The position numbers and the translations under genes were made by a program. A DNA stretch of 64,000 bases from Terramyces sp. JEL0728 (Eukaryota > Chytridiomycota > Chytridiomycetes > Rhizophydiales > Terramycetaceae). Where the stretch lies: assembly GCA_027603945.1 (NCBI GenBank), contig JADIIU010000002.1, forward strand, positions 248,001 through 312,000. The letters run 5' to 3'. Under the pieces are notes generated by a model. The model ran no database searches, was not told the DNA's origin, and saw only the letters and a program-made list of their open reading frames with translations. Shown here piece by piece: positions 1 to 64,000 of this stretch (positions are counted from its first letter, which is position 1; every line of letters starts with the position of its first letter).

Positions 1-1020
1 AACCTTTTGTACGCGTATGCTGGACACATGAAACCTAGCGTAGCACCATTCATGGTAATATTATCGAGATTTGTTGTTGGGTTTGGTTCAGGGACGCTGG
101 GAGTGACACGATCGTTTATAACAGAGATTAGTTTGGAAAAAGACAAGCTACAGAATATTAACCGCTCGGTGTTCTCGCAGTATTCTGGATTTACACTTAG
201 CCCGTTGATTTCAGAAGCGATATTGTTTTACACCACAAATACAAGTATCAAACACAATGCAGCACTTCACGGATTAACCATGTGTGTACTATATTTGCTG
301 GTTTTAATTCTATTATTTAAACTGCCGCCTCAAGACGATTTCTGCAAATCCAGCTGCTTCACTATTGAAACTGGGGATGAAGAAAAATTAGGGATGATTC
401 AAGCAACACCACACAAATCAGATCCAACAGTATGCAAAGAATTTGCAATTTCAGAATACTACTGTTTCATATTATTTATTCTAATCAATTTCCTGTTGCG
501 TGGTATTCTTGGTGCAATGGAAACCACTCTCTCATCCACATTTTTCAGTTTAAGCGGAAATGTAAAGACTGAAATCGCTGTTATGGCATGCAATCGGTTC
601 TTTATTGGAATAGGTTTATTTGGTATGGCAATATTCTATTTCATCCCTGGAATTGTCGAATCGATATCCGCTTTCAACACTTTACTCGTTGGAATCCTGT
701 CGTTTTCTGTTGGCTCACTTTTGACATCACCGTTGATTGACAATCAGAGCGTAGTGTTGTTTGTTGTTGCTTCAGTTTTGATATGGTCGGTCGGAAGCCC
801 TATCGCTCAAACGCTGACCATATCCTCATTTTCCAAGATGATTGGATCTAAGCCAAGTCCATTAGCAATGGGCTGGCTAACAACTGCCGGCAGTCTTGGG
901 AGAATTGCTCTTCCATTACTAGCCGGAGCCAATCAGACAATTTCTTCAATAGTGATATTGGTATGTTGTTTCTTGATACTGGTAGGAATAACAGTATTCA
1001 AAATGCACCACTTGAAATAA
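1..1020 (+). CDS. MFS transporter, MFSD8/CLN7-like (5' end outside window)
   Basis: The reading frame is open from base 1, so the start lies upstream of the window and 339 residues are visible. It has repeated hydrophobic helices typical of the major facilitator superfamily. The motif SRFVVGFGSGTLGVTRSFI near the visible start resembles the conserved helix of MFSD8/CLN7-type lysosomal transporters (family knowledge). A hydrophilic loop at about residues 105-145 separates two helix bundles. The stop is seven bases from the stop of the convergent next gene. No intron is needed in the visible part. Substrate is unknown; assignment within MFS is tentative. Confidence 0.6.
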   Translation, partial: NLLYAYAGHMKPSVAPFMVILSRFVVGFGSGTLGVTRSFITEISLEKDKLQNINRSVFSQYSGFTLSPLISEAILFYTTNTSIKHNAALHGLTMCVLYLLVLILLFKLPPQDDFCKSSCFTIETGDEEKLGMIQATPHKSDPTVCKEFAISEYYCFILFILINFLLRGILGAMETTLSSTFFSLSGNVKTEIAVMACNRFFIGIGLFGMAIFYFIPGIVESISAFNTLLVGILSFSVGSLLTSPLIDNQSVVLFVVASVLIWSVGSPIAQTLTISSFSKMIGSKPSPLAMGWLTTAGSLGRIALPLLAGANQTISSIVILVCCFLILVGITVFKMHHLK

Positions 1021-1027
1021 ATACTAT

Positions 1028-1450
1028 TTATTCTTTGATGTACAAATGAGCGACTTTTGCTATGTTGTTAAAGTCCCCATCAGAAACTGGAACCATACGC
1101 TCGCCTTCATTTTTACAGAGAGAGATTTGTTCCTTCAAGGTAAGCAATCCTTCAATTTTCGCTTTAATTTCAGTTTTTGAATCTCCAGGATTAATTACGA
1201 TGGAATACGTCTGGTACTTTGTGTGGATTTTAACTTTTGGCAGCCCGTCCTTCTTTGTAAGACTTTTCCGCCGGCTATTCCTCTTGATTTTCATATTCTG
1301 TAAAGAGTCGCTTAATAAATTAACAGATGGTATATTTGTTCTCGTCGAGCCATGAATTCTTGGTTTTGGAGCTTTTGAACGAATCGCGGTGTTGTACGAA
1401 TGGCGAAACTCTTGGATTGGAGAGCTATTTGTAGTCGTATTTACATCCAT
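1028..1450 (-). CDS. hypothetical basic protein, 140 aa
   Basis: Single-exon frame; I chose the ATG at 1450 because the longer frame has only a TTG upstream. The N-terminal half is Ser/Thr/Asn rich with a basic cluster (KIKRNSRRKSLTKKDG). The C-terminal ~70 residues alternate hydrophobic and polar residues and could be a small beta-grasp-like fold, but I recognise no family. It is convergent with the MFS gene and tandem with the homeobox-like gene. Function unknown. Confidence 0.5.
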   Translation of the reverse strand: MDVNTTTNSSPIQEFRHSYNTAIRSKAPKPRIHGSTRTNIPSVNLLSDSLQNMKIKRNSRRKSLTKKDGLPKVKIHTKYQTYSIVINPGDSKTEIKAKIEGLLTLKEQISLCKNEGERMVPVSDGDFNNIAKVAHLYIKE

Positions 1451-1483
1451 TATTGTTGCGGTTGTCAAATATTTTTTCTCTTT

Positions 1484-2020
1484 TTAAGATTGTTGGCTCA
1501 TGCTTGAATCAACCTCACTCATACTCGTTTCAGATAAGAAATGCTTTTTGGCCTTTGGCTCGATTAAAAGCATTATTGCCCCAATGAGATTCCTTCTGCT
1601 GAATTCCTTTAGTGCACTTGCAAATTTACTATTCGCGCAATTCTCTGTGGAATCCACCTGCAGATATGCCTTGATTACACAAGTAGGAATAGGAAATTTA
1701 GAAAGATTCAACCCAATAATTTATTTGCAGTTTCTACAGGTGCTCAAAAGTCTTTTAGACGCTACTATTAAATTCCACATACCATGCTTGAACCAACAGA
1801 GCAAGTCTTCCTTCTTTAACCCAGTAATTTCTGATAGTTCCCACAGCCTATCATCATCCTCAGTGGGCAGGGTATCATGCATATTGAGATAGGCTTTCAA
1901 TGCATGCATGGCTCCGGCGGATATCTGCTTGCGTGTATTTATTCTCCTGCCAAACACTGTTTTCCCAGGCTTTCCGTTTAATCTGCGCTGTGCTATCATC
2001 TTTTGAGTAATTGGAGTCAT
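1484..2020 (-). CDS. homeobox-like DNA-binding protein (~163 aa, two introns)
   Basis: Removing a 21-nt intron (1762-1782) turns a weak frame into a homeodomain-like sequence, with NTRKQISAGAMHALKAYL as helix 1 and GLKKEDLLCWFKHASKRL as the recognition helix. The WF pair is in place, but the normally invariant Asn of WFxNxR is His, so DNA binding may be atypical. A TAA follows soon after. The frame continues only if a second 24-nt segment (1714-1737, GTAG...TTG) is removed, which would be a non-AG 3' splice site; otherwise the protein ends at 1721. The tail to 1484 is Ser rich. Family call is moderate, the 3' half uncertain. Confidence 0.5.
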
Positions 2021-2118
2021 ACTAAAAGTATGGAAAATTCAGGTCCCAGAATTAGGCAATGTGTGATTTTGTACAACCAATGAGTTTTGGACAATTTGTA
2101 AATGAATGCAACAATTTA

Positions 2119-3007
2119 TTAAGCAATTCTGGAGGGGTCCCAGCAGTATTTAGTGCTTCCAACACGGTCTACCAGATGGTCGATGATATCCACTTGTTGT
2201 TTGGCAAGCCGGATTTCCCCAGCTTCCAAATTCTCTTTCAATCTTGTGTTTGAACTCGCCTTTGGCATAACAATGGTATTTTTCTCTAGAGCCCACGCAA
2301 TTAACACTTGTGCAATAGTGCAATCGATTTCCTCTGCTAAACCTTTCAATTCAGGGAATGCTTCGCCATCCAGCAAATTTCCTTCTCCCAAACAAGAATA
2401 TGCCCCTATAACTATCTTGCGATCGCTGCAGAATTCAATCAGTCTCCTCGTTTCTTTGGTCCACAACAGTGGATGAAATTCTACTTGATTCAAGTGAATT
2501 GGAACATTGATTCCTTCAAAATGAGAAATATTGAAATTGGAGACTCCAATTGCTTTAACTTTCCCCTCCCTGTAAGCTTCATGAAGAGAATTCATGGTGC
2601 CGATTCTATTTTCCTTATTCTTTGGATTATCTGGCTTCAACCCCTGGCTGCCTGGCCAATGTACAAGCATTAAATCAAGATATCCAACCTCTGGCCCTAG
2701 TTTTTCCAAGCTTGCATTTACTGCCTCACTAGCTTTTTCCAGTCCTTGATCTTTTGGGGCAATTTTTGAAGTGATAAATAGGTCGGATCGTTTAACCACT
2801 CCTTCCTCTATTAATTTGGAAATTGCTCTTCCTATATCTTGTTCATTCTTGTACACACAGGCAGTATCAATATGTCTGTATCCCATTTTCACCGCATCGT
2901 ACACAATCTTTTGCACTGCTTCTCCTTTTAGTCTATAAGTTCCAACTAGGGATTAACGAATTCTCACGCCCAATCTTTGGAATAAATGTATCTGCAATTT
3001 TTTGCAT
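2119..3007 (-). CDS. aldo/keto reductase
   Basis: Predicted NADPH-dependent aldo/keto reductase of 288 aa. One 22-nt intron (2946-2967) joins MQKIADTFIPKIG to LGTYRLKGEAVQK, restoring the family's N-terminal strand. Catalytic tetrad residues are visible: Asp in HIDTA, Tyr in CVYKNE, Lys in ITSK and His in LVHWPG. Later motifs IGVSNF, NQVEFHPLL and PKASSNTRLKENLEA fit the cofactor-binding (alpha/beta)8 barrel. Length is slightly short of the usual 300-320 aa. Substrate is not predictable. Confidence 0.88.
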
Positions 3008-3183
3008 TTGCAGTGATTTGGAAGGAAATTTTGAAGCAAATTAAGTGATAGATGTAAAATTCTCGCATTCTAGTCAGACTCATGATCTGGCTATTTTCAA
3101 TTTAAATGATTCGCACCATTTTGAAGAAATCTGAATTATGCTGTTTTTCGCTGATTTTATTTTTTTTTCTTTTTTAAAGTCAA

Positions 3184-4536
3184 ATGGTTGCAAAGAAACC
3201 CCAGAGGAAAGGAAAGAAAGAATGGAGAAAGAATGTGGATATTGCAGACGTAGAAGAGCAATTGCATGAATTGAGGAAGGAGGAAATGCTTGGGTTTGTA
3301 TGAATTAATACTTAGTGGTAAAATTCATGAAAAGGAATCGTCAGATATTTTCTTTACAGATACTACCGGTGACGAAAAAGGTTTATTATTGCTAATGCAA
3401 AGTGAGAACTGCTATCAGGAGCAAGACCCTCAAAATCGACGAAATCATTCAGTCGAAATCTGCAATTCCAGAAGTTTTATCTCGAAAATCACTAAGGAAA
3501 ACTACTGTAGTTGTTGATAGTGGAATTAAAAAGAGAGATATTTCCAAGAATATTAAATTAAAGATTGAACGAGACGCTGCCAAAAAGAAAGCTGCTGGAT
3601 TAGGACCTGGTGCAAGTTTACAGGCAAAAAAGGAAAAACTACAAAAGAAACGAGAGGTGGTAAAGAAAGCCAAAGGAGGATTTGATCTATGGGCGGAAGA
3701 ACAGCCTGTGCAAAATGATGACGATTACTTGGAACCAACCAAGCCAAAACTGGCAAAGAAACCTAAAGTTGAATATAGTAGACCGACTTCCATTCCAGCT
3801 GTCAAAATCGCTCATCCTGGAGTTTCCTACAACCCTACTGAAGAAGATCACAAAGTATTCTATGCTAACATAGAATGCCATTTTGGTTGCTGCTGATGTT
3901 GAATTCAAAAAGATTGAGCAGCAAGAGCAAATCGAAAAAGAGCTGTCTTACCCCCCAGAATTGGACGAGCTTGAAGACGAAACATTCTTTGACGAGGACG
4001 AAGAAGAAGATGAGGAGGAAGAAGACAGCGAAGCTGTTGAAGAAGGTAAATCCACAAAGAAAGTGGTGAAAACCAGAGCCGATATCAACAAGAAAAAGAG
4101 GGTAAAAGAACAGCTTGCAAAAGAAAAGCAAGTGAGGGAACAAAAATTGTTGATTAAAAGTATAAACAAGTACCTTCAACTAATATAGAATCAAAGAACT
4201 AGAAAAGGAACTTGCCCTCGAAGAAACCGAAAAGAACAGAAAACGCCAAATCGCTGCGGAAATAAAGAAATTACAAGAAGAAACTGCTCCAAGAAAACTA
4301 TCTCGTCACAAGTATTTCTTTCTGATGATAGGTTCAAAGACGTATCCATGGAAATTCAGTTGCCAGATGAAATTGCAGATTCGCTGTATAAACTCAAACC
4401 AGAAGGGAACTTGATTAAAGATCGATTCAAGAGCTTGGAAGCAAGAAATCTCATTGAGACACGTGTGCCTGTCAAGAGGAAGAGAAAGTACAAGATCAAA
4501 GAAGTAGAGTCGCATGACTACAAGCGGTTTAAATAA
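3184..4536 (+). CDS. NOP53: ribosome biogenesis factor NOP53
   Basis: Nucleolar 60S assembly factor (NOP53/GLTSCR2 family), 416 aa after removal of five introns: 3294-3315, 3381-3402, 3855-3873, 4170-4188 and 4312-4331 (22, 22, 19, 19, 20 nt). Family features seen: N-terminal KGKKEWRKNVDIADVEE, then FFTDTTGDE, a Lys/Glu-rich middle, SYNPTEEDH, and a basic C-terminus KRKRKYKIKEVESHDYKRF. The acidic tract after residue ~230 is typical. In yeast and man NOP53 recruits the exosome helicase MTR4 to pre-60S particles; that role is transferred by homology. Confidence 0.88.
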
Positions 4537-4598
4537 ATGGCATTTCAATATCAATTTACAAATGACTGGTCATTTATTAAAATTTTTGAAAGCTAATG

Positions 4599-6047
4599 TC
4601 AGCCTTGGAATAAAAACAAGTTATTAGTCGCTGCTAATGCGACGGTATTTTCTCTTGGATGCCATGAAGCATGGATAATCTTTTTTCCAAATTCTAACGT
4701 TTCAACATTTGAAAATTCTTCCCTTCTTGTTAATTTTCTTCCTTGGGGATTTGCCTTGTTCTTGGAAGATCCGGCACGTTTAGCCTTGAAAGCACTCTTA
4801 TCTGCCTGAAGGATGGTGTCGGTGTCGTTTGCAATGTTAAACACATGGAAAAAGTTTGAATAGCTGCCAGTGAGAGCTTGACTACAGTTAACCATTATTA
4901 CGTTCCGTCGCCAGAAAAGTTGCATTCAAATTTGTCAAAGATACAGTCATTCTCATAGAGGTCGCAGAGCTTGCCCTTCAAGTGATCATGGACATTGATC
5001 ACCTTGACTGGTTTGCTCTCCATATTCATATCCCAAATTCTTAGTGTTGTATAATCTCTGGCAAGAATATATCTTCCATCACTCGAAAACTTGAAATCAG
5101 AGATGGAGGAAATGATTTCAGAGAAAAATGATTTGCTAGTAGGGTCTTCCTCAACACTAAAAACTGAAATCAGCCAAAATTACCTTTGGAGTAGTTGTCG
5201 CACAATGCGTTGGTGCGCATATCGTTTACCCTGATAGTACCCTTGCTGCTGCTGTATACAAAGGTATTGCATTGGGTTGGATGGAACTCGGCACACGTAA
5301 TGACTTCAGTAAGTTCCTCCATATTAACAGGTTTTATATCCACAATGTCTATTATAAAATGCGAGCTTACTGAAACTTTGATCTGAAATTTCCAAGTTCC
5401 ACAAATTAATTCTCAAGTCATCAGCGGATATATAAGTCTCTCCATCAGAGTTTACCGAAATCGAATTAATGTGATATCCATGTGCATTCTGGTATATTTT
5501 ACGAGGATGTGCGGCGGTTATTGTGTCGTGATAAATCAATTTTGGTAATTTCAAAGCGTCCTTCTTTGCAACAGGCAACTTGGTCTTGTCTCCCAGATTG
5601 TTTTCCGACACCACCTTGATTGACTTTTCAAATATCTTCCAAAGCTTGATTGTCTTGTCTAGGATGAAATTTAATTACCATTTGTCGAAAGCAAAAAGTG
5701 TGCAGAATTCTGGCGCTTACACCATCGAATTTTGTTGATTTTCTCTTCGATTTCTAAAGATTTCAGGTAGTCAAACTCTGGTTCATGGGACTGGAACTCT
5801 GTAAAGAATTTGTATTCGCAGGCTTTTTTCTATCGTTAATGGCAATATACCCCTTCATTTCTCTCAAACAGCACCACTCTGCCTCCTCGGTCTCCAGTAG
5901 CCAAAAAGTCACCTGTATGATCGAATTCAACTGCAGAGATTATATCGGCTAAAGTTAGCCGGATAATGAACCTTCTGTGACATCCTCTACCTCTCCTTTG
6001 TCGCCAAAACATTGAGCAAACTTCCAACCGTTGTCTGGATCTGCCAT
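4599..6047 (-). CDS. CDC55: PP2A regulatory B subunit (PR55/CDC55)
   Basis: Seven-bladed WD-repeat regulatory subunit of protein phosphatase 2A, 440 aa, close to the usual ~447. Six introns of 20-23 nt interrupt the frame. Diagnostic PR55 segments include [71 protein letters not shown] and [16 protein letters not shown]. It targets PP2A to mitotic substrates in other eukaryotes. The start at 6047 gives [15 protein letters not shown], matching the family N-terminus. Its promoter is shared with the divergent RING gene (99 bp between ATGs). Confidence 0.93.
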
Positions 6048-6146
6048 ATTGATACTTGCTATTAGTCGTGGTAAACCTGCTTGAAACCTAGTAGATTGCC
6101 GCGATGCAGAAAAACGCCCCAACCCTGTTCGGAATTTTGTCTAGAA

Positions 6147-7270
6147 ATGGAGTATGTTTCAAAGCCAAATGTCAATTTAATATGCTCGATATGCCATTCG
6201 CCGTTTCAGGATCCTATAACCGCACCTTGTGAGCATACATTTTGCAAGGATTGTTTACTCAGACACATGGAAACTTCTTTGTTTTGTCCACTTGGTATTT
6301 TCAAGCTAATCCAGATCGACAGCCTTTGCATAGCCTTGAGGATTGGATACGCAGCAAAATCGTTTGTTTAATGGTCGACGAACTAGTAGTTTACTGTCGA
6401 AACAAGGAAAATGGATGTGAATGGACTGGGGAAAGACAGCTATTTGACTCTCATTGCAGAAATTGTGAATACGAGCTCTTGGAATGCCCGCATTGCAACG
6501 ACCTCGTTGTGAAAATAAGCGAGCATTTGACTACTTGCAGGAAAAGAGAAATTACTTGCCCCAAGTGCGATCTCAAAGTAGTGTATGATTTGCAGAACGT
6601 AAGTGGCTATTAATATCAGGAACATGACGGAATATGCACCGCAAAGCTAGTGGAATGCAAGGAATGCCTGGGGATGATCGAAGCCCAGTCATTTGAAGCT
6701 CATACTCTGGAATGCCCAATGAAAAGTACATGTTGCAACTATGCACAGTATGGCTGTGTATGGAGCGGTGTTTTGTCAGAGCTTAATGACCATACAAAAG
6801 CTTGTCCGCTTGAAGCAATCAAAGGATTCATACAAATTAATCAACACCAAATCTGCACATTAAAAGAAGAAAATACCAAATTGGTAGAGGCACTGGGAGA
6901 TTTGGAATCTCACTGCTATCGGCTCAATTGTAAGATTTTGGAAATGGAAACCAATAGAATTCTTACTGAAACTATGCCCGGTGTGCCACCAGTAATTATA
7001 GATAATCTTGCGCACGATGTCCAACTATTAAAGTCGGATTTGGAAACCCTGAGCATGAGTTTAGCGCATTCAGAATTAAAGCACGATCAGCAATTCTTGG
7101 CTGAAAATATACGACTGCGAGATGAAATGCAAGCACTCAGAGCAATATGCCAGTCAGTTCAAAACCAGCTGTACAACATGGCAGTTCAAAAATCAACAAA
7201 TATAAAGCACAAACCAGCAAATTCTAAATTGGGCAAACCCGTAGATGGAAACCCGTTGAATAAACTTTGA
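6147..7270 (+). CDS. TRAF-type RING/zinc-finger protein
   Basis: Predicted E3 ubiquitin ligase-like protein, 360 aa after removal of a 20-nt and a 21-nt intron. The RING (residues ~12-52) has CSIC, PCEHTFCKDC and ends CPLD, so its last ligand is Asp as in TRAF6-type RINGs. Three or so TRAF-type Cys/His fingers follow (YCRNKENGCEWTG, CPHC, CPKCDLKV, CVWSG). A coiled coil spans about 210-330. There is no MATH/TRAF-C domain. The earlier in-frame start is not ATG, so I use 6147. Substrate unknown. Confidence 0.75.
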
Positions 7271-7277
7271 TTTTAGA

Positions 7278-8961
7278 CTACTTTAATTCTTTTCCAAATA
7301 CTACGTTAGGTACTGGAATACTTGTTTCTGTCGCACTCACTAAACTGTCTATCAACGTGCCAGCAGAATTCAATTCGCCCCTACATTAACAGTTGTTACT
7401 TGAATGAAACAAATTTGGAGTCGCTAAATTTCACTTGCTTGGGTTTAATAGGCTCAAAATTTCCCCATATCTTGTTTACATCACAAGCGATCGCATCGAT
7501 TATCTTTCGGGCATCGGTCAATGTTTCCTTCCTGTATCAATATTTGTTACTCTTCCAAAGGACTTGTCTTTTTAGGCTTTTCAGCCGGTTTAAGTTCTGG
7601 CTTAGGCTTCTCTTTTATCTCTGGTTTGGGTTTTTCCTTTACTTCTGGTTTAGGCTCGATCGTTTCTACAACTCCTGGTTTCTGCATATTCCTCATCTTT
7701 GTCGTGAACGCAAGTTGTTTAAGTTCCTCAATGTATTTCAACCAAATAATAACTTGGCTGACTTTACGTTTCCATTCTGTATTAGAATCAAGTACTTTTT
7801 AAAAGAGACTTCCTTTGAGCGTTTTTCGACTTGTACCATATCTTTACTCGTTTTTCGTATTGGGGCAGTCTAATATATTCAGACTCGTCGGCGCTAGAAG
7901 CTTCTGCGTCGTCCAGATCAAGCCTGGGCAGTATTGACTTTCTGTGGTTGCCAACGTAGTGTTTCTCCATCAAGTCAAGCAGTTCAGGTTTGGTAATTTC
8001 AGATAATTTTGCATACATGTCATCGCTGGCTCCAGAGCTATGCAGCACTAGACAGTGTGTTGTCCATATAATCCAGTCTCCAATTGAAGGCATAGACATA
8101 TCGTTTAAGGCTTCTTTCGAAAATAAAAGAAAATAGTCATAAATGCAACAGCTAACGCTGCAATCGGCAAACAAGCCAACCTGGATTAATGAAATTTACA
8201 AATAATGATTTTAGTACATCCGTGATAAAAGTTTCTATATCGTCAGAGCTGTCCTTCACTAATCTTGCAATTTTAGGTGTCAAGAGGAGCAAGTCGTCCT
8301 GCATCAATTATGAAATACATTGAAATACTTTCTTAGCAGCAAGCAACATTGATAATATATACTTTTCCAGTGATTTTCATCAAATTCATTGCTATTAATC
8401 ACGGTTAAAACTGGAATGGTAATTGATGCTGCAATATCAAACGAGAAATCGGTTTGAAGCACCATACACTGTTCCATTAATGATACTAGTTTGTAATTAG
8501 TTAATATATGGTGGCTCCAAGGCCTTTGATTGAGGAAATCCAAACACTGTTCAAAAATATCCAGTGAATTCTTTGTTGAAACAGCTGGCTCTGTTCCATT
8601 TGATAATGCCAACCACATTTCATATCGCGTAGTATCCATTATATTCCTGTTCATTCCATACTTTATACACTTGATACACTGCTTGTTTTGTTTGAGCAGG
8701 TAGACAATTAATTGTTCAACAAACTCCTGTCTATTTTCTCCATACTAGTTAACCAAAGTGTACTTTATTTGAAAGAAACTCTTCTATTTTCGATTGAATC
8801 TCTTGCTGAATCTTGAGCTCCAATTCTGAATACCATTTGTGATTGGTCGCTGATGAATTTACTGTGTGGTTTCTCAACCGCTTCCAGTTCTTTGATTTCT
8901 TTAATTCAGTCTTGATGTTGTTCAGGTAGTCTTTTGGGTTTATCCCTCTGCTTGCGAGCAT
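7278..8961 (-). CDS. hypothetical alpha-helical protein, ~514 aa
   Basis: Six introns link the exons: five of 19-20 nt and one with unusual length (about 43 nt near 8125; a 67-nt version also keeps frame). The N-terminal ~100 residues are charged and helical, with KIQQEIQSKIEEFLSNK followed by EFVEQLIVYLLK, faintly PWI-like. The middle is rich in Trp/Leu helices (YEMWLALSNGTE, FLNQRPWSHHI). The C-terminal part has Pro/Lys/Glu repeats (PKPEVKEKPKPEIKEKPKPE). I do not recognise a family. Its stop is seven bases from the stop of the convergent RING gene. Confidence 0.6.
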
Positions 8962-9218
8962 AGTCGGAGACGCGTTTTTTCAAATAGTATTAACTCGAGA
9001 TGATACTCTACAGTAATCTCGATGAATGATAGATCGCAATTCTGCTGGATATTGCAACGAATTCGAGAAATAACCGCTGTTCCTATTCCCGCCAGGTAAT
9101 ACAGGTAGTGGAACGGATCCGCACATCAGACATGGTAATGAGCAACATTTCTGTTAATCATCCCATCACGTGACTTGGAAAACAAAAAAACAAAACTGAT
9201 AAAAAGTTGCCAAACAAA

Positions 9219-9619
9219 ATGATCAAACGGATTGCAAATATCATTCAAATCAGGACAAAAACAGATTTTTCCAATGCTCCGAAATACACAGTCCAAAACA
9301 ACCCAATAATAAAAAAACTCTCTGCAGACGAAATCGCTCAGAACTTGAATGGTAATTGCTTGCTAATTCAGACCCGTTCCCATTCAGAATTGTAAGAAGG
9401 GAATCAGGATTTTTACCCGTATATAGAAATTACAAGAATGGACGCACCCGTTCTGTAACTATTGTGCGGGGATTGGAAGGAAATGTTGATGCGTTTGTTG
9501 AAAAGATATCGGAAATTATTCCCAGAGAGAGAATTACAGTTGGATTAGGAAACCAGGTGCGATTGAATGGTAATTATGTATATCCCATCAGGGAATGGCT
9601 GACTGCTCACAAATTCTAA
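9219..9619 (+). CDS. mitochondrial large-subunit ribosomal protein mL49 (Img2)
   Basis: 126 aa with one 20-nt intron (9352-9371, GTAATTGCTTGCTAATTCAG). The mature part has the Img2/mL49 signature: PFRIVRRESGFLPVYRNYKN, TIVRGLEGNVDAF, and a C-terminal VYPIREWLTAHKF. The first ~30 residues are basic and polar, consistent with a mitochondrial targeting peptide. Role by homology: component of the mitochondrial 54S/39S ribosomal subunit. Confidence 0.85.
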
Positions 9620-9749
9620 TAAAGTTATTCCTATTATCGTTCTTGTAGCAGTGCCAAGATACCGCCTTTGGCTATTATGCCATATCTGTATTGGACGGGA
9701 CAGTAGTTGATCAAGTATGAAATAATTTTTTTTTATAAATCCAAATCCA

Positions 9750-10877
9750 ATGGCCATTTTCCCAACCGCTTTCTTTGGATTAACTGTTCATCCAAACCAA
9801 GAATACTCTACTACGATCGAAGAAGACACCCATGTTACATTGGTACGGTTGAATTAATTATAGGCAACTTTGTCTCATGAAATCCCTAAAAATGCCAACA
9901 GAACCTCCCTCTTGATCACTGTTAACGGGGCTGCATTCACCGTCTGTTCATTAACTCCTGGCAAATTGGAAAACCAAAATTTGGATTTGTATCTGCACGA
10001 AGATGATGAAGTTACTTTTGCAGTTCACGGTCAAGCTTCCATCGATCTTGTTGGAAACACTGTGACAATGCTTCCTCCATATCCAGATTACGATGAAGAA
10101 GGTGATGAAGATGACGACGAAGACGAAGAATTAACCGAAGAAGAAGAACGTCAAGCATTGGCTTTAATGGAAGGGGAAGACGATGATGAAGAATCAGATG
10201 ATGATGATGCTGAGATGGAATTTGATGAAGCTTTGATTGCAGAATTGAAAAAGAGAAAACAAGCTGGTGAACACATTCCAATCAACACCAAGAAATCAAA
10301 AGTTGACGAAGAAGAGGACGACGAAGAAGAAGATGACGAAGAGGATGACGAAGAAGATGATGACGAAGAAGAGGATGGTACAACTAAATTTACCGTAGAT
10401 GATGAAGAAGAAATCGACGAAAAGGTAGCTGAACAACTCCGCAAGGAAATTGCCAAGAGCGAAGCCAAAAAGAAGGCTGAACAAAAGAAGGAACAAAAGA
10501 AACCTGAAAAGAAGGAAGAGCCAAAGAAAGAAAAGGACAATAAGCGTGTTTTAGCTGGCGGTTTGGAAGTTACCGATAATGTTATTGGTAACGGGCCAAT
10601 TGCTACCAGAGGAAAGAAAGTCACTGTTCGTTATATCGGTAAATTGATGAATGGAAAGGTATTTGACTCCAACACCAAAGGTGCACCATTCAACTTCAAA
10701 CTTGGAAAAGGAGAAGTTATCCAAGGATGGGATAAGGGTGTTGAAGGCATGAAAGTTGGTGGCACTCGCAAGTTGGTTATTCCTCCAGCTATGGCTTATG
10801 GTCAACGTGGAGCTCCTCCAGATATTCCTAAAAATGCCACTCTCCAATTCGAGGTTAAACTTTTGGGGGTTAAATAA
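9750..10877 (+). CDS. FPR3: nucleolar FKBP-type peptidyl-prolyl isomerase
   Basis: 368 aa with one 21-nt intron (9843-9863). It combines an N-terminal nucleoplasmin-like beta domain (FGLTVHPNQEYSTTIEEDTH, residues 1-95), long Asp/Glu tracts, a Lys-rich segment, and a C-terminal FKBP domain (~255-368) with KVTVRYIGKLMNGKVFDSN, GEVIQGWDKGVEGMKVGG and the AYG...PPDIPKNATLQFEV end. This is the Fpr3/Fpr4/FKBP46 architecture: a histone chaperone and prolyl isomerase of nucleolus and chromatin. The symbol is by family only. Confidence 0.92.
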
Positions 10878-10935
10878 ATCAATCATCTATCATTATCCGT
10901 TTTCGGCTGGTGTTTTTTGTTGCGCAAATCTTGAA

Positions 10936-11562
10936 ATGGTAAATCTCAAATAACTAGTCAAATACACTCAGACCATATCTCGCAGCAGTCCGATCAACAC
11001 TCACAGCAGCAATGTGTTTGGAAAACTTTGCTTCACAGAACGTCGAAAGTAACCGTTACTAATCCAGGACACAACAAACCAGAAGTAGAAGCACGGTACT
11101 CTTGCTTAATTACAGAGTTTCAAAGGAAACGCTATTGAATCCAGTAATCATTTCTCGTAACGAAAACGAACAAGTGTTGATTGAAGGGTCTGTCAATTCC
11201 CTCCGATTTTCAATCAAAATCAAGCAGGCAGATGATATAGAACGGATCTTGTGTCACAAATTCACTCGCTTCTTGATGATGAGAGCAGAAAACTTTGTTG
11301 TATTGCGTCGTAAACCAGTCTCAGTAATCGAATTTAATGTAGGGATACGATATCAGTTTCTTGATTACGAATTTCCATACTGAACAAATGTTCAAGCACA
11401 AATTGGTTGATTTTATTGTAGTTTTCATGGAGGAAGTAGATAAGGAAATCAGTGAGATGAAATTGAGTTTGAATGCCCGCGCACGTATTGTTGCTGAATC
11501 AGTAAGTATCATCTAACCCTAGTATCTCTTACAGGTTGCTATTGCTAATCTAGTTTCAATAA
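10936..11562 (+). CDS. ARPC4: ARP2/3 complex subunit 4 (p20-Arc)
   Basis: 169 aa, essentially the universal ARPC4 length (168), once six introns are removed: 10939-10957, 11049-11067, 11096-11115, 11324-11342, 11502-11522 and 11535-11553. The first coding exon is only the ATG. Conserved sequences include [67 protein letters not shown] and [22 protein letters not shown]4 with ARPC2 forms the core of the actin-nucleating complex, so branched actin is expected here. Confidence 0.95.
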
Positions 11563-11594
11563 AGGCACTCTATAATTTGAATTAAACGGGTTTA

Positions 11595-12743
11595 TTAAAG
11601 GAGTTTAAAGAAATATTCGCTCTTTGGTTAGTCTTGATTACCTCCAACACGCCGTCTTCAGGCAAGTCGGTACAGTGTACCGCATTCTTCACTTTGTCGT
11701 CTCCATACCTTGCTCGGAGTGAGTCTGGTCTTAGTTGTTTAGCTAAAGCTGGATCTACCGGCCCAGTAAATTCTCTGAATTTTTGCACTATATCTTTGTC
11801 TCCGACAAGCTCTATAGCAATTAACGGACCGGCTGTCAATTGAGTCAGCATCAAATGATATTCCGGAACAACGCCCTTATAAATTTCAAGAAATTCTTCT
11901 GCGTTTCTATTATCCAAATGTACCAGTTCCATATCACCAATTTTAAAGTGTTTTTGAATATCCTTAATAACTGGTCCTGATTTTCCTGCTGTTAATCTCT
12001 AGTACCAGCTAAAATTGCATGGGGCCGGATTATGCATAAGGTGCAGTTCTCCAACGATGCTGTGCGAGGTAAATTAGTACCAAAGACGACGTTCAATTGG
12101 CGGTCTATATCCTTTTCATCTGAAGGGATATGGAACAAGTCCCGGACATTTGGCGACTTTACATACTTGTCAAAATCCTTGTCAACCAGGCGGCTCAAGT
12201 TATTAAACGCATCGGCACGCAAGACTACCATTAATATATGGAACCTTCCAACACTACGCTGCTGCCCTTTAGGCTGGATGCATTCAATTGTTCAGATACT
12301 GAGTCGCTGAGATATGCCATTCTCATTCTGCAGCACGTAAACTTTTCTGCGTGCAATCCAGTCAATATGTCTCCCAAGTGCTGCACTCCTTCTGGTTTAA
12401 TTACTAGTAAAGAACTGAGTAAAGTTCAAAATACCTCGTCAATTGATTCTTTAACCGTTTTCTTGTAAATTCGTCTCCATAGTCTCTAATAAGCAACTGT
12501 CTGGCATGTATATTAATAGCAGCTCCCAAGAATAAGTCTATCAACCTGATATCTGATTTACTCCTCTTCAAAAACGTTCTTCTTTGTTTTGGATCGTACT
12601 TGTAAATTCCGACTTACCATTTCAATAGTAGAGTCCAAAGGATAGAAAAAGAATTCGTACTGGCGATATAACTGAGCGTGGACATCAAACCATTCTGCCA
12701 AGAAGCAGTATCTGGTCTTTGGGTCTGATTCTAATTTTTCCAT
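11595..12743 (-). CDS. NME7: NME7-like protein (DM10 + two NDK domains)
   Basis: 349 aa with five introns of 19-20 nt. The N-terminal DM10 domain reads YCFLAEWFDVHAQLYRQYEF. It is followed by a degenerate NDK domain (LLVIKPEGVQHLGDIL) without an active-site His motif, and a second NDK domain (CTLCIIRPHAI...NAVHCTDLPEDG) whose NxxH is conserved. The C-terminus YFFKLL matches NME7. In animals NME7 acts in the gamma-tubulin ring complex and ciliary axonemes; its presence suggests a flagellated life stage. The last intron (GTAATCAAGACTAACCAAAG) restores the conserved end. Confidence 0.9.
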
Positions 12744-12792
12744 TTCAAAAAGTTAAAAAAGTTACGTGTCAAACCAATAGAAATTCAAAAGT

Positions 12793-13032
12793 ATGGATTC
12801 AGCATTAATTAGACTGCCCATACCATCTAAGCAATCTTTATATTTTGCCCCGCGTGGATCTGCTATTCCACTCAACCGTTCGAATATCTGGCTTGCTCAA
12901 GAGTTTGTTCAGCTATTCCATTTACACTGGAAATTTATTGTATTCCAGCTCATTTTAGTGATCTATTTTTTTGCTTCCAAAAAATGTCGAAAGAAGTTAC
13001 AATTCAAACATCGATTGGGAACTTTACCGTAG
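12793..13032 (+). CDS. possible small single-pass membrane protein
   Basis: An ATG frame of 79 codons lies upstream of the cyclophilin gene and overlaps its start by 49 bases in another frame. It contains one clear hydrophobic helix (WKFIVFQLILVIYFFA) followed by a Lys-rich end. I recognise no family. The overlap and short length make this uncertain; it may instead end earlier by splicing, or be untranslated leader of the downstream gene. Confidence 0.25.
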   Translation: MDSALIRLPIPSKQSLYFAPRGSAIPLNRSNIWLAQEFVQLFHLHWKFIVFQLILVIYFFASKKCRKKLQFKHRLGTLP

Positions 13033-13490
13033 AATTATATTTTAAACATGCGCCAAAGACTTGCGAAAACTTTTATCAGTTGGCAAAGCAAGGATATTAC
13101 GACGGGACTGTATTTCACAGGGTAATCAAGGATTTCATGATTCAAGGTAATAAATACTAATGAAGGCGGTGATCCAACCGCTACAGGAAGAGGCGGTAGT
13201 AGTATATATGGAGGAAAGTTTGAAGATGAAATACATTCCGAATTACAGCACACTGGAGCGGGGATATTATCAATGGCAAACAGGTACTTGATTTTTAATG
13301 TAGCGGTCCAAACACTAACGGATCTCAATTCTTTATTACCCTTGCGCCAACTCCTTGGTTAGATGGAAAGCACACAATTTTTGGAAGAGTGAGTAACGGA
13401 ATGGGTGTTGTGAAACGTATTGGATTGGTTCCAGTAGATAATAGTGATAAGCCAAAACTCGATGTTGTAATTCATACAGCTACAGTCTAA
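12984..13490 (+). CDS. PPIL1: cyclophilin, PPIL1-like
   Basis: 155-aa single-domain peptidyl-prolyl isomerase with two introns (13147-13165, 19 nt; 13284-13303, 20 nt). Motifs: [40 protein letters not shown] (with the catalytic Arg), [22 protein letters not shown] and a short FGRVSNGM loop. No signal peptide or extra domain is present. The compact form fits the spliceosomal cyclophilin PPIL1, fitting for an intron-dense genome, but PPIL3-type cannot be excluded. Confidence 0.88.
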
Positions 13491-13512
13491 TAAATACACT
13501 TTAACAATTTGA

Positions 13513-14687
13513 ATGTCAATCTTGAAAAAATTGGTTTTAGGAGCAACTGTAGCGGTTGGAGCGATTGCAATTACAAATTTGATTTTCTTTCCGCTAAAGT
13601 TAAAGTCTACGTTGATGGCGGTCTTTAATTCGCCAGTTGGCTACTATCTGATTCGGCTTTTCAGAGGTCGAAGGAAGAAATTGACAAGTAGAGAACCAAT
13701 GATATCCGGACATTTGGAAATACGAATAATTCCAACGCTGGAAGACAATTATACTTATCTAATTATTGATCGAGATGAAAAGACTGCGATTGCAGTTGAT
13801 CCTGGATTGGATATTGAAAGTGAGTTACAAGGACTGAAATTAATTGCAATATTGAACACACACAAACATTGGGATCATACTTGCGGCAATCTTGATTTGC
13901 ATAAATTGCACCCTGAAGCTAGGATTTACGGAAGTGAAATCGATTTTCAAAGCACTGCAAATAAAATGTTCAATAAAATAACAGACAGAGTCAAGGACAG
14001 AGACCAAATTGATATTGGAAGGTGCTCTGTCACAGTTATATCCGTTCCGTGTCATACAAAAGGCAGCGTAATGTACCTGTTTGATCCAATACGCTCGTTC
14101 CACTTGGCAGGTACCAAATGTGTAACATAGGTATTGATGATCAACTGGAAACTCTTAGTCAGATATCGGCTTCTGGTTGGAATCCGGCAGCACCATTATT
14201 GTTTACTGGAGACACTTTATTCCTCGGAGGATGTGGAAAGTTCTTTGAAGGGAACGCAACCGATATGTATCAAGTAGTTCATAAACTCCACAAAATACTT
14301 GCAACAAACACATATATCTTCCCTGGCCATGAATACACGTTTGATAATCTTGCCTTTGCAAAGTTATTAGATCCAAGCTCAGTTGCAATTGAGTTGGCGT
14401 ACAATCATGCAAGAGATTGCAGGAGATTAAACTTTCCAACTGTGCCAGGAGACTGGGGCCAAGAGTTACAAACTAATCCCTATCTACTAGTGGACCATAA
14501 AGGGAAAGAGCTGGCGTTTTGGAAATACACGCTTCGAAGAGCAGAAAGTGCCGGTATTGTCGATGGAGTAAGGAAACTCGTGACGGAAGCCCTACCAAAG
14601 GATGCACCTGAGTACGCCATTCAGGAAATGGTGATGATTGGCTGTATTCGTACACTGAAGGACTCGTTCGTAAATCCTGATAAATAA
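13513..14687 (+). CDS. hydroxyacylglutathione hydrolase-like (glyoxalase II)
   Basis: 384-aa metallo-beta-lactamase fold protein with one 20-nt intron (14111-14130). The first ~30 residues form a hydrophobic segment (GATVAVGAIAITNLIFF), predicting a membrane anchor or mitochondrial sorting signal. Metal-binding residues are present in THKHWDHTCGN, LAG...FTGDTLF and FPGHEYT. The HAGH C-terminal helical domain follows, plus about 60 extra residues. Known family reaction: hydrolysis of S-D-lactoylglutathione. The N-terminal anchor makes it resemble PNKD-type family members. Confidence 0.85.
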
Positions 14688-14799
14688 ATCGCGCAACATG
14701 CATCCAAATATATTTTCCGGAACATGTGAGAAATCAAGTTTGATTCCCAAGATTACTTTGCTAAATTTACTGTGCAAAATAATCCATTCCAACCTTTAT

Positions 14800-15813
14800 T
14801 TAAAAATTTTGCACTGAACTTCGTCGCTCAATTTTGGAACTAGTTCTTTGTGCAATTTCCTTTTTGTAATACATCTTCAGGTTTTCAGTATGCTTATCGG
14901 CAGCTTCATCATTTTCTTTTGGTTTTTTGGGATTTTCAACTGGTGCTGCTTCGGGGGTTTCTGCAGCTTTTACATTTTCGAGGGATTGGATTTGCACATC
15001 GCCGGCAGATTTTACTCCAAAGGATTGCGAATTGGCAGATTGCACTGATTCCATGGATTTGATCTGTGAACTTCTGACTGAATTGGTAATAGTGTCTGCA
15101 AATTTTAGTTTCACAATCTTTTTGAACAGCTGCACTAGTAGAGATACGTGATTCCCAATGGTAGCATCAAAAATAACATCACAAATGTCGACAGCGGTGC
15201 CTTCCAAGAATAGAGAGCCAGTAATTGCTATGCAGCCCAGCAAGTCCATAAAGAGAATAAAGGTATTCAAAGACAAACTTTCTTTGAAGGAAATCGCCAA
15301 CTTTTCCGTTTTGTTCTTGCTGACTCTGTAAATCAAAGTTGTAATATACACGCCTTGGATATTGTCATAGATGACCACCAAGAACCCATATCCAAGCATA
15401 ACAAAGTAAGCCATCGTATTGAGTTCATTATACAAGATGTGATAGTACAGAACTGGGATATTTGACAGTATGTAAAACACAAAGGTAACGACTCGACAAA
15501 CCTGGATCCGGTTTCCCCTTAGCCATGGGATAATGACTGAAAACAGTGAGATAATCTGCAAATCAAGAATCGCGACTCCAAAGCAAAGGAAACTTCCCAA
15601 ATAATTCCTGCCCATCCCAATTGGATGGAATTGTGTGATTACCCCTGTTAATTGAAAGGCTACATTGGCAATTTCGAGCATTAAAGCGAGCACCATCAAC
15701 CGCTTGTTTTTGATAACCTTCGGGATCATAGTTATGGAATAGAAGCTGAATATCATTGATGCACTCTGGAATATCAATGAAACAACGATTACTGGCAGTG
15801 CAGTTTCTCCCAT
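14800..15813 (-). CDS. seven-helix membrane protein, paralogue A
   Basis: 337 aa, single exon; the start is the ATG at 15813, since the longer frame begins with TTG. About seven hydrophobic helices (residues 1-225) include LGYGFLVVIYDNIQGVYITT. A ~90-residue hydrophilic cytosolic-type tail rich in Ser, Ala, Glu and Lys follows. It is a tandem paralogue of the gene at 15909-17012: both have a YDDIQ/YDNIQ helix, a GNxVSLLV segment and a charged tail. I do not recognise the family; topology resembles chemosensory or GPCR-like proteins, which is only inference. Confidence 0.6.
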   Translation of the reverse strand: MGETALPVIVVSLIFQSASMIFSFYSITMIPKVIKNKRLMVLALMLEIANVAFQLTGVITQFHPIGMGRNYLGSFLCFGVAILDLQIISLFSVIIPWLRGNRIQVCRVVTFVFYILSNIPVLYYHILYNELNTMAYFVMLGYGFLVVIYDNIQGVYITTLIYRVSKNKTEKLAISFKESLSLNTFILFMDLLGCIAITGSLFLEGTAVDICDVIFDATIGNHVSLLVQLFKKIVKLKFADTITNSVRSSQIKSMESVQSANSQSFGVKSAGDVQIQSLENVKAAETPEAAPVENPKKPKENDEAADKHTENLKMYYKKEIAQRTSSKIERRSSVQNF

Positions 15814-15908
15814 AATGTGCAAAGTATAATTATGTCATCAGCATAGGGAATAATAGCCGCAAAAATGCTCCTACAATAAACGCAATACGAATCTTAAATA
15901 CAAATATA

Positions 15909-17012
15909 TTAATTTTCATTATCTTTGGGTGTGATGGAATCTCGCGACTTTGCAGAAGAAATTTCTGAATGAATTTCCGACAATTTCCTCTCGACAATTG
16001 CTTGGTGGAGGGACTTTTTTTTTAAAAGTTTTTGCGATTCTGCTGGTAATGGTGGTAGCTTGTGCGGCATGGTATGTTCATGTGGTTCTGGAGTAGCTAT
16101 TTGTGGATATCGGCCTGAATTCGGCGACCCAGCAACTGGTTCGGGCTTGCTAACGGATGAATCTAGTTCATTTTTATTGAGGGGGTCTTCTTTTGGCTGA
16201 TCTGCAATATCCTCATCATCTTGGCTAATAACAATCTTGTGCGAGCCTGTGGTAGTTTCTTTGTCAGGATGCACCTTTGTATCTCCCATTGGGATTTTTG
16301 CTACAATTTTGAACGTATCTACTAATAGGGATACTTGATTCCCAAAGATAGCTTCCCCCAATACCGCAGCAATGCTTGCCAGATCGCCAGTCGTCAGAAA
16401 AGCCAAGAATATAGAGGCTATTCCAACTATCCCAAGAACGAAATTGATTACATTCTTTATAATTACGGCTTTGAACCTCAAGGCAACCTTTCCGTGTTTT
16501 AGCTTCATTTCTTTTAGGAGTACTCGTAGTATAAGCAGCACTTGGATGTCGTCGTAAATAATCGCTAGAGATATGAAAATTATACCAAAAAGGAATGTCT
16601 AGAATCAATTTTTTGTTACATTTTGTTGTGGTAGCCATACTGGTATCATTGCAAGGCTAAAAAATAGTATCCAAAATATATTTAATAGCCTGATATTTCT
16701 TTTGGTAGCCCAAGAGATTTTTGAAGAAAAGAATTGCAATATCCTGACGCTAATTATTGCAATCCCTAAACCTAGTAGTACGCCTACAAAAGATCTAATC
16801 CGGGGATCGTACTCTATCCCTGCGACTGTAAGCATTCCCAGCAATTGAAATAAAATATTAATGAATTCCCATAGTATTGCAACGTATCGAAATCTTCCAT
16901 GTGTCAGCTGAAATGGTGTCCGGATAATCGACTGCAGACTATAGGCAATCGATATTAATTGCAAAAAGAAGGAAGCTGCTTCCACACTAGTCTTTGGTTC
17001 AGTAGACGACAT
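15909..17012 (-). CDS. seven-helix membrane protein, paralogue B
   Basis: 360 aa with one 21-nt intron (16599-16619) that removes a TGA and joins two otherwise broken frames. Helices span roughly residues 10-240, including IIYDDIQVLLILRVLL, and EAIFGNQVSLLVDTFK follows. A ~120-residue Pro/Ser/Glu-rich tail ends the protein. It is clearly paralogous to the adjacent gene A in helix spacing and motif order. The two genes and the nearby GPCR form a cluster of seven-helix proteins. Function unknown. Confidence 0.6.
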
Positions 17013-17689
17013 AAAAAACTATAATTGTGCGAGTGCATTCACGTCATTTACCACAATCATTGTCTATTTGAGAATGCAAATTGTCAACTGGACGAATAAT
17101 GATTGTTTTCTGCCATTGAAAGTGAATCTTATGAGTTTGATGAAGCATCTATCATAAATTTCAGTATTGCCTGCTTTGCCACGTAACGCCTGAATGAGAG
17201 TGTTAGTTGGAGTCTAAAATACAAGTCCAAAGATGAATCAATTTGTGGGTTAGCATTTGGATAAAAAGTTTCCCAGAGCAATGAGCGTACATTCTAAGCT
17301 CACCCTGAATAGCAACTCGTGGGTTTGTCTGGGTCAATGTAGTGCGGCGAATCTACTTTGGTTTCTAATCACCAACATGGTCGCTTTACAAATATATCAG
17401 ATATGGATCGACAGTCCATCACTTATGCAGCCTTCTGTATAATTTACTGTTCAACTGTGAACAATTTGGGATCAAATCATCCACAAATACTGATATTCAA
17501 AGCATGTGCGTTAAATTTCCAAATTCCCAGTTTCCCATTTCACTTTCATTTGTGGGTTCATTGGTTGTAGTTTCACTGAGTTGCCCAAACAACTCTCCTA
17601 AAACGCATTTTATCCATATGCAGTAAATACGCCCCAGACTTCCCCGGGTGTTGTGGATTAGAAAAATAATTTCACAATTAATAAAAATA
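17013..17689. other. intergenic, divergent promoter region (677 bp)
   Basis: Between the divergent seven-helix paralogue B and the GPCR gene. No supported gene. The heptamer GTGGGTT occurs three times (17245, 17319, 17552), which could be regulatory, though short motifs recur by chance. Several short frames exist on both strands but lack family features. Confidence 0.5.
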
Positions 17690-19084
17690 ATGGATCCTGA
17701 CAACCCTAGTTTAACGCATACTCAGAATATAGTTGTAATGGCATGTGTGCGAATCAGCTCGCTGTTGGGTATAATCGGAGCTGGATGGATCATGTACAAA
17801 AGTAGAGGGCTCACTCATTTCTTTGCAAATCCAATGGGCAAGTTAATTTTGGCTTTGGCATTTTCAGACATGTTGAATGCGGTTGTTGGGATATTTGGAC
17901 GGTGGCCAATTTTATATCATGACGCATGCGTAACACAAGGTTCAGAAATATTAATTGTAGGGGTTGCAATGTATCTTGCGAATTTATCGTCCGCCGCATT
18001 AGCCTTTGGCCTTGCACTGAATGCTCTATATATCGTATACTTTAAAGGAACGACTGCTACCTTGACTTCTTACCAAAACATTTATATTGGCTTCTCGTTT
18101 ATTGCGCCTGCGATAGGATCAATCATACCTCTTTTTGCCATTACAAACTTTTACGGCCCTTCGGATCTCTGGTGTTGGATTGGCCCTGATAGCGGCCCTC
18201 TCGTCAAACTGTATTCCTTCTACTTTATACTATGGTCTGTTATCTTGCTGAACATTGTCTCCTTTATCATCACATGGATTGAATTAAAGTAGCTATTAAT
18301 TAATATCAGGAAAGAAACAACAGTCACGAAAAATAATGCTACGAGAGAATTGCTGATGAGATTAATCCTCGCGTTTACCCTATCTATTGTGGTATCTTGG
18401 ATACCGGGGACCGCTAATCGTATCAACAATGTGACGCACCTATTCCCAGAATTTTACTTTGTGGTTGCGCAAGCACTGGTCCAACCACAGCGCGGTCTAT
18501 TCAATGCATTCGCCTTTTATTATACCGTAAAGTCATATGCTGTTAAAGGTGCAAAATTATCTTCAAAATCGTTTAACCAATTCAAATATTCCCCAGAGCA
18601 CCCAAAAACAGGATTGAAAATAGAGATTCCATCAAAAGAGACAAACAAAACGAATTCAAAATCAAAATCCAAAACTACAAAATCGACAGTCAAGTCTTTA
18701 ACTTCTTGGATCCAGCATTTGCATTCTATCTCTGTTCCTGCAAAGCCATTTGACGAGTACATGTTTGATATATCAGCCCCGTCAGGATTCCAAGAACTGC
18801 CAACACTGGGCAACGAAATTACTCCGCTCACCGATCCAACTATAACTCCATTGTTCACAGCTAATAATAGCTCTGTAATTACAGCCAGGATACCAGCGCT
18901 TCCATATTTGGTGCAAATAGAAGAAAATACCATACGCGAATCACCAAGCATACTGGAAAGCGCTGACGGAATCACACAGCTATCCGCATGTTTAACAGCC
19001 GACACAATAGATCATATGCCGAAATTATCCTACTCGCCTATTATAGAAGAAAATAGAAAGATTAAAGTCAATGTATTGGTCTAA
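17690..19084 (+). CDS. cAMP-receptor-like G-protein-coupled receptor
   Basis: 457 aa with one 21-nt intron (18289-18309). Seven helices lie between residues ~15 and 290. Features of the cAMP-receptor/GPR1-like class include LILALAFSDMLNAV in helix 2, WCWIGPDSG in extracellular loop 2, and a helix 6-7 region ISIVVSWIPGTANRI-like and PQRGLFNAFAFYY. A ~170-residue Ser/Thr-rich cytoplasmic tail follows, a likely phosphorylation target. The ligand is unknown. Its last 17 bases overlap the 3' end of the convergent PCGF gene. RGS domains encoded 11 kb away may act on its G protein (inference). Confidence 0.82.
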
Positions 19085-19835
19085 ATAAGATTAGCAGCGG
19101 CTCCGTCGAAAACCAGTAATTCTTGTTCACGTATTCCAAAGTCCAATCGTCCTTTAATATATTCCCGTCGCAGTATAACTCCACCTAATTTATCATCAAA
19201 ATACATTTTTAATAGCCGCGTACTTTTTCAAGATTGTTTTCTTACATTAGTTTTGAATACCTTTAGTTTTTCTATTGTAGTCGACAGATGAGATGCCTGT
19301 ACCTGCTGTAACTCTGATATTTTTATAATTTCTTTGGAAAAACTAATATTTTCCTTTGCGCACCAACTGGATCAGATACGATTACCACTTATCAAGCTTC
19401 ATCAAGTACGTGAGGGATGTCGGGTTGATTTTTTGTTTCTTTTTCGGTTCTGGTGACATTGATGGGGAATGAATAGGACTTTTGGGGGCCAAATGAGGCA
19501 TCAGCTTGTATATTATCGATTGCATAGTCGGGTCGTGCCTGTGTAACAAACAATTTACTTCAAGTGATTCTCTGGGTGAGGGCCGAGAACAAATTTACAC
19601 GTCGGACAACATGAATTTGGCTGCTTGCATGCTTCTGTTATACAAACGCGACAAAATGTATGCAAGCAGTCGTTCGTCGTCGTTGCATCATCTATTGGGT
19701 TCCTGCAAATCCCGCAGTGCGTAAATTCCACGTAATCTTTCAACTGTGCTGTTAAAATAACGTTACTCTAACAATCAACTATCATTATATTTGCTATACT
19801 TGATCAGCTGGTATCTCTACGCTATTTTTCCCCAT
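19068..19835 (-). CDS. Polycomb PCGF protein (RING + RAWUL)
   Basis: 214 aa after removing six introns (21, 23, 20, 19, 20, 20 nt). The N-terminal RING has CGICRNPIDDATTTNDCLHT, FCRVCI and CCPTC, the Psc/BMI1 type. It is followed by the PCGF-specific segment DPTMQSIIYKLMPHL (compare DKTLQDIVYKLVPGL in BMI1). The C-terminus carries a RAWUL ubiquitin-like domain: ILKDDWTLEYV then STEPLLILFRP. This order defines PRC1 PCGF subunits, which stimulate RING1-mediated histone H2A ubiquitination. The second exon is only 12 nt and is the least certain part. Confidence 0.82.
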
Positions 19836-19874
19836 TTGTATTTCAAAAAGTAGGCGCGAAAGTTGGAAAAAGAA

Positions 19875-20820
19875 ATGGAACCACCACCAGAACTCAAAAG
19901 CGTCTCAACTTATTTGATCAGAGGGAAAGAATTGGAAGACAAGGAACCAATCGTTTCATATTTCTGTAAGTTTAAGTTCATAAAGGCTATTTGTATGCGA
20001 CAAAGCTTTCAATATCACTTGGGGCGAAATCAAAGGAATCACAGCAGTTTATATCATCGCTGATGGACAAATTGGAGAGTGTAATTAGCATTTGAATCTA
20101 GGATAAAGTGAAATTATCTGAATATGAAGCGATCAATGATGATGATGTTGGTTACGCACATTTGGAGAATTTTGGATTAAAGATTTTCTTGAATGCCGAT
20201 AACGAAGATCGCAACGGACTGGCATCCAAGTAAGCCACTCTAATCATAGGAAAACAGTAAAGACATTTGTTGCAGCGTCCGTATTTTTAGAATGTTTAAA
20301 GATTTTCAAGGATGGGGAGTTGGATGAAGATGTCAAACAAAAGATAAAATACGCCAAATACAAAGCGGCAGATATCATGAAAGCGTTGAATGAAGGAAGA
20401 AAACCGACACCAGGTCCGCCAGGATCCGAAATACCATCCGCTACTCAAGTTACCCCGCCTGTTGTAGAAATACAAGTGCCTACACTTAATACTACTGTTC
20501 CCACTGCTCCTCCAGTAGTTCCGCCAAAAGTTACCGCAACTGCACCACCAGTTAGTTCACTGCAAATCCCACCAGAATTCGCTCATTTACCTGTATATCA
20601 ACCTCCGTCCAATGTACCACTGCCAAAAGACTTCTCTTCTATTCCCGATGAAGAGTATGAACTGGAAGATGAGTATACAGAAGATCAGAGAAAAGTAATC
20701 ATTGAAGCCGGTAAACTCTCTAAATTTGCCATGAGCTCCTTGTTATATGATGATGTCAAGTCTGCAATGGATAATTTGGAGAAGGCATTGGGAATTTTGA
20801 AGAATTTGAAGCAAATATAA
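19875..20820 (+). CDS. VTA1: ESCRT-III/VPS4 cofactor VTA1 (LIP5)
   Basis: 294 aa with three introns (20, 21, 20 nt). The N-terminal tandem MIT-like region shows LKSVSTYLIRGKELEDKEPI, YFCYLYATKLSIS, then SSLMDKLE and VGYAHLENFGLKIFLNADNE, all VTA1 hallmarks. A Pro/Val/Thr-rich linker (~170-235) leads to a C-terminal VSL helix pair (SKFAMSSLLYDDVKSAMDNL), which binds and stimulates the VPS4 ATPase in multivesicular body sorting. Phase of the first intron was set by the conserved YCxLYA match. Confidence 0.88.
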
Positions 20821-20844
20821 GAGCTAGTTTTTTTGAATCTCGAA

Positions 20845-22548
20845 ATGAAATACAGATCCCCGCCTGCAAATAAAAAAGGTTGGAATATTTTGCCATGGAA
20901 TTGGTTTGTTACGGAGGAGGAGAGCTCCAACCCTTTGAATATAATTGATTCAAGTAAAGATACCTGCAACGCTATCAATGAGGATACCATTGAATTTCAG
21001 AGGAAGAATACAGATACCAACACAGTATTTAATGAAACCCCACTCCAAAATCAGATCAATCCTATACCAAGAACAAGCGAAATTATTTCAGTTGTAGAAA
21101 TTAAAGAGCCCTACTCTCCAATCACATCAATATCAGGCTCTCCCGTAAAAAACCGTGGATTACAGACAGATACAAAATCCGAAATATCAACGAATGATTC
21201 TTTGTTTCAAAATATAAGAGATATAGAATTAGACGGAATGAGAAAACCATTCAAACCACGGCCAAATAAGCGAACTAGGGATTTCTCACGAGGATTAAGA
21301 TTACAGTCGGTCAGGAAAAAAGTATTTGAACCTTAACAACAAGCAAAAAAGAGAGCAAGAAAAGGCAACGTTTAGTCTATTAAAGCAACATGTTCCAAAG
21401 AGATATTTGGAAGCTTTAAAGCAAGGTTGATTTGACTCTGACAGCAGGATTTGAAGGAACGCAACTGGATTTTGAAGAATTCGAAATCTATAGAGGAGCT
21501 GCAGAGACGTTTACAGTGGCCAGCAAGCAAACCCTGAAATTTTGTAACAATTAAACTAAAAAAGTGGACGAGTTTGAAAACAAAAAGGCAGAAAAACAAA
21601 ATTTGGAAGCAAAGACAGAGAATCCCATAGATAGCAACTGGATGGTGGAACTAAAAGATATTCTGGGGTATTACAAACGACCAAAATCGGCAGACCTTGA
21701 GTATACTGTTCCTTCTACTCCTCACTTTTTCAGATTAAAAAAGGAAGATCAAGAAAGACAGGAAAAGATTAAAAAGTTGAACAAGAAGGATAATTTCCCT
21801 CCCCTTTCAAAAGAAGCACTTAATGAAGTACAGCATGCTAATAGAAGGTTGCAAGGAACAGTGCTGGCTCTGGTTTAGTAGTAGAGGCATTCAAGATTGA
21901 CATTAAAAAGGAGGATTTGAAAACTCTGTCAGGCAGAAATTGGTTGAATGACCAAGTAATTTTTGTTGAACTAGATTATCAATTTCTATGGCGAACTGAT
22001 TATGGACAGGGCAAAGAAAGATGCAAAATACCCAAAAATACATATATTCAACACATTCTTTTATGAAAATCTAAGCACAAAAGGATACAGCTCTGTTCGA
22101 AGGTGGTCAAAAAAATTTGATGTCTTTGGTTTGGATATGGTGATTATTCCTGTGCACCTGGGGATGCATTGGGTTTGCTCGGCAATCAATTTGAAACAGA
22201 AGCGCGTAGAATACTATGATTCGTTACATGGCAGTAACGAGCGATGCTTATCAGTAGACTTTGCTAACGTAGAATTTACGAATGTATCTGGCAAGCGAAA
22301 GTATGGACAAGAAAAAGAAAGAATTTGATTTCACAGGATGGACAGACTATTCCCCAAAAGTATAAGTTCCATTAATTCAGGATATACCCGCTCAGCATAA
22401 TGGATATGACTGTGGTGTTTTTACTTGCATGTTTATGGAATACTTGTCGAGAGAGGCAGATTTTGAATTTGGACAAAAGCATATGGAGTATTTGCGGAAG
22501 CGAGTTGCGCATGAAATTATAAACACGAAATTGATAGCTTCAAAATAA
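20845..22548 (+). CDS. SUMO-specific protease (Ulp1/SENP family)
   Basis: 520 aa after removal of seven introns (19-22 nt). The N-terminal ~280 residues are low-complexity and basic, typical of SENP targeting regions. The C48 peptidase domain starts at LKTLSGRNWLNDQIINFYGE. Catalytic residues are visible: His in GMHWVCSAI, Asp in VEYYDSLHG, and Gln/Cys in IPAQHNGYDCGVFTC. One intron (GTACAGCATGCTAATAGAAG) lies where the naive frame reads through and shifts, so the true product differs from any single frame there. Confidence 0.9.
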
Positions 22549-22619
22549 ATATTGTAATTAATTTGAATTGCAGTGGCTATAAATGCGATTTCCAGCATTG
22601 ATTTTTTGCAATTTTTAAG

Positions 22620-24186
22620 ATGGAAATGAAATACACAGATCCTGGAGTGCCAAATGAAACTATTGTATTACAAGGATTGTCGTATCAGACCAATGAAGCG
22701 AGTGTACTTGAACGGTAATTTAGATCCGGAGAGCACTTATTGAATCAGATGCAGCATTTACAGAGATGAGACTGGTAAGGGAAAAAAGCACCAACAAATC
22801 CAGAGGATTTGCATTTGTAACCTTTTATTCACTTGAACATGCAATTAAATGGGTAAAGAACAATATACCAGTAATTTTGATTGATGGTGTCGAAAGTAGG
22901 ATCGAGTATGCAAAACCACTTTCAGACGATGATTGGGAATGTGCGCTCGTAATATTTTATTGATCAAGTGTGGAGGAGTCAATTTCAGAAAGAGAGAAGT
23001 ATGCTATCGATGCAAGTCGCCAAAGGAACTGGAAAAGCAAGAGCAGATTGTTAACGATGGTGGACAGGATATCGGCAACGCACCCTCTCAATTTCTTTTG
23101 CTACGAGGGTTAGATTCTCAAACCACAGCTGAAACTATTTTTAAAGTAATTAATGAGATGGCTTCAATAAAGTCTGTGATGCTTGTCAAAGATCGCCATT
23201 CAACCGCAAAGAAATCTTGGGGATTTGCATTTGTGGATTGCGAAAGTGTTCAAGTAATTGCTTTTGATTAGGCGTCCAATCAAATCTTGAATGTAATATT
23301 TGATGCCAAGAATCCAAGACCATTGTATATTGAAGATCAGCCAATATTCATTGCGTATGGCCATAATGGATCATTTATACCTGTAAATGGCTGTGACAGA
23401 TACACCTCATTTGTTAGAATAGAGAATGGCAACAAAATTTACTTTTCTTATTGGGATCAAGTAAGCCAATGCTCACCTAGGGGGCTTCTTGTGTGCCCTA
23501 TCCGCTACCTGAAGAGTTGCAGTTTGAAGATCCACCGGTGCTGGATTTGCCCGCTAAACGCAACGAAAAAGAGTAAGCAAATAATAACCAAGACCAACGA
23601 AAAAGAAATCAGTAAAAAAGAAGACGCTGTCTTCCAAATTTTCTTTTCAGGTGCTTAAATGGGTAGAAAAACAGAAAGAGTTGGATGCTGGTGACCTAAA
23701 TGAATATACCGAGGAAGAGTTATTACTGGTATTTAAATATTCATCTAGAAATTGCCAGCCGACGAAATTGTAAATGAAGAATACACAGATATCAATAGGA
23801 TAGCTTGCCTACTATGTAGACGCAGATTTGAAGACTTTCCAAACCTTGCCAGACATTTCCAGCTATCCAGATTGCATTGCCAGAAAATGACTATTCTGCG
23901 ACTGAACCAAATCCAAGATTTGCGCGAGATTTTGCATCGGCAAGTTCAACAGGTAGAGTATCCAGAAGAAAAACTGACAGAGCGACCAACTATGGATGGG
24001 ATAAAGCAAGACAACAAAGGTAATCAACTCTTGCAAAAGATGGGATGGAAAGAGGGAGAAGGATTGGGGCCAAGTAAGGAAGGGATCCTCAAACCTATCA
24101 AGCCAACCCTAGTTCCAAAGGGAGCTGGAATCGGGTCTGTGAAAATTAGCAAGGGAAAGATTTCCAAAAAGAATCTGCTAACTTGA
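22620..24186 (+). CDS. RBM5/RBM10-like splicing regulator
   Basis: 482 aa with six introns (20, 20, 18, 20, 20, 20 nt); the 18-nt one (GTAATTGCTTTTGATTAG) is among the shortest here. Domain order: RRM1 (VLQGLSYQTNEAS, RGFAFVTF), RanBP2 zinc finger (DWECALCGGVNFRKREVCY), RRM2 (FLLLRGLDSQTTAETIF, WGFAFVDC), a C2H2-like finger (CLLCRRRFEDFPNLARHFQL) and a G-patch (GNQLLQKMGWKEGEGLGPSK). This is the RBM5/6/10 architecture, proteins of the early spliceosome that regulate 3' splice-site use. The OCRE repeat is reduced or absent. Confidence 0.88.
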
Positions 24187-24484
24187 CCTGTAATATAATT
24201 TAAGAGATTTTGTCGTGATATGTGCTCCAAGGAATTCAGACTTGCTCTCTCGAAAGTAGTAAGCAGGTCTATTTTGTCCTAAGCAGCGTTCAATGAAATC
24301 ATCTCACATTGTAAAAGTCACTGAGGCTGCAATTGGGCAAGATAAGTCTGACAGCCGCATTGCTGTTACCAACTATTGTTTGAACGGAGATATTTTCACT
24401 CAGTGATTTGCATTGCATGTGGGTGATTTTGGCATGTGATGTGGGTGATAAAAACCTGGGTTTGAAAAATTAGGTTTCAAAAAA
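24187..24484. promoter_or_regulatory. upstream region of Fox2 with a repeated 11-mer
   Basis: Intergenic region of 298 bp with no gene. An exact direct repeat ATGTGGGTGAT occurs at 24417-24427 and 24439-24449, 36-68 bp before the Fox2 ATG and 22 bp apart (two helical turns). The position suggests a paired activator site, but no factor can be named. Confidence 0.35.
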
Positions 24485-27400
24485 ATGGCATCACCATTAC
24501 GTTTCGATGGAAAAGTTGTTATAGTTACAGGAGCTGGTGGTGGTCTTGGAAAGGCATACTCCCTCTTCTTTGCATCCAGAGGTGCTGCTGTAGTCGTCAA
24601 TGATCTTGGTACTATTACTGATGCGTCGGGCAACAAACAACGGGTACAAAATAACTGATTATAGGCCGCCGATATTGTTGTTAGCGAAATTACGTCTAAT
24701 GGTGGTAAAGCTGTTGCCAATTACGATTCTGTTGAATTTGGAGACAAGATCGTAGAAACTGCAATCAAGGCATTTGGCAAAATTGACATTGTATTAAATA
24801 ATGCTGGTATCCTCCGCGATAAATCATTCACCAGAATGACCGATGGCGATTGGGATATTATCCAAGCTGTCCATGTGAAAGGATCATACAAGGTTGCTAA
24901 AGCAGCTTGGGATTACATGACCAAACAAGGATTTGGAAGGTATTACTGTTTTAATGTAGAATTATCAATACTGCGTCTGCTGCTGGTATCTACGGAAACT
25001 TTGGTCAAGCCAACTATTCGGCCGCCAAACTTGGTTTGTTTGGGTTTTCAAACACATTAGCAAGAGAAGGTGCAAGGAAGAATGTTTACACCAACACCAT
25101 CGCACCGTTGGCAGCTTCAAAGATGACTGAAACTATCATGCGTAATAATTAATTAATGTTAGCTCCTGAGATTTTGGCCTCATTGAAACCCGAATTTGTT
25201 GTACCATTAGTTGCCTACCTTTGCCACGACTCTTGCAAAGAAAATGGATCCATTTTCGAAGTTGGTGCAGGCTTTGTTTCTAAATTACGCTGGGAACGAT
25301 CGAGAGGTGTGGTGTTCAAGGCTGATTCCTCGTTCACCCCAAGTGCAGTTGCAAAAAGAATTGGAGAAATTAAAGACTTCAAAGACCCTGTATATCCAAC
25401 TTCTATTATGGACACTGACTGGGTCGGACTACTTGAACAAGCCAAGCAATTAAAAACCAATGCACAAGCCGGAGATCTTAGCTTCAAAGACCGTGTAGTT
25501 GTAGTTACTGGTGCAGGTGCAGGTATTGGACGGGCATATGCATTACTTTTTGCCAAAGTAAGAGGGTTTTTAATCTAGTACGGCGCATCAGTTGTTATTA
25601 ACGACTTTGGAAAAGCAGCAGCAGACAAGGTGGTTGCAGAAATTACTTCTTCTGGCGGAAAGGCTGTCGCCAATTACAATTCAGTTGAAGATGGCGATAA
25701 AGTAATCGAAACCGCCATTAAAGCATTTGGAAAGATTGACGTTTTGGTAAACAATGCTGGTATCCTCAGAGACAAATCGTTCACTAGATTGACTGATGCT
25801 GACTGGGACATTGTTATGGCAGTGCACTTGCGTGGATCCTACAAGACTGCTAAAGCAGCATGGCCATACATGGTCAAGCAGAAATACGGAAGAATCATCA
25901 ACACTGCGTCAGCTGTAGGTTTATACGGTAACTTTGGACAAGCAAACTACTCCGCTGCAAAGGCAGCTTTGGTTGCATTCAGCAACACCCTTGCTCTTGA
26001 AGGAAAGAGAAGCAACATTTTGGTAAACACGATTGCTCCAAATGCTGGCACTGCTATGACTGCAACTGTTATGCCTCCAGAAATGGTTGAAGCTTTGAAA
26101 CCAGACTATGTAGCACCACTCATTGGTTTCTTATGTAACGAAAGTTCGCAAGAAACCGGGTCAGTGTTTGAGTGTGGTTCTGGATGGGTCTCTAAAGTCA
26201 GATGGCAAAGAACCGGAGGAGTTGGGTTCCCAGTAAATAAGCCATTGCTTCCAGAACACATTGCGGCTCGCTGGGCCGATATCACCAACTTTGATGATGG
26301 CAGAGCAACCTATCCAACCTCTACCCAAGAATCCTTTGCGGCTGTTCAAGCCAACTTTGAAAACGTCGAAGGAGCTGCTGGGTCTGCCTCCAAAGAGGGC
26401 GGTGTCGACGTTGAAGGTGCAAAGAAAGCAAAGTTCCCAACTACTACTTTCGAATACACTGAACGTGATGTCATCTTGTATGCTCTGGGGTTGGGAGCCA
26501 AACGTACTGATTTGCCATTCGTCTACGAAAACAGCGAAAAGTTTGTCGCCCTTCCAACGTTTGCAGTTGTTCCTGCATTTGACTATCAGATGAAGAACGT
26601 ATCCTTTGGCGATTTCTTGCCGGAATTCAACCCAATGATGTTGGTACACGGCGAACAATACACCTCAATCAAGAAGGCATTGCCAACTGCTGGCAAATTT
26701 ACTCAAACCGGAAGAATTATTGATATTCTTGATAAGGGTAAAGGCGCCGCCGTCGTTTTAGGTGTCTCCACTAAGGATGCATCTGGCGACGTTGTTGCTG
26801 AAAATGAATTCACTTTCTTCATTCGTGGATCCGGAGGATTCGGTGGAAAGAAGGATTCCGATAGAGGTGCTGCAACTGCTGCTAATGAACCTCCAAACAG
26901 AGCGCCAGACCATGTTGTCAGAGAAAAAACTTCCGAAGACTTGGCCGCTCTATACCGTCTATCTGGCGATTGGAATCCATTGCACATTGATCCATCAATG
27001 TCTGCAATGGGTGGATTTAAGGTGCCAATCTTGCATGGGCTTTGCTCATATGGTATTGCTGGTAAACACATTTACTCCAAATATGGAGATATCGCTTCTA
27101 TCAAAACCAGATTTGCCAGCCCAGTTTATCCTGGAGAAACTCTCGAAACCTCGATGTGGAAAGAAGGAGACAAGGTCATCTTTGTTGTCAAGGTTGTCGA
27201 AAGAGATGTCGTTGCAATTTCTAGCGCTGCAGTTGAATTGAGAACAGCTGGAAAGAAAGCCTCTGCTCCATCTTCTTCTGGCTCGTCGATTTCTGTCCCA
27301 GGATTTGGTGCGTCTGCCGTGTTTGAAGCTATTGCAAAAGGTTTAGAAGCACTACCTGCTGATCAAAAAGCCAAGCTTGTCAAGAATACCAAAGCAGTCT

Positions 27401-27663
27401 TTGCATTTGATGTAACAAATGCAGAAAAGACTCAAAGTTGGATTGTTGATCTTAAAAACGGAAGTGGCAGTGTTGCTGCAGGATCTACCAAGGCCGATAT
27501 GTCCATTTCTGTTCAAGACAAGGACTTTTTGGACCTTGCAAGCGGAAAACTTCAACCACAAAAGGCTTTCATGTCTGGTAAAATTAAGATTAAAGGAAAT
27601 ATGGGTCTTGCTGCAAAGTTGGAAGGGGTATTGAAGTTGGCTGCAACCAAATCAAAATTATAA
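24485..27663 (+). CDS. FOX2: peroxisomal multifunctional beta-oxidation enzyme (Fox2/MFE-2)
   Basis: 1031 aa with four introns of 20-21 nt. Two SDR dehydrogenase domains (~5-300 and ~308-600) each have a GAGxGxG cofactor motif and a YSAAK active site. A 2-enoyl-CoA hydratase 2 (MaoC hot-dog) domain (~627-900) carries [18 protein letters not shown], then a SCP2 lipid-binding domain (~917-1027). The C-terminus is SKL, a perfect peroxisomal PTS1. Doubled SDRs are the fungal form; a fused SCP2 is the animal form, so this enzyme combines both. It converts enoyl-CoA to 3-ketoacyl-CoA. Confidence 0.95.
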
Positions 27664-27751
27664 ATAAATCTTTGGTCACTATTCTGTTCCTTTTGTTGGC
27701 ATTGATCATTTTTGGTCATCGGATGATTGTGGATTTTTCGCTTTTCACATC

Positions 27752-28651
27752 ATGTCAAGATTCCCTCCAACAATATCTGCAGAGGCAGACCAGTTCGTAA
27801 AGCGACTGTTTTTGTGCAGACACGGAGAAACAAAGGCAAATGCCACAGGAGTACTACAAGGCTCTGGGATAGACATTGAATTAAACGATAAAGGGATCAA
27901 GCAAGCGGAATTACTGCGTGATCAATTAGCAAATGAAACAGTCAATGTAATTATATGTAGCAAATTGAAAGTAATTTGGATATTAAAGTAGCGTGCCATC
28001 CAAACTGCAAAAATAGTAAGCGAAAGACACCCAAATGCAGAATTTATTGAAATAGAAGAGTTTGCAGAAATCAGCTGGGGTGAATGGGAAGGGAGTCAAT
28101 CGCCAATGCTTCCAAAGTTGCTCACTAGTTGGCAAGAGGGAGATTTTTATGGTTTTGAATTGTCTAACATCAGCAAAAAGCCCCAATGGCGAGAGCCCCA
28201 CGGAAGTAGAGCTGCGGGCTGTTCCAGCTCTGTATGATATTATTCTAAATCGGCCTGGAAAGACATTTGCATTTGTTGGTAAGGGATAATTAACATTGTT
28301 CATGGAAGGCTGCTGCGTATCATGCTCTCCTCAATACTATTTCACTCTTTGGAAAACATGAATCATTTCACCCATCATAATACCTGCATTAATGTTATTG
28401 ATACTATTATTGAAACGAATTCCGAAAAGTTTTCAAAAACCAATTTTTGCGAAGATAGATTTCGCGTTTTGAAGGACGTCAATGTAAATCTGGATGATAA
28501 TGTCAATGTTGCTGAATCGCACTCTCTAAAACCAAAGAAATTTGCGGTACCATCAATTGTTCTCAAGAAAATAGAGCATCCCGAGAATATTAAATTTGTT
28601 CCCATCTTACTAGATGATAGACGGCATTTACCACCCGAATATTTAAATTAA
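27752..28651 (+). CDS. histidine phosphatase (phosphoglycerate mutase-like), copy 1
   Basis: 278 aa, first of three tandem paralogues. Branch-1 histidine phosphatase signature FLCRHGETKANATGVLQGSG gives the phospho-acceptor His; the second catalytic His is in FVVHG. Introns are 21, 22 and 20 nt. The third (28279-28298, GTAAGGGATAATTAACATTG) ends in TTG, whereas copies 2 and 3 have an AAG-ended intron at the same codon. Sequence alone does not separate mutase from sugar-bisphosphatase activity. This copy has an extra ~25-residue N-terminus and is the most diverged. Confidence 0.8.
28279..28298 (+). other. GT-TG minimal intron in histidine phosphatase copy 1 (20 nt)
   Basis: GTAAGGGATAATTAACATTG sits at exactly the codon where copies 2 and 3 have GTAAGGAGCATTAACGCAAG and GTAAGGAGCATTAACACAAG. 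Removal yields FVVHG with the catalytic His in all three. The downstream AG at 28306-28307 would be out of frame. Confidence 0.78.
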
Positions 28652-28689
28652 TAAATTACATTCCGACATTTTTCCTTTTACTTTCAACT

Positions 28690-29477
28690 ATGAAAACGAT
28701 TTATTTTTGCAGACATGGAGAGACACATGCAAATGCTTCCAATGTATTGCAAGGCTCTGGAGTGGATATGGAATTGAATAATAATGGAAGAGAGCAAGCC
28801 AAATCGTTAAGAGATGAGTTGAAAAATATACCAGTGGAATTGATAATCAGCAGTAAATTAAAAGTACCTAATATTTTATCTGAAGAGGGCCGAGCAAACT
28901 GCAAAAGTGATAAAGCAATGTCATTCAAAGGCAGAGGTTGTAAGAGTTGCAGAATTGGCCGAGACTAGTTTTGGGGATTGGGAAGGAACAAAATCACCAC
29001 ATTTGAATGAATTGTTAAGGAAATGGGGAAACGGAATGCATAATGGTACCTGGTACTAATTCAAGAGAAGCCTCCAAACGGTGAAAGCCTGATAGAAGTG
29101 CAATCCAGAGTGATGCCTGTGATTTACAGCTATATCCTCAATAGAAAAGAATCCGTCCTGGTATTTGTGGGTAAGGAGCATTAACGCAAGTGCATGGAGC
29201 AATGATGCGAGTAATCCTATCATCTTTACTGTTTCGTTCGCTGGATTACACACATTTATTTTCAAACCACAATGCCTGCATTAATATTCTCCAAGCACAC
29301 ATATCAAATGAAGAGGTAGCTACTCCTTTAAATGATGAAAATAATGTCCTTCAGTGTTTTGCAGAATATTCCGTATTGACTCCCCCGAATGTAGTTGGCC
29401 ATCATCCTCAGAATCTAGTTTTTGTTCCAGTTAAATTTGATTACACTGCCCATTTGGAGTATACTATGAAATGGTAA
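28690..29477 (+). CDS. histidine phosphatase, copy 2
   Basis: 241 aa with introns of 22, 20 and 20 nt. It begins YFCRHGETHANASNVLQGSG and has ETSFGDWEG and FVVHGAMMRVI around the second catalytic His. Bases 29003-29342 are almost identical to 30011-30350 in copy 3, introns included (four differences in 340), while flanking coding sequence is clearly diverged. That pattern points to gene conversion. Function as for copy 1: small phosphoester hydrolase or mutase. Confidence 0.8.
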
Positions 29478-29697
29478 AATACATTATTCTTTTTTTGCTT
29501 TACGAGTTTGCGATTCATTGGATTTGTGTGGACTAGACACAGCGTTCCTTTGTGTCAACTACCTGTTTAAGATTGGTCTATGTGCAGCACTATTGTCGCC
29601 GAATACTCTGTTATTGAGCAATAAATATATTTTGCCTTTTTTCTTGGAAAATTGGTTCATTCGGGATTTCGGATATCAGAGTTAGTCGATTCAAAGG

Positions 29698-30479
29698 ATG
29701 AAAACGATTTATTTTTGTAGACATGGGGAAACAAGCGCGAATGAATGTAAAATATTGCAAGGATCTGGAGTGGATATGGAATTGAATGACAACGGAAGGG
29801 AACAAGCGCGATCGTTAAGAGATGAGTTGAAAAATGTACCTGTGGAATTGATTATCTGCAGCAAACTAACAGTATCTTTTATTTTACTAAAAGAGAGCCA
29901 AGCAAACAGCAGATGTTATCAAACAGTGCCACCCTACAGCAAAGTTTATTGCCGCCGATGAATTGGTACAGGTGAGCTTCGGGGATTGGGAAGGCACAAG
30001 TGCAACAAATTTGAATGAATTGTTAAGGAAATGGGGAAACGGAATGCATAATGGTACCTGGTACTAATTCAAGAGAAGCCTCCAAACGGTGAAAGCCTGA
30101 TAGAGGTGCAATCCAGAGTGATGCCTGTGATTTACAGCTATATCCTCAATAGAAAAGAATCCGTCCTGGTATTTGTAGGTAAGGAGCATTAACACAAGTG
30201 CATGGAGCAATGATGCGAGTAATCCTATCATCTTTACTGTTTCGTTCGCTGGATTACACACATTTATTTTCAAACCACAATGCCTGCATTAATATTCTCC
30301 AAGCACACATATCAAATGAAGAGGTAGCTACTCCTTTAAACGATGAAAATCGCGTATTCGAGACATTTACAAAGGATTGCTCTCTAAAAAAACCAAAAGT
30401 TATCGGAGATCATCCACAAAACTTGATAATAGTTCCTGTAAAGCTCGACTACACCCTTCATTTGAAAACCTGCATGTAA
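29698..30479 (+). CDS. histidine phosphatase, copy 3
   Basis: 239 aa with introns of 22, 20 and 20 nt. It begins YFCRHGETSANECKILQGSG. The central and C-terminal half matches copy 2 nearly base for base, but the N-terminal half and the last ~40 codons are diverged. All catalytic motifs (RHGE, VHG) are intact, so all three copies look functional. It is preceded by a 220-bp spacer with no gene. Confidence 0.8.
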
Positions 30480-30503
30480 TGGTAAAAATACATTTTATTA
30501 TTG

Positions 30504-33500
30504 TTAGACTTTCGCTGATTTTAGGAATTTGGTGAGACTGTTTGTCCTCAACAAGTTTGCAATATGCTCGAAAGTGGGCTTCCAAATTTCTGGATGATAG
30601 TTACCAGAAGAAAGCTCGTTGATAATCTGTTTTCGTTGCCTTTCAATTATGTTGATTTCTTTAACAGACTCTGATTTAATGTATGTGTCAACAATTGATT
30701 GGCACATTGATTTGAGCTGTACCATCAACTCCTTGTACTTTTCTCCAGTCATGCTGCTTGGCTGAACTGGTAAAACAAAGCTAGGTTGATCGTTTTGCTT
30801 TAAAGTTCCGGTATGGGCTAATGGAGAAGTGCTCTGAAGGTTCAAGGGATTCGGATAGTAAGGGGAAGAAAGTTTGTGGTAGTTGATGATAGCCAGCAAA
30901 AACTCCAAATTTTCTTCTGTGTGCTATTGTTAATAATCTCAGTACCTCGTTTTTAAGGAATTTCATAAAATCTACAGTTAGTTTGGAATGACCTTGAACG
31001 CTGTATGGGGGCGGCAACTCGTTCAAAACTATCTGTTTGATATTTGATTTTATAACTCCGGAATTCGTTCTTGCTAGTGACTCTTCCACTTTCATTTTTG
31101 GGATATTGTCATAAGCATATTTCCAAAACTTTCCCAAATTGTTGGTCTTTATCATATTAGTGATGTGGTCTACTGCTTCATTTAATATGTGCGGATGATA
31201 TAGCCCGTGGTCAAATAATTTGAAAAAAGGCTTTCTGATATTAGTCGGCAAGTTAATCTCTCGAATGGAATCAGGCTTCATGAATGTCTCTACGATATCT
31301 GTAAGCATCTCTCGTAAATTTTGTTTTCTGGTTTCAAATTCGCTTTGTGTCAAATATGGCGGCATTACTGCCTTTGGAACCACAATTTCCAACGAATGTG
31401 CAGGATTTTGCGAATTGTGTAAAAACTAAGTTAGCTGTAATAAACCTCAGTCAGACTTTGTGAATTGAAATCTGCCCCGCGTACAACAGGAGAATCTTCA
31501 ACATGGCTCGACTCTTTTTTATGATGGTGCTCTTTTGGGATAACTTTTTTTGCAGGTTTAATAATTGGATGTGGATATAGTGGGGTTGCTTCGTGTTGAT
31601 ATTTTAATGCTGATTTTAGAAACTCCAAGTTTTCTTCGCACAACTACGTTAAATGGCTAATACTTCTCTCTTTAGGAAAACGAGGAAATCTACATTAATT
31701 AAAAGTACCATTGTAAGAATGTGGTGAAAGCAGCTCGTTGTTAATCAACTGCTTTAAAGAATATTTTGGGATTGCGTCTTTGTTACGAGTAGTATACCTT
31801 CTCTATTAATAAGTTCTTCTATTTTCTGTTCATAGACCCACCACGCTTTTGTATTCAGATCATGTGCGAAACAGTCATAGCATTTGGTGAATATATCCGG
31901 GTGGTACTGTCTTCTTTCAAACTTGAGTAATAAAGGCTTGGATAGCTCTGAAGGGATAATTAGTTTTGCATCCTGGCTCCGCAAATACTGATGGACAATT
32001 TCTGAAAACATAAATTCAATCTTTTTGACCAGCGCTTCGTAATCTTGTGGTTTCATATTTGCCGGCTTTTTAGGCTGCGCAGTATATAGTGCTTCGTTGG
32101 AATTTGTTGCCACAGAATCCCTTCCATCTGTAGAGTTGAGCGGGGTTGTAGATGGACCAGTTATTGTTGCCGAACTGGATTCCCTTCTTCGCCCATGTGG
32201 ATTTGCCATGCCAAACACTTGAATCGCTACCTTTTGATATTGAATGATTGCCCTTAGCAATTCTAGCTGAGGTTGGCACCCCATCTCATGACAAAACTCT
32301 GAAAACCCTTTAATTAGAATAGAATTAACCAATGTAGCTGTACGGTGGCTGCAATTCGTCAAGTAATAACTTGTCCAACTTTTTCCTACTTGGGTTCTCC
32401 AACCTGCTGGAAAGCCCTTTTGTTAAATAGCCCCAACCTTTCGAAAGGCCGTCCTTGTATGTTGTCTTTAAAAATTTAGTTAGATTATTCTGCTGCATCA
32501 TATCAAAAATATGCTTTTTCGATTCACGATATATATCTGGATGTAGCACATTTTTTGAAATTTTGCTCAATAGCGGTTTTTTGATTTTCGTTGGAATATT
32601 GATCTCTGATGGCGCGCTTTCCGAAATATATTGATCGTGTATAGCTTGGTTTGCATCCTTCACCTTTTGCACATGTTTTTGATAATCATCTTCTGATAAA
32701 TTGTTTGGTTTTTCGGGAAAGAATAGCTTGTCTAGCGGATAATCAGTTTCTTCGAATGTTGTGGGTAATTTCGAATCTCTCTTCGATACAGTTGCACCCC
32801 GAACAATGGTACTCATTCTTACCATTGGTATTGGTGTCGGAAAGAGACCTTTGGCTAATTTTTCATAATCTGAAACTGCCACCAAGAATTTTAAATTTTC
32901 TTCAGAGAGCTACATTGAGCAAAGGTTACCTGCTTTTGAAGGAACAGCAAAAAGTCTGAATGTTACTTAGAATTACCGTTTCTGGAATATGGAGGTGGAA
33001 TTTCATCGTTAATTAATTGATTCAAGGAATACTTGGGTACTGCGGCTGTTTTTCAGCAAGATGTTACCTTCGATAATGTTGTTTGCATTTAATATATCTG
33101 TTCCGGCCTTTAGAAATTTATTTAATGAATTGGTTTTCAGCATGTGTGCAATATGTTCATAAGCTGGGTTCAGTATATCCGGATGATATTTTGCTTGGGC
33201 GATGTGAGCCAACAGCGGTCTCCTAATGGTGGTTGGTAAATTAATTTCACGGTGCGAATTATCCTTCACATACTTGTTGATTAATTCTAAAATTGATGTT
33301 TTGATTTTTGAAAGTTGTTCTTGGTACTCTTGCTCGGTCAAGTCGTCTGGCTTTTCCGGAGAAGGTAGCGAAGCTGATGCCATTTTATCGACGGAAGTGG
33401 TTGGTTCGCTATCAGTAGGCGATTCGCCGTTGATTGTCGTTCCCCTATCCAAATATATTGGTGGTGGAGCAGTAGACAAACCTCTCTCTCTGCCTTTTAC

Positions 33501-34404
33501 AACTGGTTTTGGGAAAAACTTTACGGCTGTCATTTGATACTTTACAACGTCAATCAAAAACTCAAGATTCTCTTCGCATAACTGGTTGTTAGAAACAATG
33601 TACATCTTTTTTCAAAAACTGCATGAAATCTGAAGGTTAGAGCAATATTACCATTTTGAGAGAGCGGCGAAGATGACTCATTCAACACAATCTGGTTAAT
33701 AGTCAATTTTGGAAAATCCGTGATGCCAGACACCGAAACTCTATTCTTCTGTCTTAAAAATTTCAAGAATGAGTTTTGTGCCAGGATTTTTGTGCAATAT
33801 TGAGCAGCGGTATCGAAAATTGAAGGGTTCAAATGGCCGTCTGTATATCTATTCTGGAGTACTATTCGGATTTGATCAGGCAGGAGCAAATCTCGCTCGC
33901 TGTTTATCGTAACATACAAATCTATGATGTTGGATAGCCGCACTTTCAAAGCATCCAAATTCTTATCATATAATTTAGAATCTAGATTGTTAATATTTGC
34001 AGGTTTTGTCAAATCAGTGTTAGATTTCGATTTATAGTCCGCTACACTATCCTCAGGAACATTTTCTTTCAGCGAAACAGACTTTTGGTCAGTCAATTTG
34101 CTTTCAAAAAATATTGCTGCTGCTTTTTTGTAATCTTGTACCTCTGCGATAAATTCTAACTTTTCAGGGCAGTTCTGATTATCAGCAATCCGTTTACCTC
34201 TTCCTTGAGAAAATCCATGAAATCTACATTAGATGATTCAAAACCTTTGAATGACAGTGGAGATGGCAGTTCGTTACTCAGCACTTGGTCGATGGTGTAT
34301 TTGCTGGGAGCCACTGTTGTCCGTTTGCGACTGACAGTGGTTGGTAAATTAATCTGCTGAGATGCAGGTATACATTTGGTAAAAAAAGACTCTATCGAAG
34401 TCAT
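30504..34404 (-). CDS. multi-RGS protein with six consecutive RGS-like domains
   Basis: Fourteen introns of 19-23 nt link what look like eight frames into one 1201-aa protein; exon total divides by three. Six RGS-like domains lie at about residues 38-200, 220-405, 418-598, 622-800, 812-1014 and 1040-1198. Each starts with an LPPPYS-like turn, then FMKFLK, (C)EENLEF, a 60-residue low-complexity insert, EINLPTTIRRPLL, YHPDIL and ends NSLNKFLK. Most share a phase-1 intron after the PPYS turn and a phase-0 intron before CEENLEF. Domains 1 (PEKLEF) and 4 (QPQLELL) lack the Glu-Asn pair. Likely a GTPase activator or scaffold for G-alpha. Confidence 0.82.
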
Positions 34405-34557
34405 CAGTTTGCTGGTAATCTGGGGAAAAAACAACTGATCGTGAGTGACGTCGAACAATGGACACAAATAAAGGAAACTCTAATCGATAAATGTCTTCAA
34501 CCAAAATCAGACAGCACTGGTGTAATCAGTAAATTCTTTGCCGCGTAAAATCAGGAA

Positions 34558-35944
34558 ATGGAACCAAATTTTGCAGAACATCGAGTATCCATAGATAGGG
34601 ATTACACCTATTTATCCACTCATAATTTACACGAGTCAAGTTTACCAGAGCCTGTGGACCGGCTTTTAAATCACTTATCGTTGTCCGAAAGCGAAAAAAC
34701 GAGAAACCTCTACTACACTGATTGCAGATTTCCCCCATCCGTATTGAAAAAGAAACCAGCCAGTACGTTGAAACCAGTGGTCGCCGAAGACCATGGAGCA
34801 GCAAAGGAATTGAAAGTACAGAATAACAACCTTTCAACAACAATAAACAAACTAATGCTGGAAAATCAAAGTTTACGTGATAAAAATGCAGAATTGGACC
34901 AGAAATTGCAGTTCCAGAGAGGGGATATTGAAAAAAAATTCAAATCATTGATTGAAGATATGCGGAATGAAGTTGAAAACGGTAAATCTGGACTTTATCA
35001 AAGAGCATTCAAAGTCAATGGAAAATGAAATTAAAATCAAGAAGCTACAGCAAATCCTCGACGCTACTAAAAGCAACTATGAATCTGAACAAGAGAGAGG
35101 TAAGGAAGTGGAGAGAAAGTTGGAAGGGCTCATCCATCAACATGGCAGAACAATCAAAGCAAACTCCTTGCTTGTTAAGCGAAGCAAAGAATTAGATAGT
35201 ATGCTGGACGATACAAATCAGAGCCTGATTGACACCAAGAGGAATCAGGAGCAGCTTGCTAGCTGGAAAATACATAATCAGCGAGGCTTGGAGGATTACA
35301 AATGGTTAATAGTTTCTAATTCAGCTCTTTGGTAGAATCAGGATTAAATTTTATTATTGATTCGGACAATTATTCTGCGCACAGGCTACCTCTGCAAGGC
35401 TACATCTCTGCTCTCAAATCTGAACACAGAGGTTAGTATTTCTAAATCAGACATGCAAGCAGCTCTAAAAGCAGTTAACCGGGAAATTAAGGAATTAAAA
35501 TACGAAATTGTCACAAACTCCAAGAATTACGTAGCCGATTTGGCATCCAAAGAAAGTAAAGTCGAAGGGCTAGATGATCAGCTAAGAGCGGCAATTAGAA
35601 AGGTGCACTATTAACTTAATTAGCTGGAAGAAATGAAGATTGAATTAGTTAACTTCAGGGAAGAAAAACGAATACTCTGTGCCGATAAACTGAAATTAGA
35701 GAACGATAAGAAACACCTAGTCGATGAAATGGAATTAAAGCAATATGAATTATTGAATAGAACGAATTTACAGATAAAAGATATTCGAGAAAACTACGAA
35801 GCTGATAAATACGATATGCGCATTGCGAATGATAAACTACAAGAAAAGAATATTGAGTTGCAGGCGGAAATCGGACAGCTCATTCGAGATAGACGAGCTG
35901 TAACGAATAGCTACTACCAAAGAGACCCTAGGTTAAAAATTTAA
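34558..35944 (+). CDS. coiled-coil protein, 434 aa
   Basis: Four introns (22, 20, 19, 21 nt). After a ~75-residue Ser/Thr-rich start the protein is a nearly continuous coiled coil (for example NKLMLENQSLRDKNAELDQK and EKNIELQAEIGQLIRD) with a short hydrophobic break around residue 250. No motor or enzymatic domain. Such proteins are common in centrosome and flagellar structures, but I recognise no family. It is divergent from the RGS gene with 153 bp between the ATGs. Confidence 0.6.
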
Positions 35945-35968
35945 TTATAAATTAATTTAACTTTTTTA

Positions 35969-38131
35969 ATGTTCAATCGTGGTGAAAAATACAGACACCT
36001 ACCAACAAATCTACCTGAGGATTCGATTGGTACAGAAAGATACTCAAAGTCATCTAGAAAGTCTGCTATATTAATCTACATAGGAGGAATAGCTACAGGA
36101 ATCCTCTTATCCTTATTAATTAGTCCCAGCCAATCGAACCAGCTGTGCTTCAATAACGGTAATATTGCACTTACTTTCTGATATGCCAGAGATATCTCGA
36201 AGACAGCATGAAATTATAAAGTCAATGGCTGCTTCAGTAAGTTGCCTTTAACCAAGAATGGAGTCGCGCCGTTATTGAATTGTAGCTCTGAAATGAAATT
36301 ATCAGCGATCGCAGGAAAAGACAATGCACATGAAATGGAAAATAGGCTGCAATATAGTATGGCAGTATTAACGAAGAGAGCTGGAAGATGATACAACAAT
36401 CAAAAAAATAGACACTTTACCTTCTTCTTCAGTCTTCTGCACTGGAGCAAATTTCAATACGAGATATTGCAGGATTCGAAATCTATGCTACCATCCAAAG
36501 CAAAAAGATTGGTTTATCCTGAAAACAAACCTCTCAATATTTGAAAATGTCCCCGTGGGGGAAGAACGGTATCAAAAGCCCCTACTAGAACTGAGTTCTA
36601 TTGATGATCATCCTTATTTCGAATGGGATTACACGGAAGCTTCTCCATTTCATGAAAATTTAAGAAACAACACTGTTCGATATGTCACGAGCACACATTT
36701 TATGTTTAAACGACTCCACCCGTTGAATATTATGCACAACTTACATGATGATGTTTTGAACTTGTATTTTCATATCAAAAAAAACATGCCAAGGTTAGAT
36801 CCAAACCCAGACTTGCCTTTCAATCTAAACGATCATAGGATTTTATTCTTGGACCCGTACGAAGGGACTGATTCAACAAGACCATTTCAATATCTATCAC
36901 GACATCCACTAAGGTTCACCTCATACCTGCACCAGGACGAAAATATCCTTACTTGCTTTAGAGACGCAATTGTAGGTAATTCGCATACCACTAAATGGTA
37001 TCAGTATGGATTCATTGACGAACCTCAAGGTCCGCTTAAAAACCTGCCAAACGGCCTTCACGTTCGAGAGGTTTCCGAATGGATTATCAAGAGAAATGGG
37101 CTGGAATTGGGTTGGGATGAGGTGTATCCAATACAGCCTCCAAAAATAACTGACGCTTCGAAATTGGATAGCAGCCATTTGGATTTCAGTTCCACAGATA
37201 TAATAGTAATTTTATCAAGAAGGGGAAATAGATTGATGCTCAACGAAAATGAATTGGCAAATGAATTAACAAACCAATTTGGTTATAAAACAGTGTTTGT
37301 TCGGAATGAGGATCATACGTTTGAAGAGCAAATTAAAATACTACGAAATGCCAGGATTGTTATTGGAATGCATGGATCGATTTTGGTGATGGCAATGTTT
37401 TGCAGAAGGGGCACCGTCCTGATTGAGCTGTACCTATAGTTTTACATAGGTTTCCATACGCAGTTCCAAGTGAGGATTATACTCCTTATAAAACCATGGC
37501 TAATTTGCCGGGAATGGATTTGGTATACCGGGCGTGGGAAGTAATAATTGGCTAATCCAGAACAAATACCCCGAAAACTCAATAGGGTTTCCAAATCGAA
37601 CAAAATTACACGGGGTAGAATTTGTTAATGTAGGGCATTATTCATCTATCAAAAGAACTGCAAGACAATGTACTGGCAACCTCTCGAGTTCCCAAGCACA
37701 TCTGTTGCTCGTCACCTTATTGGCTATATCGAATATACCAGGATACCTTGGTGAAAGTGTCTGAAATTGCTATCCTTATTGATGACGCTATGGAAGAATC
37801 TCGAACAAACATCCTGAGCAAATTATATACCACAAACTACCTTGCATCCGATATCACCCCTGGTAAGGTTAGAGAAATCGAATGTGTCGACCACCCCCAA
37901 AGACCATCGGGGTCGCTTTGGGCAAAATGGAAGGAATTATGGGGTGGGAACGAGGTAGATTACTGGAGTATATTGATCAGCAATGATGGAAAGGAATATA
38001 TTACTAACACCAACTCTCCCTCTATCTCCATTCCTGGATTTAAGCAGTTTGACGAAATAACTTTCTATGTGCGTGCAGTGTCGCACGAAAAATACGGAGT
38101 ATGGAGTGATATTGCCCGCTGCAAAGTCTAA
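35969..38131 (+). CDS. POMGNT2: protein O-mannose beta-1,4-GlcNAc transferase (POMGNT2-like, GT61)
   Basis: 676 aa with six introns (31, 20, 22, 20, 20, 19 nt). A type II signal anchor ([19 protein letters not shown], ~32-50) is followed by a GT61 domain: [63 protein letters not shown] and [13 protein letters not shown]. The C-terminal FN3 module (~580-676) matches the animal enzyme's order. POMGNT2 adds GlcNAc to O-mannose in the ER to start core M3 glycans on dystroglycan. The first intron is longer than usual and its borders are less sure. Confidence 0.88.
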
Positions 38132-38831
38132 ATATATATAGTAACCATTGTTACCACTTTTGCGAGGATATAATATAAACTCCTGAGTAGCAACCAATAT
38201 CTGGCACTAAATAACCATTTACTATTTTATATCAGTAAAGTGTAATTAAGTGAGATTTATCGAATTTCAACCTGTTGGACAAAATAATGAGTAATCCAAA
38301 ATGCTGTCCTATTAATACAAGTTTGAAGAAATACTCTGATACAAAGAACCATTTATTATTCTGAGCAGACACAAACGATGAGTAAATTATTAATTATGCA
38401 TTTCGTCAATCTCAGTATATTTCAAATGGATAAAGTGAAGTGAAATTCCGCTATTAGAAATAACAATTCTTTCCAATTGGTTACTCCGATATCTAAGAGT
38501 AGAAAAATTTAAATGGGGAATTTATGGTTCCTTCACGCTGACAAAGCAACATATCCAACTAGTTTAAACTTTGAAATAACAATTTAATAGATTGTCAAGC
38601 TGACTGTTCGACTGTTAATATATCTTGAACTAATTCAAAAATATAATGCCGGTTCTTTAAACACTTGCGTTACATCAATAGCTGAATAAAATCAACATTT
38701 TTTCGCGCATATCTAAGAATCAAAATATCTCAATTTGATTCTGGAATGAAATTATTTGCATTAGAAAGAACCCCATTAAATTGGTGATAGGAAGCAATTT
38801 TAATAAAAAGTATGTTGATGTGTTAAAGGTT
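38132..38831. other. intergenic spacer (700 bp)
   Basis: Longest gene-free stretch in the window, AT rich, between convergent genes (POMGNT2 and the Ser/Thr-rich protein). I see no frame with family features, no tRNA and no clear repeat. Confidence 0.5.
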
Positions 38832-40420
38832 TCAGCTAGCTCCACACTCTAATGTAGTATTCCAAAACAAACTTTTCCTTGGTTTAGGAACTGCAATTTT
38901 GACATCTTGCTTTAAAAGATCTTCAAGAGTAAGCGGTACGGTATTAGAAGTATGGTCGTAACTTTCTTTTTCAGATATCTCGGTAAATTCGGTGTTTGAA
39001 GAATCTTCGTTCGTTGATTCAGTATCACTTGGAAGTGGTGTGGTAGCCGTGGAGACTTCCAAGGGAAGAAATTCAGGCTCCACATTTGGCTGGCTACTTT
39101 GGGAATGATCTGCTACATTTTCTACCTTGTCGAGGGAGTATCGTATTGGCTCCAAAGTATTCTTTACACTCTCTATTGAATTTTCTTCAACGAGTATATT
39201 TTGAGTTGGTACGATTGATGTTCTCATTGAAATCGAATTTCCTGGGATGAAACTTCCCATTTTTTCCAATAAGAATGTTTTTCTTGATTCTTTCAATATT
39301 GATAAAGATAAATTTTGTAGGTGAGAATTAATGCTTAACCTATTGTCTTTGGTTTGCATATCCTTTTCTTCATTAAATTTTTCCAATTTATCAGAAGACA
39401 TTTGCGACTCGCTCTGCCTGTAAATATCCCCAAATGAAATAATTGAATCGCGCTGGCGTTCTCCAGTGCTTTGCTGTTTTGTGGAGAAGGAACTAGACAC
39501 ATTCTTGTTTTTGAGAATTGCATTGGACATCTGGATCATGTTTTTAGATTTGTTTAGTAAAGAATCAGACTAGCATTAATATTTCTTACGATCTTATGGG
39601 ATTCCCTATACCAAAGATTTGAGGCATCATTTTCTAAAGGTTTATCAATTGATAGCTCTCTCAATACTGGAGGCTCTTTTACTTCACCCTAAAATTAGTC
39701 AAGCAAAGACCTTTTTGAAAGGAGAATATTTGTTAAACATGCGCTTTGGCTTTAATTCATGTATTGGTTCGCCAAATTTAATACTTTCAGAATATTCGTT
39801 TTGATTATCTAGAATATCATCCCTGTCCACGTTGTGGATTGGCTTTAGGTTGGCAATCTTCCGATACCATTTGCTCTCTTTCCAGGATTTAGGGAGTTTA
39901 CTTTTAACTTCCAGTATAGGCTGCACTTTTTTCGGTTTGGAGACAAGTGCGGCTGATTTATGTGATTGTTTGGCCAGCAAGTCTAGTTTCATTTTTGATT
40001 GTTGTGAGTGTAACATAACCATTTCTTCCCATTCCTTTTTATACGCCGCTCTCTTTTCCTCCAGCATTCTATCGATTATTTCCCATTTCTGGTTACTATA
40101 GAAGGTACCTGTTTAGCGCTCTCTTGAATTGTATTATTTTTATTCTGATGAAAAGTTGGTGGCAGGACTTTTTGCTTTTCTTTGGGTGTATTTTTCTTTG
40201 GATATTTATCTTGTGATAGGTTGTTGGAACTAACTGCATTGAGAATATCCGAGTTCTGCATGATGCTTTTCAGCTTTACTCCACTGAATATTAACTAAGT
40301 TTACGGTGACAGTTCCGATGCGAGATTTAACAGTTCCAAATCCAGTTGCTTTTTAAAAAGATCAATATCTACAACGTCTTCCTGATTCGATCCTTGCTTG
40401 CTGTTGCTTAATAGTGTCAT
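38832..40420 (-). CDS. hypothetical Ser/Thr-rich protein, 501 aa
   Basis: Four introns (21, 20, 22, 20 nt) join the exons in one frame; the start at 40418-40420 gives MTLLSNSKQGSNQEDVVDID. A charged helical part around residue 100 (MLEEKRAAYKKEWEEMVML) and a short WKESKWYRKIANLKP segment are the only ordered-looking pieces. The C-terminal 230 residues are Ser/Thr/Glu rich and probably disordered. No family recognised; nuclear or cytoskeletal adaptor is possible. Confidence 0.6.
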
Positions 40421-40847
40421 TTTGTTTTTGAATTCTTTGGAAAAGACTACGTCAGTGCTTGATAAAACAGTTTCAGATGCATAGTGTAAGTTTGTTAGAT
40501 GTCGGAATGCATTCCATTAATCCAGTTTCGGAGGGCTATTCGAAACAATAATCATCTTAGTGTCCATGTAAAATGGAACACAACAGACTGCCAGTTTCTT
40601 TGATTGGTGCCAAGTTTGCTGCAGGAGAATTGCTAAGCTTATGAATGTTTGCAGAAACACATTTTGGAATGATAAACATACAGATTCAAAGGGAAAAGAA
40701 AGCTGAGAGTGTGTTTGCACATTGTCTATTCAGAGCCAAGTACAAGACCTGACTACCAGGTAAACATATATATAAAAGCGCTCCATTTTACATGAATACC
40801 GCTATTTTAATGATTTCAATTTTTTTATTTTTTTTTGTTTGGAAATC
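40421..40847. promoter_or_regulatory. divergent promoter region with TATA-like element
   Basis: 427 bp between divergent genes. A TATATATAAAAG sequence at about 40767-40778 lies ~70 bp before the plus-strand ATG at 40848 and is the best TATA-box candidate in the window. A poly-T tract follows. No supported gene; the short minus frame at 40517-40720 has no family features. Confidence 0.4.
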
Positions 40848-42924
40848 ATGAAAAAAGACCTTCTGGAGACGCTAAATTTTGTAAATTCAGGCAATTTCAC
40901 TGTGGAGATCGACTTCAATTCCTTTGGATATATTGGAAATAATTTGAAAGACTCAAAATCCATCAGGGGCCTCATCGCTAATCAAATCATCAGTTTGTTA
41001 AACAAATGTGATGTTATGAAAGTCGCACAAGTTAATCTCAACCTCTTTAAATATTTTCAAGATTTTCATATATTTCAGTACTTTGAAGATAATATTCCTT
41101 CGTGGACGAATTCGTTATTGGCTAACTTGGCAGTAAAACTATTTTGATTGTAGAAAACTAGAAATCCTGACGTTGTTATATACCTGTTGGTAATTATAAC
41201 TACAGGATCCAAATCTATAGACTCGATAAAGAAAATAAGGTCGCAGTGGGTGACAAAGATATATCAGGCTCTCGTCAAACAACTGGAAACGAGCAATTCA
41301 ACAGTAATATGGATGTAATATAGGACTTGCTATTCAAAGGGCTTTGCCAGATGTTGCTGCATTTCCCTACCGCAGCAAAGCCAGTTAAAGAAGTCATTAT
41401 TAAATTGGTAGTTATCAAATTTTCTACAGATAACTATAATGAACATGTAGTTACTGCGCTCGTGCGATTATACTCTGTTGGACCGCTGCATACGGAAGAT
41501 TCGCTTATTGGCAGAACAATTTCATCCATTTACTATATCCTAAATACTATTTTTGAACTGAATCAGAATCTAGTTTTGTATTCAAGAAAATTTCCTGTTG
41601 ATAACTCGAATTCATGTTTACTTAAAGAAACCAAAAAGCTGTTCAAGTTGCTGAAAGTAATAATCCAGAGCGAAACCACTGCGGCAGTTAACCAATTAGT
41701 CGATCTTTTCACATTCATTTTTGGATTGAATCATACTACCCATCCAAATTATATGTCTGTAGTTCAAATGGCAGAGGAATTGTTTGTTGTCCTCGTCAAA
41801 TCGTAAGACTAAATTAACCAAGATTGGGAAACACTTTCATACTGAAAAAGAAACTCAAAAATATCTTGAAACTAATTCGCCCTAATGAAAGGTACAATGA
41901 TGTTAATAAGTTTTGCTAAACAAACCTACTTCAACCTGCATACTGTCATGGCAGAATTGAACTATTTTGATACGGCAGAAGAATTTGAATATCTGTTTGA
42001 ACACATTCAAGAAGAGCTGCAACAATATAGCCATAAGCTCAGCATATTTTCGGAAACAGTATTGCTATCGCTAACTGTAGTTCAATCCCTCCTATTCATC
42101 AGAAATCATTCAATTTGTCGCGGTTTTGAAATGTAATAGTTATTTAACAAAGTACTTGAATGCTGTATTCAGCATGTACCTAAGAACATGGCGAACGAAA
42201 TTTCGACTATTTTGGTTAATGTTGCTTTGCGTTCCGCAATGTTTAAATTTGATGTTGGTCTATTCCCGGCAGTTTCTATGGAACTGATTACCACTCTGTT
42301 ACACATTTTGGTGTTGCTTGCTGCTCAAGATCGCTCCGCTTATGCAATTGTGGTTAAGCTGGTAGCAACGGGATTGAATCATCCCAATGGAAATATTCAA
42401 ACATTCTGCAAAACCCAGTTCGAAATGCTGATACTTGTTGTAAAGCCAAAACTGCAACCTACTGTCAAAGCCTCTCAAAATGGTGAGAGTGCTCAAATGC
42501 TACCTTTTATGGAGCAAGCATCGAAAAGGGTAAAGTTAACGGAAGTAGAGCCAAAAGCGAAATCGCCAGTCCCGATGGAACCAAAGATCGCAGTACTACA
42601 GGTAACATATCTTTTAGTTAGAAATCATCTGCAAAGGGCCAGGACATCCAACAAACCGTCCAGTTGTCGGTTGAACCCAAACTAAATCAAGTGGAATTTA
42701 AAGAAAGGTCAATTTTGGATCTACCTAAACGAATATCCGAAAAGGATGAAGAAAAGAGCGCTTCCCAGCAGGAAGAGAGAATTGAGAGCGAGTTTCCAAA
42801 CATTCCGGTGAAAAGAAGTTATGAAGTCGCAGCTAATTTGGTCCCAACAGCAGACGTTGACTCGGAAGGAGAAAGTAGTTTCCCAATGATCAACCTTGAT
42901 GATGGTGACTCGGAAGAAGAATAA
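40848..42924 (+). CDS. HEAT-like helical protein, possibly PELP1/Rix1 family
   Basis: 644 aa after seven introns (19-22 nt), one of which (GTAATAGTTATTTAACAAAG, 20 nt) is only in phase if a 22-nt intron just upstream is also removed. The first ~480 residues are continuous amphipathic helices resembling HEAT/armadillo repeats. A nuclear localisation-like ASKRVKL follows. The C-terminus is acidic (VDSEGESSFPMINLDDGDSEEE-type), which recalls the PELP1/Rix1 subunit of the rixosome. That comparison is weak; symplekin-like proteins are an alternative. Confidence 0.5.
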
Positions 42925-42963
42925 AGTATAGTCCGAAATTTGGACAATTTTTTTGTGATCTAC

Positions 42964-45900
42964 ATGGATTCTAAAAGAAATAGCGAGAAATTCAACTCAC
43001 AAGATACAGGAGTGTCCGTTGCAATCAGAATCCGGCCATTTAATCAAAGAGAGAAAAAGTTTGGAGATTGCGAACCCTCAATCAACGTGGACAATAACTC
43101 GCTGTTGACTCAAACCAATCCTGCAATTCAATTTAACTTTGGTAATTTGTACTTGAAACAGATCATGTCTTGGAACAAAATTCCACTACTTTGGATGTGT
43201 ATAACTCTGTAGCGAGTGACGTTGTAGCGTCCTGTGTGGATGGAATAAATGGTAATTTATTGGTGATATAGGTACCATCTTTGCTTATGGGCAAACGTCC
43301 TCAGGGAAAACATATACGATGTTTGGAACAGAAGAAGAACCGGGAATAATGAACCTGTCAATTCAGCATATCTTTAGCCACATTGCACAGGCAAACACCA
43401 TCTAATTTATAGACGGTAAACAGGGAATTCTTACTGCGTGTGAGTTATGTTGAAATCTACAATGAGGTTATCAAGGATCTTTTAAAACCTGGAAACGAAA
43501 ATCTGAAAATCCACCAGAATCCAAATGGTGAAATTTTTGTGGGCGATTTGACAGAACATGTTGTTGCTTCTTTAACAGATGTTGAAAATCTGCTGTCGGT
43601 TGGCGATAGTAATCGTCATATCGGAGAGACTAATATGAATGAAAAGAGTTCCCGATCACACACGATATTTAGAATGGTAATCGATTTTAATGTAGACTAT
43701 TGAAAGTAGGGAACGTGTATCATCACAATCTAGAAATTCCTCAACAGGTGCAGTTAAAGTTTCCAATTTGGTATGGATATTTTAATTGCAGAATTTGGTT
43801 GACCTTGCAGGTTCGGAAAGAGTTGGACACACTGGCGCAGAAGGGATACGATTGAAAGAAGGCGGGCATATCAACAAAAGTTTGCTGGCCCTTAGTACCG
43901 TCATTTCCAAACTTTCTGAAGGCAGGGATAGGTATTATTGATCTAATGTAGTGTTCACATCCCATATAGAGATTCTAAACTGACTAGAATGCTACAATCT
44001 TCACTTGGAGGTAATGCAAAAACCGGAATCATTTGTACTATCACGCCATCGCTGATTCACATGGATGAAACACTTTCCACTTTGCGATTCGCCAGTAGGG
44101 CAAAGACGATAACAAATAAGCCTCGAGTGAATGAAGTACTTGATAATTAAGATAGATTGTTCCTGAAGGCACTCTGCTGAAGATTTATAAACAGGAAATC
44201 AATGAGCTTAAAAAGAAACTGGATCAAGTAACCTTGGTTAATTACTAGGCAAATGAAAGTTCCCGCCTGTCTGATATTTCAAAGGAAGAGCTTTTAGAAA
44301 ATCGAGAAAAGATAAAGCTGGAAGCCAAAATTAAAAAGTTGGGACTGATGATTTTAGATTCTTCGAAAATCAAAGATAGCAGTAATGATTTACAAAAGAA
44401 GCGCCAAAAGAGAAGACAGACCTGGGTTCCATCTATTTTGGACAGTGGGAAATTGGCCGACTCAATTGGGGAAGAGATTGTCTCTTCTGCAAACGAAATT
44501 CTATCGTTGTTAAAAAGAATTACAAACGACGACCTGCAGGAGAAAGACATTCATGATTTCGAGATACTGGTATACACTGTCTAATCAAGAAATTGTATAG
44601 ATATATTGCAAACATTAAATCGGAATTATCATTGCTTAAAAATACAAACGCTGCATCTGAGGAAAGTTTAAAGAACGAACAAAAGCGTTCTATACCCGAA
44701 GATGGCGAATTAGAAGTTGGAACTAAAAGACTAAAGATTTCTCATGACAGTGATCTCCAACAAGCGGGTTTGCTCTCCAGCGAAATTTTCTCTGATTTGA
44801 ACATTTCAAATATAGAAGAACTCTCCACCTTTCTTCAAGTTAATATCCCAAAGTTAGCTAAAGTGCCAAAACTTGAAGAAAACAATATGGAATTAATTGA
44901 GCAGATCAAAATTTCAACTGACAAATTAGCAGAATTCGAAAAGATAAAGTTTGACGCAAACGAAACATCACAAAAAATCACTGAAGCAATGGGAATTTTG
45001 TCGTCCGATAAGCAAAACGCAAATTTCAATGAACACGACTTTGTCCAATTGGTAAAACTTGAAAAAAGCAAGATGCAAAATGGAATCAAGACCATATTTC
45101 AGTTACTCTCGAAGAGCGAAGTTAACGAGCAGGACATGGATTTGGAGATCTTGGAAACATTAAATCTTGATGACCGTATTAAATTCGTAGACAGCTTGAA
45201 AGAAAGTAAACTTGCCCGTGATTTTACCACATCAATGTCAGCGAAATTTGCATTAGAAGATAGTTCATTAGAGGCAATTTCTACCCACATTCTGCAAATT
45301 AATCAAGAGTTACAGGACAAAGTTGCTACTTTGGAGAGTAAAAATGCAGAATTGGCCCACATGGAAAGTACCAACAAGGACTTGTCTGCCCAAAATGAAG
45401 TGTTACTGAATGATGCTGATACATTGAAAATCGAGATTCAGAAATATGCGGACGAGATTACAAATTTAAAGATCGCTGCCGAGAATCAAAATACCCTGAT
45501 TGAAGGATTTCAAAATGACAAAAGAATTTATGAGAACGAGAAAAATGACCTGCAAAAAGATTACAGTTCTCAAAAGAATGAAATAGCAGATTTGAAAATA
45601 CAAAATCAGCAGTTGCTTGCACAGCCAATTGAAATCACACAACTAATGAATATCTTGAATATCAATAGCGACGGGCGAGTGCTTAACACGATTGCTGATA
45701 TTGAACCATTGATAACCTTGAAATTCAATGAATTGGAATCAAATCTAGCCAGAATGAACCTGGGGCAAGAACAATACCAGGAACTGGTAATTCGGTTGGG
45801 TGAGAAATTGCATGTGGATACAGTTGGAAAATGCATGCTTTCAGAATTAAGTAAGGACTTTGAAAATGCAATTGATTCAATTATCGATGAAAAAAATTCA

Positions 45901-47871
45901 ACCTCAAAAGATACCGATGCATTAATCCAACTTGTTCGGTCAAAAACGATGAAAGAGGTCCAAAATTTACCTGATATTGAAAAGCTCATTAACGAAATGT
46001 TCACATCTTGTAGTAATAGCTCAAGCGACTATGAAGTATTAAAAGCAGAACTTGAAAACAGTACCATCGATAATGAAATTCTTTCGCGAAAGCTGCAGCA
46101 ATTCTGTCTACTAAATGACGCACTTGCCAAGAAGGAATTTGGTTATTTCGAAAATCTAGAACAATTGGTTTCAGAAAAAGATAAGCTTACAGAAAATTAT
46201 TCATATTCGAATGAATTAATACAGGTTAACCAAGAGCTTAGCGAAGCCCTCGGCATTTTACAGGCCGAATTCCAGTCTTTGAAAAAAGAGAATCTGGAGT
46301 ATCAGGAGCAAATTGAAAATAATTCTATTGTTCAAAAGGTATATTCAAATTCATATTAGAAATTGCAAAATCAAATTGCTGAACAAAACTCCACAGCAGT
46401 TGCAGATTTTTCAAATCTAAAGGACGCATACGAATCACAAACGGTGGAATTAGAATCCCTTGCATCCAAATTGGAAGAATTAGCCAATGAGACCACTGCC
46501 AAAAAAGACAAAATTAGCGAGGTGGAAAACAGTTTAAAGGAAAAAGAAATTATTAACATCAAACTCCAAACGCAAATTGATGAAAATGTGAAAAGTATAG
46601 ACTTGAAAGATGCACAAATTGAACAGTTATCACAGTCAATTGAAAATCTCCAGAGTTCAGTGGAAATGAATGTGGATACCCAGATTAATGATCAAATATC
46701 CCTATTGTCAGAAAAAAATACTCAGCTCCAAGCTGTATTGCAAGTAAAATCTGATGAATTGGATGTATTGAAACTGGAACAATCCAGATTATCCCAAGAA
46801 AACGAAAATTTGGAGGCTCAAACCAATGAAATCTCCTCGCATTTATCGGAAAAGAAGCAGCAGTATGCCCAGTTGGAAGAGAATTACAGCAGAGTCTTTA
46901 GTTACAGTGAAAGGTGCAAAATGGTACTTTTTTATTGAGATAGAACTTGCATGCATTATTTCAAGGTTCCAATCAATTGGTTAATACCATGTATCCAAAA
47001 TTAGAGGCTTTTGAAACCAAATGCCAACTAATTGGAACAGTAGTTTGATTCTAATTTAGAAAGTTCAATTGCTATCATCGAAATCCCTTTTACTGACCAA
47101 AGAAAAGTTTTCCCTCAACCAGAAAGTTTTTGAGTATCAAGAAGAACTGCAAGTACAATATATCTAACAACTTAGGGTATGCAGCAAAATATTCAAGAGA
47201 TGACGATCAACCTTGAAAATAATCAACAAGAAAGGCTGATCCTGAAAGAAAAGAGTGAAGAATTGCAATCGCTACAGAGCGACATCGAAAAAATTGAAAA
47301 TGAAAACGAAAAGCTAATCCTTACTGTACAAGCCTACAAAAATGACATTGATCGGTTAAATAAGGAGAACGGGCCGCTTAGAGATTGTCTGTCAAAGTTG
47401 GTAAATACTCGTTTATCTTAGAACACTGAGTATGACCGATATCGCAGTGAAAATCCAGATTCTTTGGTCGAGCTAAATGCCACTATTGAAACACTGAAAC
47501 TGGACAAGAAGCAGTTACACTCTCAAGTATTACATTTGGCTGAAGATAAAAAAAGGTTGGAAGTGCAAATGCACGAGAGTGAAATTAAGACCAAAAAAGT
47601 TATTTCTGAATTCCAACTGCAAAAGGACACTTTAACAGCCGAATTTCATAAACTGCAAAAGTCTGCAGCGACTAAATCAGTACAAGAAAACGATGTGGAA
47701 AATAACACTCCAAAGAATGCTGTTGACCCAGTAAAACAAGGAAATACCTCAAAAATATCGCAAAATGAAGTAATCCAAGATTAATAGTAGTTTTCGAGCA
47801 AGTCCAGATTCAATAGGCTAAAGACACAACCAAAGAAAAAGGAACAGGAAATTGAGTGCAACCAACAATAA
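42964..47871 (+). CDS. CENP-E-like kinesin with C-terminal CaaX box
   Basis: 1532 aa with fifteen introns (19-23 nt). The N-terminal kinesin motor (~1-365) has [68 protein letters not shown] and [14 protein letters not shown] long coiled coil follows (~400-1490). Splicing out the final 21-nt intron gives the end IECNQQ, a CaaX box of farnesyl type. Human CENP-E is also farnesylated. The third intron (43391-43412) begins GC, not GT. Expected role: kinetochore motor in chromosome congression. Confidence 0.85.
43391..43412 (+). other. GC-AG minimal intron (22 nt)
   Basis: Between SHIAQ and [18 protein letters not shown] of the kinesin motor. Without removal the frame hits TAA. The intron begins GCAAAC and ends TAATTTATAG, with the usual branch-like TCTAAT. 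No GT donor in the vicinity restores the conserved motor sequence. Confidence 0.8.
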
Positions 47872-47949
47872 TTTAGTCTTAATATACTGGTAATGTGGTT
47901 TATTGATAATCTTAATCATAATAGTCTCGCTTCCTGTAATTAACTGTTT

Positions 47950-48887
47950 TTACCTTCTGTCCTTTTCCTTTCGATCGTAATCGTATCTTCTTTCGTCTCG
48001 ATCTTTTTCAGTCTTTTTTCTTTTATCGCGCCGATCATCTCTTTCCCTTCTGTCGTATCTATCGTCCCTATCTCGATCATCACGATCGTCTCTTGATCGA
48101 CGACGGTCTTTCTTGGACCTATCCCTATCGTCATCATAATTGTCTCTCCTATCTTTGTAACCTACGGTAAGCAATGGATACTCTTGTAATTTGTATCGCT
48201 TGATTCGTTGTCATCGTCATAGCCGCCTAGAACTTGGACTGCATCATCTTCTCTGTGTCTCTTTCCAAGTATCTGAGACGAATCTTTGCGATCGCTTCTT
48301 TGGTATTTACCAGAATACGATTCCTCGCGATATTGATTGGAAAAAATATGCGATTCAAATTCCAAATCAGATTCCTTATCCTGGAGTTAGACACTTAATA
48401 CTTTTTTCTGGTTTTTCTGGTCTTCCCTTAATAATCGTTGCTTGGTGCAATATGCTTTCCATGTAGCTTCGTTAAAACCAAAGTTGAAATAATCGGTTAT
48501 ATCTGCCCCCGGATTTCTCCATGGTTTATCTTCAAAAGAATCCATTTCAACATTGATTATATCCACTCCTTCGTACTGCCCCATAGCTTCAATATCCAGT
48601 CCAGCTTTCTGAGCTGCAGAGATAATGTTGGAATCTAGGGTTAAGTTGAAGCACCATGCTTTGGAATAGGCAGTCCTACTACTTGCTTTGAAGTTTCTTT
48701 CGGTCTACAGTCAGATTTAATTCAACTTTTCTGCTTCTTTTGTTTCTGGAGCATCTTGATCTACAACAATCTCAATATCCTACTATAAACTGAAATCTAC
48801 ACTCTCAGAGTCTTCTTCTTCTTCCTCTTCCACCTCCTCTTCTTTTCCGTACAAATCCTCATCTAATTCATCGTCAAGATTAGACAT
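47950..48887 (-). CDS. FIP1: pre-mRNA 3'-end processing factor FIP1
   Basis: 277 aa with five introns (21, 22, 20, 21, 20 nt). An acidic N-terminus precedes the Fip1 motif [20 protein letters not shown] followed by [15 protein letters not shown]. The C-terminal ~75 residues are an Arg/Asp/Glu-rich tail like metazoan FIP1L1, used for RNA binding. FIP1 tethers poly(A) polymerase to CPSF. Only eight bases separate its ATG from the stop codon of NOC4 upstream on the same strand. Confidence 0.92.
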
Positions 48888-48895
48888 TAAAATTT

Positions 48896-50469
48896 TTAAA
48901 AATTTATTAGAGAATCTGCAACATTGCTTGAAGGGGCGACAGCCAAAGGAGGAAAGTCTTCCTTTGAAATCTTTTTACTGTTCAATTCAGACTCGATAAA
49001 CTAAATTAACTAAATATTTACGTTGGAGTAGGAGTAATCTAAAAAGTCTTCCAAGTCGTACGAGGGTTTCGCCAATGAATCTTGGAAAATGTGCGCAAGT
49101 GTGGATACAGTAGGATAATAGTGGTTCTTGAGCAATTCCAGCTCCCACAAGCAACTTTCTGCTGCCCTGCTATCATTTGGGTCTAGTTTATCAAATAAAT
49201 AAGGATCTGATTAAACTAACTATTACCTTCAATATTTTCATCGTTTTCTCTGTGAATCAGGACAAGTGAAGATGGATGCAATCTAAATAAATTGTAAATT
49301 AGAGGCAGGATCATGATGATTGCTGGAGGTGGTGCGCCTAATGCTATTCTCGCCATTCTTTTGATGAATGCAGATACCAAATAAGATGGAATATAAGTCG
49401 AAGACAAAAAGAGAGACGCCATTCTAAAGAATCTGGACCTGTATCTGGCATGCAACAGATTTTGATCAAATAGTGCGTAGAGCTTTGGGTAAAAGTGGGG
49501 ATAGTCCAAATTGTGCTTGTGAATAAGTGTAAATAACCCATTTAGCGCAAGAATACTAACAAAACCACCTGGCATTAGTCAAATGATACCAGAATTATAC
49601 GCTACCACTAGGAAATCCATTAATTTAGTAGGATCATATAAGTTTGGAATGATCTTGGCGTGTAATATCTCCAAAATGCTTCTGTAGATTAGTGTGGACA
49701 TTGGAAATTCCAAAAACGTTAGCCAACTCCCAGTGTACGCCTTTTGGTAAACTTGAGGAACTTTGATTTGATTGGTCTTTTCCCCAAATGCAGTCAGCTC
49801 AGTGGTGCACAGCATGCTGACGTCTTCAGTGTGGGGCTCTAACGATGAAAGTAGCCTGTAGACAGCTGCAACATTGCATTTGTCCTTCATGGATTTCCTA
49901 TCATAAAATTAAACTTACACAGACAGTTTGTAGAAATAATAACGGAAATCATCATAAGAATTCAAAGTTGTAATGATAGTCGTTGCGAGCGTTTCATTCA
50001 AATCCAAATTCACAATTTCATCAACCAACAGTGAATATAATTGCGTTTGAAATTCATCAACTGATTCACTGGACTCCTTGACAACCTTGACCATCTTTTC
50101 AAAGCAAGTAATTTGAATTCTGAGGTCTGAATTGCTTAAATTTCTCACCATCGATTCAAAGAACAATACTCTATTTTCTCGCAGCCAAAGAGAAATTTGT
50201 TGTTTGGCTTCATTCTGGTGCTTTGACATCACCCCTTTTGTCAATAATTTGCTGTAAATAAAGTCCAAGGTTGAAATTGCTGAATAGCAAATCTGCGGAA
50301 TCGCACTTTCACAATACTCTTGAATTGCTACAATGTTGTTCAACTTGTTTTCATTTAAACACTCCGTTGCCAAGCGATTAATTTTCTCTGATAGTTCTTT
50401 GTGATCGACTGTCTTTTTCGCCTGTTGCTTTGCTTTTTGATTCAATGAACTCTCTGCCTTTCTCTTCAT
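48896..50469 (-). CDS. NOC4: nucleolar complex protein NOC4
   Basis: 496 aa with four introns (21, 21, 20, 21 nt). CBF/Mak21-type helical protein; the C-terminal half has GFVSILALNGLFTLIHKHN, LDYPHFYPKLYALFDQ, SRFFRMASLFLSSTYIPSYL and ALGAPPPAIIMILPLIYNL, all characteristic of NOC4/NOC4L. The N-terminus is basic (MKRKAESSLNQKAKQQAKK). Role by homology: with NOP14 in 40S subunit maturation and export. Ends with EDFPPLAV, an acidic/hydrophobic tail. Confidence 0.92.
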
Positions 50470-50596
50470 TTATTTTTTTTTTTGGAAAAAAATGCAATTT
50501 CCTCGCCGATATTTACTCAAACCTGTGAAACTGCGCTTTGCATTTAGCTGGGCAGGGTGAATATTAATCAGAAAGGGTTGGGGATTTATTGTTAAG

Positions 50597-51909
50597 TTAC
50601 TTTTTTTGCTTAGAGGATACTAATTCATTGTAAGCAACTTCTTCGGCTTCAACAGTCTTTCTCAATGCTTCCAATTCCTCGAGCATTTTTTGACGAGTGT
50701 TGTTTAGAGCCTCTTCACGTTCACGCAAGCTTTGCTCCTTTTCTCTAACTTTGGCAACGAATCTTTGGCGCATCGCTTCTTCCTTCTTTTGCATTTCATC
50801 GGCAAGATTTCTTTTGGCATTTTCAATTCTAGACTCATAAAAGTCATCACAGGCAAGGAATGATTCTGGTCGTCCGTTGCCTCTAATCTTCTGGCCACGG
50901 TATGTGGCATAGTGAATAGAGTGAGTAGTGTCAATTAAGTCTTGCATGTTTGTTCTGATATTAGACCACAATTACCCAATCAACAATTCCCTTAAATGTA
51001 CAAAGTCGCAATGCAATGGATTTTCCACTTCAACATTACCCCATCTATATGATCTTCCTCTAACCATTTTTCCACTGACATTGATTAATTTGTCACTCCC
51101 GATAACCGTGAATGGAATATGCTGCTCCAACTCGGAGATAAATTCTCTATCTTCAGCATGGAAGGTAGGATAAGCTCTAATATCATATTGTTCAAAATCA
51201 CGCAAGATTGCTTTCTTGTATAGCGAAACTTCTTCTGGCGCCAACGCATCCGCTTTTGCAATAACAGGGATAACGTTCACCTTTGAGCAGATTCTTTGCA
51301 AGAATTCAACATCCAAGTCATTCATTCTGTATAAGTAAAAAGTACCTGTTGATACCAGTTGGAGGCAAAAAGTACAACAAGGCGTGTACTCTAGTATCAG
51401 GAATGTTTCCACGGATTTCTTGTGATCTTTCTGCTGCCAAGTATTTGTCGTGTTGCTTTTCGATATAGTTGATAATTGGTTCAAAGCTACATAAATTAAC
51501 AGTTACTTTGTTTCACGATTCAACTGGTCGCCAAATCCAGGAGTGTCAATAACAGTCAGGAATAAATTTACTCCGTCTTCAGCAAGCTCAAAAGTAGTTG
51601 GGTTGATTTCAACTGTTTTTGAAGCAAACAAATTTTGAGAAGCGACTTTTTCAGTTAAAGGAGCGTTGAACAAAGTGTTTAAAAATGTAGTCTTTCCTAG
51701 TCCAGATTCTCCAGCAACCATTAAATTGAAAGCGTATGGTCTCTTCTTGGAACGCTTCGCTTGCTGTTTAGGCAGCTCTCCAATTCCCAAGGATGCATTT
51801 GGTCTTAATGTAACTGAGCGAGGGAGTTTCCATGGGCCTAGGTCAGGGTTTAATCCACGAAATTGTAAAGCGTATTCCTGTTGTCAAATAAAGTTTTTAC
51901 CAATGGCAT
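50597..51909 (-). CDS. septin GTPase
   Basis: 409 aa with four introns (23, 20, 19, 21 nt); the first exon is just ATGCCATTG. GTPase motifs: G1 GESGLGKTTF, G3 DTPGFGD, and G4 AKAD. The septin unique element is at DFVHLRELLIGTNMQDLI and THSIHYATYRGQ. A C-terminal coiled coil (~320-409) fits the CDC3/CDC12 class. Forms hetero-oligomeric filaments at the cell cortex in fungi and animals. Confidence 0.93.
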
Positions 51910-52256
51910 TTGAGATTTGGAGAATTTTCAAAGGACAAAGCGAGGCGTTTTGTCAACGGCAAGTTGGGCGTTCAAGCCCAAGACAGTGGAATTATTAATG
52001 GTGTATAAAAGAATTCCAGCTATTCATCTCATTCTGGTATGCGTTGGTTTCACTTGCAGAACACTAGTACCCGTCAGCGTTTTTGATACTTATTAGCAGG
52101 ATCCAAGATTCATTGAGCACGGAACAGTACATTCGCCATAATAGCAACTTTCCACAAGAACAATCAAGTGGACTGATTAGACATTCTATTCCAACAGAAT
52201 TCAACGTGTGGCTTGAGAGTTTTTTTAAATTTTTTTTTCACATTTGAAAACTTGCA
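51910..52256. other. intergenic, divergent promoter region (347 bp)
   Basis: Lies between the divergent septin and CBF5 genes. It carries a poly-T/A tract near 52220-52240 just before CBF5. No supported gene or RNA. Confidence 0.45.
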
Positions 52257-53704
52257 ATGACTATAAAACCAAGCAAAGAAGGTCCATCATTAAAGACTGA
52301 TGACTGGCCGTTGTTACTCAAAGTAATCAGATTACTCATCGATAGAATTTTGATAAATTGAATGTACGTACAGCCCACTATACACCAATTCCCAATGGAT
52401 CCGCCCCATTAAAGAGAGATATTGAAAACTATGTCAAGTAAGATATTATTAATGATTGATATGGTGTAATCAACCTCGACAAACCAGCAAATCCATCTTC
52501 CCATGAAGTTGTTGCATGGATTCGAAGAATATTAAGGGTAGAAAAAACCGGACACTCTGGAACCTTGGATCCTAAAGTCACTGGATGTCTGATTGTTTGT
52601 ATTGATAGAGCAACTCGTTTGGTTAAATCGCAACAAGGTGCTGGAAAAGAATATGTTGCTGTTCTCAGATTACATGATGCAATTGATTCGGAAAAGAAAT
52701 TAGCACAATCTTTGGAAACACTTACTGGTGCCTTGTTCCAACGGCCTCCACTTATTTCAGCTGTTAAACGTCAATTGCGTATTAGAACTATTCACGAATC
52801 CAAATTGATTGAATTCGATAACGAAAGACATTTGGCTGTATTTTGGGTGTCATGCGAAGCCGGTACTTATATCCGTACTTTGTGTGTGCACTTGGGATTG
52901 TTGCTAGGCGCTGGTGGCCATATGCAAGAATTGCGCCGTGTTCGTTCTGGTGCTACAGGAGAATCTGATGAAATGGTCACTATGCACGATGTATTGGATG
53001 CCCAGTGGGTATTGGACAATACCAAAGACGAATCTTATTTAAGAAGAGTGGTCAAACCATTGGAATCTTTGTTGACTGGATTCAAGAGAATTGTTGTCAA
53101 GGATAGTGCAGTCAACGCTATTTGTTATGGTGCCAAATTTATGATTCCTGGTCTTTTAAGATTCGAATCTGGTATTGATGTCAACGAAGAAGTCGTCTTG
53201 ATGACCACAAAAGGTAATTGTTTCTAATAGTAGGTGAGGCAATTGCTTTGGCTTACGCAATGATGTCAACTGCCGAAATGGCATCTTGCGACCATGGCGT
53301 CGTTGCGAAAATCAAAAGAGTTATTATGGAAAGAGACACTTACCCAAGACGGTGGGGATTAGGGCCAAAGGCTTCAGAAAAAAAGAAGCTTGTTGCAGAC
53401 GGCAAACTTGATAAGTTCGGCCGTCCAATTGAAGGCACAACTCCAGCCGAATGGAACAAAAACTATGTAGATTATGCTTCGTAATCATTTCTAATGGTAG
53501 AGGCCAAACTGCTCCAAAAGCTGCTAAGCCGCTCGTCGAAGAAATCGAAGAGCCAAAGAAACGTAAAGCTGAAGAAGTTGAAGAAGCAGAAGAATCCAAA
53601 CCAAAGAGGGAAAAGAAAGGTAATTGCGCTTTAATATAGAAAAATCTGAAAAGAAGGAGAAGAAGGAAAAGAAAGAAAAGAAGGAAAAGAAATCCAAAGA
53701 ATAA
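52257..53704 (+). CDS. CBF5: H/ACA snoRNP pseudouridine synthase CBF5 (dyskerin)
   Basis: 447 aa with five introns: 23 nt, 21 nt, then three exactly 20-nt ones (53214-53233, 53481-53500, 53620-53639). TruB catalytic motif [45 protein letters not shown] and a PUA domain ([20 protein letters not shown]) are present. The C-terminal KKEK/KKE tail is typical. The second intron (52438-52458) ends in TTG; only this removal gives [17 protein letters not shown]. Isomerises uridine in rRNA and supports telomerase RNA. Confidence 0.95.
52438..52458 (+). other. GT-TG minimal intron in CBF5 (21 nt)
   Basis: Begins GTAAGATATTATTAATGATT and ends TG. There is no AG between the donor and the conserved GVINLDKP codons. 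Removal keeps frame and gives the family sequence. Confidence 0.75.
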
Positions 53705-53734
53705 TTAATTCACCACAATATTCAAATATATTTT

Positions 53735-55185
53735 TTACGGGATTTTCTTTTGTAATGTCTTATCACCTTCATTGCGTGTAGATGGTCTAATTTCCCCCTT
53801 TGCAGCTTTCTTTTTAGTTTCCAGTGCTCTGAGCTCTTCAATTTTGGTATTCCAAGCAGGAACTGCAGAGTTTTTCAATTTGAACGGCCACAAATCTCCC
53901 CAATTCAGTTTGCGCAATAGGGAATAACTCTGGTCAGCCGCTTTGGATTTTGATATTGTAGAACGAAGAATCCTACCCTCTTTAGTGCAAAGATCTAAAG
54001 TGATATTCTTCTTCCCTTTAATTAGAGGCATGACTATCCTGTCCCATTGGTAAGAAGGTTGGATGAGATTACTAAAATCACCACCGCTGAACCCTTGGCC
54101 AACATCGGGCTTTGGCTCTTTCACAGATTCGCCAACAGTTTCTTTGTTCGCCAGTTTTGCAGCATCTATCTCGAAAACAGGTCTTGGCTTTTTACGAATG
54201 ACCAAATAACAGTATTTTATGTCTTTGTGGCTTTCTCTAGGTGCTTTATCCAATAACCTTCGCTACGATCAGAATCAGCTTACCATTGATTCGTTGAGAG
54301 TATATCTTTGTGATGTATGGCACCAATGATTATACCGATTTCCTAGCATTGGGCAGGGCTTTTCATGTTGGCACTAAATAAAACAGTATGTACCGGAGCC
54401 ACGATGTGAAACTCTTCCTTTTCTTCATTGCACAGATTAATTAATTGAGTTCGAGCTGCACTGATAGCATTGAATCCAAGCGGGTTTCCCCTGTCAATCA
54501 AAACCAAAGTATCGTTTGTCTGTCGCCACAGCGCTCGCACCGTCAACCTTCTGTTATTATCATTCGGCAATTCGGTCAACGTGAATGCAGATATAACCAA
54601 GTCATGCAAGTTTTCCTCCTTTGGTTTGTCAACCATCGCAAGATAGCGCTGTAGCTTTAAATTCCGTATTGCAAGTGCTGGCTCCAAAGTACTAAATCTT
54701 TCCACAATTTTTAGCATTGATTCAGATAAATCAATTCCCAGCACCTTGTGAATATCCTTCCAAATATGGCTAGCCGCAAATAATCCAGCTCCAGTCCCTG
54801 TACCAAAATCCATTAAAGATGCTGGGTTGAAATCTGGGTTTCTCTTTTTTAATTGGGCAAGTACATTGTATATCGCTGCATAGTTAGGCGTCATTCTTGA
54901 AGCCGCATAAGCAACAGATTCATACTTGTCATAGCTTAATACATGCGGAGCGCTAATGATTTTCTTGTTTAACTCTCGAGCTTTGGCGGCCACTCTGGCT
55001 TTAACCATCGAGCTTCCTGTTGAAGCAAGCGATTCTGAAATCCTATCTGCGCATTCTTTGATATATTTGAAATTTGATTCTTTTAGTAATAAATTAATTT
55101 GATTATCCAGTTCTGGACGTATAGCTGTAATCCCCAGGCGATTTGAACATATTTCCATGAGCAATTTTCTTTTTTCTTTTGACAT
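53735..55185 (-). CDS. METTL17: mitochondrial RSM22/METTL17-like mitoribosome assembly protein
   Basis: 469 aa with two introns (20 and 21 nt). The Rossmann methyltransferase-like core has MDFGTGTGAGLFAA and FTLTELPN. Removing GTACATACTGTTTTATTTAG gives APCQHEKPCPM followed by WCHTSQRYTLNES, restoring the cysteines that bind a 4Fe-4S cluster in this family. The C-terminus DIKYCYLVIRKKPRP and LIQPSYQWDRIVMPLIK also match. Without splicing, the frame falls into two apparent genes. Needed for small mitoribosomal subunit assembly by homology. Confidence 0.9.
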
Positions 55186-55280
55186 TTGCTGAAAAAAATA
55201 GACAAAAAAAAGCTAATATTTATGAGCCAAATGCCTCTAAAATATCTCTAATGCGGGGTAATCATGAAGCCCAAGTTTAT

Positions 55281-56003
55281 TCAAATCCTCCAAATATATA
55301 CGATTAGCGAGATGTAAGCCATGATGAACGACATGAACACAAAAATATCTTTGCAAATGACAAACAACCAGATGTTTTCATCCATGTTCAATCGGTGCAC
55401 AAAAACAACAAGCTCCGGTACATCGCCAATTGAAATGACACACGATAGCACTTTTTGCAACACGTTCATTTCACTGATTTTTATCATTCGGAAACAGTCA
55501 GTTTCCAATCGTATTTTCGTGTAATCAAATACTCGCAGCAGTAATTCTGTTGGCAATTTGTCCCCCAATGCTTCGCGTATGATGCTGTATTCCAGCGGTT
55601 TTAGGTATAAAAGGAATTTCAGGACCGCTTGTCTTTGAAATTCTCTGATTTGTTTGTAGTATGGCGGTAAATGGTCCCACTCTTTGATATCCTTAAAAGC
55701 CAAGTTGATGGACGTGAGGAACAGACATAGTGGCCAAGATATAGTGCAAGCTAAAGCTGCGGTAAAGCAAATCCCAGGTATATGCTGACAAATTAACCAT
55801 ACGATTGATCTGGTTTGAAGATTAACTATGAATGTGAAATGCCAATTGATTAGCAGTCCAGTGTTAAGGACAATCAAATTCAGTAATAAAAGTGACAGCA
55901 GCAATACAATATAATTTGCAGTTTTGATTGAACCGATATGGCTAATAACTGATTTTTTGTGTTTGCAAAGTGAATTGAATTGTAAATCTTGCAGATATTG
56001 CAT
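55281..56003 (-). CDS. hypothetical multi-pass membrane protein, 240 aa
   Basis: The first ATG is at 56003 (frame extends upstream only with a TTG start). Four or five hydrophobic helices are visible (ANYIVLLLSLLLLNLIVLNT, GICFTAALACTISWPLCLFL, and the C-terminal IFVFMSFIMAYISLIVYIW). A cytosolic-type loop of ~110 residues lies between helices 3 and 4. No introns needed and no family recognised. Confidence 0.55.
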   Translation of the reverse strand: MQYLQDLQFNSLCKHKKSVISHIGSIKTANYIVLLLSLLLLNLIVLNTGLLINWHFTFIVNLQTRSIVWLICQHIPGICFTAALACTISWPLCLFLTSINLAFKDIKEWDHLPPYYKQIREFQRQAVLKFLLYLKPLEYSIIREALGDKLPTELLLRVFDYTKIRLETDCFRMIKISEMNVLQKVLSCVISIGDVPELVVFVHRLNMDENIWLFVICKDIFVFMSFIMAYISLIVYIWRI

Positions 56004-56111
56004 TTTTGAAAAGTAGAAACACCATCCAAAGTGATCGTGGATTAACGGGAATGGATAAACGGTAAACAATAAAATTTCCAATTTATTCAACAGCAAGAAG
56101 GAAAAATATCC

Positions 56112-57920
56112 TTAGAGAATGTTTCCGGACGCATCTACCTTTTTGAATATGGCAGGTCTTTCCCCAACCCCGCCAAAGGAGTCAAAGACAATGCCACAAA
56201 CAACATAAGCTAAAGTTTCAGTCTCTTCCCTAGTTTCTGCTTCGGCATATACACGAACGACATCTTCTGTTCCAGATGGTCTTACAAAGCAGCGACCTTT
56301 TTTGAATTTGGCAACTTGGGCATTGATTTTGCCTTGTAGTCCTTTTGGCTCCACCAATTCAGTATCAGCATTGATCGGAACAAATGCGGCCCTGGATGCA
56401 ACCTATATTAACGTAAAATACCTTGACTTTTTCTTGTCTACTTGGCAAATCGGTGTAAGCACTGTCCCATTGCTTGAATGATTGTTGGGTAGAAACCAAA
56501 ATTGCCTCAATCATCAACATGTCAGAGAGAGCATCGCCAACGGTTTGGTTAATAAGATCTGAGAGTGCACGCAAAGTTACAAGGGCAGCCTTTTCAGTTT
56601 CAGTGGTTCAAAGTTAATTCTTGCTTACCCTTCAGTAGTCTTGAAAGCAGTGATAGCAGCATCGCTGAATAAAACAGTACCGTGACCATTCGCTTCAAAA
56701 TATACACCAACGTCAAAGTGGGCTGCTTCGTGGTGCAGGTGCTTAACCCCAGTTGGGGTAAATACTACAGGAACTTGCAATTTGTTCTTTACATAGTCCG
56801 TGGAGCTTCCATTCGCGTAGGCAGTTTGTACGAGACCGACTTTGAGAGGCGATTTATCGCCGCGAGTTACGTTTGCTTCCTTGATCTTTGACATGATGAA
56901 TCCGGCAGCCAATGTAGCAATCTTGTCGCCGTCCAACAGCCTAAATACTCCAGCTGGGTTAGTACAAATTACCATCTAGGATTAGTTACACAATACCATC
57001 AACGAAATAAAAGACGATACGGTCGGCATCTCCATCAAGCGAACACGCTCTTTGATTTGGTGTCAGAGTAGTTCCGCGAGGTGCTTTTTGCCCAACTTTG
57101 ACATAATCTGCACCACAGTCGAAATTCAAGACACCCTTCCCTTTAATATCAGTGTTGCTAGCAGTTACAGCCAAGTCTTCTCCGATATGCTGGCTCAAGT
57201 CTTTTAACGCAACTGCCCCAATACCATTTGCACAATCAACCAATAGTGGAGACAAACGAGCCTTTCCTCCAACGATTCTCTTGAATGCTTCTGCCAATTT
57301 CTTGTGATATCCTTCGGTAGTAGGTTCTCCATAAGCATTTGGAGTATTGGCCGTGTTGATACATCGGGTAACATAGTGCAGCTGAGGTGTAGTTTGCAAT
57401 CCGTAATCGGTAATCTTTCCATTCAAAGCTTTGACACCATCCTTCAATGATTCCACCAATGCTTCTCCAGACGGTCTGCAATTAATGGAAATAACCTTGT
57501 ATCCCTTGCAATGACAACATTTGCTGGTGCGCTCATATTGATCTTGCATTTTGCAGCGATATCATCCAGTGCAGCTTGCAATTGCTGGTGAGTTTCGCAG
57601 TTTGCCAAGGTGATTGCATGCTCTTCCCATGTTTGATCCAACATTTCGCCCAGAGGTTCTACCAATTTAACGCCGTTATCCTTAATTAATCAACGTATAC
57701 AGCTTCAGGATTGTGAGATGCAGTTACCATTACACCAATTGTTTGCCCATTATGACTTTTTGAGCGCAGTACAGCTAATAAACCAACAGTGAACATGATC
57801 GAGTCCAGCAAATCTGATCTACATTAAGCGGGATTACTTCATACGGAATCCAGCGGTTCCATAGGTGAATTTTCCAGCTGCTTTAGGGTGCTTTTCGAAT
57901 AATTGTTGAAGTAAAGACAT
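56112..57920 (-). CDS. PCM1: phosphoacetylglucosamine mutase (AGM1/PCM1)
   Basis: 556 aa with seven introns (19, 20, 20, 21, 19, 20, 19 nt). Catalytic serine loop [10 protein letters not shown], metal loop [10 protein letters not shown], sugar loop and C-terminal phosphate loop [17 protein letters not shown] identify the alpha-D-phosphohexomutase family; the length and TYGTAGFRM start fit AGM1. It makes GlcNAc-1-P for UDP-GlcNAc, feeding chitin, N-glycans and the POMGNT2-like enzyme here. It contains a 3-nt exon (56973-56975) and a TTG-ended intron. 31 bp separate its ATG from the divergent dephospho-CoA kinase. Confidence 0.92.
56609..56628 (-). other. GT-TG minimal intron in phosphoacetylglucosamine mutase (20 nt)
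   Basis: Minus-strand sequence GTAAGCAAGAATTAACTTTG. The only nearby AG acceptors break the frame; removal to TTG joins FKTTEG to [18 protein letters not shown], and the gene's exon total divides by three. Confidence 0.7.
56973..56975 (-). other. 3-nt microexon (ATG) between two minimal introns
   Basis: In the mutase gene, introns 56976-56996 (21 nt, ends CTAATCCTAG) and 56954-56972 (GTAATTTGTACTAACCCAG, 19 nt) flank the trinucleotide ATG. Keeping it gives [15 protein letters not shown], equal in length to family members; a single 43-nt intron would also be in frame, one residue shorter. Confidence 0.55.
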
Positions 57921-57951
57921 TTCAGATGTTGCAAACTTTTGTGTTTTTGCT

Positions 57952-58909
57952 ATGAAAATCGTTGGCTTAACAGGAGGAATTTCAACAGGAAAGTCAACAG
58001 TCTCTCACTTCTTGGCTACTTCGCAAATCCCTATTCTTGATGCGGATGTAGTTGCTAAGGAAGTAGTTACCCCTGGTGAAGTAGCATTTGCTAATTTTAG
58101 GTTTGCTATCATTTGATTCTGGACCATTTCGGATTAGACATACTAGATTACAACTCGCATATTGATAGAGCATCTCTAGGAAACATTATTTTCACAAACG
58201 CAGAAGAAAGAGCAGCTTTGAACAATATTACCCATCCGAGAATCAGAATTGAACTCTTGAAACAAGTGCTAGTACAGTTCTTGAAGGGTAAAAGTATGGC
58301 GGTATTGGATACTCCGCTACTGTTTGAAGCAGGATTCTACAGGTGGGTTCACACCACGGTGGTAGTCTATTGGTAATCAAAACTAACATAGCCCTGCTCC
58401 AATGCAACTGGATAGGTTGATTGCTAGAGATGGAATTACAATGGCACAAGCGCAAAACAAGATGAATTCTCAAATGTCGATTGAACAGAAAAAGACTTTG
58501 GCTCACCATGTAATTGATAATTCTGGATCAATGGCATCCACAAGAAAACAAGCAGACAACCTCATCAAGGAATTAACTCCGCCTACTGTTACTACATTGT
58601 TCATGTGGGTAATTTTCTTCTGGCCTGCTCTTTGGCTCTATGTCATTCTTGTATTATACACAAGAATCGACAGGATGAGACACTTGGGCGTGTTTACTCA
58701 TCGACCAATACCAGAAGTTGTCAGAACAAAGAAACCGTTTGTTCATGGATCAGTCCCGCCAGCTGCTGGACCTTCTCTTTAAATTTGTGGAGTTTAAAGA
58801 ACCTCATAATAAAAAATCTCCATTGGAAGATCTTTGTCACATGCTGAAAGTTCTCAATAAAGAGCTGTTTTCACTGGAAATAACTACTAGCGAATCGGAT
58901 TCATTATAA
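57952..58909 (+). CDS. dephospho-CoA kinase with C-terminal membrane extension
   Basis: 297 aa with three introns (20, 19, 25 nt). The kinase (~1-195) has P-loop GLTGGISTGKST, DADVVAKEV, DHFGLDIL, ITHPRIRIELL and VVYCPAPMQLDRLIARD. It catalyses the last step of CoA synthesis. An added tail has one strong helix (LFMWVIFFWPALWLYVILVL) and ~75 hydrophilic residues (DQSRQLLDLLFKFVEFKEP). The third intron (25 nt) is longer than most; if unspliced the protein ends at 58782. The tail suggests a membrane-bound form. Confidence 0.82.
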
Positions 58910-58934
58910 CAACCGCCGAGGAATTTAAATCAAT

Positions 58935-59549
58935 TTATTCTCCGTCTGGCCGTTCCTTCTTTTTTTGAACCTCTACCAAAACTTTACCGGTTCTTGCACT
59001 TGTGGGGATGAATGGCAACAGTGCTAAAGCAGCGTTCCTCCCTTCTTCAACCAGTACATTGTACGTTGAACTAGCGTGTCTCTATTGTCAGCGAAACTTA
59101 CTGAATTTAGCACATCTACCTGTATTCCCAATTTGTTGATGTATTCTTTAATTTCTTTTGGTACACTGGAAATAGTACCGCCAGAGCCAACCAGTAATAG
59201 CTCCGGTTTAGGTTCGACAGTTTCAAATATCTTGAGCATTTCAGTTTTCCATCCATAGAATGGAGATGACGGATCCGAACAGACAACATCTGAATTAATC
59301 TATTGTACTGTTATCCAGTGGTTCAACATCGTCGTTTGGGCCGCCAACTCCAAATTGCGGCACATCCCATAGTATTACTTGCTGGTTCAAGACAATTATT
59401 GGTCCTTGAATGTTCAAATCCTGTACTTGGAATCCGGTATTTGTAACTTTGTTGATTACTTTCTTTGCTCTGTCCTGGATGATATTGAAATTGCCGACAT
59501 TGAATTTGCTGTTTGAATAATTCCGGGCAAACACTTTTAGTGTCTGCAT
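58935..59549 (-). CDS. NDUFAF3: complex I assembly factor NDUFAF3-like
   Basis: 191 aa with two introns (19, 20 nt). DUF498-type fold: NIQGPIIVLNQQVILWDVPQ, VEPKPELLLVGSGGTIS and TYNVLVEEGRNAALALLPF. The first ~20 residues (MQTLKVFARNYSNSK) look like a mitochondrial targeting peptide. NDUFAF3 builds the Q-module of respiratory complex I, so complex I is expected to be retained in this organism. Confidence 0.88.
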
Positions 59550-59669
59550 TTCGAGATTGCCAAAAAACGTCTCCGAATGTTAACAAGTCGACCAAGAATT
59601 ACTTGTAGAATAGAAAATAATCAGGACTGTGTCTGTCGTATAAGAGAGTCAATAACCAAAATAATTATA

Positions 59670-61437
59670 TTAAAACAGCCCTTTAAAAATATCAGTAAAG
59701 CCCTTCTTTTTAAAACACTTTACTTCTTGCTTTTCTAAATCTACACAGTGCTTTCTCTTTGGCGGAAGTCTAATATTGTTTGGTACTACAGGTAACGGCT
59801 TGGTAGGGAAAGACCGCGGTTCTGTATAGTATTTCACGTGTGGTTTAGGTGTAGATTGTGGGTCATGGTAGTATTGGCGTGGGATGGAATCGTACCTTGG
59901 ACAAAAATTTGGGTTGGAATTGAAGCCAGAAAAGGCTAGATTAGTATTGAAATCTGGGTTCATATTTCGGTTTGAATTTGAAGCAATAGATGTTTCTCTG
60001 CTTTTCAAGGATTGTGGATTTACATTTGGGTAATTTTGTACAGAGTGTTGGTTCAGAAACGGCTCAGGCAGAATTCTGTCCTCTTCGGCTATGACACGCA
60101 GATTGAATGGTTTTACCTGCTCACAGCTTTCTGATAGTATAGTGCTATCATCATTGTACCTTTTAACAGATCCATACCGGTTAATTGATAGATAATCAGA
60201 CGTATGTTCTAAATTAGAATAAAGTACCATCTTGAAGGTCAAAGGGAGGTAAGATCTGCGCATCTTGAAAAGATATCAAAGAATTGATTTGGCCGGGATC
60301 TATTGATTGGTAGTTGTCACCAGAGAAGTCGGAATAGCTTTTGCCTTCATGGAATGAATTAGTTGGTGAAATGGTAGCTAAGCGTTCCAGTTTATTGTAC
60401 AACTCTTGGAGTGACCTGTCATTATCTACAGTTTTCATGTCTGGCTCGTTTGGGGGTTTTTCTTGATCTATTTCGAAAGAATCTAGGATTGTATTGGTTC
60501 TCGGTAGCCTTTTTGGCTCTGGCTGGTATAGCGTCGGTTGTTTTTCTTGCGTTGCAAACCATGTATCTGGTAACGTTTCTGCCGAACCTGTTCTATCCAC
60601 CTCCTTGTTAAACAGCATCCACTTTGACGACTATAATTAACTCTTCTTACTGCTTTTATTGTAGCATTCTTGTCTTCTTCATCAATATTGATCTTTCCGA
60701 GCGCAATCAGCATGTCGTTCTTTGGAATAATGTTTTCCTTCATGGCATGGTGCAATTCAGCTTCACTCCAATCAGAAATTGAAATATTTGACAAGAAATG
60801 GTTCAATACCTCTTGCGGGATATCATTATCCTGTAATAATTTAGAGATAAACAGGTATCTTCCAAAAGATGGATTCGTGCTTTCCATTGATTTCTTCAGC
60901 TCCTGGATTTCAATCGATTCGCAAGATGCCGCAGTAATCATATTGTCTATAAATTCTAGGTTGATATTGTATTTGACTGCCAACAACAGCAAGTTGAACC
61001 ACTCGTTAATATCTTTGATTTCCTGGTTCGACAAGTCTTTTACAATCCACTCCATACAGGTTTGTTCCAAATCTCTGATCTGCAGTGTGTTTGCCAAGCC
61101 AAAGACTATATTAATATTGGGTACCTTGCCATACGTTGTTCGCGTCCAGGCGTGCTTCTTTAACATACAGATATTCAATGACAATAATAATGCCAACTTC
61201 ATCTTGAACCCGGATTTCAAAAACATTGTTTGAAAATAATTGATCAAAATATTTGGACTGGTGGGCGAGGATAATCCTGTGTATGGGAATGGATACTTTT
61301 TAGTTTGGCCGTACCTTTCTTTCCGGGAAAGTTTACCTGGAGCACAGCGTCTATGTTAACTGGGTATTACCGGTGTATTTAGAAGAGAGAAAGAAAGCCC
61401 CAAGGGAATGATCTTGCCATATATCTTTTTCTTGCAT
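59670..61437 (-). CDS. BTB/POZ domain protein
   Basis: 556 aa with five introns (20, 19, 19, 20, 19 nt). The N-terminal BTB domain reads LSSKYTDAVLQVNFPGKK, IPIHRIILAHQSKYFDQLF, VIEYLYVKEARLDANN. A BACK-like helical part follows (VFGLANTLQIRDLEQTCMEW). The C-terminal ~280 residues are Asn/Ser/Pro-rich and disordered, ending in a basic CFKKKGFTDIFKGLF. No Kelch or zinc-finger partner domain is seen. Possible cullin-3 adaptor; substrate unknown. Confidence 0.8.
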
Positions 61438-61747
61438 CAAAAAATTATAAACTTTTTTGATCTGACACGGATAGTCATTCTGTGCTTTGCTTCATCAATG
61501 TGCCCCGCTTCTATTCCTTATTAGTTGGCAAGGATTTCAGTTTCCTGTATCGGAAATCCTTATCAAAGGCGGTTATCGATCCTTGCAACTGGCGATAGGT
61601 AGCTCTGGGATTATTGGATGCTTGATCGTTCTACTTGCATAATCTCGAAGCAGTAATTGGTTCGGTCTATAGTTGGCCAATAAAATTGACGACACATTCA
61701 TTCAAGAGCAGGATTACCAAGCACAGATTATTTTATTACAATACAAA
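61438..61747. other. intergenic spacer with inverted repeat (310 bp)
   Basis: No supported gene. It contains the perfect inverted repeat described separately at 61530-61561. Confidence 0.45.
61530..61561. repeat. 9-bp perfect inverted repeat (hairpin)
   Basis: AAGGATTTC (61530-61538) and GAAATCCTT (61553-61561) flank a 14-nt loop. It may form an RNA hairpin or bind a dimeric factor upstream of the BTB gene. No poly-T tract follows, so a terminator is unlikely. Confidence 0.4.
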
Positions 61748-61963
61748 TCACCAAAGCCAGTTTCGTTTTACCGATTCCACCTTTTCATTCTCTAATTTAT
61801 TCTTCTCCAGCTCCAGTTGTTGAATTTCCTTTTCCACATCAATTTTGGTAAATTTCAAATCAAGTCTGGTTCTAATGTACTGTAGAGCGACAAATGCCGT
61901 TGTTGAATATAAGAAAAATGAAGTTAGCGGTTTACCATATTGAAACATGAATGAGCTGGACAT
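61748..61963 (-). CDS. small membrane/coiled-coil protein, 71 aa
   Basis: Single exon. One transmembrane helix (TSFFLYSTTAFVALQYI) is followed by a coiled coil (EKEIQQLELEKNKLENEK). Its ATG is 27 bp from that of the divergent 115-aa gene, which has the same layout. Possibly mitochondrial inner membrane, but no family is recognised. Confidence 0.5.
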   Translation of the reverse strand: MSSSFMFQYGKPLTSFFLYSTTAFVALQYIRTRLDLKFTKIDVEKEIQQLELEKNKLENEKVESVKRNWLW

Positions 61964-61990
61964 TGCAGATATTTTTTGATTTTCAAAAAA

Positions 61991-62338
61991 ATGAATCTCT
62001 TGAGGTTAAACAAATTCAGTCCATTGTGCAGAAATTCATTCAGATACAGCCCAGTGAATACAAGGCGGTACAGTGACGAACGAAAACCATTAAAGAAAAT
62101 ACTAGAGAACCTAAAAGACTATGGACAAATTCTGGTAAAACAAAGGGGAAACATTTTCCAAATCTTTTTATGGTTAATTGTTGGATCAGTTGCGATGGAA
62201 ATGAAATGGCAAAAGAATGAAATCAAGGAATTGGAGTTCCTTAAGGAAACTAGAATTGAACAACTAAGGAAACAGATTAATGATTTGAAGACGGATTACA
62301 AGCAGCCACAGCTTTCTAAAGAATATGGATTATATTAA
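61991..62338 (+). CDS. small mitochondrial-type membrane/coiled-coil protein, 115 aa
   Basis: Single exon. The N-terminus MNLLRLNKFSPLCRNSFRYS is basic and amphipathic, like a mitochondrial presequence. A helix (IFQIFLWLIVGSVAMEM) and a C-terminal coiled coil (LKETRIEQLRKQINDLK) follow. It shares a 27-bp promoter with the divergent small gene of similar architecture. Function unknown. Confidence 0.55.
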   Translation: MNLLRLNKFSPLCRNSFRYSPVNTRRYSDERKPLKKILENLKDYGQILVKQRGNIFQIFLWLIVGSVAMEMKWQKNEIKELEFLKETRIEQLRKQINDLKTDYKQPQLSKEYGLY

Positions 62339-62734
62339 TAGAGTTACCATTCCAATTTACTATTGTGTTACTTTAGCAGATCTTGGCAATAAATAAGGAT
62401 CTTACCCTCGGTGCTCAGGAATTCAATTATATTATACGGTAATTAATGATTTCTGAGAGTATAATTCAGGGTAGGTAATTAATGATTTCTGAGAGTATAA
62501 TTCAGGATAGGTAATTAATGATTTCTGAGAGTATAATTCAGGATAGGTAATTTCCATAATGCAAATCGAGTTGCACCTCCATATAAGTTGGTGAGATAAT
62601 ATCCAGTAAAGATCCGAGTAGGGAGTTATTTTATATCCCCAATCTTGCTATTCCTACCTTCACTCTGTGTAGTTCTGGCACTGAATATCAGACTTGTACG
62701 CCTCGTGGAAATTCTTTCACTCGATCTCATAAAC
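62339..62734. other. intergenic region upstream of ARL8 (396 bp)
   Basis: Gene-free apart from the 36-bp tandem repeat listed separately. AT rich. Confidence 0.45.
62438..62545. repeat. 36-bp minisatellite, three copies
   Basis: Unit begins GGTAATTAATGATTTCTGAG and ends TTCAGG(G/A)TA; copies at 62438-62473, 62474-62509 and 62510-62545 differ at one base, and a partial fourth follows. Each unit contains a GTAAT...TTCAG stretch that resembles an intron. Confidence 0.9.
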
Positions 62735-63337
62735 ATGGATTATTTAAATTCGTTTTTAAATTGGCTAAAGAGTTTGTTCTTCAAACAAGGTACAATAAGA
62801 GTAACAAGAAATGGAATTGACTTTGGTTGGATTGCAGAACAGCGGAAAAACAACACTTGTGAATGTGCTCGCAAACGGACAGTTTACTGAAGACATGATT
62901 CCGACTGTCGGATTTAACATGCGGTAATATTTGCTAATGTAGTAAAGTTACCAAGGGCAGTGTCGTGATGAAATTATGGGATTTAGGCGGTCAAGCCAGG
63001 TTTAGAGGAATGTGGGAGCGCTATTGTAGAGGTGCCAATACCTAATATAGGTGTAAATGCTATTGTATATGTTGTCGATGCTGCTGATCATGCGAAATTA
63101 CCTTCAGCAAAGACAGAATTACATTCGTTAATCGAAAGACCGGTTTTACGAGGAATCCCATTGTTGATATTGGGAAACAAGAATGACTTGCCAGAAGCTT
63201 TAAAAGTCGATGATTTGATTGAAACTTTTGGATTGAGATCGATTACAGATAGAGAAGTTTCGTGTTACTCGATCTCTGCTAAAAACTCGAATAATATTGA
63301 TACTGTTTTGAATTGGTTGATGAAACATGCCTCCTAA
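62735..63337 (+). CDS. ARL8: ARF-like small GTPase ARL8
   Basis: 181 aa, near the standard 186, with three 19-nt introns. N-terminal amphipathic helix ([17 protein letters not shown]), GTP motifs [15 protein letters not shown] and NKND, and the ARL8-specific [19 protein letters not shown] and [20 protein letters not shown]8 controls lysosome/vacuole positioning and kinesin recruitment in other eukaryotes. Confidence 0.95.
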
Positions 63338-63413
63338 TTGTTTTTAATATACACAAGTTATCACATTTTAATTTCATCGAAACACTTAATATTCGTTGGT
63401 AGCGGACAATCTT

Positions 63414-64000
63414 ATGATACTGCCAGTGAGTATCAACCACCATCGGCAGTTGTCCGAAATGAAATTAAAAACAAGATCTACAAACTTGACGAAATTCAAA
63501 TTTGATTCAAAGAATGCAATTTCCATCTATTATTCAAACACAAAAGTGCAATTATACAAAAACCAGCACTTGCTGCAAGTCATTAATGCCGACATTGACT
63601 GGATTGCAGTTACTAGATTCGATTCTGAAGATGCAATTGTAATTGCAAACAAGTGCTTTACAATTTACAAACAATCTGATGAAATTCCATTAAATCTACC
63701 GTTTAAAGTGAAAAAAATATTTGGATTGGAGAATGGAGCTTTGTTGGAAACCGATAGTGGGATTCACTGTTTGCTTGGAATATACCACGACTATTTGAAA
63801 CTGGATCTGGAAAGAAATCAGTCTGTTTTGAATGTTTTTAATCTTGAGGCGGATATACTGGTCACTAATATGGACAACAAGGTGGATATTTACGAACTTA
63901 AACAGGTGGATGACTTGGAAAGAACAATTGAACCAAAACTTGAAAAAACTGTGAAAATAAAGTATACGCCAAACAAGTGCGAATACGTAAAGACCAGTGA
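63414..64000 (+). CDS. APC1: anaphase-promoting complex subunit 1-like, N-terminus (partial)
   Basis: Frame open from ATG at 63414 to the window end (195 codons) with no stop. It looks like a beta-propeller start: short strands with repeated hydrophobic triplets. The segment IPLNLPFKVKKIFGLENGAL and later VLNVFNLEADILVTNMDNK resemble the N-terminal WD-like region of APC1 (LPFxV...GLLxE). A second in-frame ATG is at 63459. The assignment depends on the missing part. Confidence 0.5.
   Translation, partial: MILPVSINHHRQLSEMKLKTRSTNLTKFKFDSKNAISIYYSNTKVQLYKNQHLLQVINADIDWIAVTRFDSEDAIVIANKCFTIYKQSDEIPLNLPFKVKKIFGLENGALLETDSGIHCLLGIYHDYLKLDLERNQSVLNVFNLEADILVTNMDNKVDIYELKQVDDLERTIEPKLEKTVKIKYTPNKCEYVKTS

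Follow-up and report, generated by a model that had tools for sequence, protein, structure and literature searches.

The 64-kb window analysed here (1..64000), the whole stretch of Terramyces sp. JEL0728 DNA under study, raises the question of whether a fungus can carry nearly all of its spliceosomal introns at about 20 nt, and of how a spliceosome could handle them. A reading made from the sequence alone had proposed about 165 introns in a "fungi-like" genome, nearly all 18–23 nt long with a peak at 19–21 nt, and the genome is indeed that of a chytrid fungus, a protein being identical to its JEL0728 counterpart at 493 of 493 aligned residues.

Introns of the window form one narrow length class

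In a first frame search, intron length was left free between 12 and 80 nt under a flat length prior and GT..AG ends were the sole requirement, which yielded 136 introns, 82 of them 18–23 nt long. When 16 other dinucleotide end pairs were used as decoys in the flat-length search, each placed 7–23 introns in that range, and the antisense pair CT-AC placed 9 of 114 there. With learned splice motifs and a flat length, 108 of 135 introns were 18–23 nt, while learned motifs combined with a learned length prior, which favours shorter introns and covers lengths up to 100 nt, gave 145 of 150, peaking at 20 nt. Lengths under this last model were 16 (1 intron), 17 (1), 18 (1), 19 (28), 20 (65), 21 (31), 22 (17) and 23 nt (3), followed by single introns of 64, 67 and 99 nt, so that 147 of the 150, which are held by 48 gene models, are 26 nt or shorter. 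The 16- and 17-nt introns appear doubtful, as are the three longer than 26 nt, two of which are false by homology.

A count that uses no gene models agrees with this distribution. Strings of the form GTA..YTRAY..AG were counted on both strands and compared with the reversed sequence and with shuffles, and 82 were seen at 19–21 nt compared with ~5 in shuffles (21, 38 and 23 at 19, 20 and 21 nt; 2, 3 and 8 in the reversed sequence; 1.4, 2.2 and 1.8 in shuffles). Strings of 18 nt stood at background level (2 seen), which makes 19 nt a sharp lower limit, and strings of 23–45 nt were close to background. Intron-like strings within coding sequence were not depleted (15 in sense versus 10.2 ± 3.3 in synonymous shuffles). 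The claimed length class is thus borne out, with decoys peakless and the motif count in agreement, whereas the figure of about 165 was not reproduced exactly, the number at 18–23 nt being 82, 108 or 145 depending on the model, plus three non-canonical introns recovered by homology.

Among the 147 introns of 26 nt or less, 115 have a length that is not a multiple of three, so their retention would change the reading frame. In-frame stops occur in 30 of the 32 introns that are a multiple of three, an excess biased by the gene finder and left out of the evidence. A TA..TA decoy reached a total coding score of 2138 versus 2113 for GT..AG because stop codons are removed, with no length peak (18 of 154 in range), and loose settings over-predicted through a constant GT and AG bonus, returning 355 introns (148 at 18–23 nt).

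Removal of the segments restores conserved proteins

If the segments were coding, conserved proteins should carry the corresponding extra residues. At 22 canonical junctions in five genes the insertion was absent from nearly all relatives compared, longer homologs being few at any junction (up to 9 of 120); this comparison covers 22 of the 145 introns and 5 of the 48 gene models, and 8 of the 22 junctions rest on one aligned structure chain per gene.

In CBF5 (plus strand), the three 20-nt introns named in the sequence-only reading were located at 53214..53233 (extra residues in 0 of 120 homologs), 53481..53500 (1 of 117, a weak test in a variable tail) and 53620..53639 (a model within a low-complexity Lys/Glu tail, where 8 of 114 homologs are longer and the region is uninformative). 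Two more were found, a 23-nt GT..AG intron at 52323..52345 and a 21-nt GT..TG intron with a TTAAT branch motif at 52438..52458, both with extra residues in 0 of 120 homologs; excising the latter restores a run of 12 residues (not shown).

In PGM3/AGM1 (minus strand), homologs of equal length across the junction numbered 112 of 120 at the 19-nt intron 57819..57837 (2 longer), 118 of 120 at the 20-nt intron 57681..57700 (2 longer), 120 of 120 at the 20-nt intron 57476..57495 and 118 of 120 at the 19-nt intron 56403..56421 (2 shorter), and the public JEL0728 protein is joined identically at the two 20-nt introns. The gene model further contains a twin pair, 21 nt at 56976..56996 and 19 nt at 56954..56972, which encloses either a 3-nt exon (ATG, 56973..56975) or, with it, makes up a single 43-nt intron. 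When the 3-nt exon is kept, the protein has the length found in 111 of 120 homologs (6 longer, 3 shorter), and its residue is missing from the public JEL0728 model and from one Globomyces model. A 20-nt GT..TG intron with an ATTAAC branch motif at 56609..56628 was placed by homologs, its excision giving the length of 110 of 120 (3 longer), and the search for non-canonical ends proposed the same intron.

The six PP2A B55 introns (minus strand) gave a similar result: 5949..5971 (23 nt; 112 of 120 homologs equal, 6 longer), 5830..5850 (21 nt; 109 of 120 equal, 9 one residue longer; an in-frame stop if retained), 5659..5678 (20 nt; 117 of 120 equal, a Globomyces model longer by 3), 5349..5370 (22 nt; 120 of 120), 5164..5183 (20 nt; 119 of 120) and 4882..4901 (20 nt; 119 of 120, 1 longer). 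Compared with one septin-7 chain, the septin introns (minus strand) at 51487..51506 (20 nt) and 50955..50975 (21 nt) left no insertion, and that at 51327..51345 (19 nt) left a one-residue difference next to the junction. Five introns of a CENP-E-like kinesin motor (plus strand) were insertion-free relative to one CENP-E chain, at 43142..43161, 43252..43271 and 43932..43951 (20 nt each), 43677..43695 (19 nt) and 43771..43791 (21 nt). In the same gene, a 22-nt GC..AG intron with a CTAAT branch motif lies at 43391..43412, whose removal leaves 16 residues from GIM to REFLL, equal by eye count to those from GVI to REFLL in CENP-E, and which was also proposed by the non-canonical-end search; an automatic 67-nt intron in this region was rejected as false by the CENP-E comparison.

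Beyond these five genes, an RGS-repeat gene (30924..33651, minus strand) carries introns of 19–22 nt at equivalent positions of its successive repeats, which set exons of 26 nt (three times) and 69 nt (twice).

Splice motifs and splicing components

The introns share a compact layout. In the window, 88% of predicted introns begin with GTA, the branch motif is YTAAY-like, and most introns end in TAG or CAG, as the sequence-only reading had described. The commonest 5′ hexamers were GTAATT, GTATTT, GTAATA and GTAATC, which do not match the U12-type 5′ site consensus RTATCCTTT. Across 404 introns, the best branch motif was TTAAT, CTAAT, TTAAC or CTAAC in 242, with related motifs in most others, and the branch A lay mostly at intron position 14–15 and, in 332, 5–6 nt before the intron end, consistent with the proposed proximity of branch point and 3′ splice site. 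The exon before a typical intron ends A-rich, with G at −1; the intron itself consists of a short GUA 5′ site, a U-rich spacer of 7–8 nt, YURAY and, 1–2 nt later, YAG. Homology backed three non-canonical introns, one GC..AG and two GT..TG, and non-canonical ends as a class were not above decoys when one extra acceptor or donor was allowed over 264 kb (TG 8 and GC 7 uses; decoys TT 10, AA 9, TA 8 and AG 8).

A catalogue of splicing genes was only partly recovered, with five of the nine components sought found in the genome, namely U2, U5, U1C, SF1 and U2AF65. The U2 RNA has an intact GUAGUA branch-recognition sequence, which can pair with the intron branch motif, and a U5 RNA is present. SF1 was found with its HH, KH and zinc-knuckle regions, together with a U1C zinc finger, whose family also matches one bacterial control, and a U2AF65-like protein with RRMs, for which the six-frame match reached 252 bits relative to a family cut-off of 310 and the family also matches two bacterial controls. 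Genome searches for U1 RNA, including its 5′ end pattern, and for U6 RNA, including its core pattern, recovered neither RNA, and the U1-70K N-terminal and RED domains gave zero candidates in a search in which the controls were equally silent. Two U6 covariance-model hits were rejected because they score below the cut-off and fall in a stretch that looks coding and occurs on two contigs, and so was a coding-like U6 half-pattern hit that lacked an RNA match. The assembly may lack the U1 and U6 RNAs, or their genes may have diverged or contain introns.

Interpretation and a proposed mechanism

Given the sense-strand GT..AG ends, a branch motif that U2 can pair with and the restoration of conserved proteins upon removal, we interpret the segments, with a probability of about 0.96 and on sequence grounds, as genuine U2-type spliceosomal introns that have probably shrunk to a functional minimum of 19–22 nt.

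In human pre-spliceosomes, ~50 nt are needed for U1 and U2 to sit side by side (PMC6692369). With 13–14 nt from the 5′ end to the branch A, the U1 and U2 particles would be unable to do so on a Terramyces intron, and the 1–2 nt from branch motif to YAG would leave no space for a polypyrimidine tract. This lack of room and the absent tract suggest a hand-over, in which the 5′ site would be read first by U1, U1 would depart, and U6 would receive the 5′ site as U2 takes the branch, while U2AF and SF1 would rely on the branch motif and the U-rich spacer, not on a downstream tract.

A clash between U1 and U2 would also be avoided if the introns, though real, were identified through exon definition, in which U1 and U2 pair across exons instead of across the intron. 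An exon of ~209 nt is a workable size for this, and 209 nt is the median for internal exons in the gene models; however, the exons of 26 nt, and possibly of 3 nt, between tiny introns leave little room across the exon, and we consider this explanation rather unlikely. A different proposal keeps the segments in the mRNA and lets the ribosome skip them by translational bypassing or programmed frameshifts, which would fit the frame shift caused by 115 of 147 segments and their absence from nearly all relatives, but predicts neither GT..AG ends, nor YTAAY at a near-fixed distance, nor a floor at 19 nt, in a genome that carries U2, U5, SF1, U2AF65-like and U1C genes; we regard it as highly improbable. 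Equally hard to credit is an artefact of gene modelling in which short introns are invented to bridge frames or assembly errors: looser settings do invent many, and the lengths at both extremes are doubtful, yet the decoys are peakless, the motif peak is independent of gene models, the junctions agree with relatives, and the public JEL0728 protein is joined alike at two 20-nt introns. Ciliate-like eliminated DNA left in the assembly recalls the short eliminated sequences of Paramecium, which are similar in size, but segment orientation tracks the gene strand (as the antisense decoy shows), the TA-bounded decoy has no peak and the organism is a fungus, leaving this idea a negligible chance.

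Returning to U2-type introns, all 20 of the other contigs that were sampled showed the same length peak and the same kind of intron; in this sample 2 of 259 introns were modelled as longer than the short class, and extrapolation gives ~19,000 such introns genome-wide. Gaps or insertions lie at or next to these introns in the small number of public proteins compared from Terramyces, Boothiomyces and Globomyces, which may affect comparisons of chytrid proteomes. We hold it to be an evenly balanced proposition that a true fungus keeping ordinary branch- and 5′-site factors has collapsed nearly its entire complement of ~20,000 introns to 19–22 nt, probably across a Rhizophydiales clade whose public gene models would be broken at these sites, and that its spliceosome never holds U1 and U2 side by side, needs no polypyrimidine tract and tolerates a UG 3′ site and a 3-nt exon.

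Comparison with known ultra-short introns

Minimal introns had been described in the nuclei of endosymbionts, in ciliates and in parasites, and could there be put down to genome reduction or unusual biology. Their occurrence in a chytrid would represent an independent origin in the kingdom to which the yeast models of the spliceosome belong, in an organism that retains SF1 and a U2AF65-like protein, so that the smallest substrate of a spliceosome would become testable by comparison. Terramyces and Batrachochytrium belong to the same order, and the comparative question is whether Cwc25, Isy1, Prp8, SF3b or U1 has changed relative to other chytrids. Sizes comparable to those in Terramyces are known, as had been claimed, in nucleomorphs and ciliates, and also in mikrocytids, and no report for chytrids or other fungi was present in the literature searched, most subscription papers being outside its reach.

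Chlorarachniophyte nucleomorph introns measure 18–24 bp in Bigelowiella natans and Gymnochlora stellata, mostly 19, and the narrow size class of these species and Lotharella oceanica overlaps that of Terramyces, with the difference that a nucleomorph is the reduced nucleus of an algal endosymbiont and Terramyces has a 15-Mb fungal genome (PMC4035089). The ciliate Stentor coeruleus has 8,806 annotated introns, and its 15–16-nt introns resemble those of Terramyces in their near-single length, GTA start, AU-rich composition, 5 nt after the branch A and conserved U2 branch-recognition sequence, with the branch A at position 10–11 rather than mostly 14–15 (PMC9505925). The Stentor study also reports that the glycine motif of Cwc25 has been lost and that the end of Isy1 is altered, within a steric-clash model. 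Mikrocytos mackini and Paramikrocytos canceri have introns of 16–17 nt that likewise show a very narrow size range and conserved motifs, in parasites whose spliceosome is strongly reduced and for which 224 introns are predicted (PMC10245619). The description of the Terramyces introns as nearly the shortest possible was therefore overstated, 15–17 nt being on record for Stentor (PMC9505925) and mikrocytids (PMC10245619). Unlike mikrocytids, Terramyces has SF1, U2AF65-like and U1C genes and, by extrapolation, ~19,000 introns. Microsporidian introns are 23 nt and more. These fungal relatives share short introns with Terramyces but differ in having few introns and a reduced spliceosome (PMC10245619). 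With a sharp peak below ~25 nt and longer introns nearly absent, Terramyces stands among the ultra-short-intron systems, and its introns, close to the shortest known in any organism, make it a promising system for the minimum size of a removable intron.

Length and motif of the predicted introns

A gene finder that combines codon preference, absence of internal stops and optional introns was run over the window, with intron length unrestricted between 12 and 80 nt in the first run and the end dinucleotides as the sole motif. GT..AG ends placed 82 of 136 introns at 18-23 nt, compared with 7-23 introns for 16 decoy end pairs under the same codon table; for the antisense pair CT..AC, 9 of 114 introns fell in this range, and for the TA..TA decoy 18 of 154. 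TA..TA scored higher in total than GT..AG (2138 versus 2113) because it removes stop codons. With learned splice motifs, 108/135 introns were 18-23 nt long under a flat length prior and 145/150 under a learned one, and the final window model tabulates coordinates for 147 introns that do not exceed 26 nt. Two predicted introns that depart from the length pattern, of 16 nt (36365-36380, overlapping an alternative 22-nt intron of a looser gene model) and 17 nt (34144-34160), are probably mis-modelled.

Independently of gene models, we counted strings with GTA[ACT] at the start, [CT]T[AG]A[CT] inside, its A being followed by 5-7 nt, and [ACT]AG at the end, on both strands for each total length of 14-45 nt. 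The window held 21, 38 and 23 matches at 19, 20 and 21 nt, against 2, 3 and 8 in the reversed sequence and 1.4, 2.2 and 1.8 in Markov shuffles, while 200 kb from 20 other contigs held 49, 72 and 33, against control counts of 14, 5 and 10 and of 5.8, 5.2 and 6.4. Matches of 18 nt stayed at background level in both sets (2 and 1), making 19 nt a sharp lower limit. The sharp 19-21 nt peak described in the sequence-only reading is thus borne out by the GT..AG and decoy runs and by the motif count.

The assembly comprises 15,016,339 bases in 231 contigs, and a sample of 20 stretches of 10 kb was taken from 20 other contigs, all large. Here the free-length model predicted 239 introns, 136 of them 18-23 nt long (20-36 with four decoys), and the motif and length model placed 255/259 in that range, a share favoured by its prior. 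Every sampled stretch contained at least two such introns, at 1.3 per kb overall compared with 2.3 per kb in the window; extrapolated from the large contigs, this density would give ~19,000 in 15 Mb. Across window and sample, 131 of 205 models contain introns (mean 2.0).

Conserved proteins at the junctions

We compared 22 canonical junctions with relatives (CBF5 2, PGM3 6, B55 6, septin 3, kinesin 5), drawn from 145 introns and from 5 of 48 gene models. In CBF5, none of 120 homologs had extra residues at the 23-nt or the first 20-nt intron; two tail introns in variable sequence, with extra residues in 1/117 and 8/114 homologs, were left out of the count. The six PGM3/AGM1 windows, spanning seven introns, had the same length in 110-120 of 120 homologs and were longer in 0-6, and the junctions of the first five canonical introns were gap-free against a solved fungal-type enzyme. 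The six introns of PP2A B55 gave the same length in 109-120 of 120 homologs and a longer one in 0-9, the nine longer homologs exceeding by one residue. Three septin introns were compared with one septin-7 chain (one showed a single-residue difference; a fourth lies beyond the alignment) and five kinesin motor introns with a single CENP-E chain. A sixth kinesin intron, lying at the alignment edge, was left out of the count. Matching insertions in conserved proteins, named in the sequence-only reading as one kind of evidence that would refute its ~165 introns, are absent from nearly all relatives at these 22 junctions.

Homology revealed three more tiny introns with ends outside the finder's allowed set: a 22-nt GC..AG intron in the kinesin gene (43391-43412) and GT..TG introns in CBF5 (52438-52458) and PGM3 (56609-56628). 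The branch motif is normal in all three. Non-canonical ends taken together were not enriched over decoys, and base errors at single sites may therefore account for them. In PGM3, 3 bases separate a 21-nt from a 19-nt intron, and keeping them as a 3-nt exon makes the length equal to that of 111/120 homologs; its residue is missing from the public JEL0728 model and one Globomyces model.

The best PGM3 relatives were proteins of Boothiomyces macroporosus and of Terramyces sp. JEL0728 itself. The public JEL0728 protein is identical to our model at 493/493 aligned residues and joins two 20-nt introns exactly as we do; therefore, public annotation already has tiny introns, at least partly. The two disagree in four places: over residues 1-26, where the public protein begins one codon ahead of the 19-nt junction; at residue 288, that of the 3-nt exon; over 381-414, which surround the GT..TG junction; and at 458-459, next to the final 19-nt junction. 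Among B55 models, that of Boothiomyces (P0241) has a gap whose end coincides with the 20-nt junction at residue 109. That of Globomyces sp. JEL0801 (P0242) has a gap that opens at residue 58, the site of the 21-nt junction, as well as three additional residues at the 109 junction. From these protein models, we infer that Boothiomyces and Globomyces share these introns. In a tree of the 120 CBF5 homologs listed, which include no Terramyces or Boothiomyces names, the query groups with unnamed metagenome sequences and chytrids in no strongly supported set. Public proteins of all three genera (P0122, P0241 and P0242) show gaps or insertions either directly at a tiny-intron junction or next to one.

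Other features of the window

A large RGS-repeat gene (30504-34404, minus strand; three RGS stretches in 556 residues scanned, with similar repeats beyond) carries tiny introns at equivalent places of successive repeats, leaving 26-nt exons three times. Two tandem phosphoglycerate-mutase-like genes (28690-30479, plus strand; family named from reading the sequence) share a near-identical stretch within which both copies have one identical tiny intron, GTACCTGGTACTAATTCAAG (29046 and 30054), a pattern that suggests recent duplication or gene conversion. Between gene models, at 62438-62552, lie 3.2 copies of a 36-bp unit with 98% match. An NDK7-like protein (11595-12743, minus strand) has an N-terminal PH and NDK domain, and its gene carries five introns, each 19-20 nt long; proteins of this type have a link to flagella, fitting a zoosporic fungus. 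Terramyces belongs to the Terramycetaceae (Rhizophydiales, Chytridiomycota), and this fungus is a free-living saprotroph.

Intron geometry and splicing machinery

Among 404 introns no longer than 24 nt, the best-motif branch A lies at position 14, 15 or 16 in 364, and in 332 another 5 or 6 nt come after it. The 3′ ends are TAG (247), CAG (98), AAG (55) and GAG (4). The introns are 69% A+T, with an A-rich exon side (G at −1 in 52%). T reaches 0.40 in the spacer before the branch versus 0.27 in coding sequence, and positions −5 and −4 have T 0.34 and C 0.24; there is no space for a tract.

Nine splicing components were sought. U2 RNA (140 bits, branch-recognition sequence intact), U5 RNA (86 bits), SF1 (helix-hairpin, KH, zinc knuckles), a U1C zinc finger (family also matching one bacterial control) and a U2AF65-like protein with RRMs (six-frame match below the family cut-off, family matching two bacterial controls) were present. 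The SF1 and U2AF models themselves contain 19-20 nt introns, and SF1 also a doubtful 15-nt one. U1 and U6 RNAs were not found in the assembly, and searches for the U1-70K N-terminal and RED domains returned no candidates, the controls being silent as well. Near-identical stretches on two contigs (L002 on C199, L003 on C111) weakly resemble U6 (27 bits) and were rejected as coding-like, appearing to be a duplicated gene or repeat. Near the U5 gene, two tRNA matches of equal score lie 429 bases apart (L024:1901-1982 and 2330-2411).

In human splicing, the 5′ site and the branch site must lie ~50 nt apart for early particles to bind jointly, and Smu1-RED assist at short distances (PMC6692369); SPF45 replaces U2AF in a subset of short human introns with truncated tracts (PMC8363638). 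The distance here is 13-14 nt, and the simplest path would be a hand-over, in which U1 would read GUA and the exon end and then depart, the 5′ site passing to U6 while U2 takes the branch. Exon definition is a rival to such a hand-over, but the 26-nt exons speak against it.

Comparison with known tiny-intron systems

A literature search returned no report of such introns in chytrids or other fungi, in agreement, within its reach, with the sequence-only reading that comparable sizes are not known to occur in fungi-like genomes. As far as that search reaches, the lineage is new and the kind of intron already known: introns measure 18-24 bp in chlorarachniophyte nucleomorphs (PMC4035089), 16-17 nt in mikrocytids (PMC10245619) and 15-16 nt in Stentor (PMC9505925). 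The surprise lies in their occurrence in Fungi, with SF1, U2AF65 and U1C retained. The 5-nt tail after the branch A in Stentor equals that of the Terramyces introns (PMC9505925), whereas the loop is ~4 nt longer in Terramyces; the limit on the 3′ side may therefore be common to the two systems, and that on the 5′ side different.
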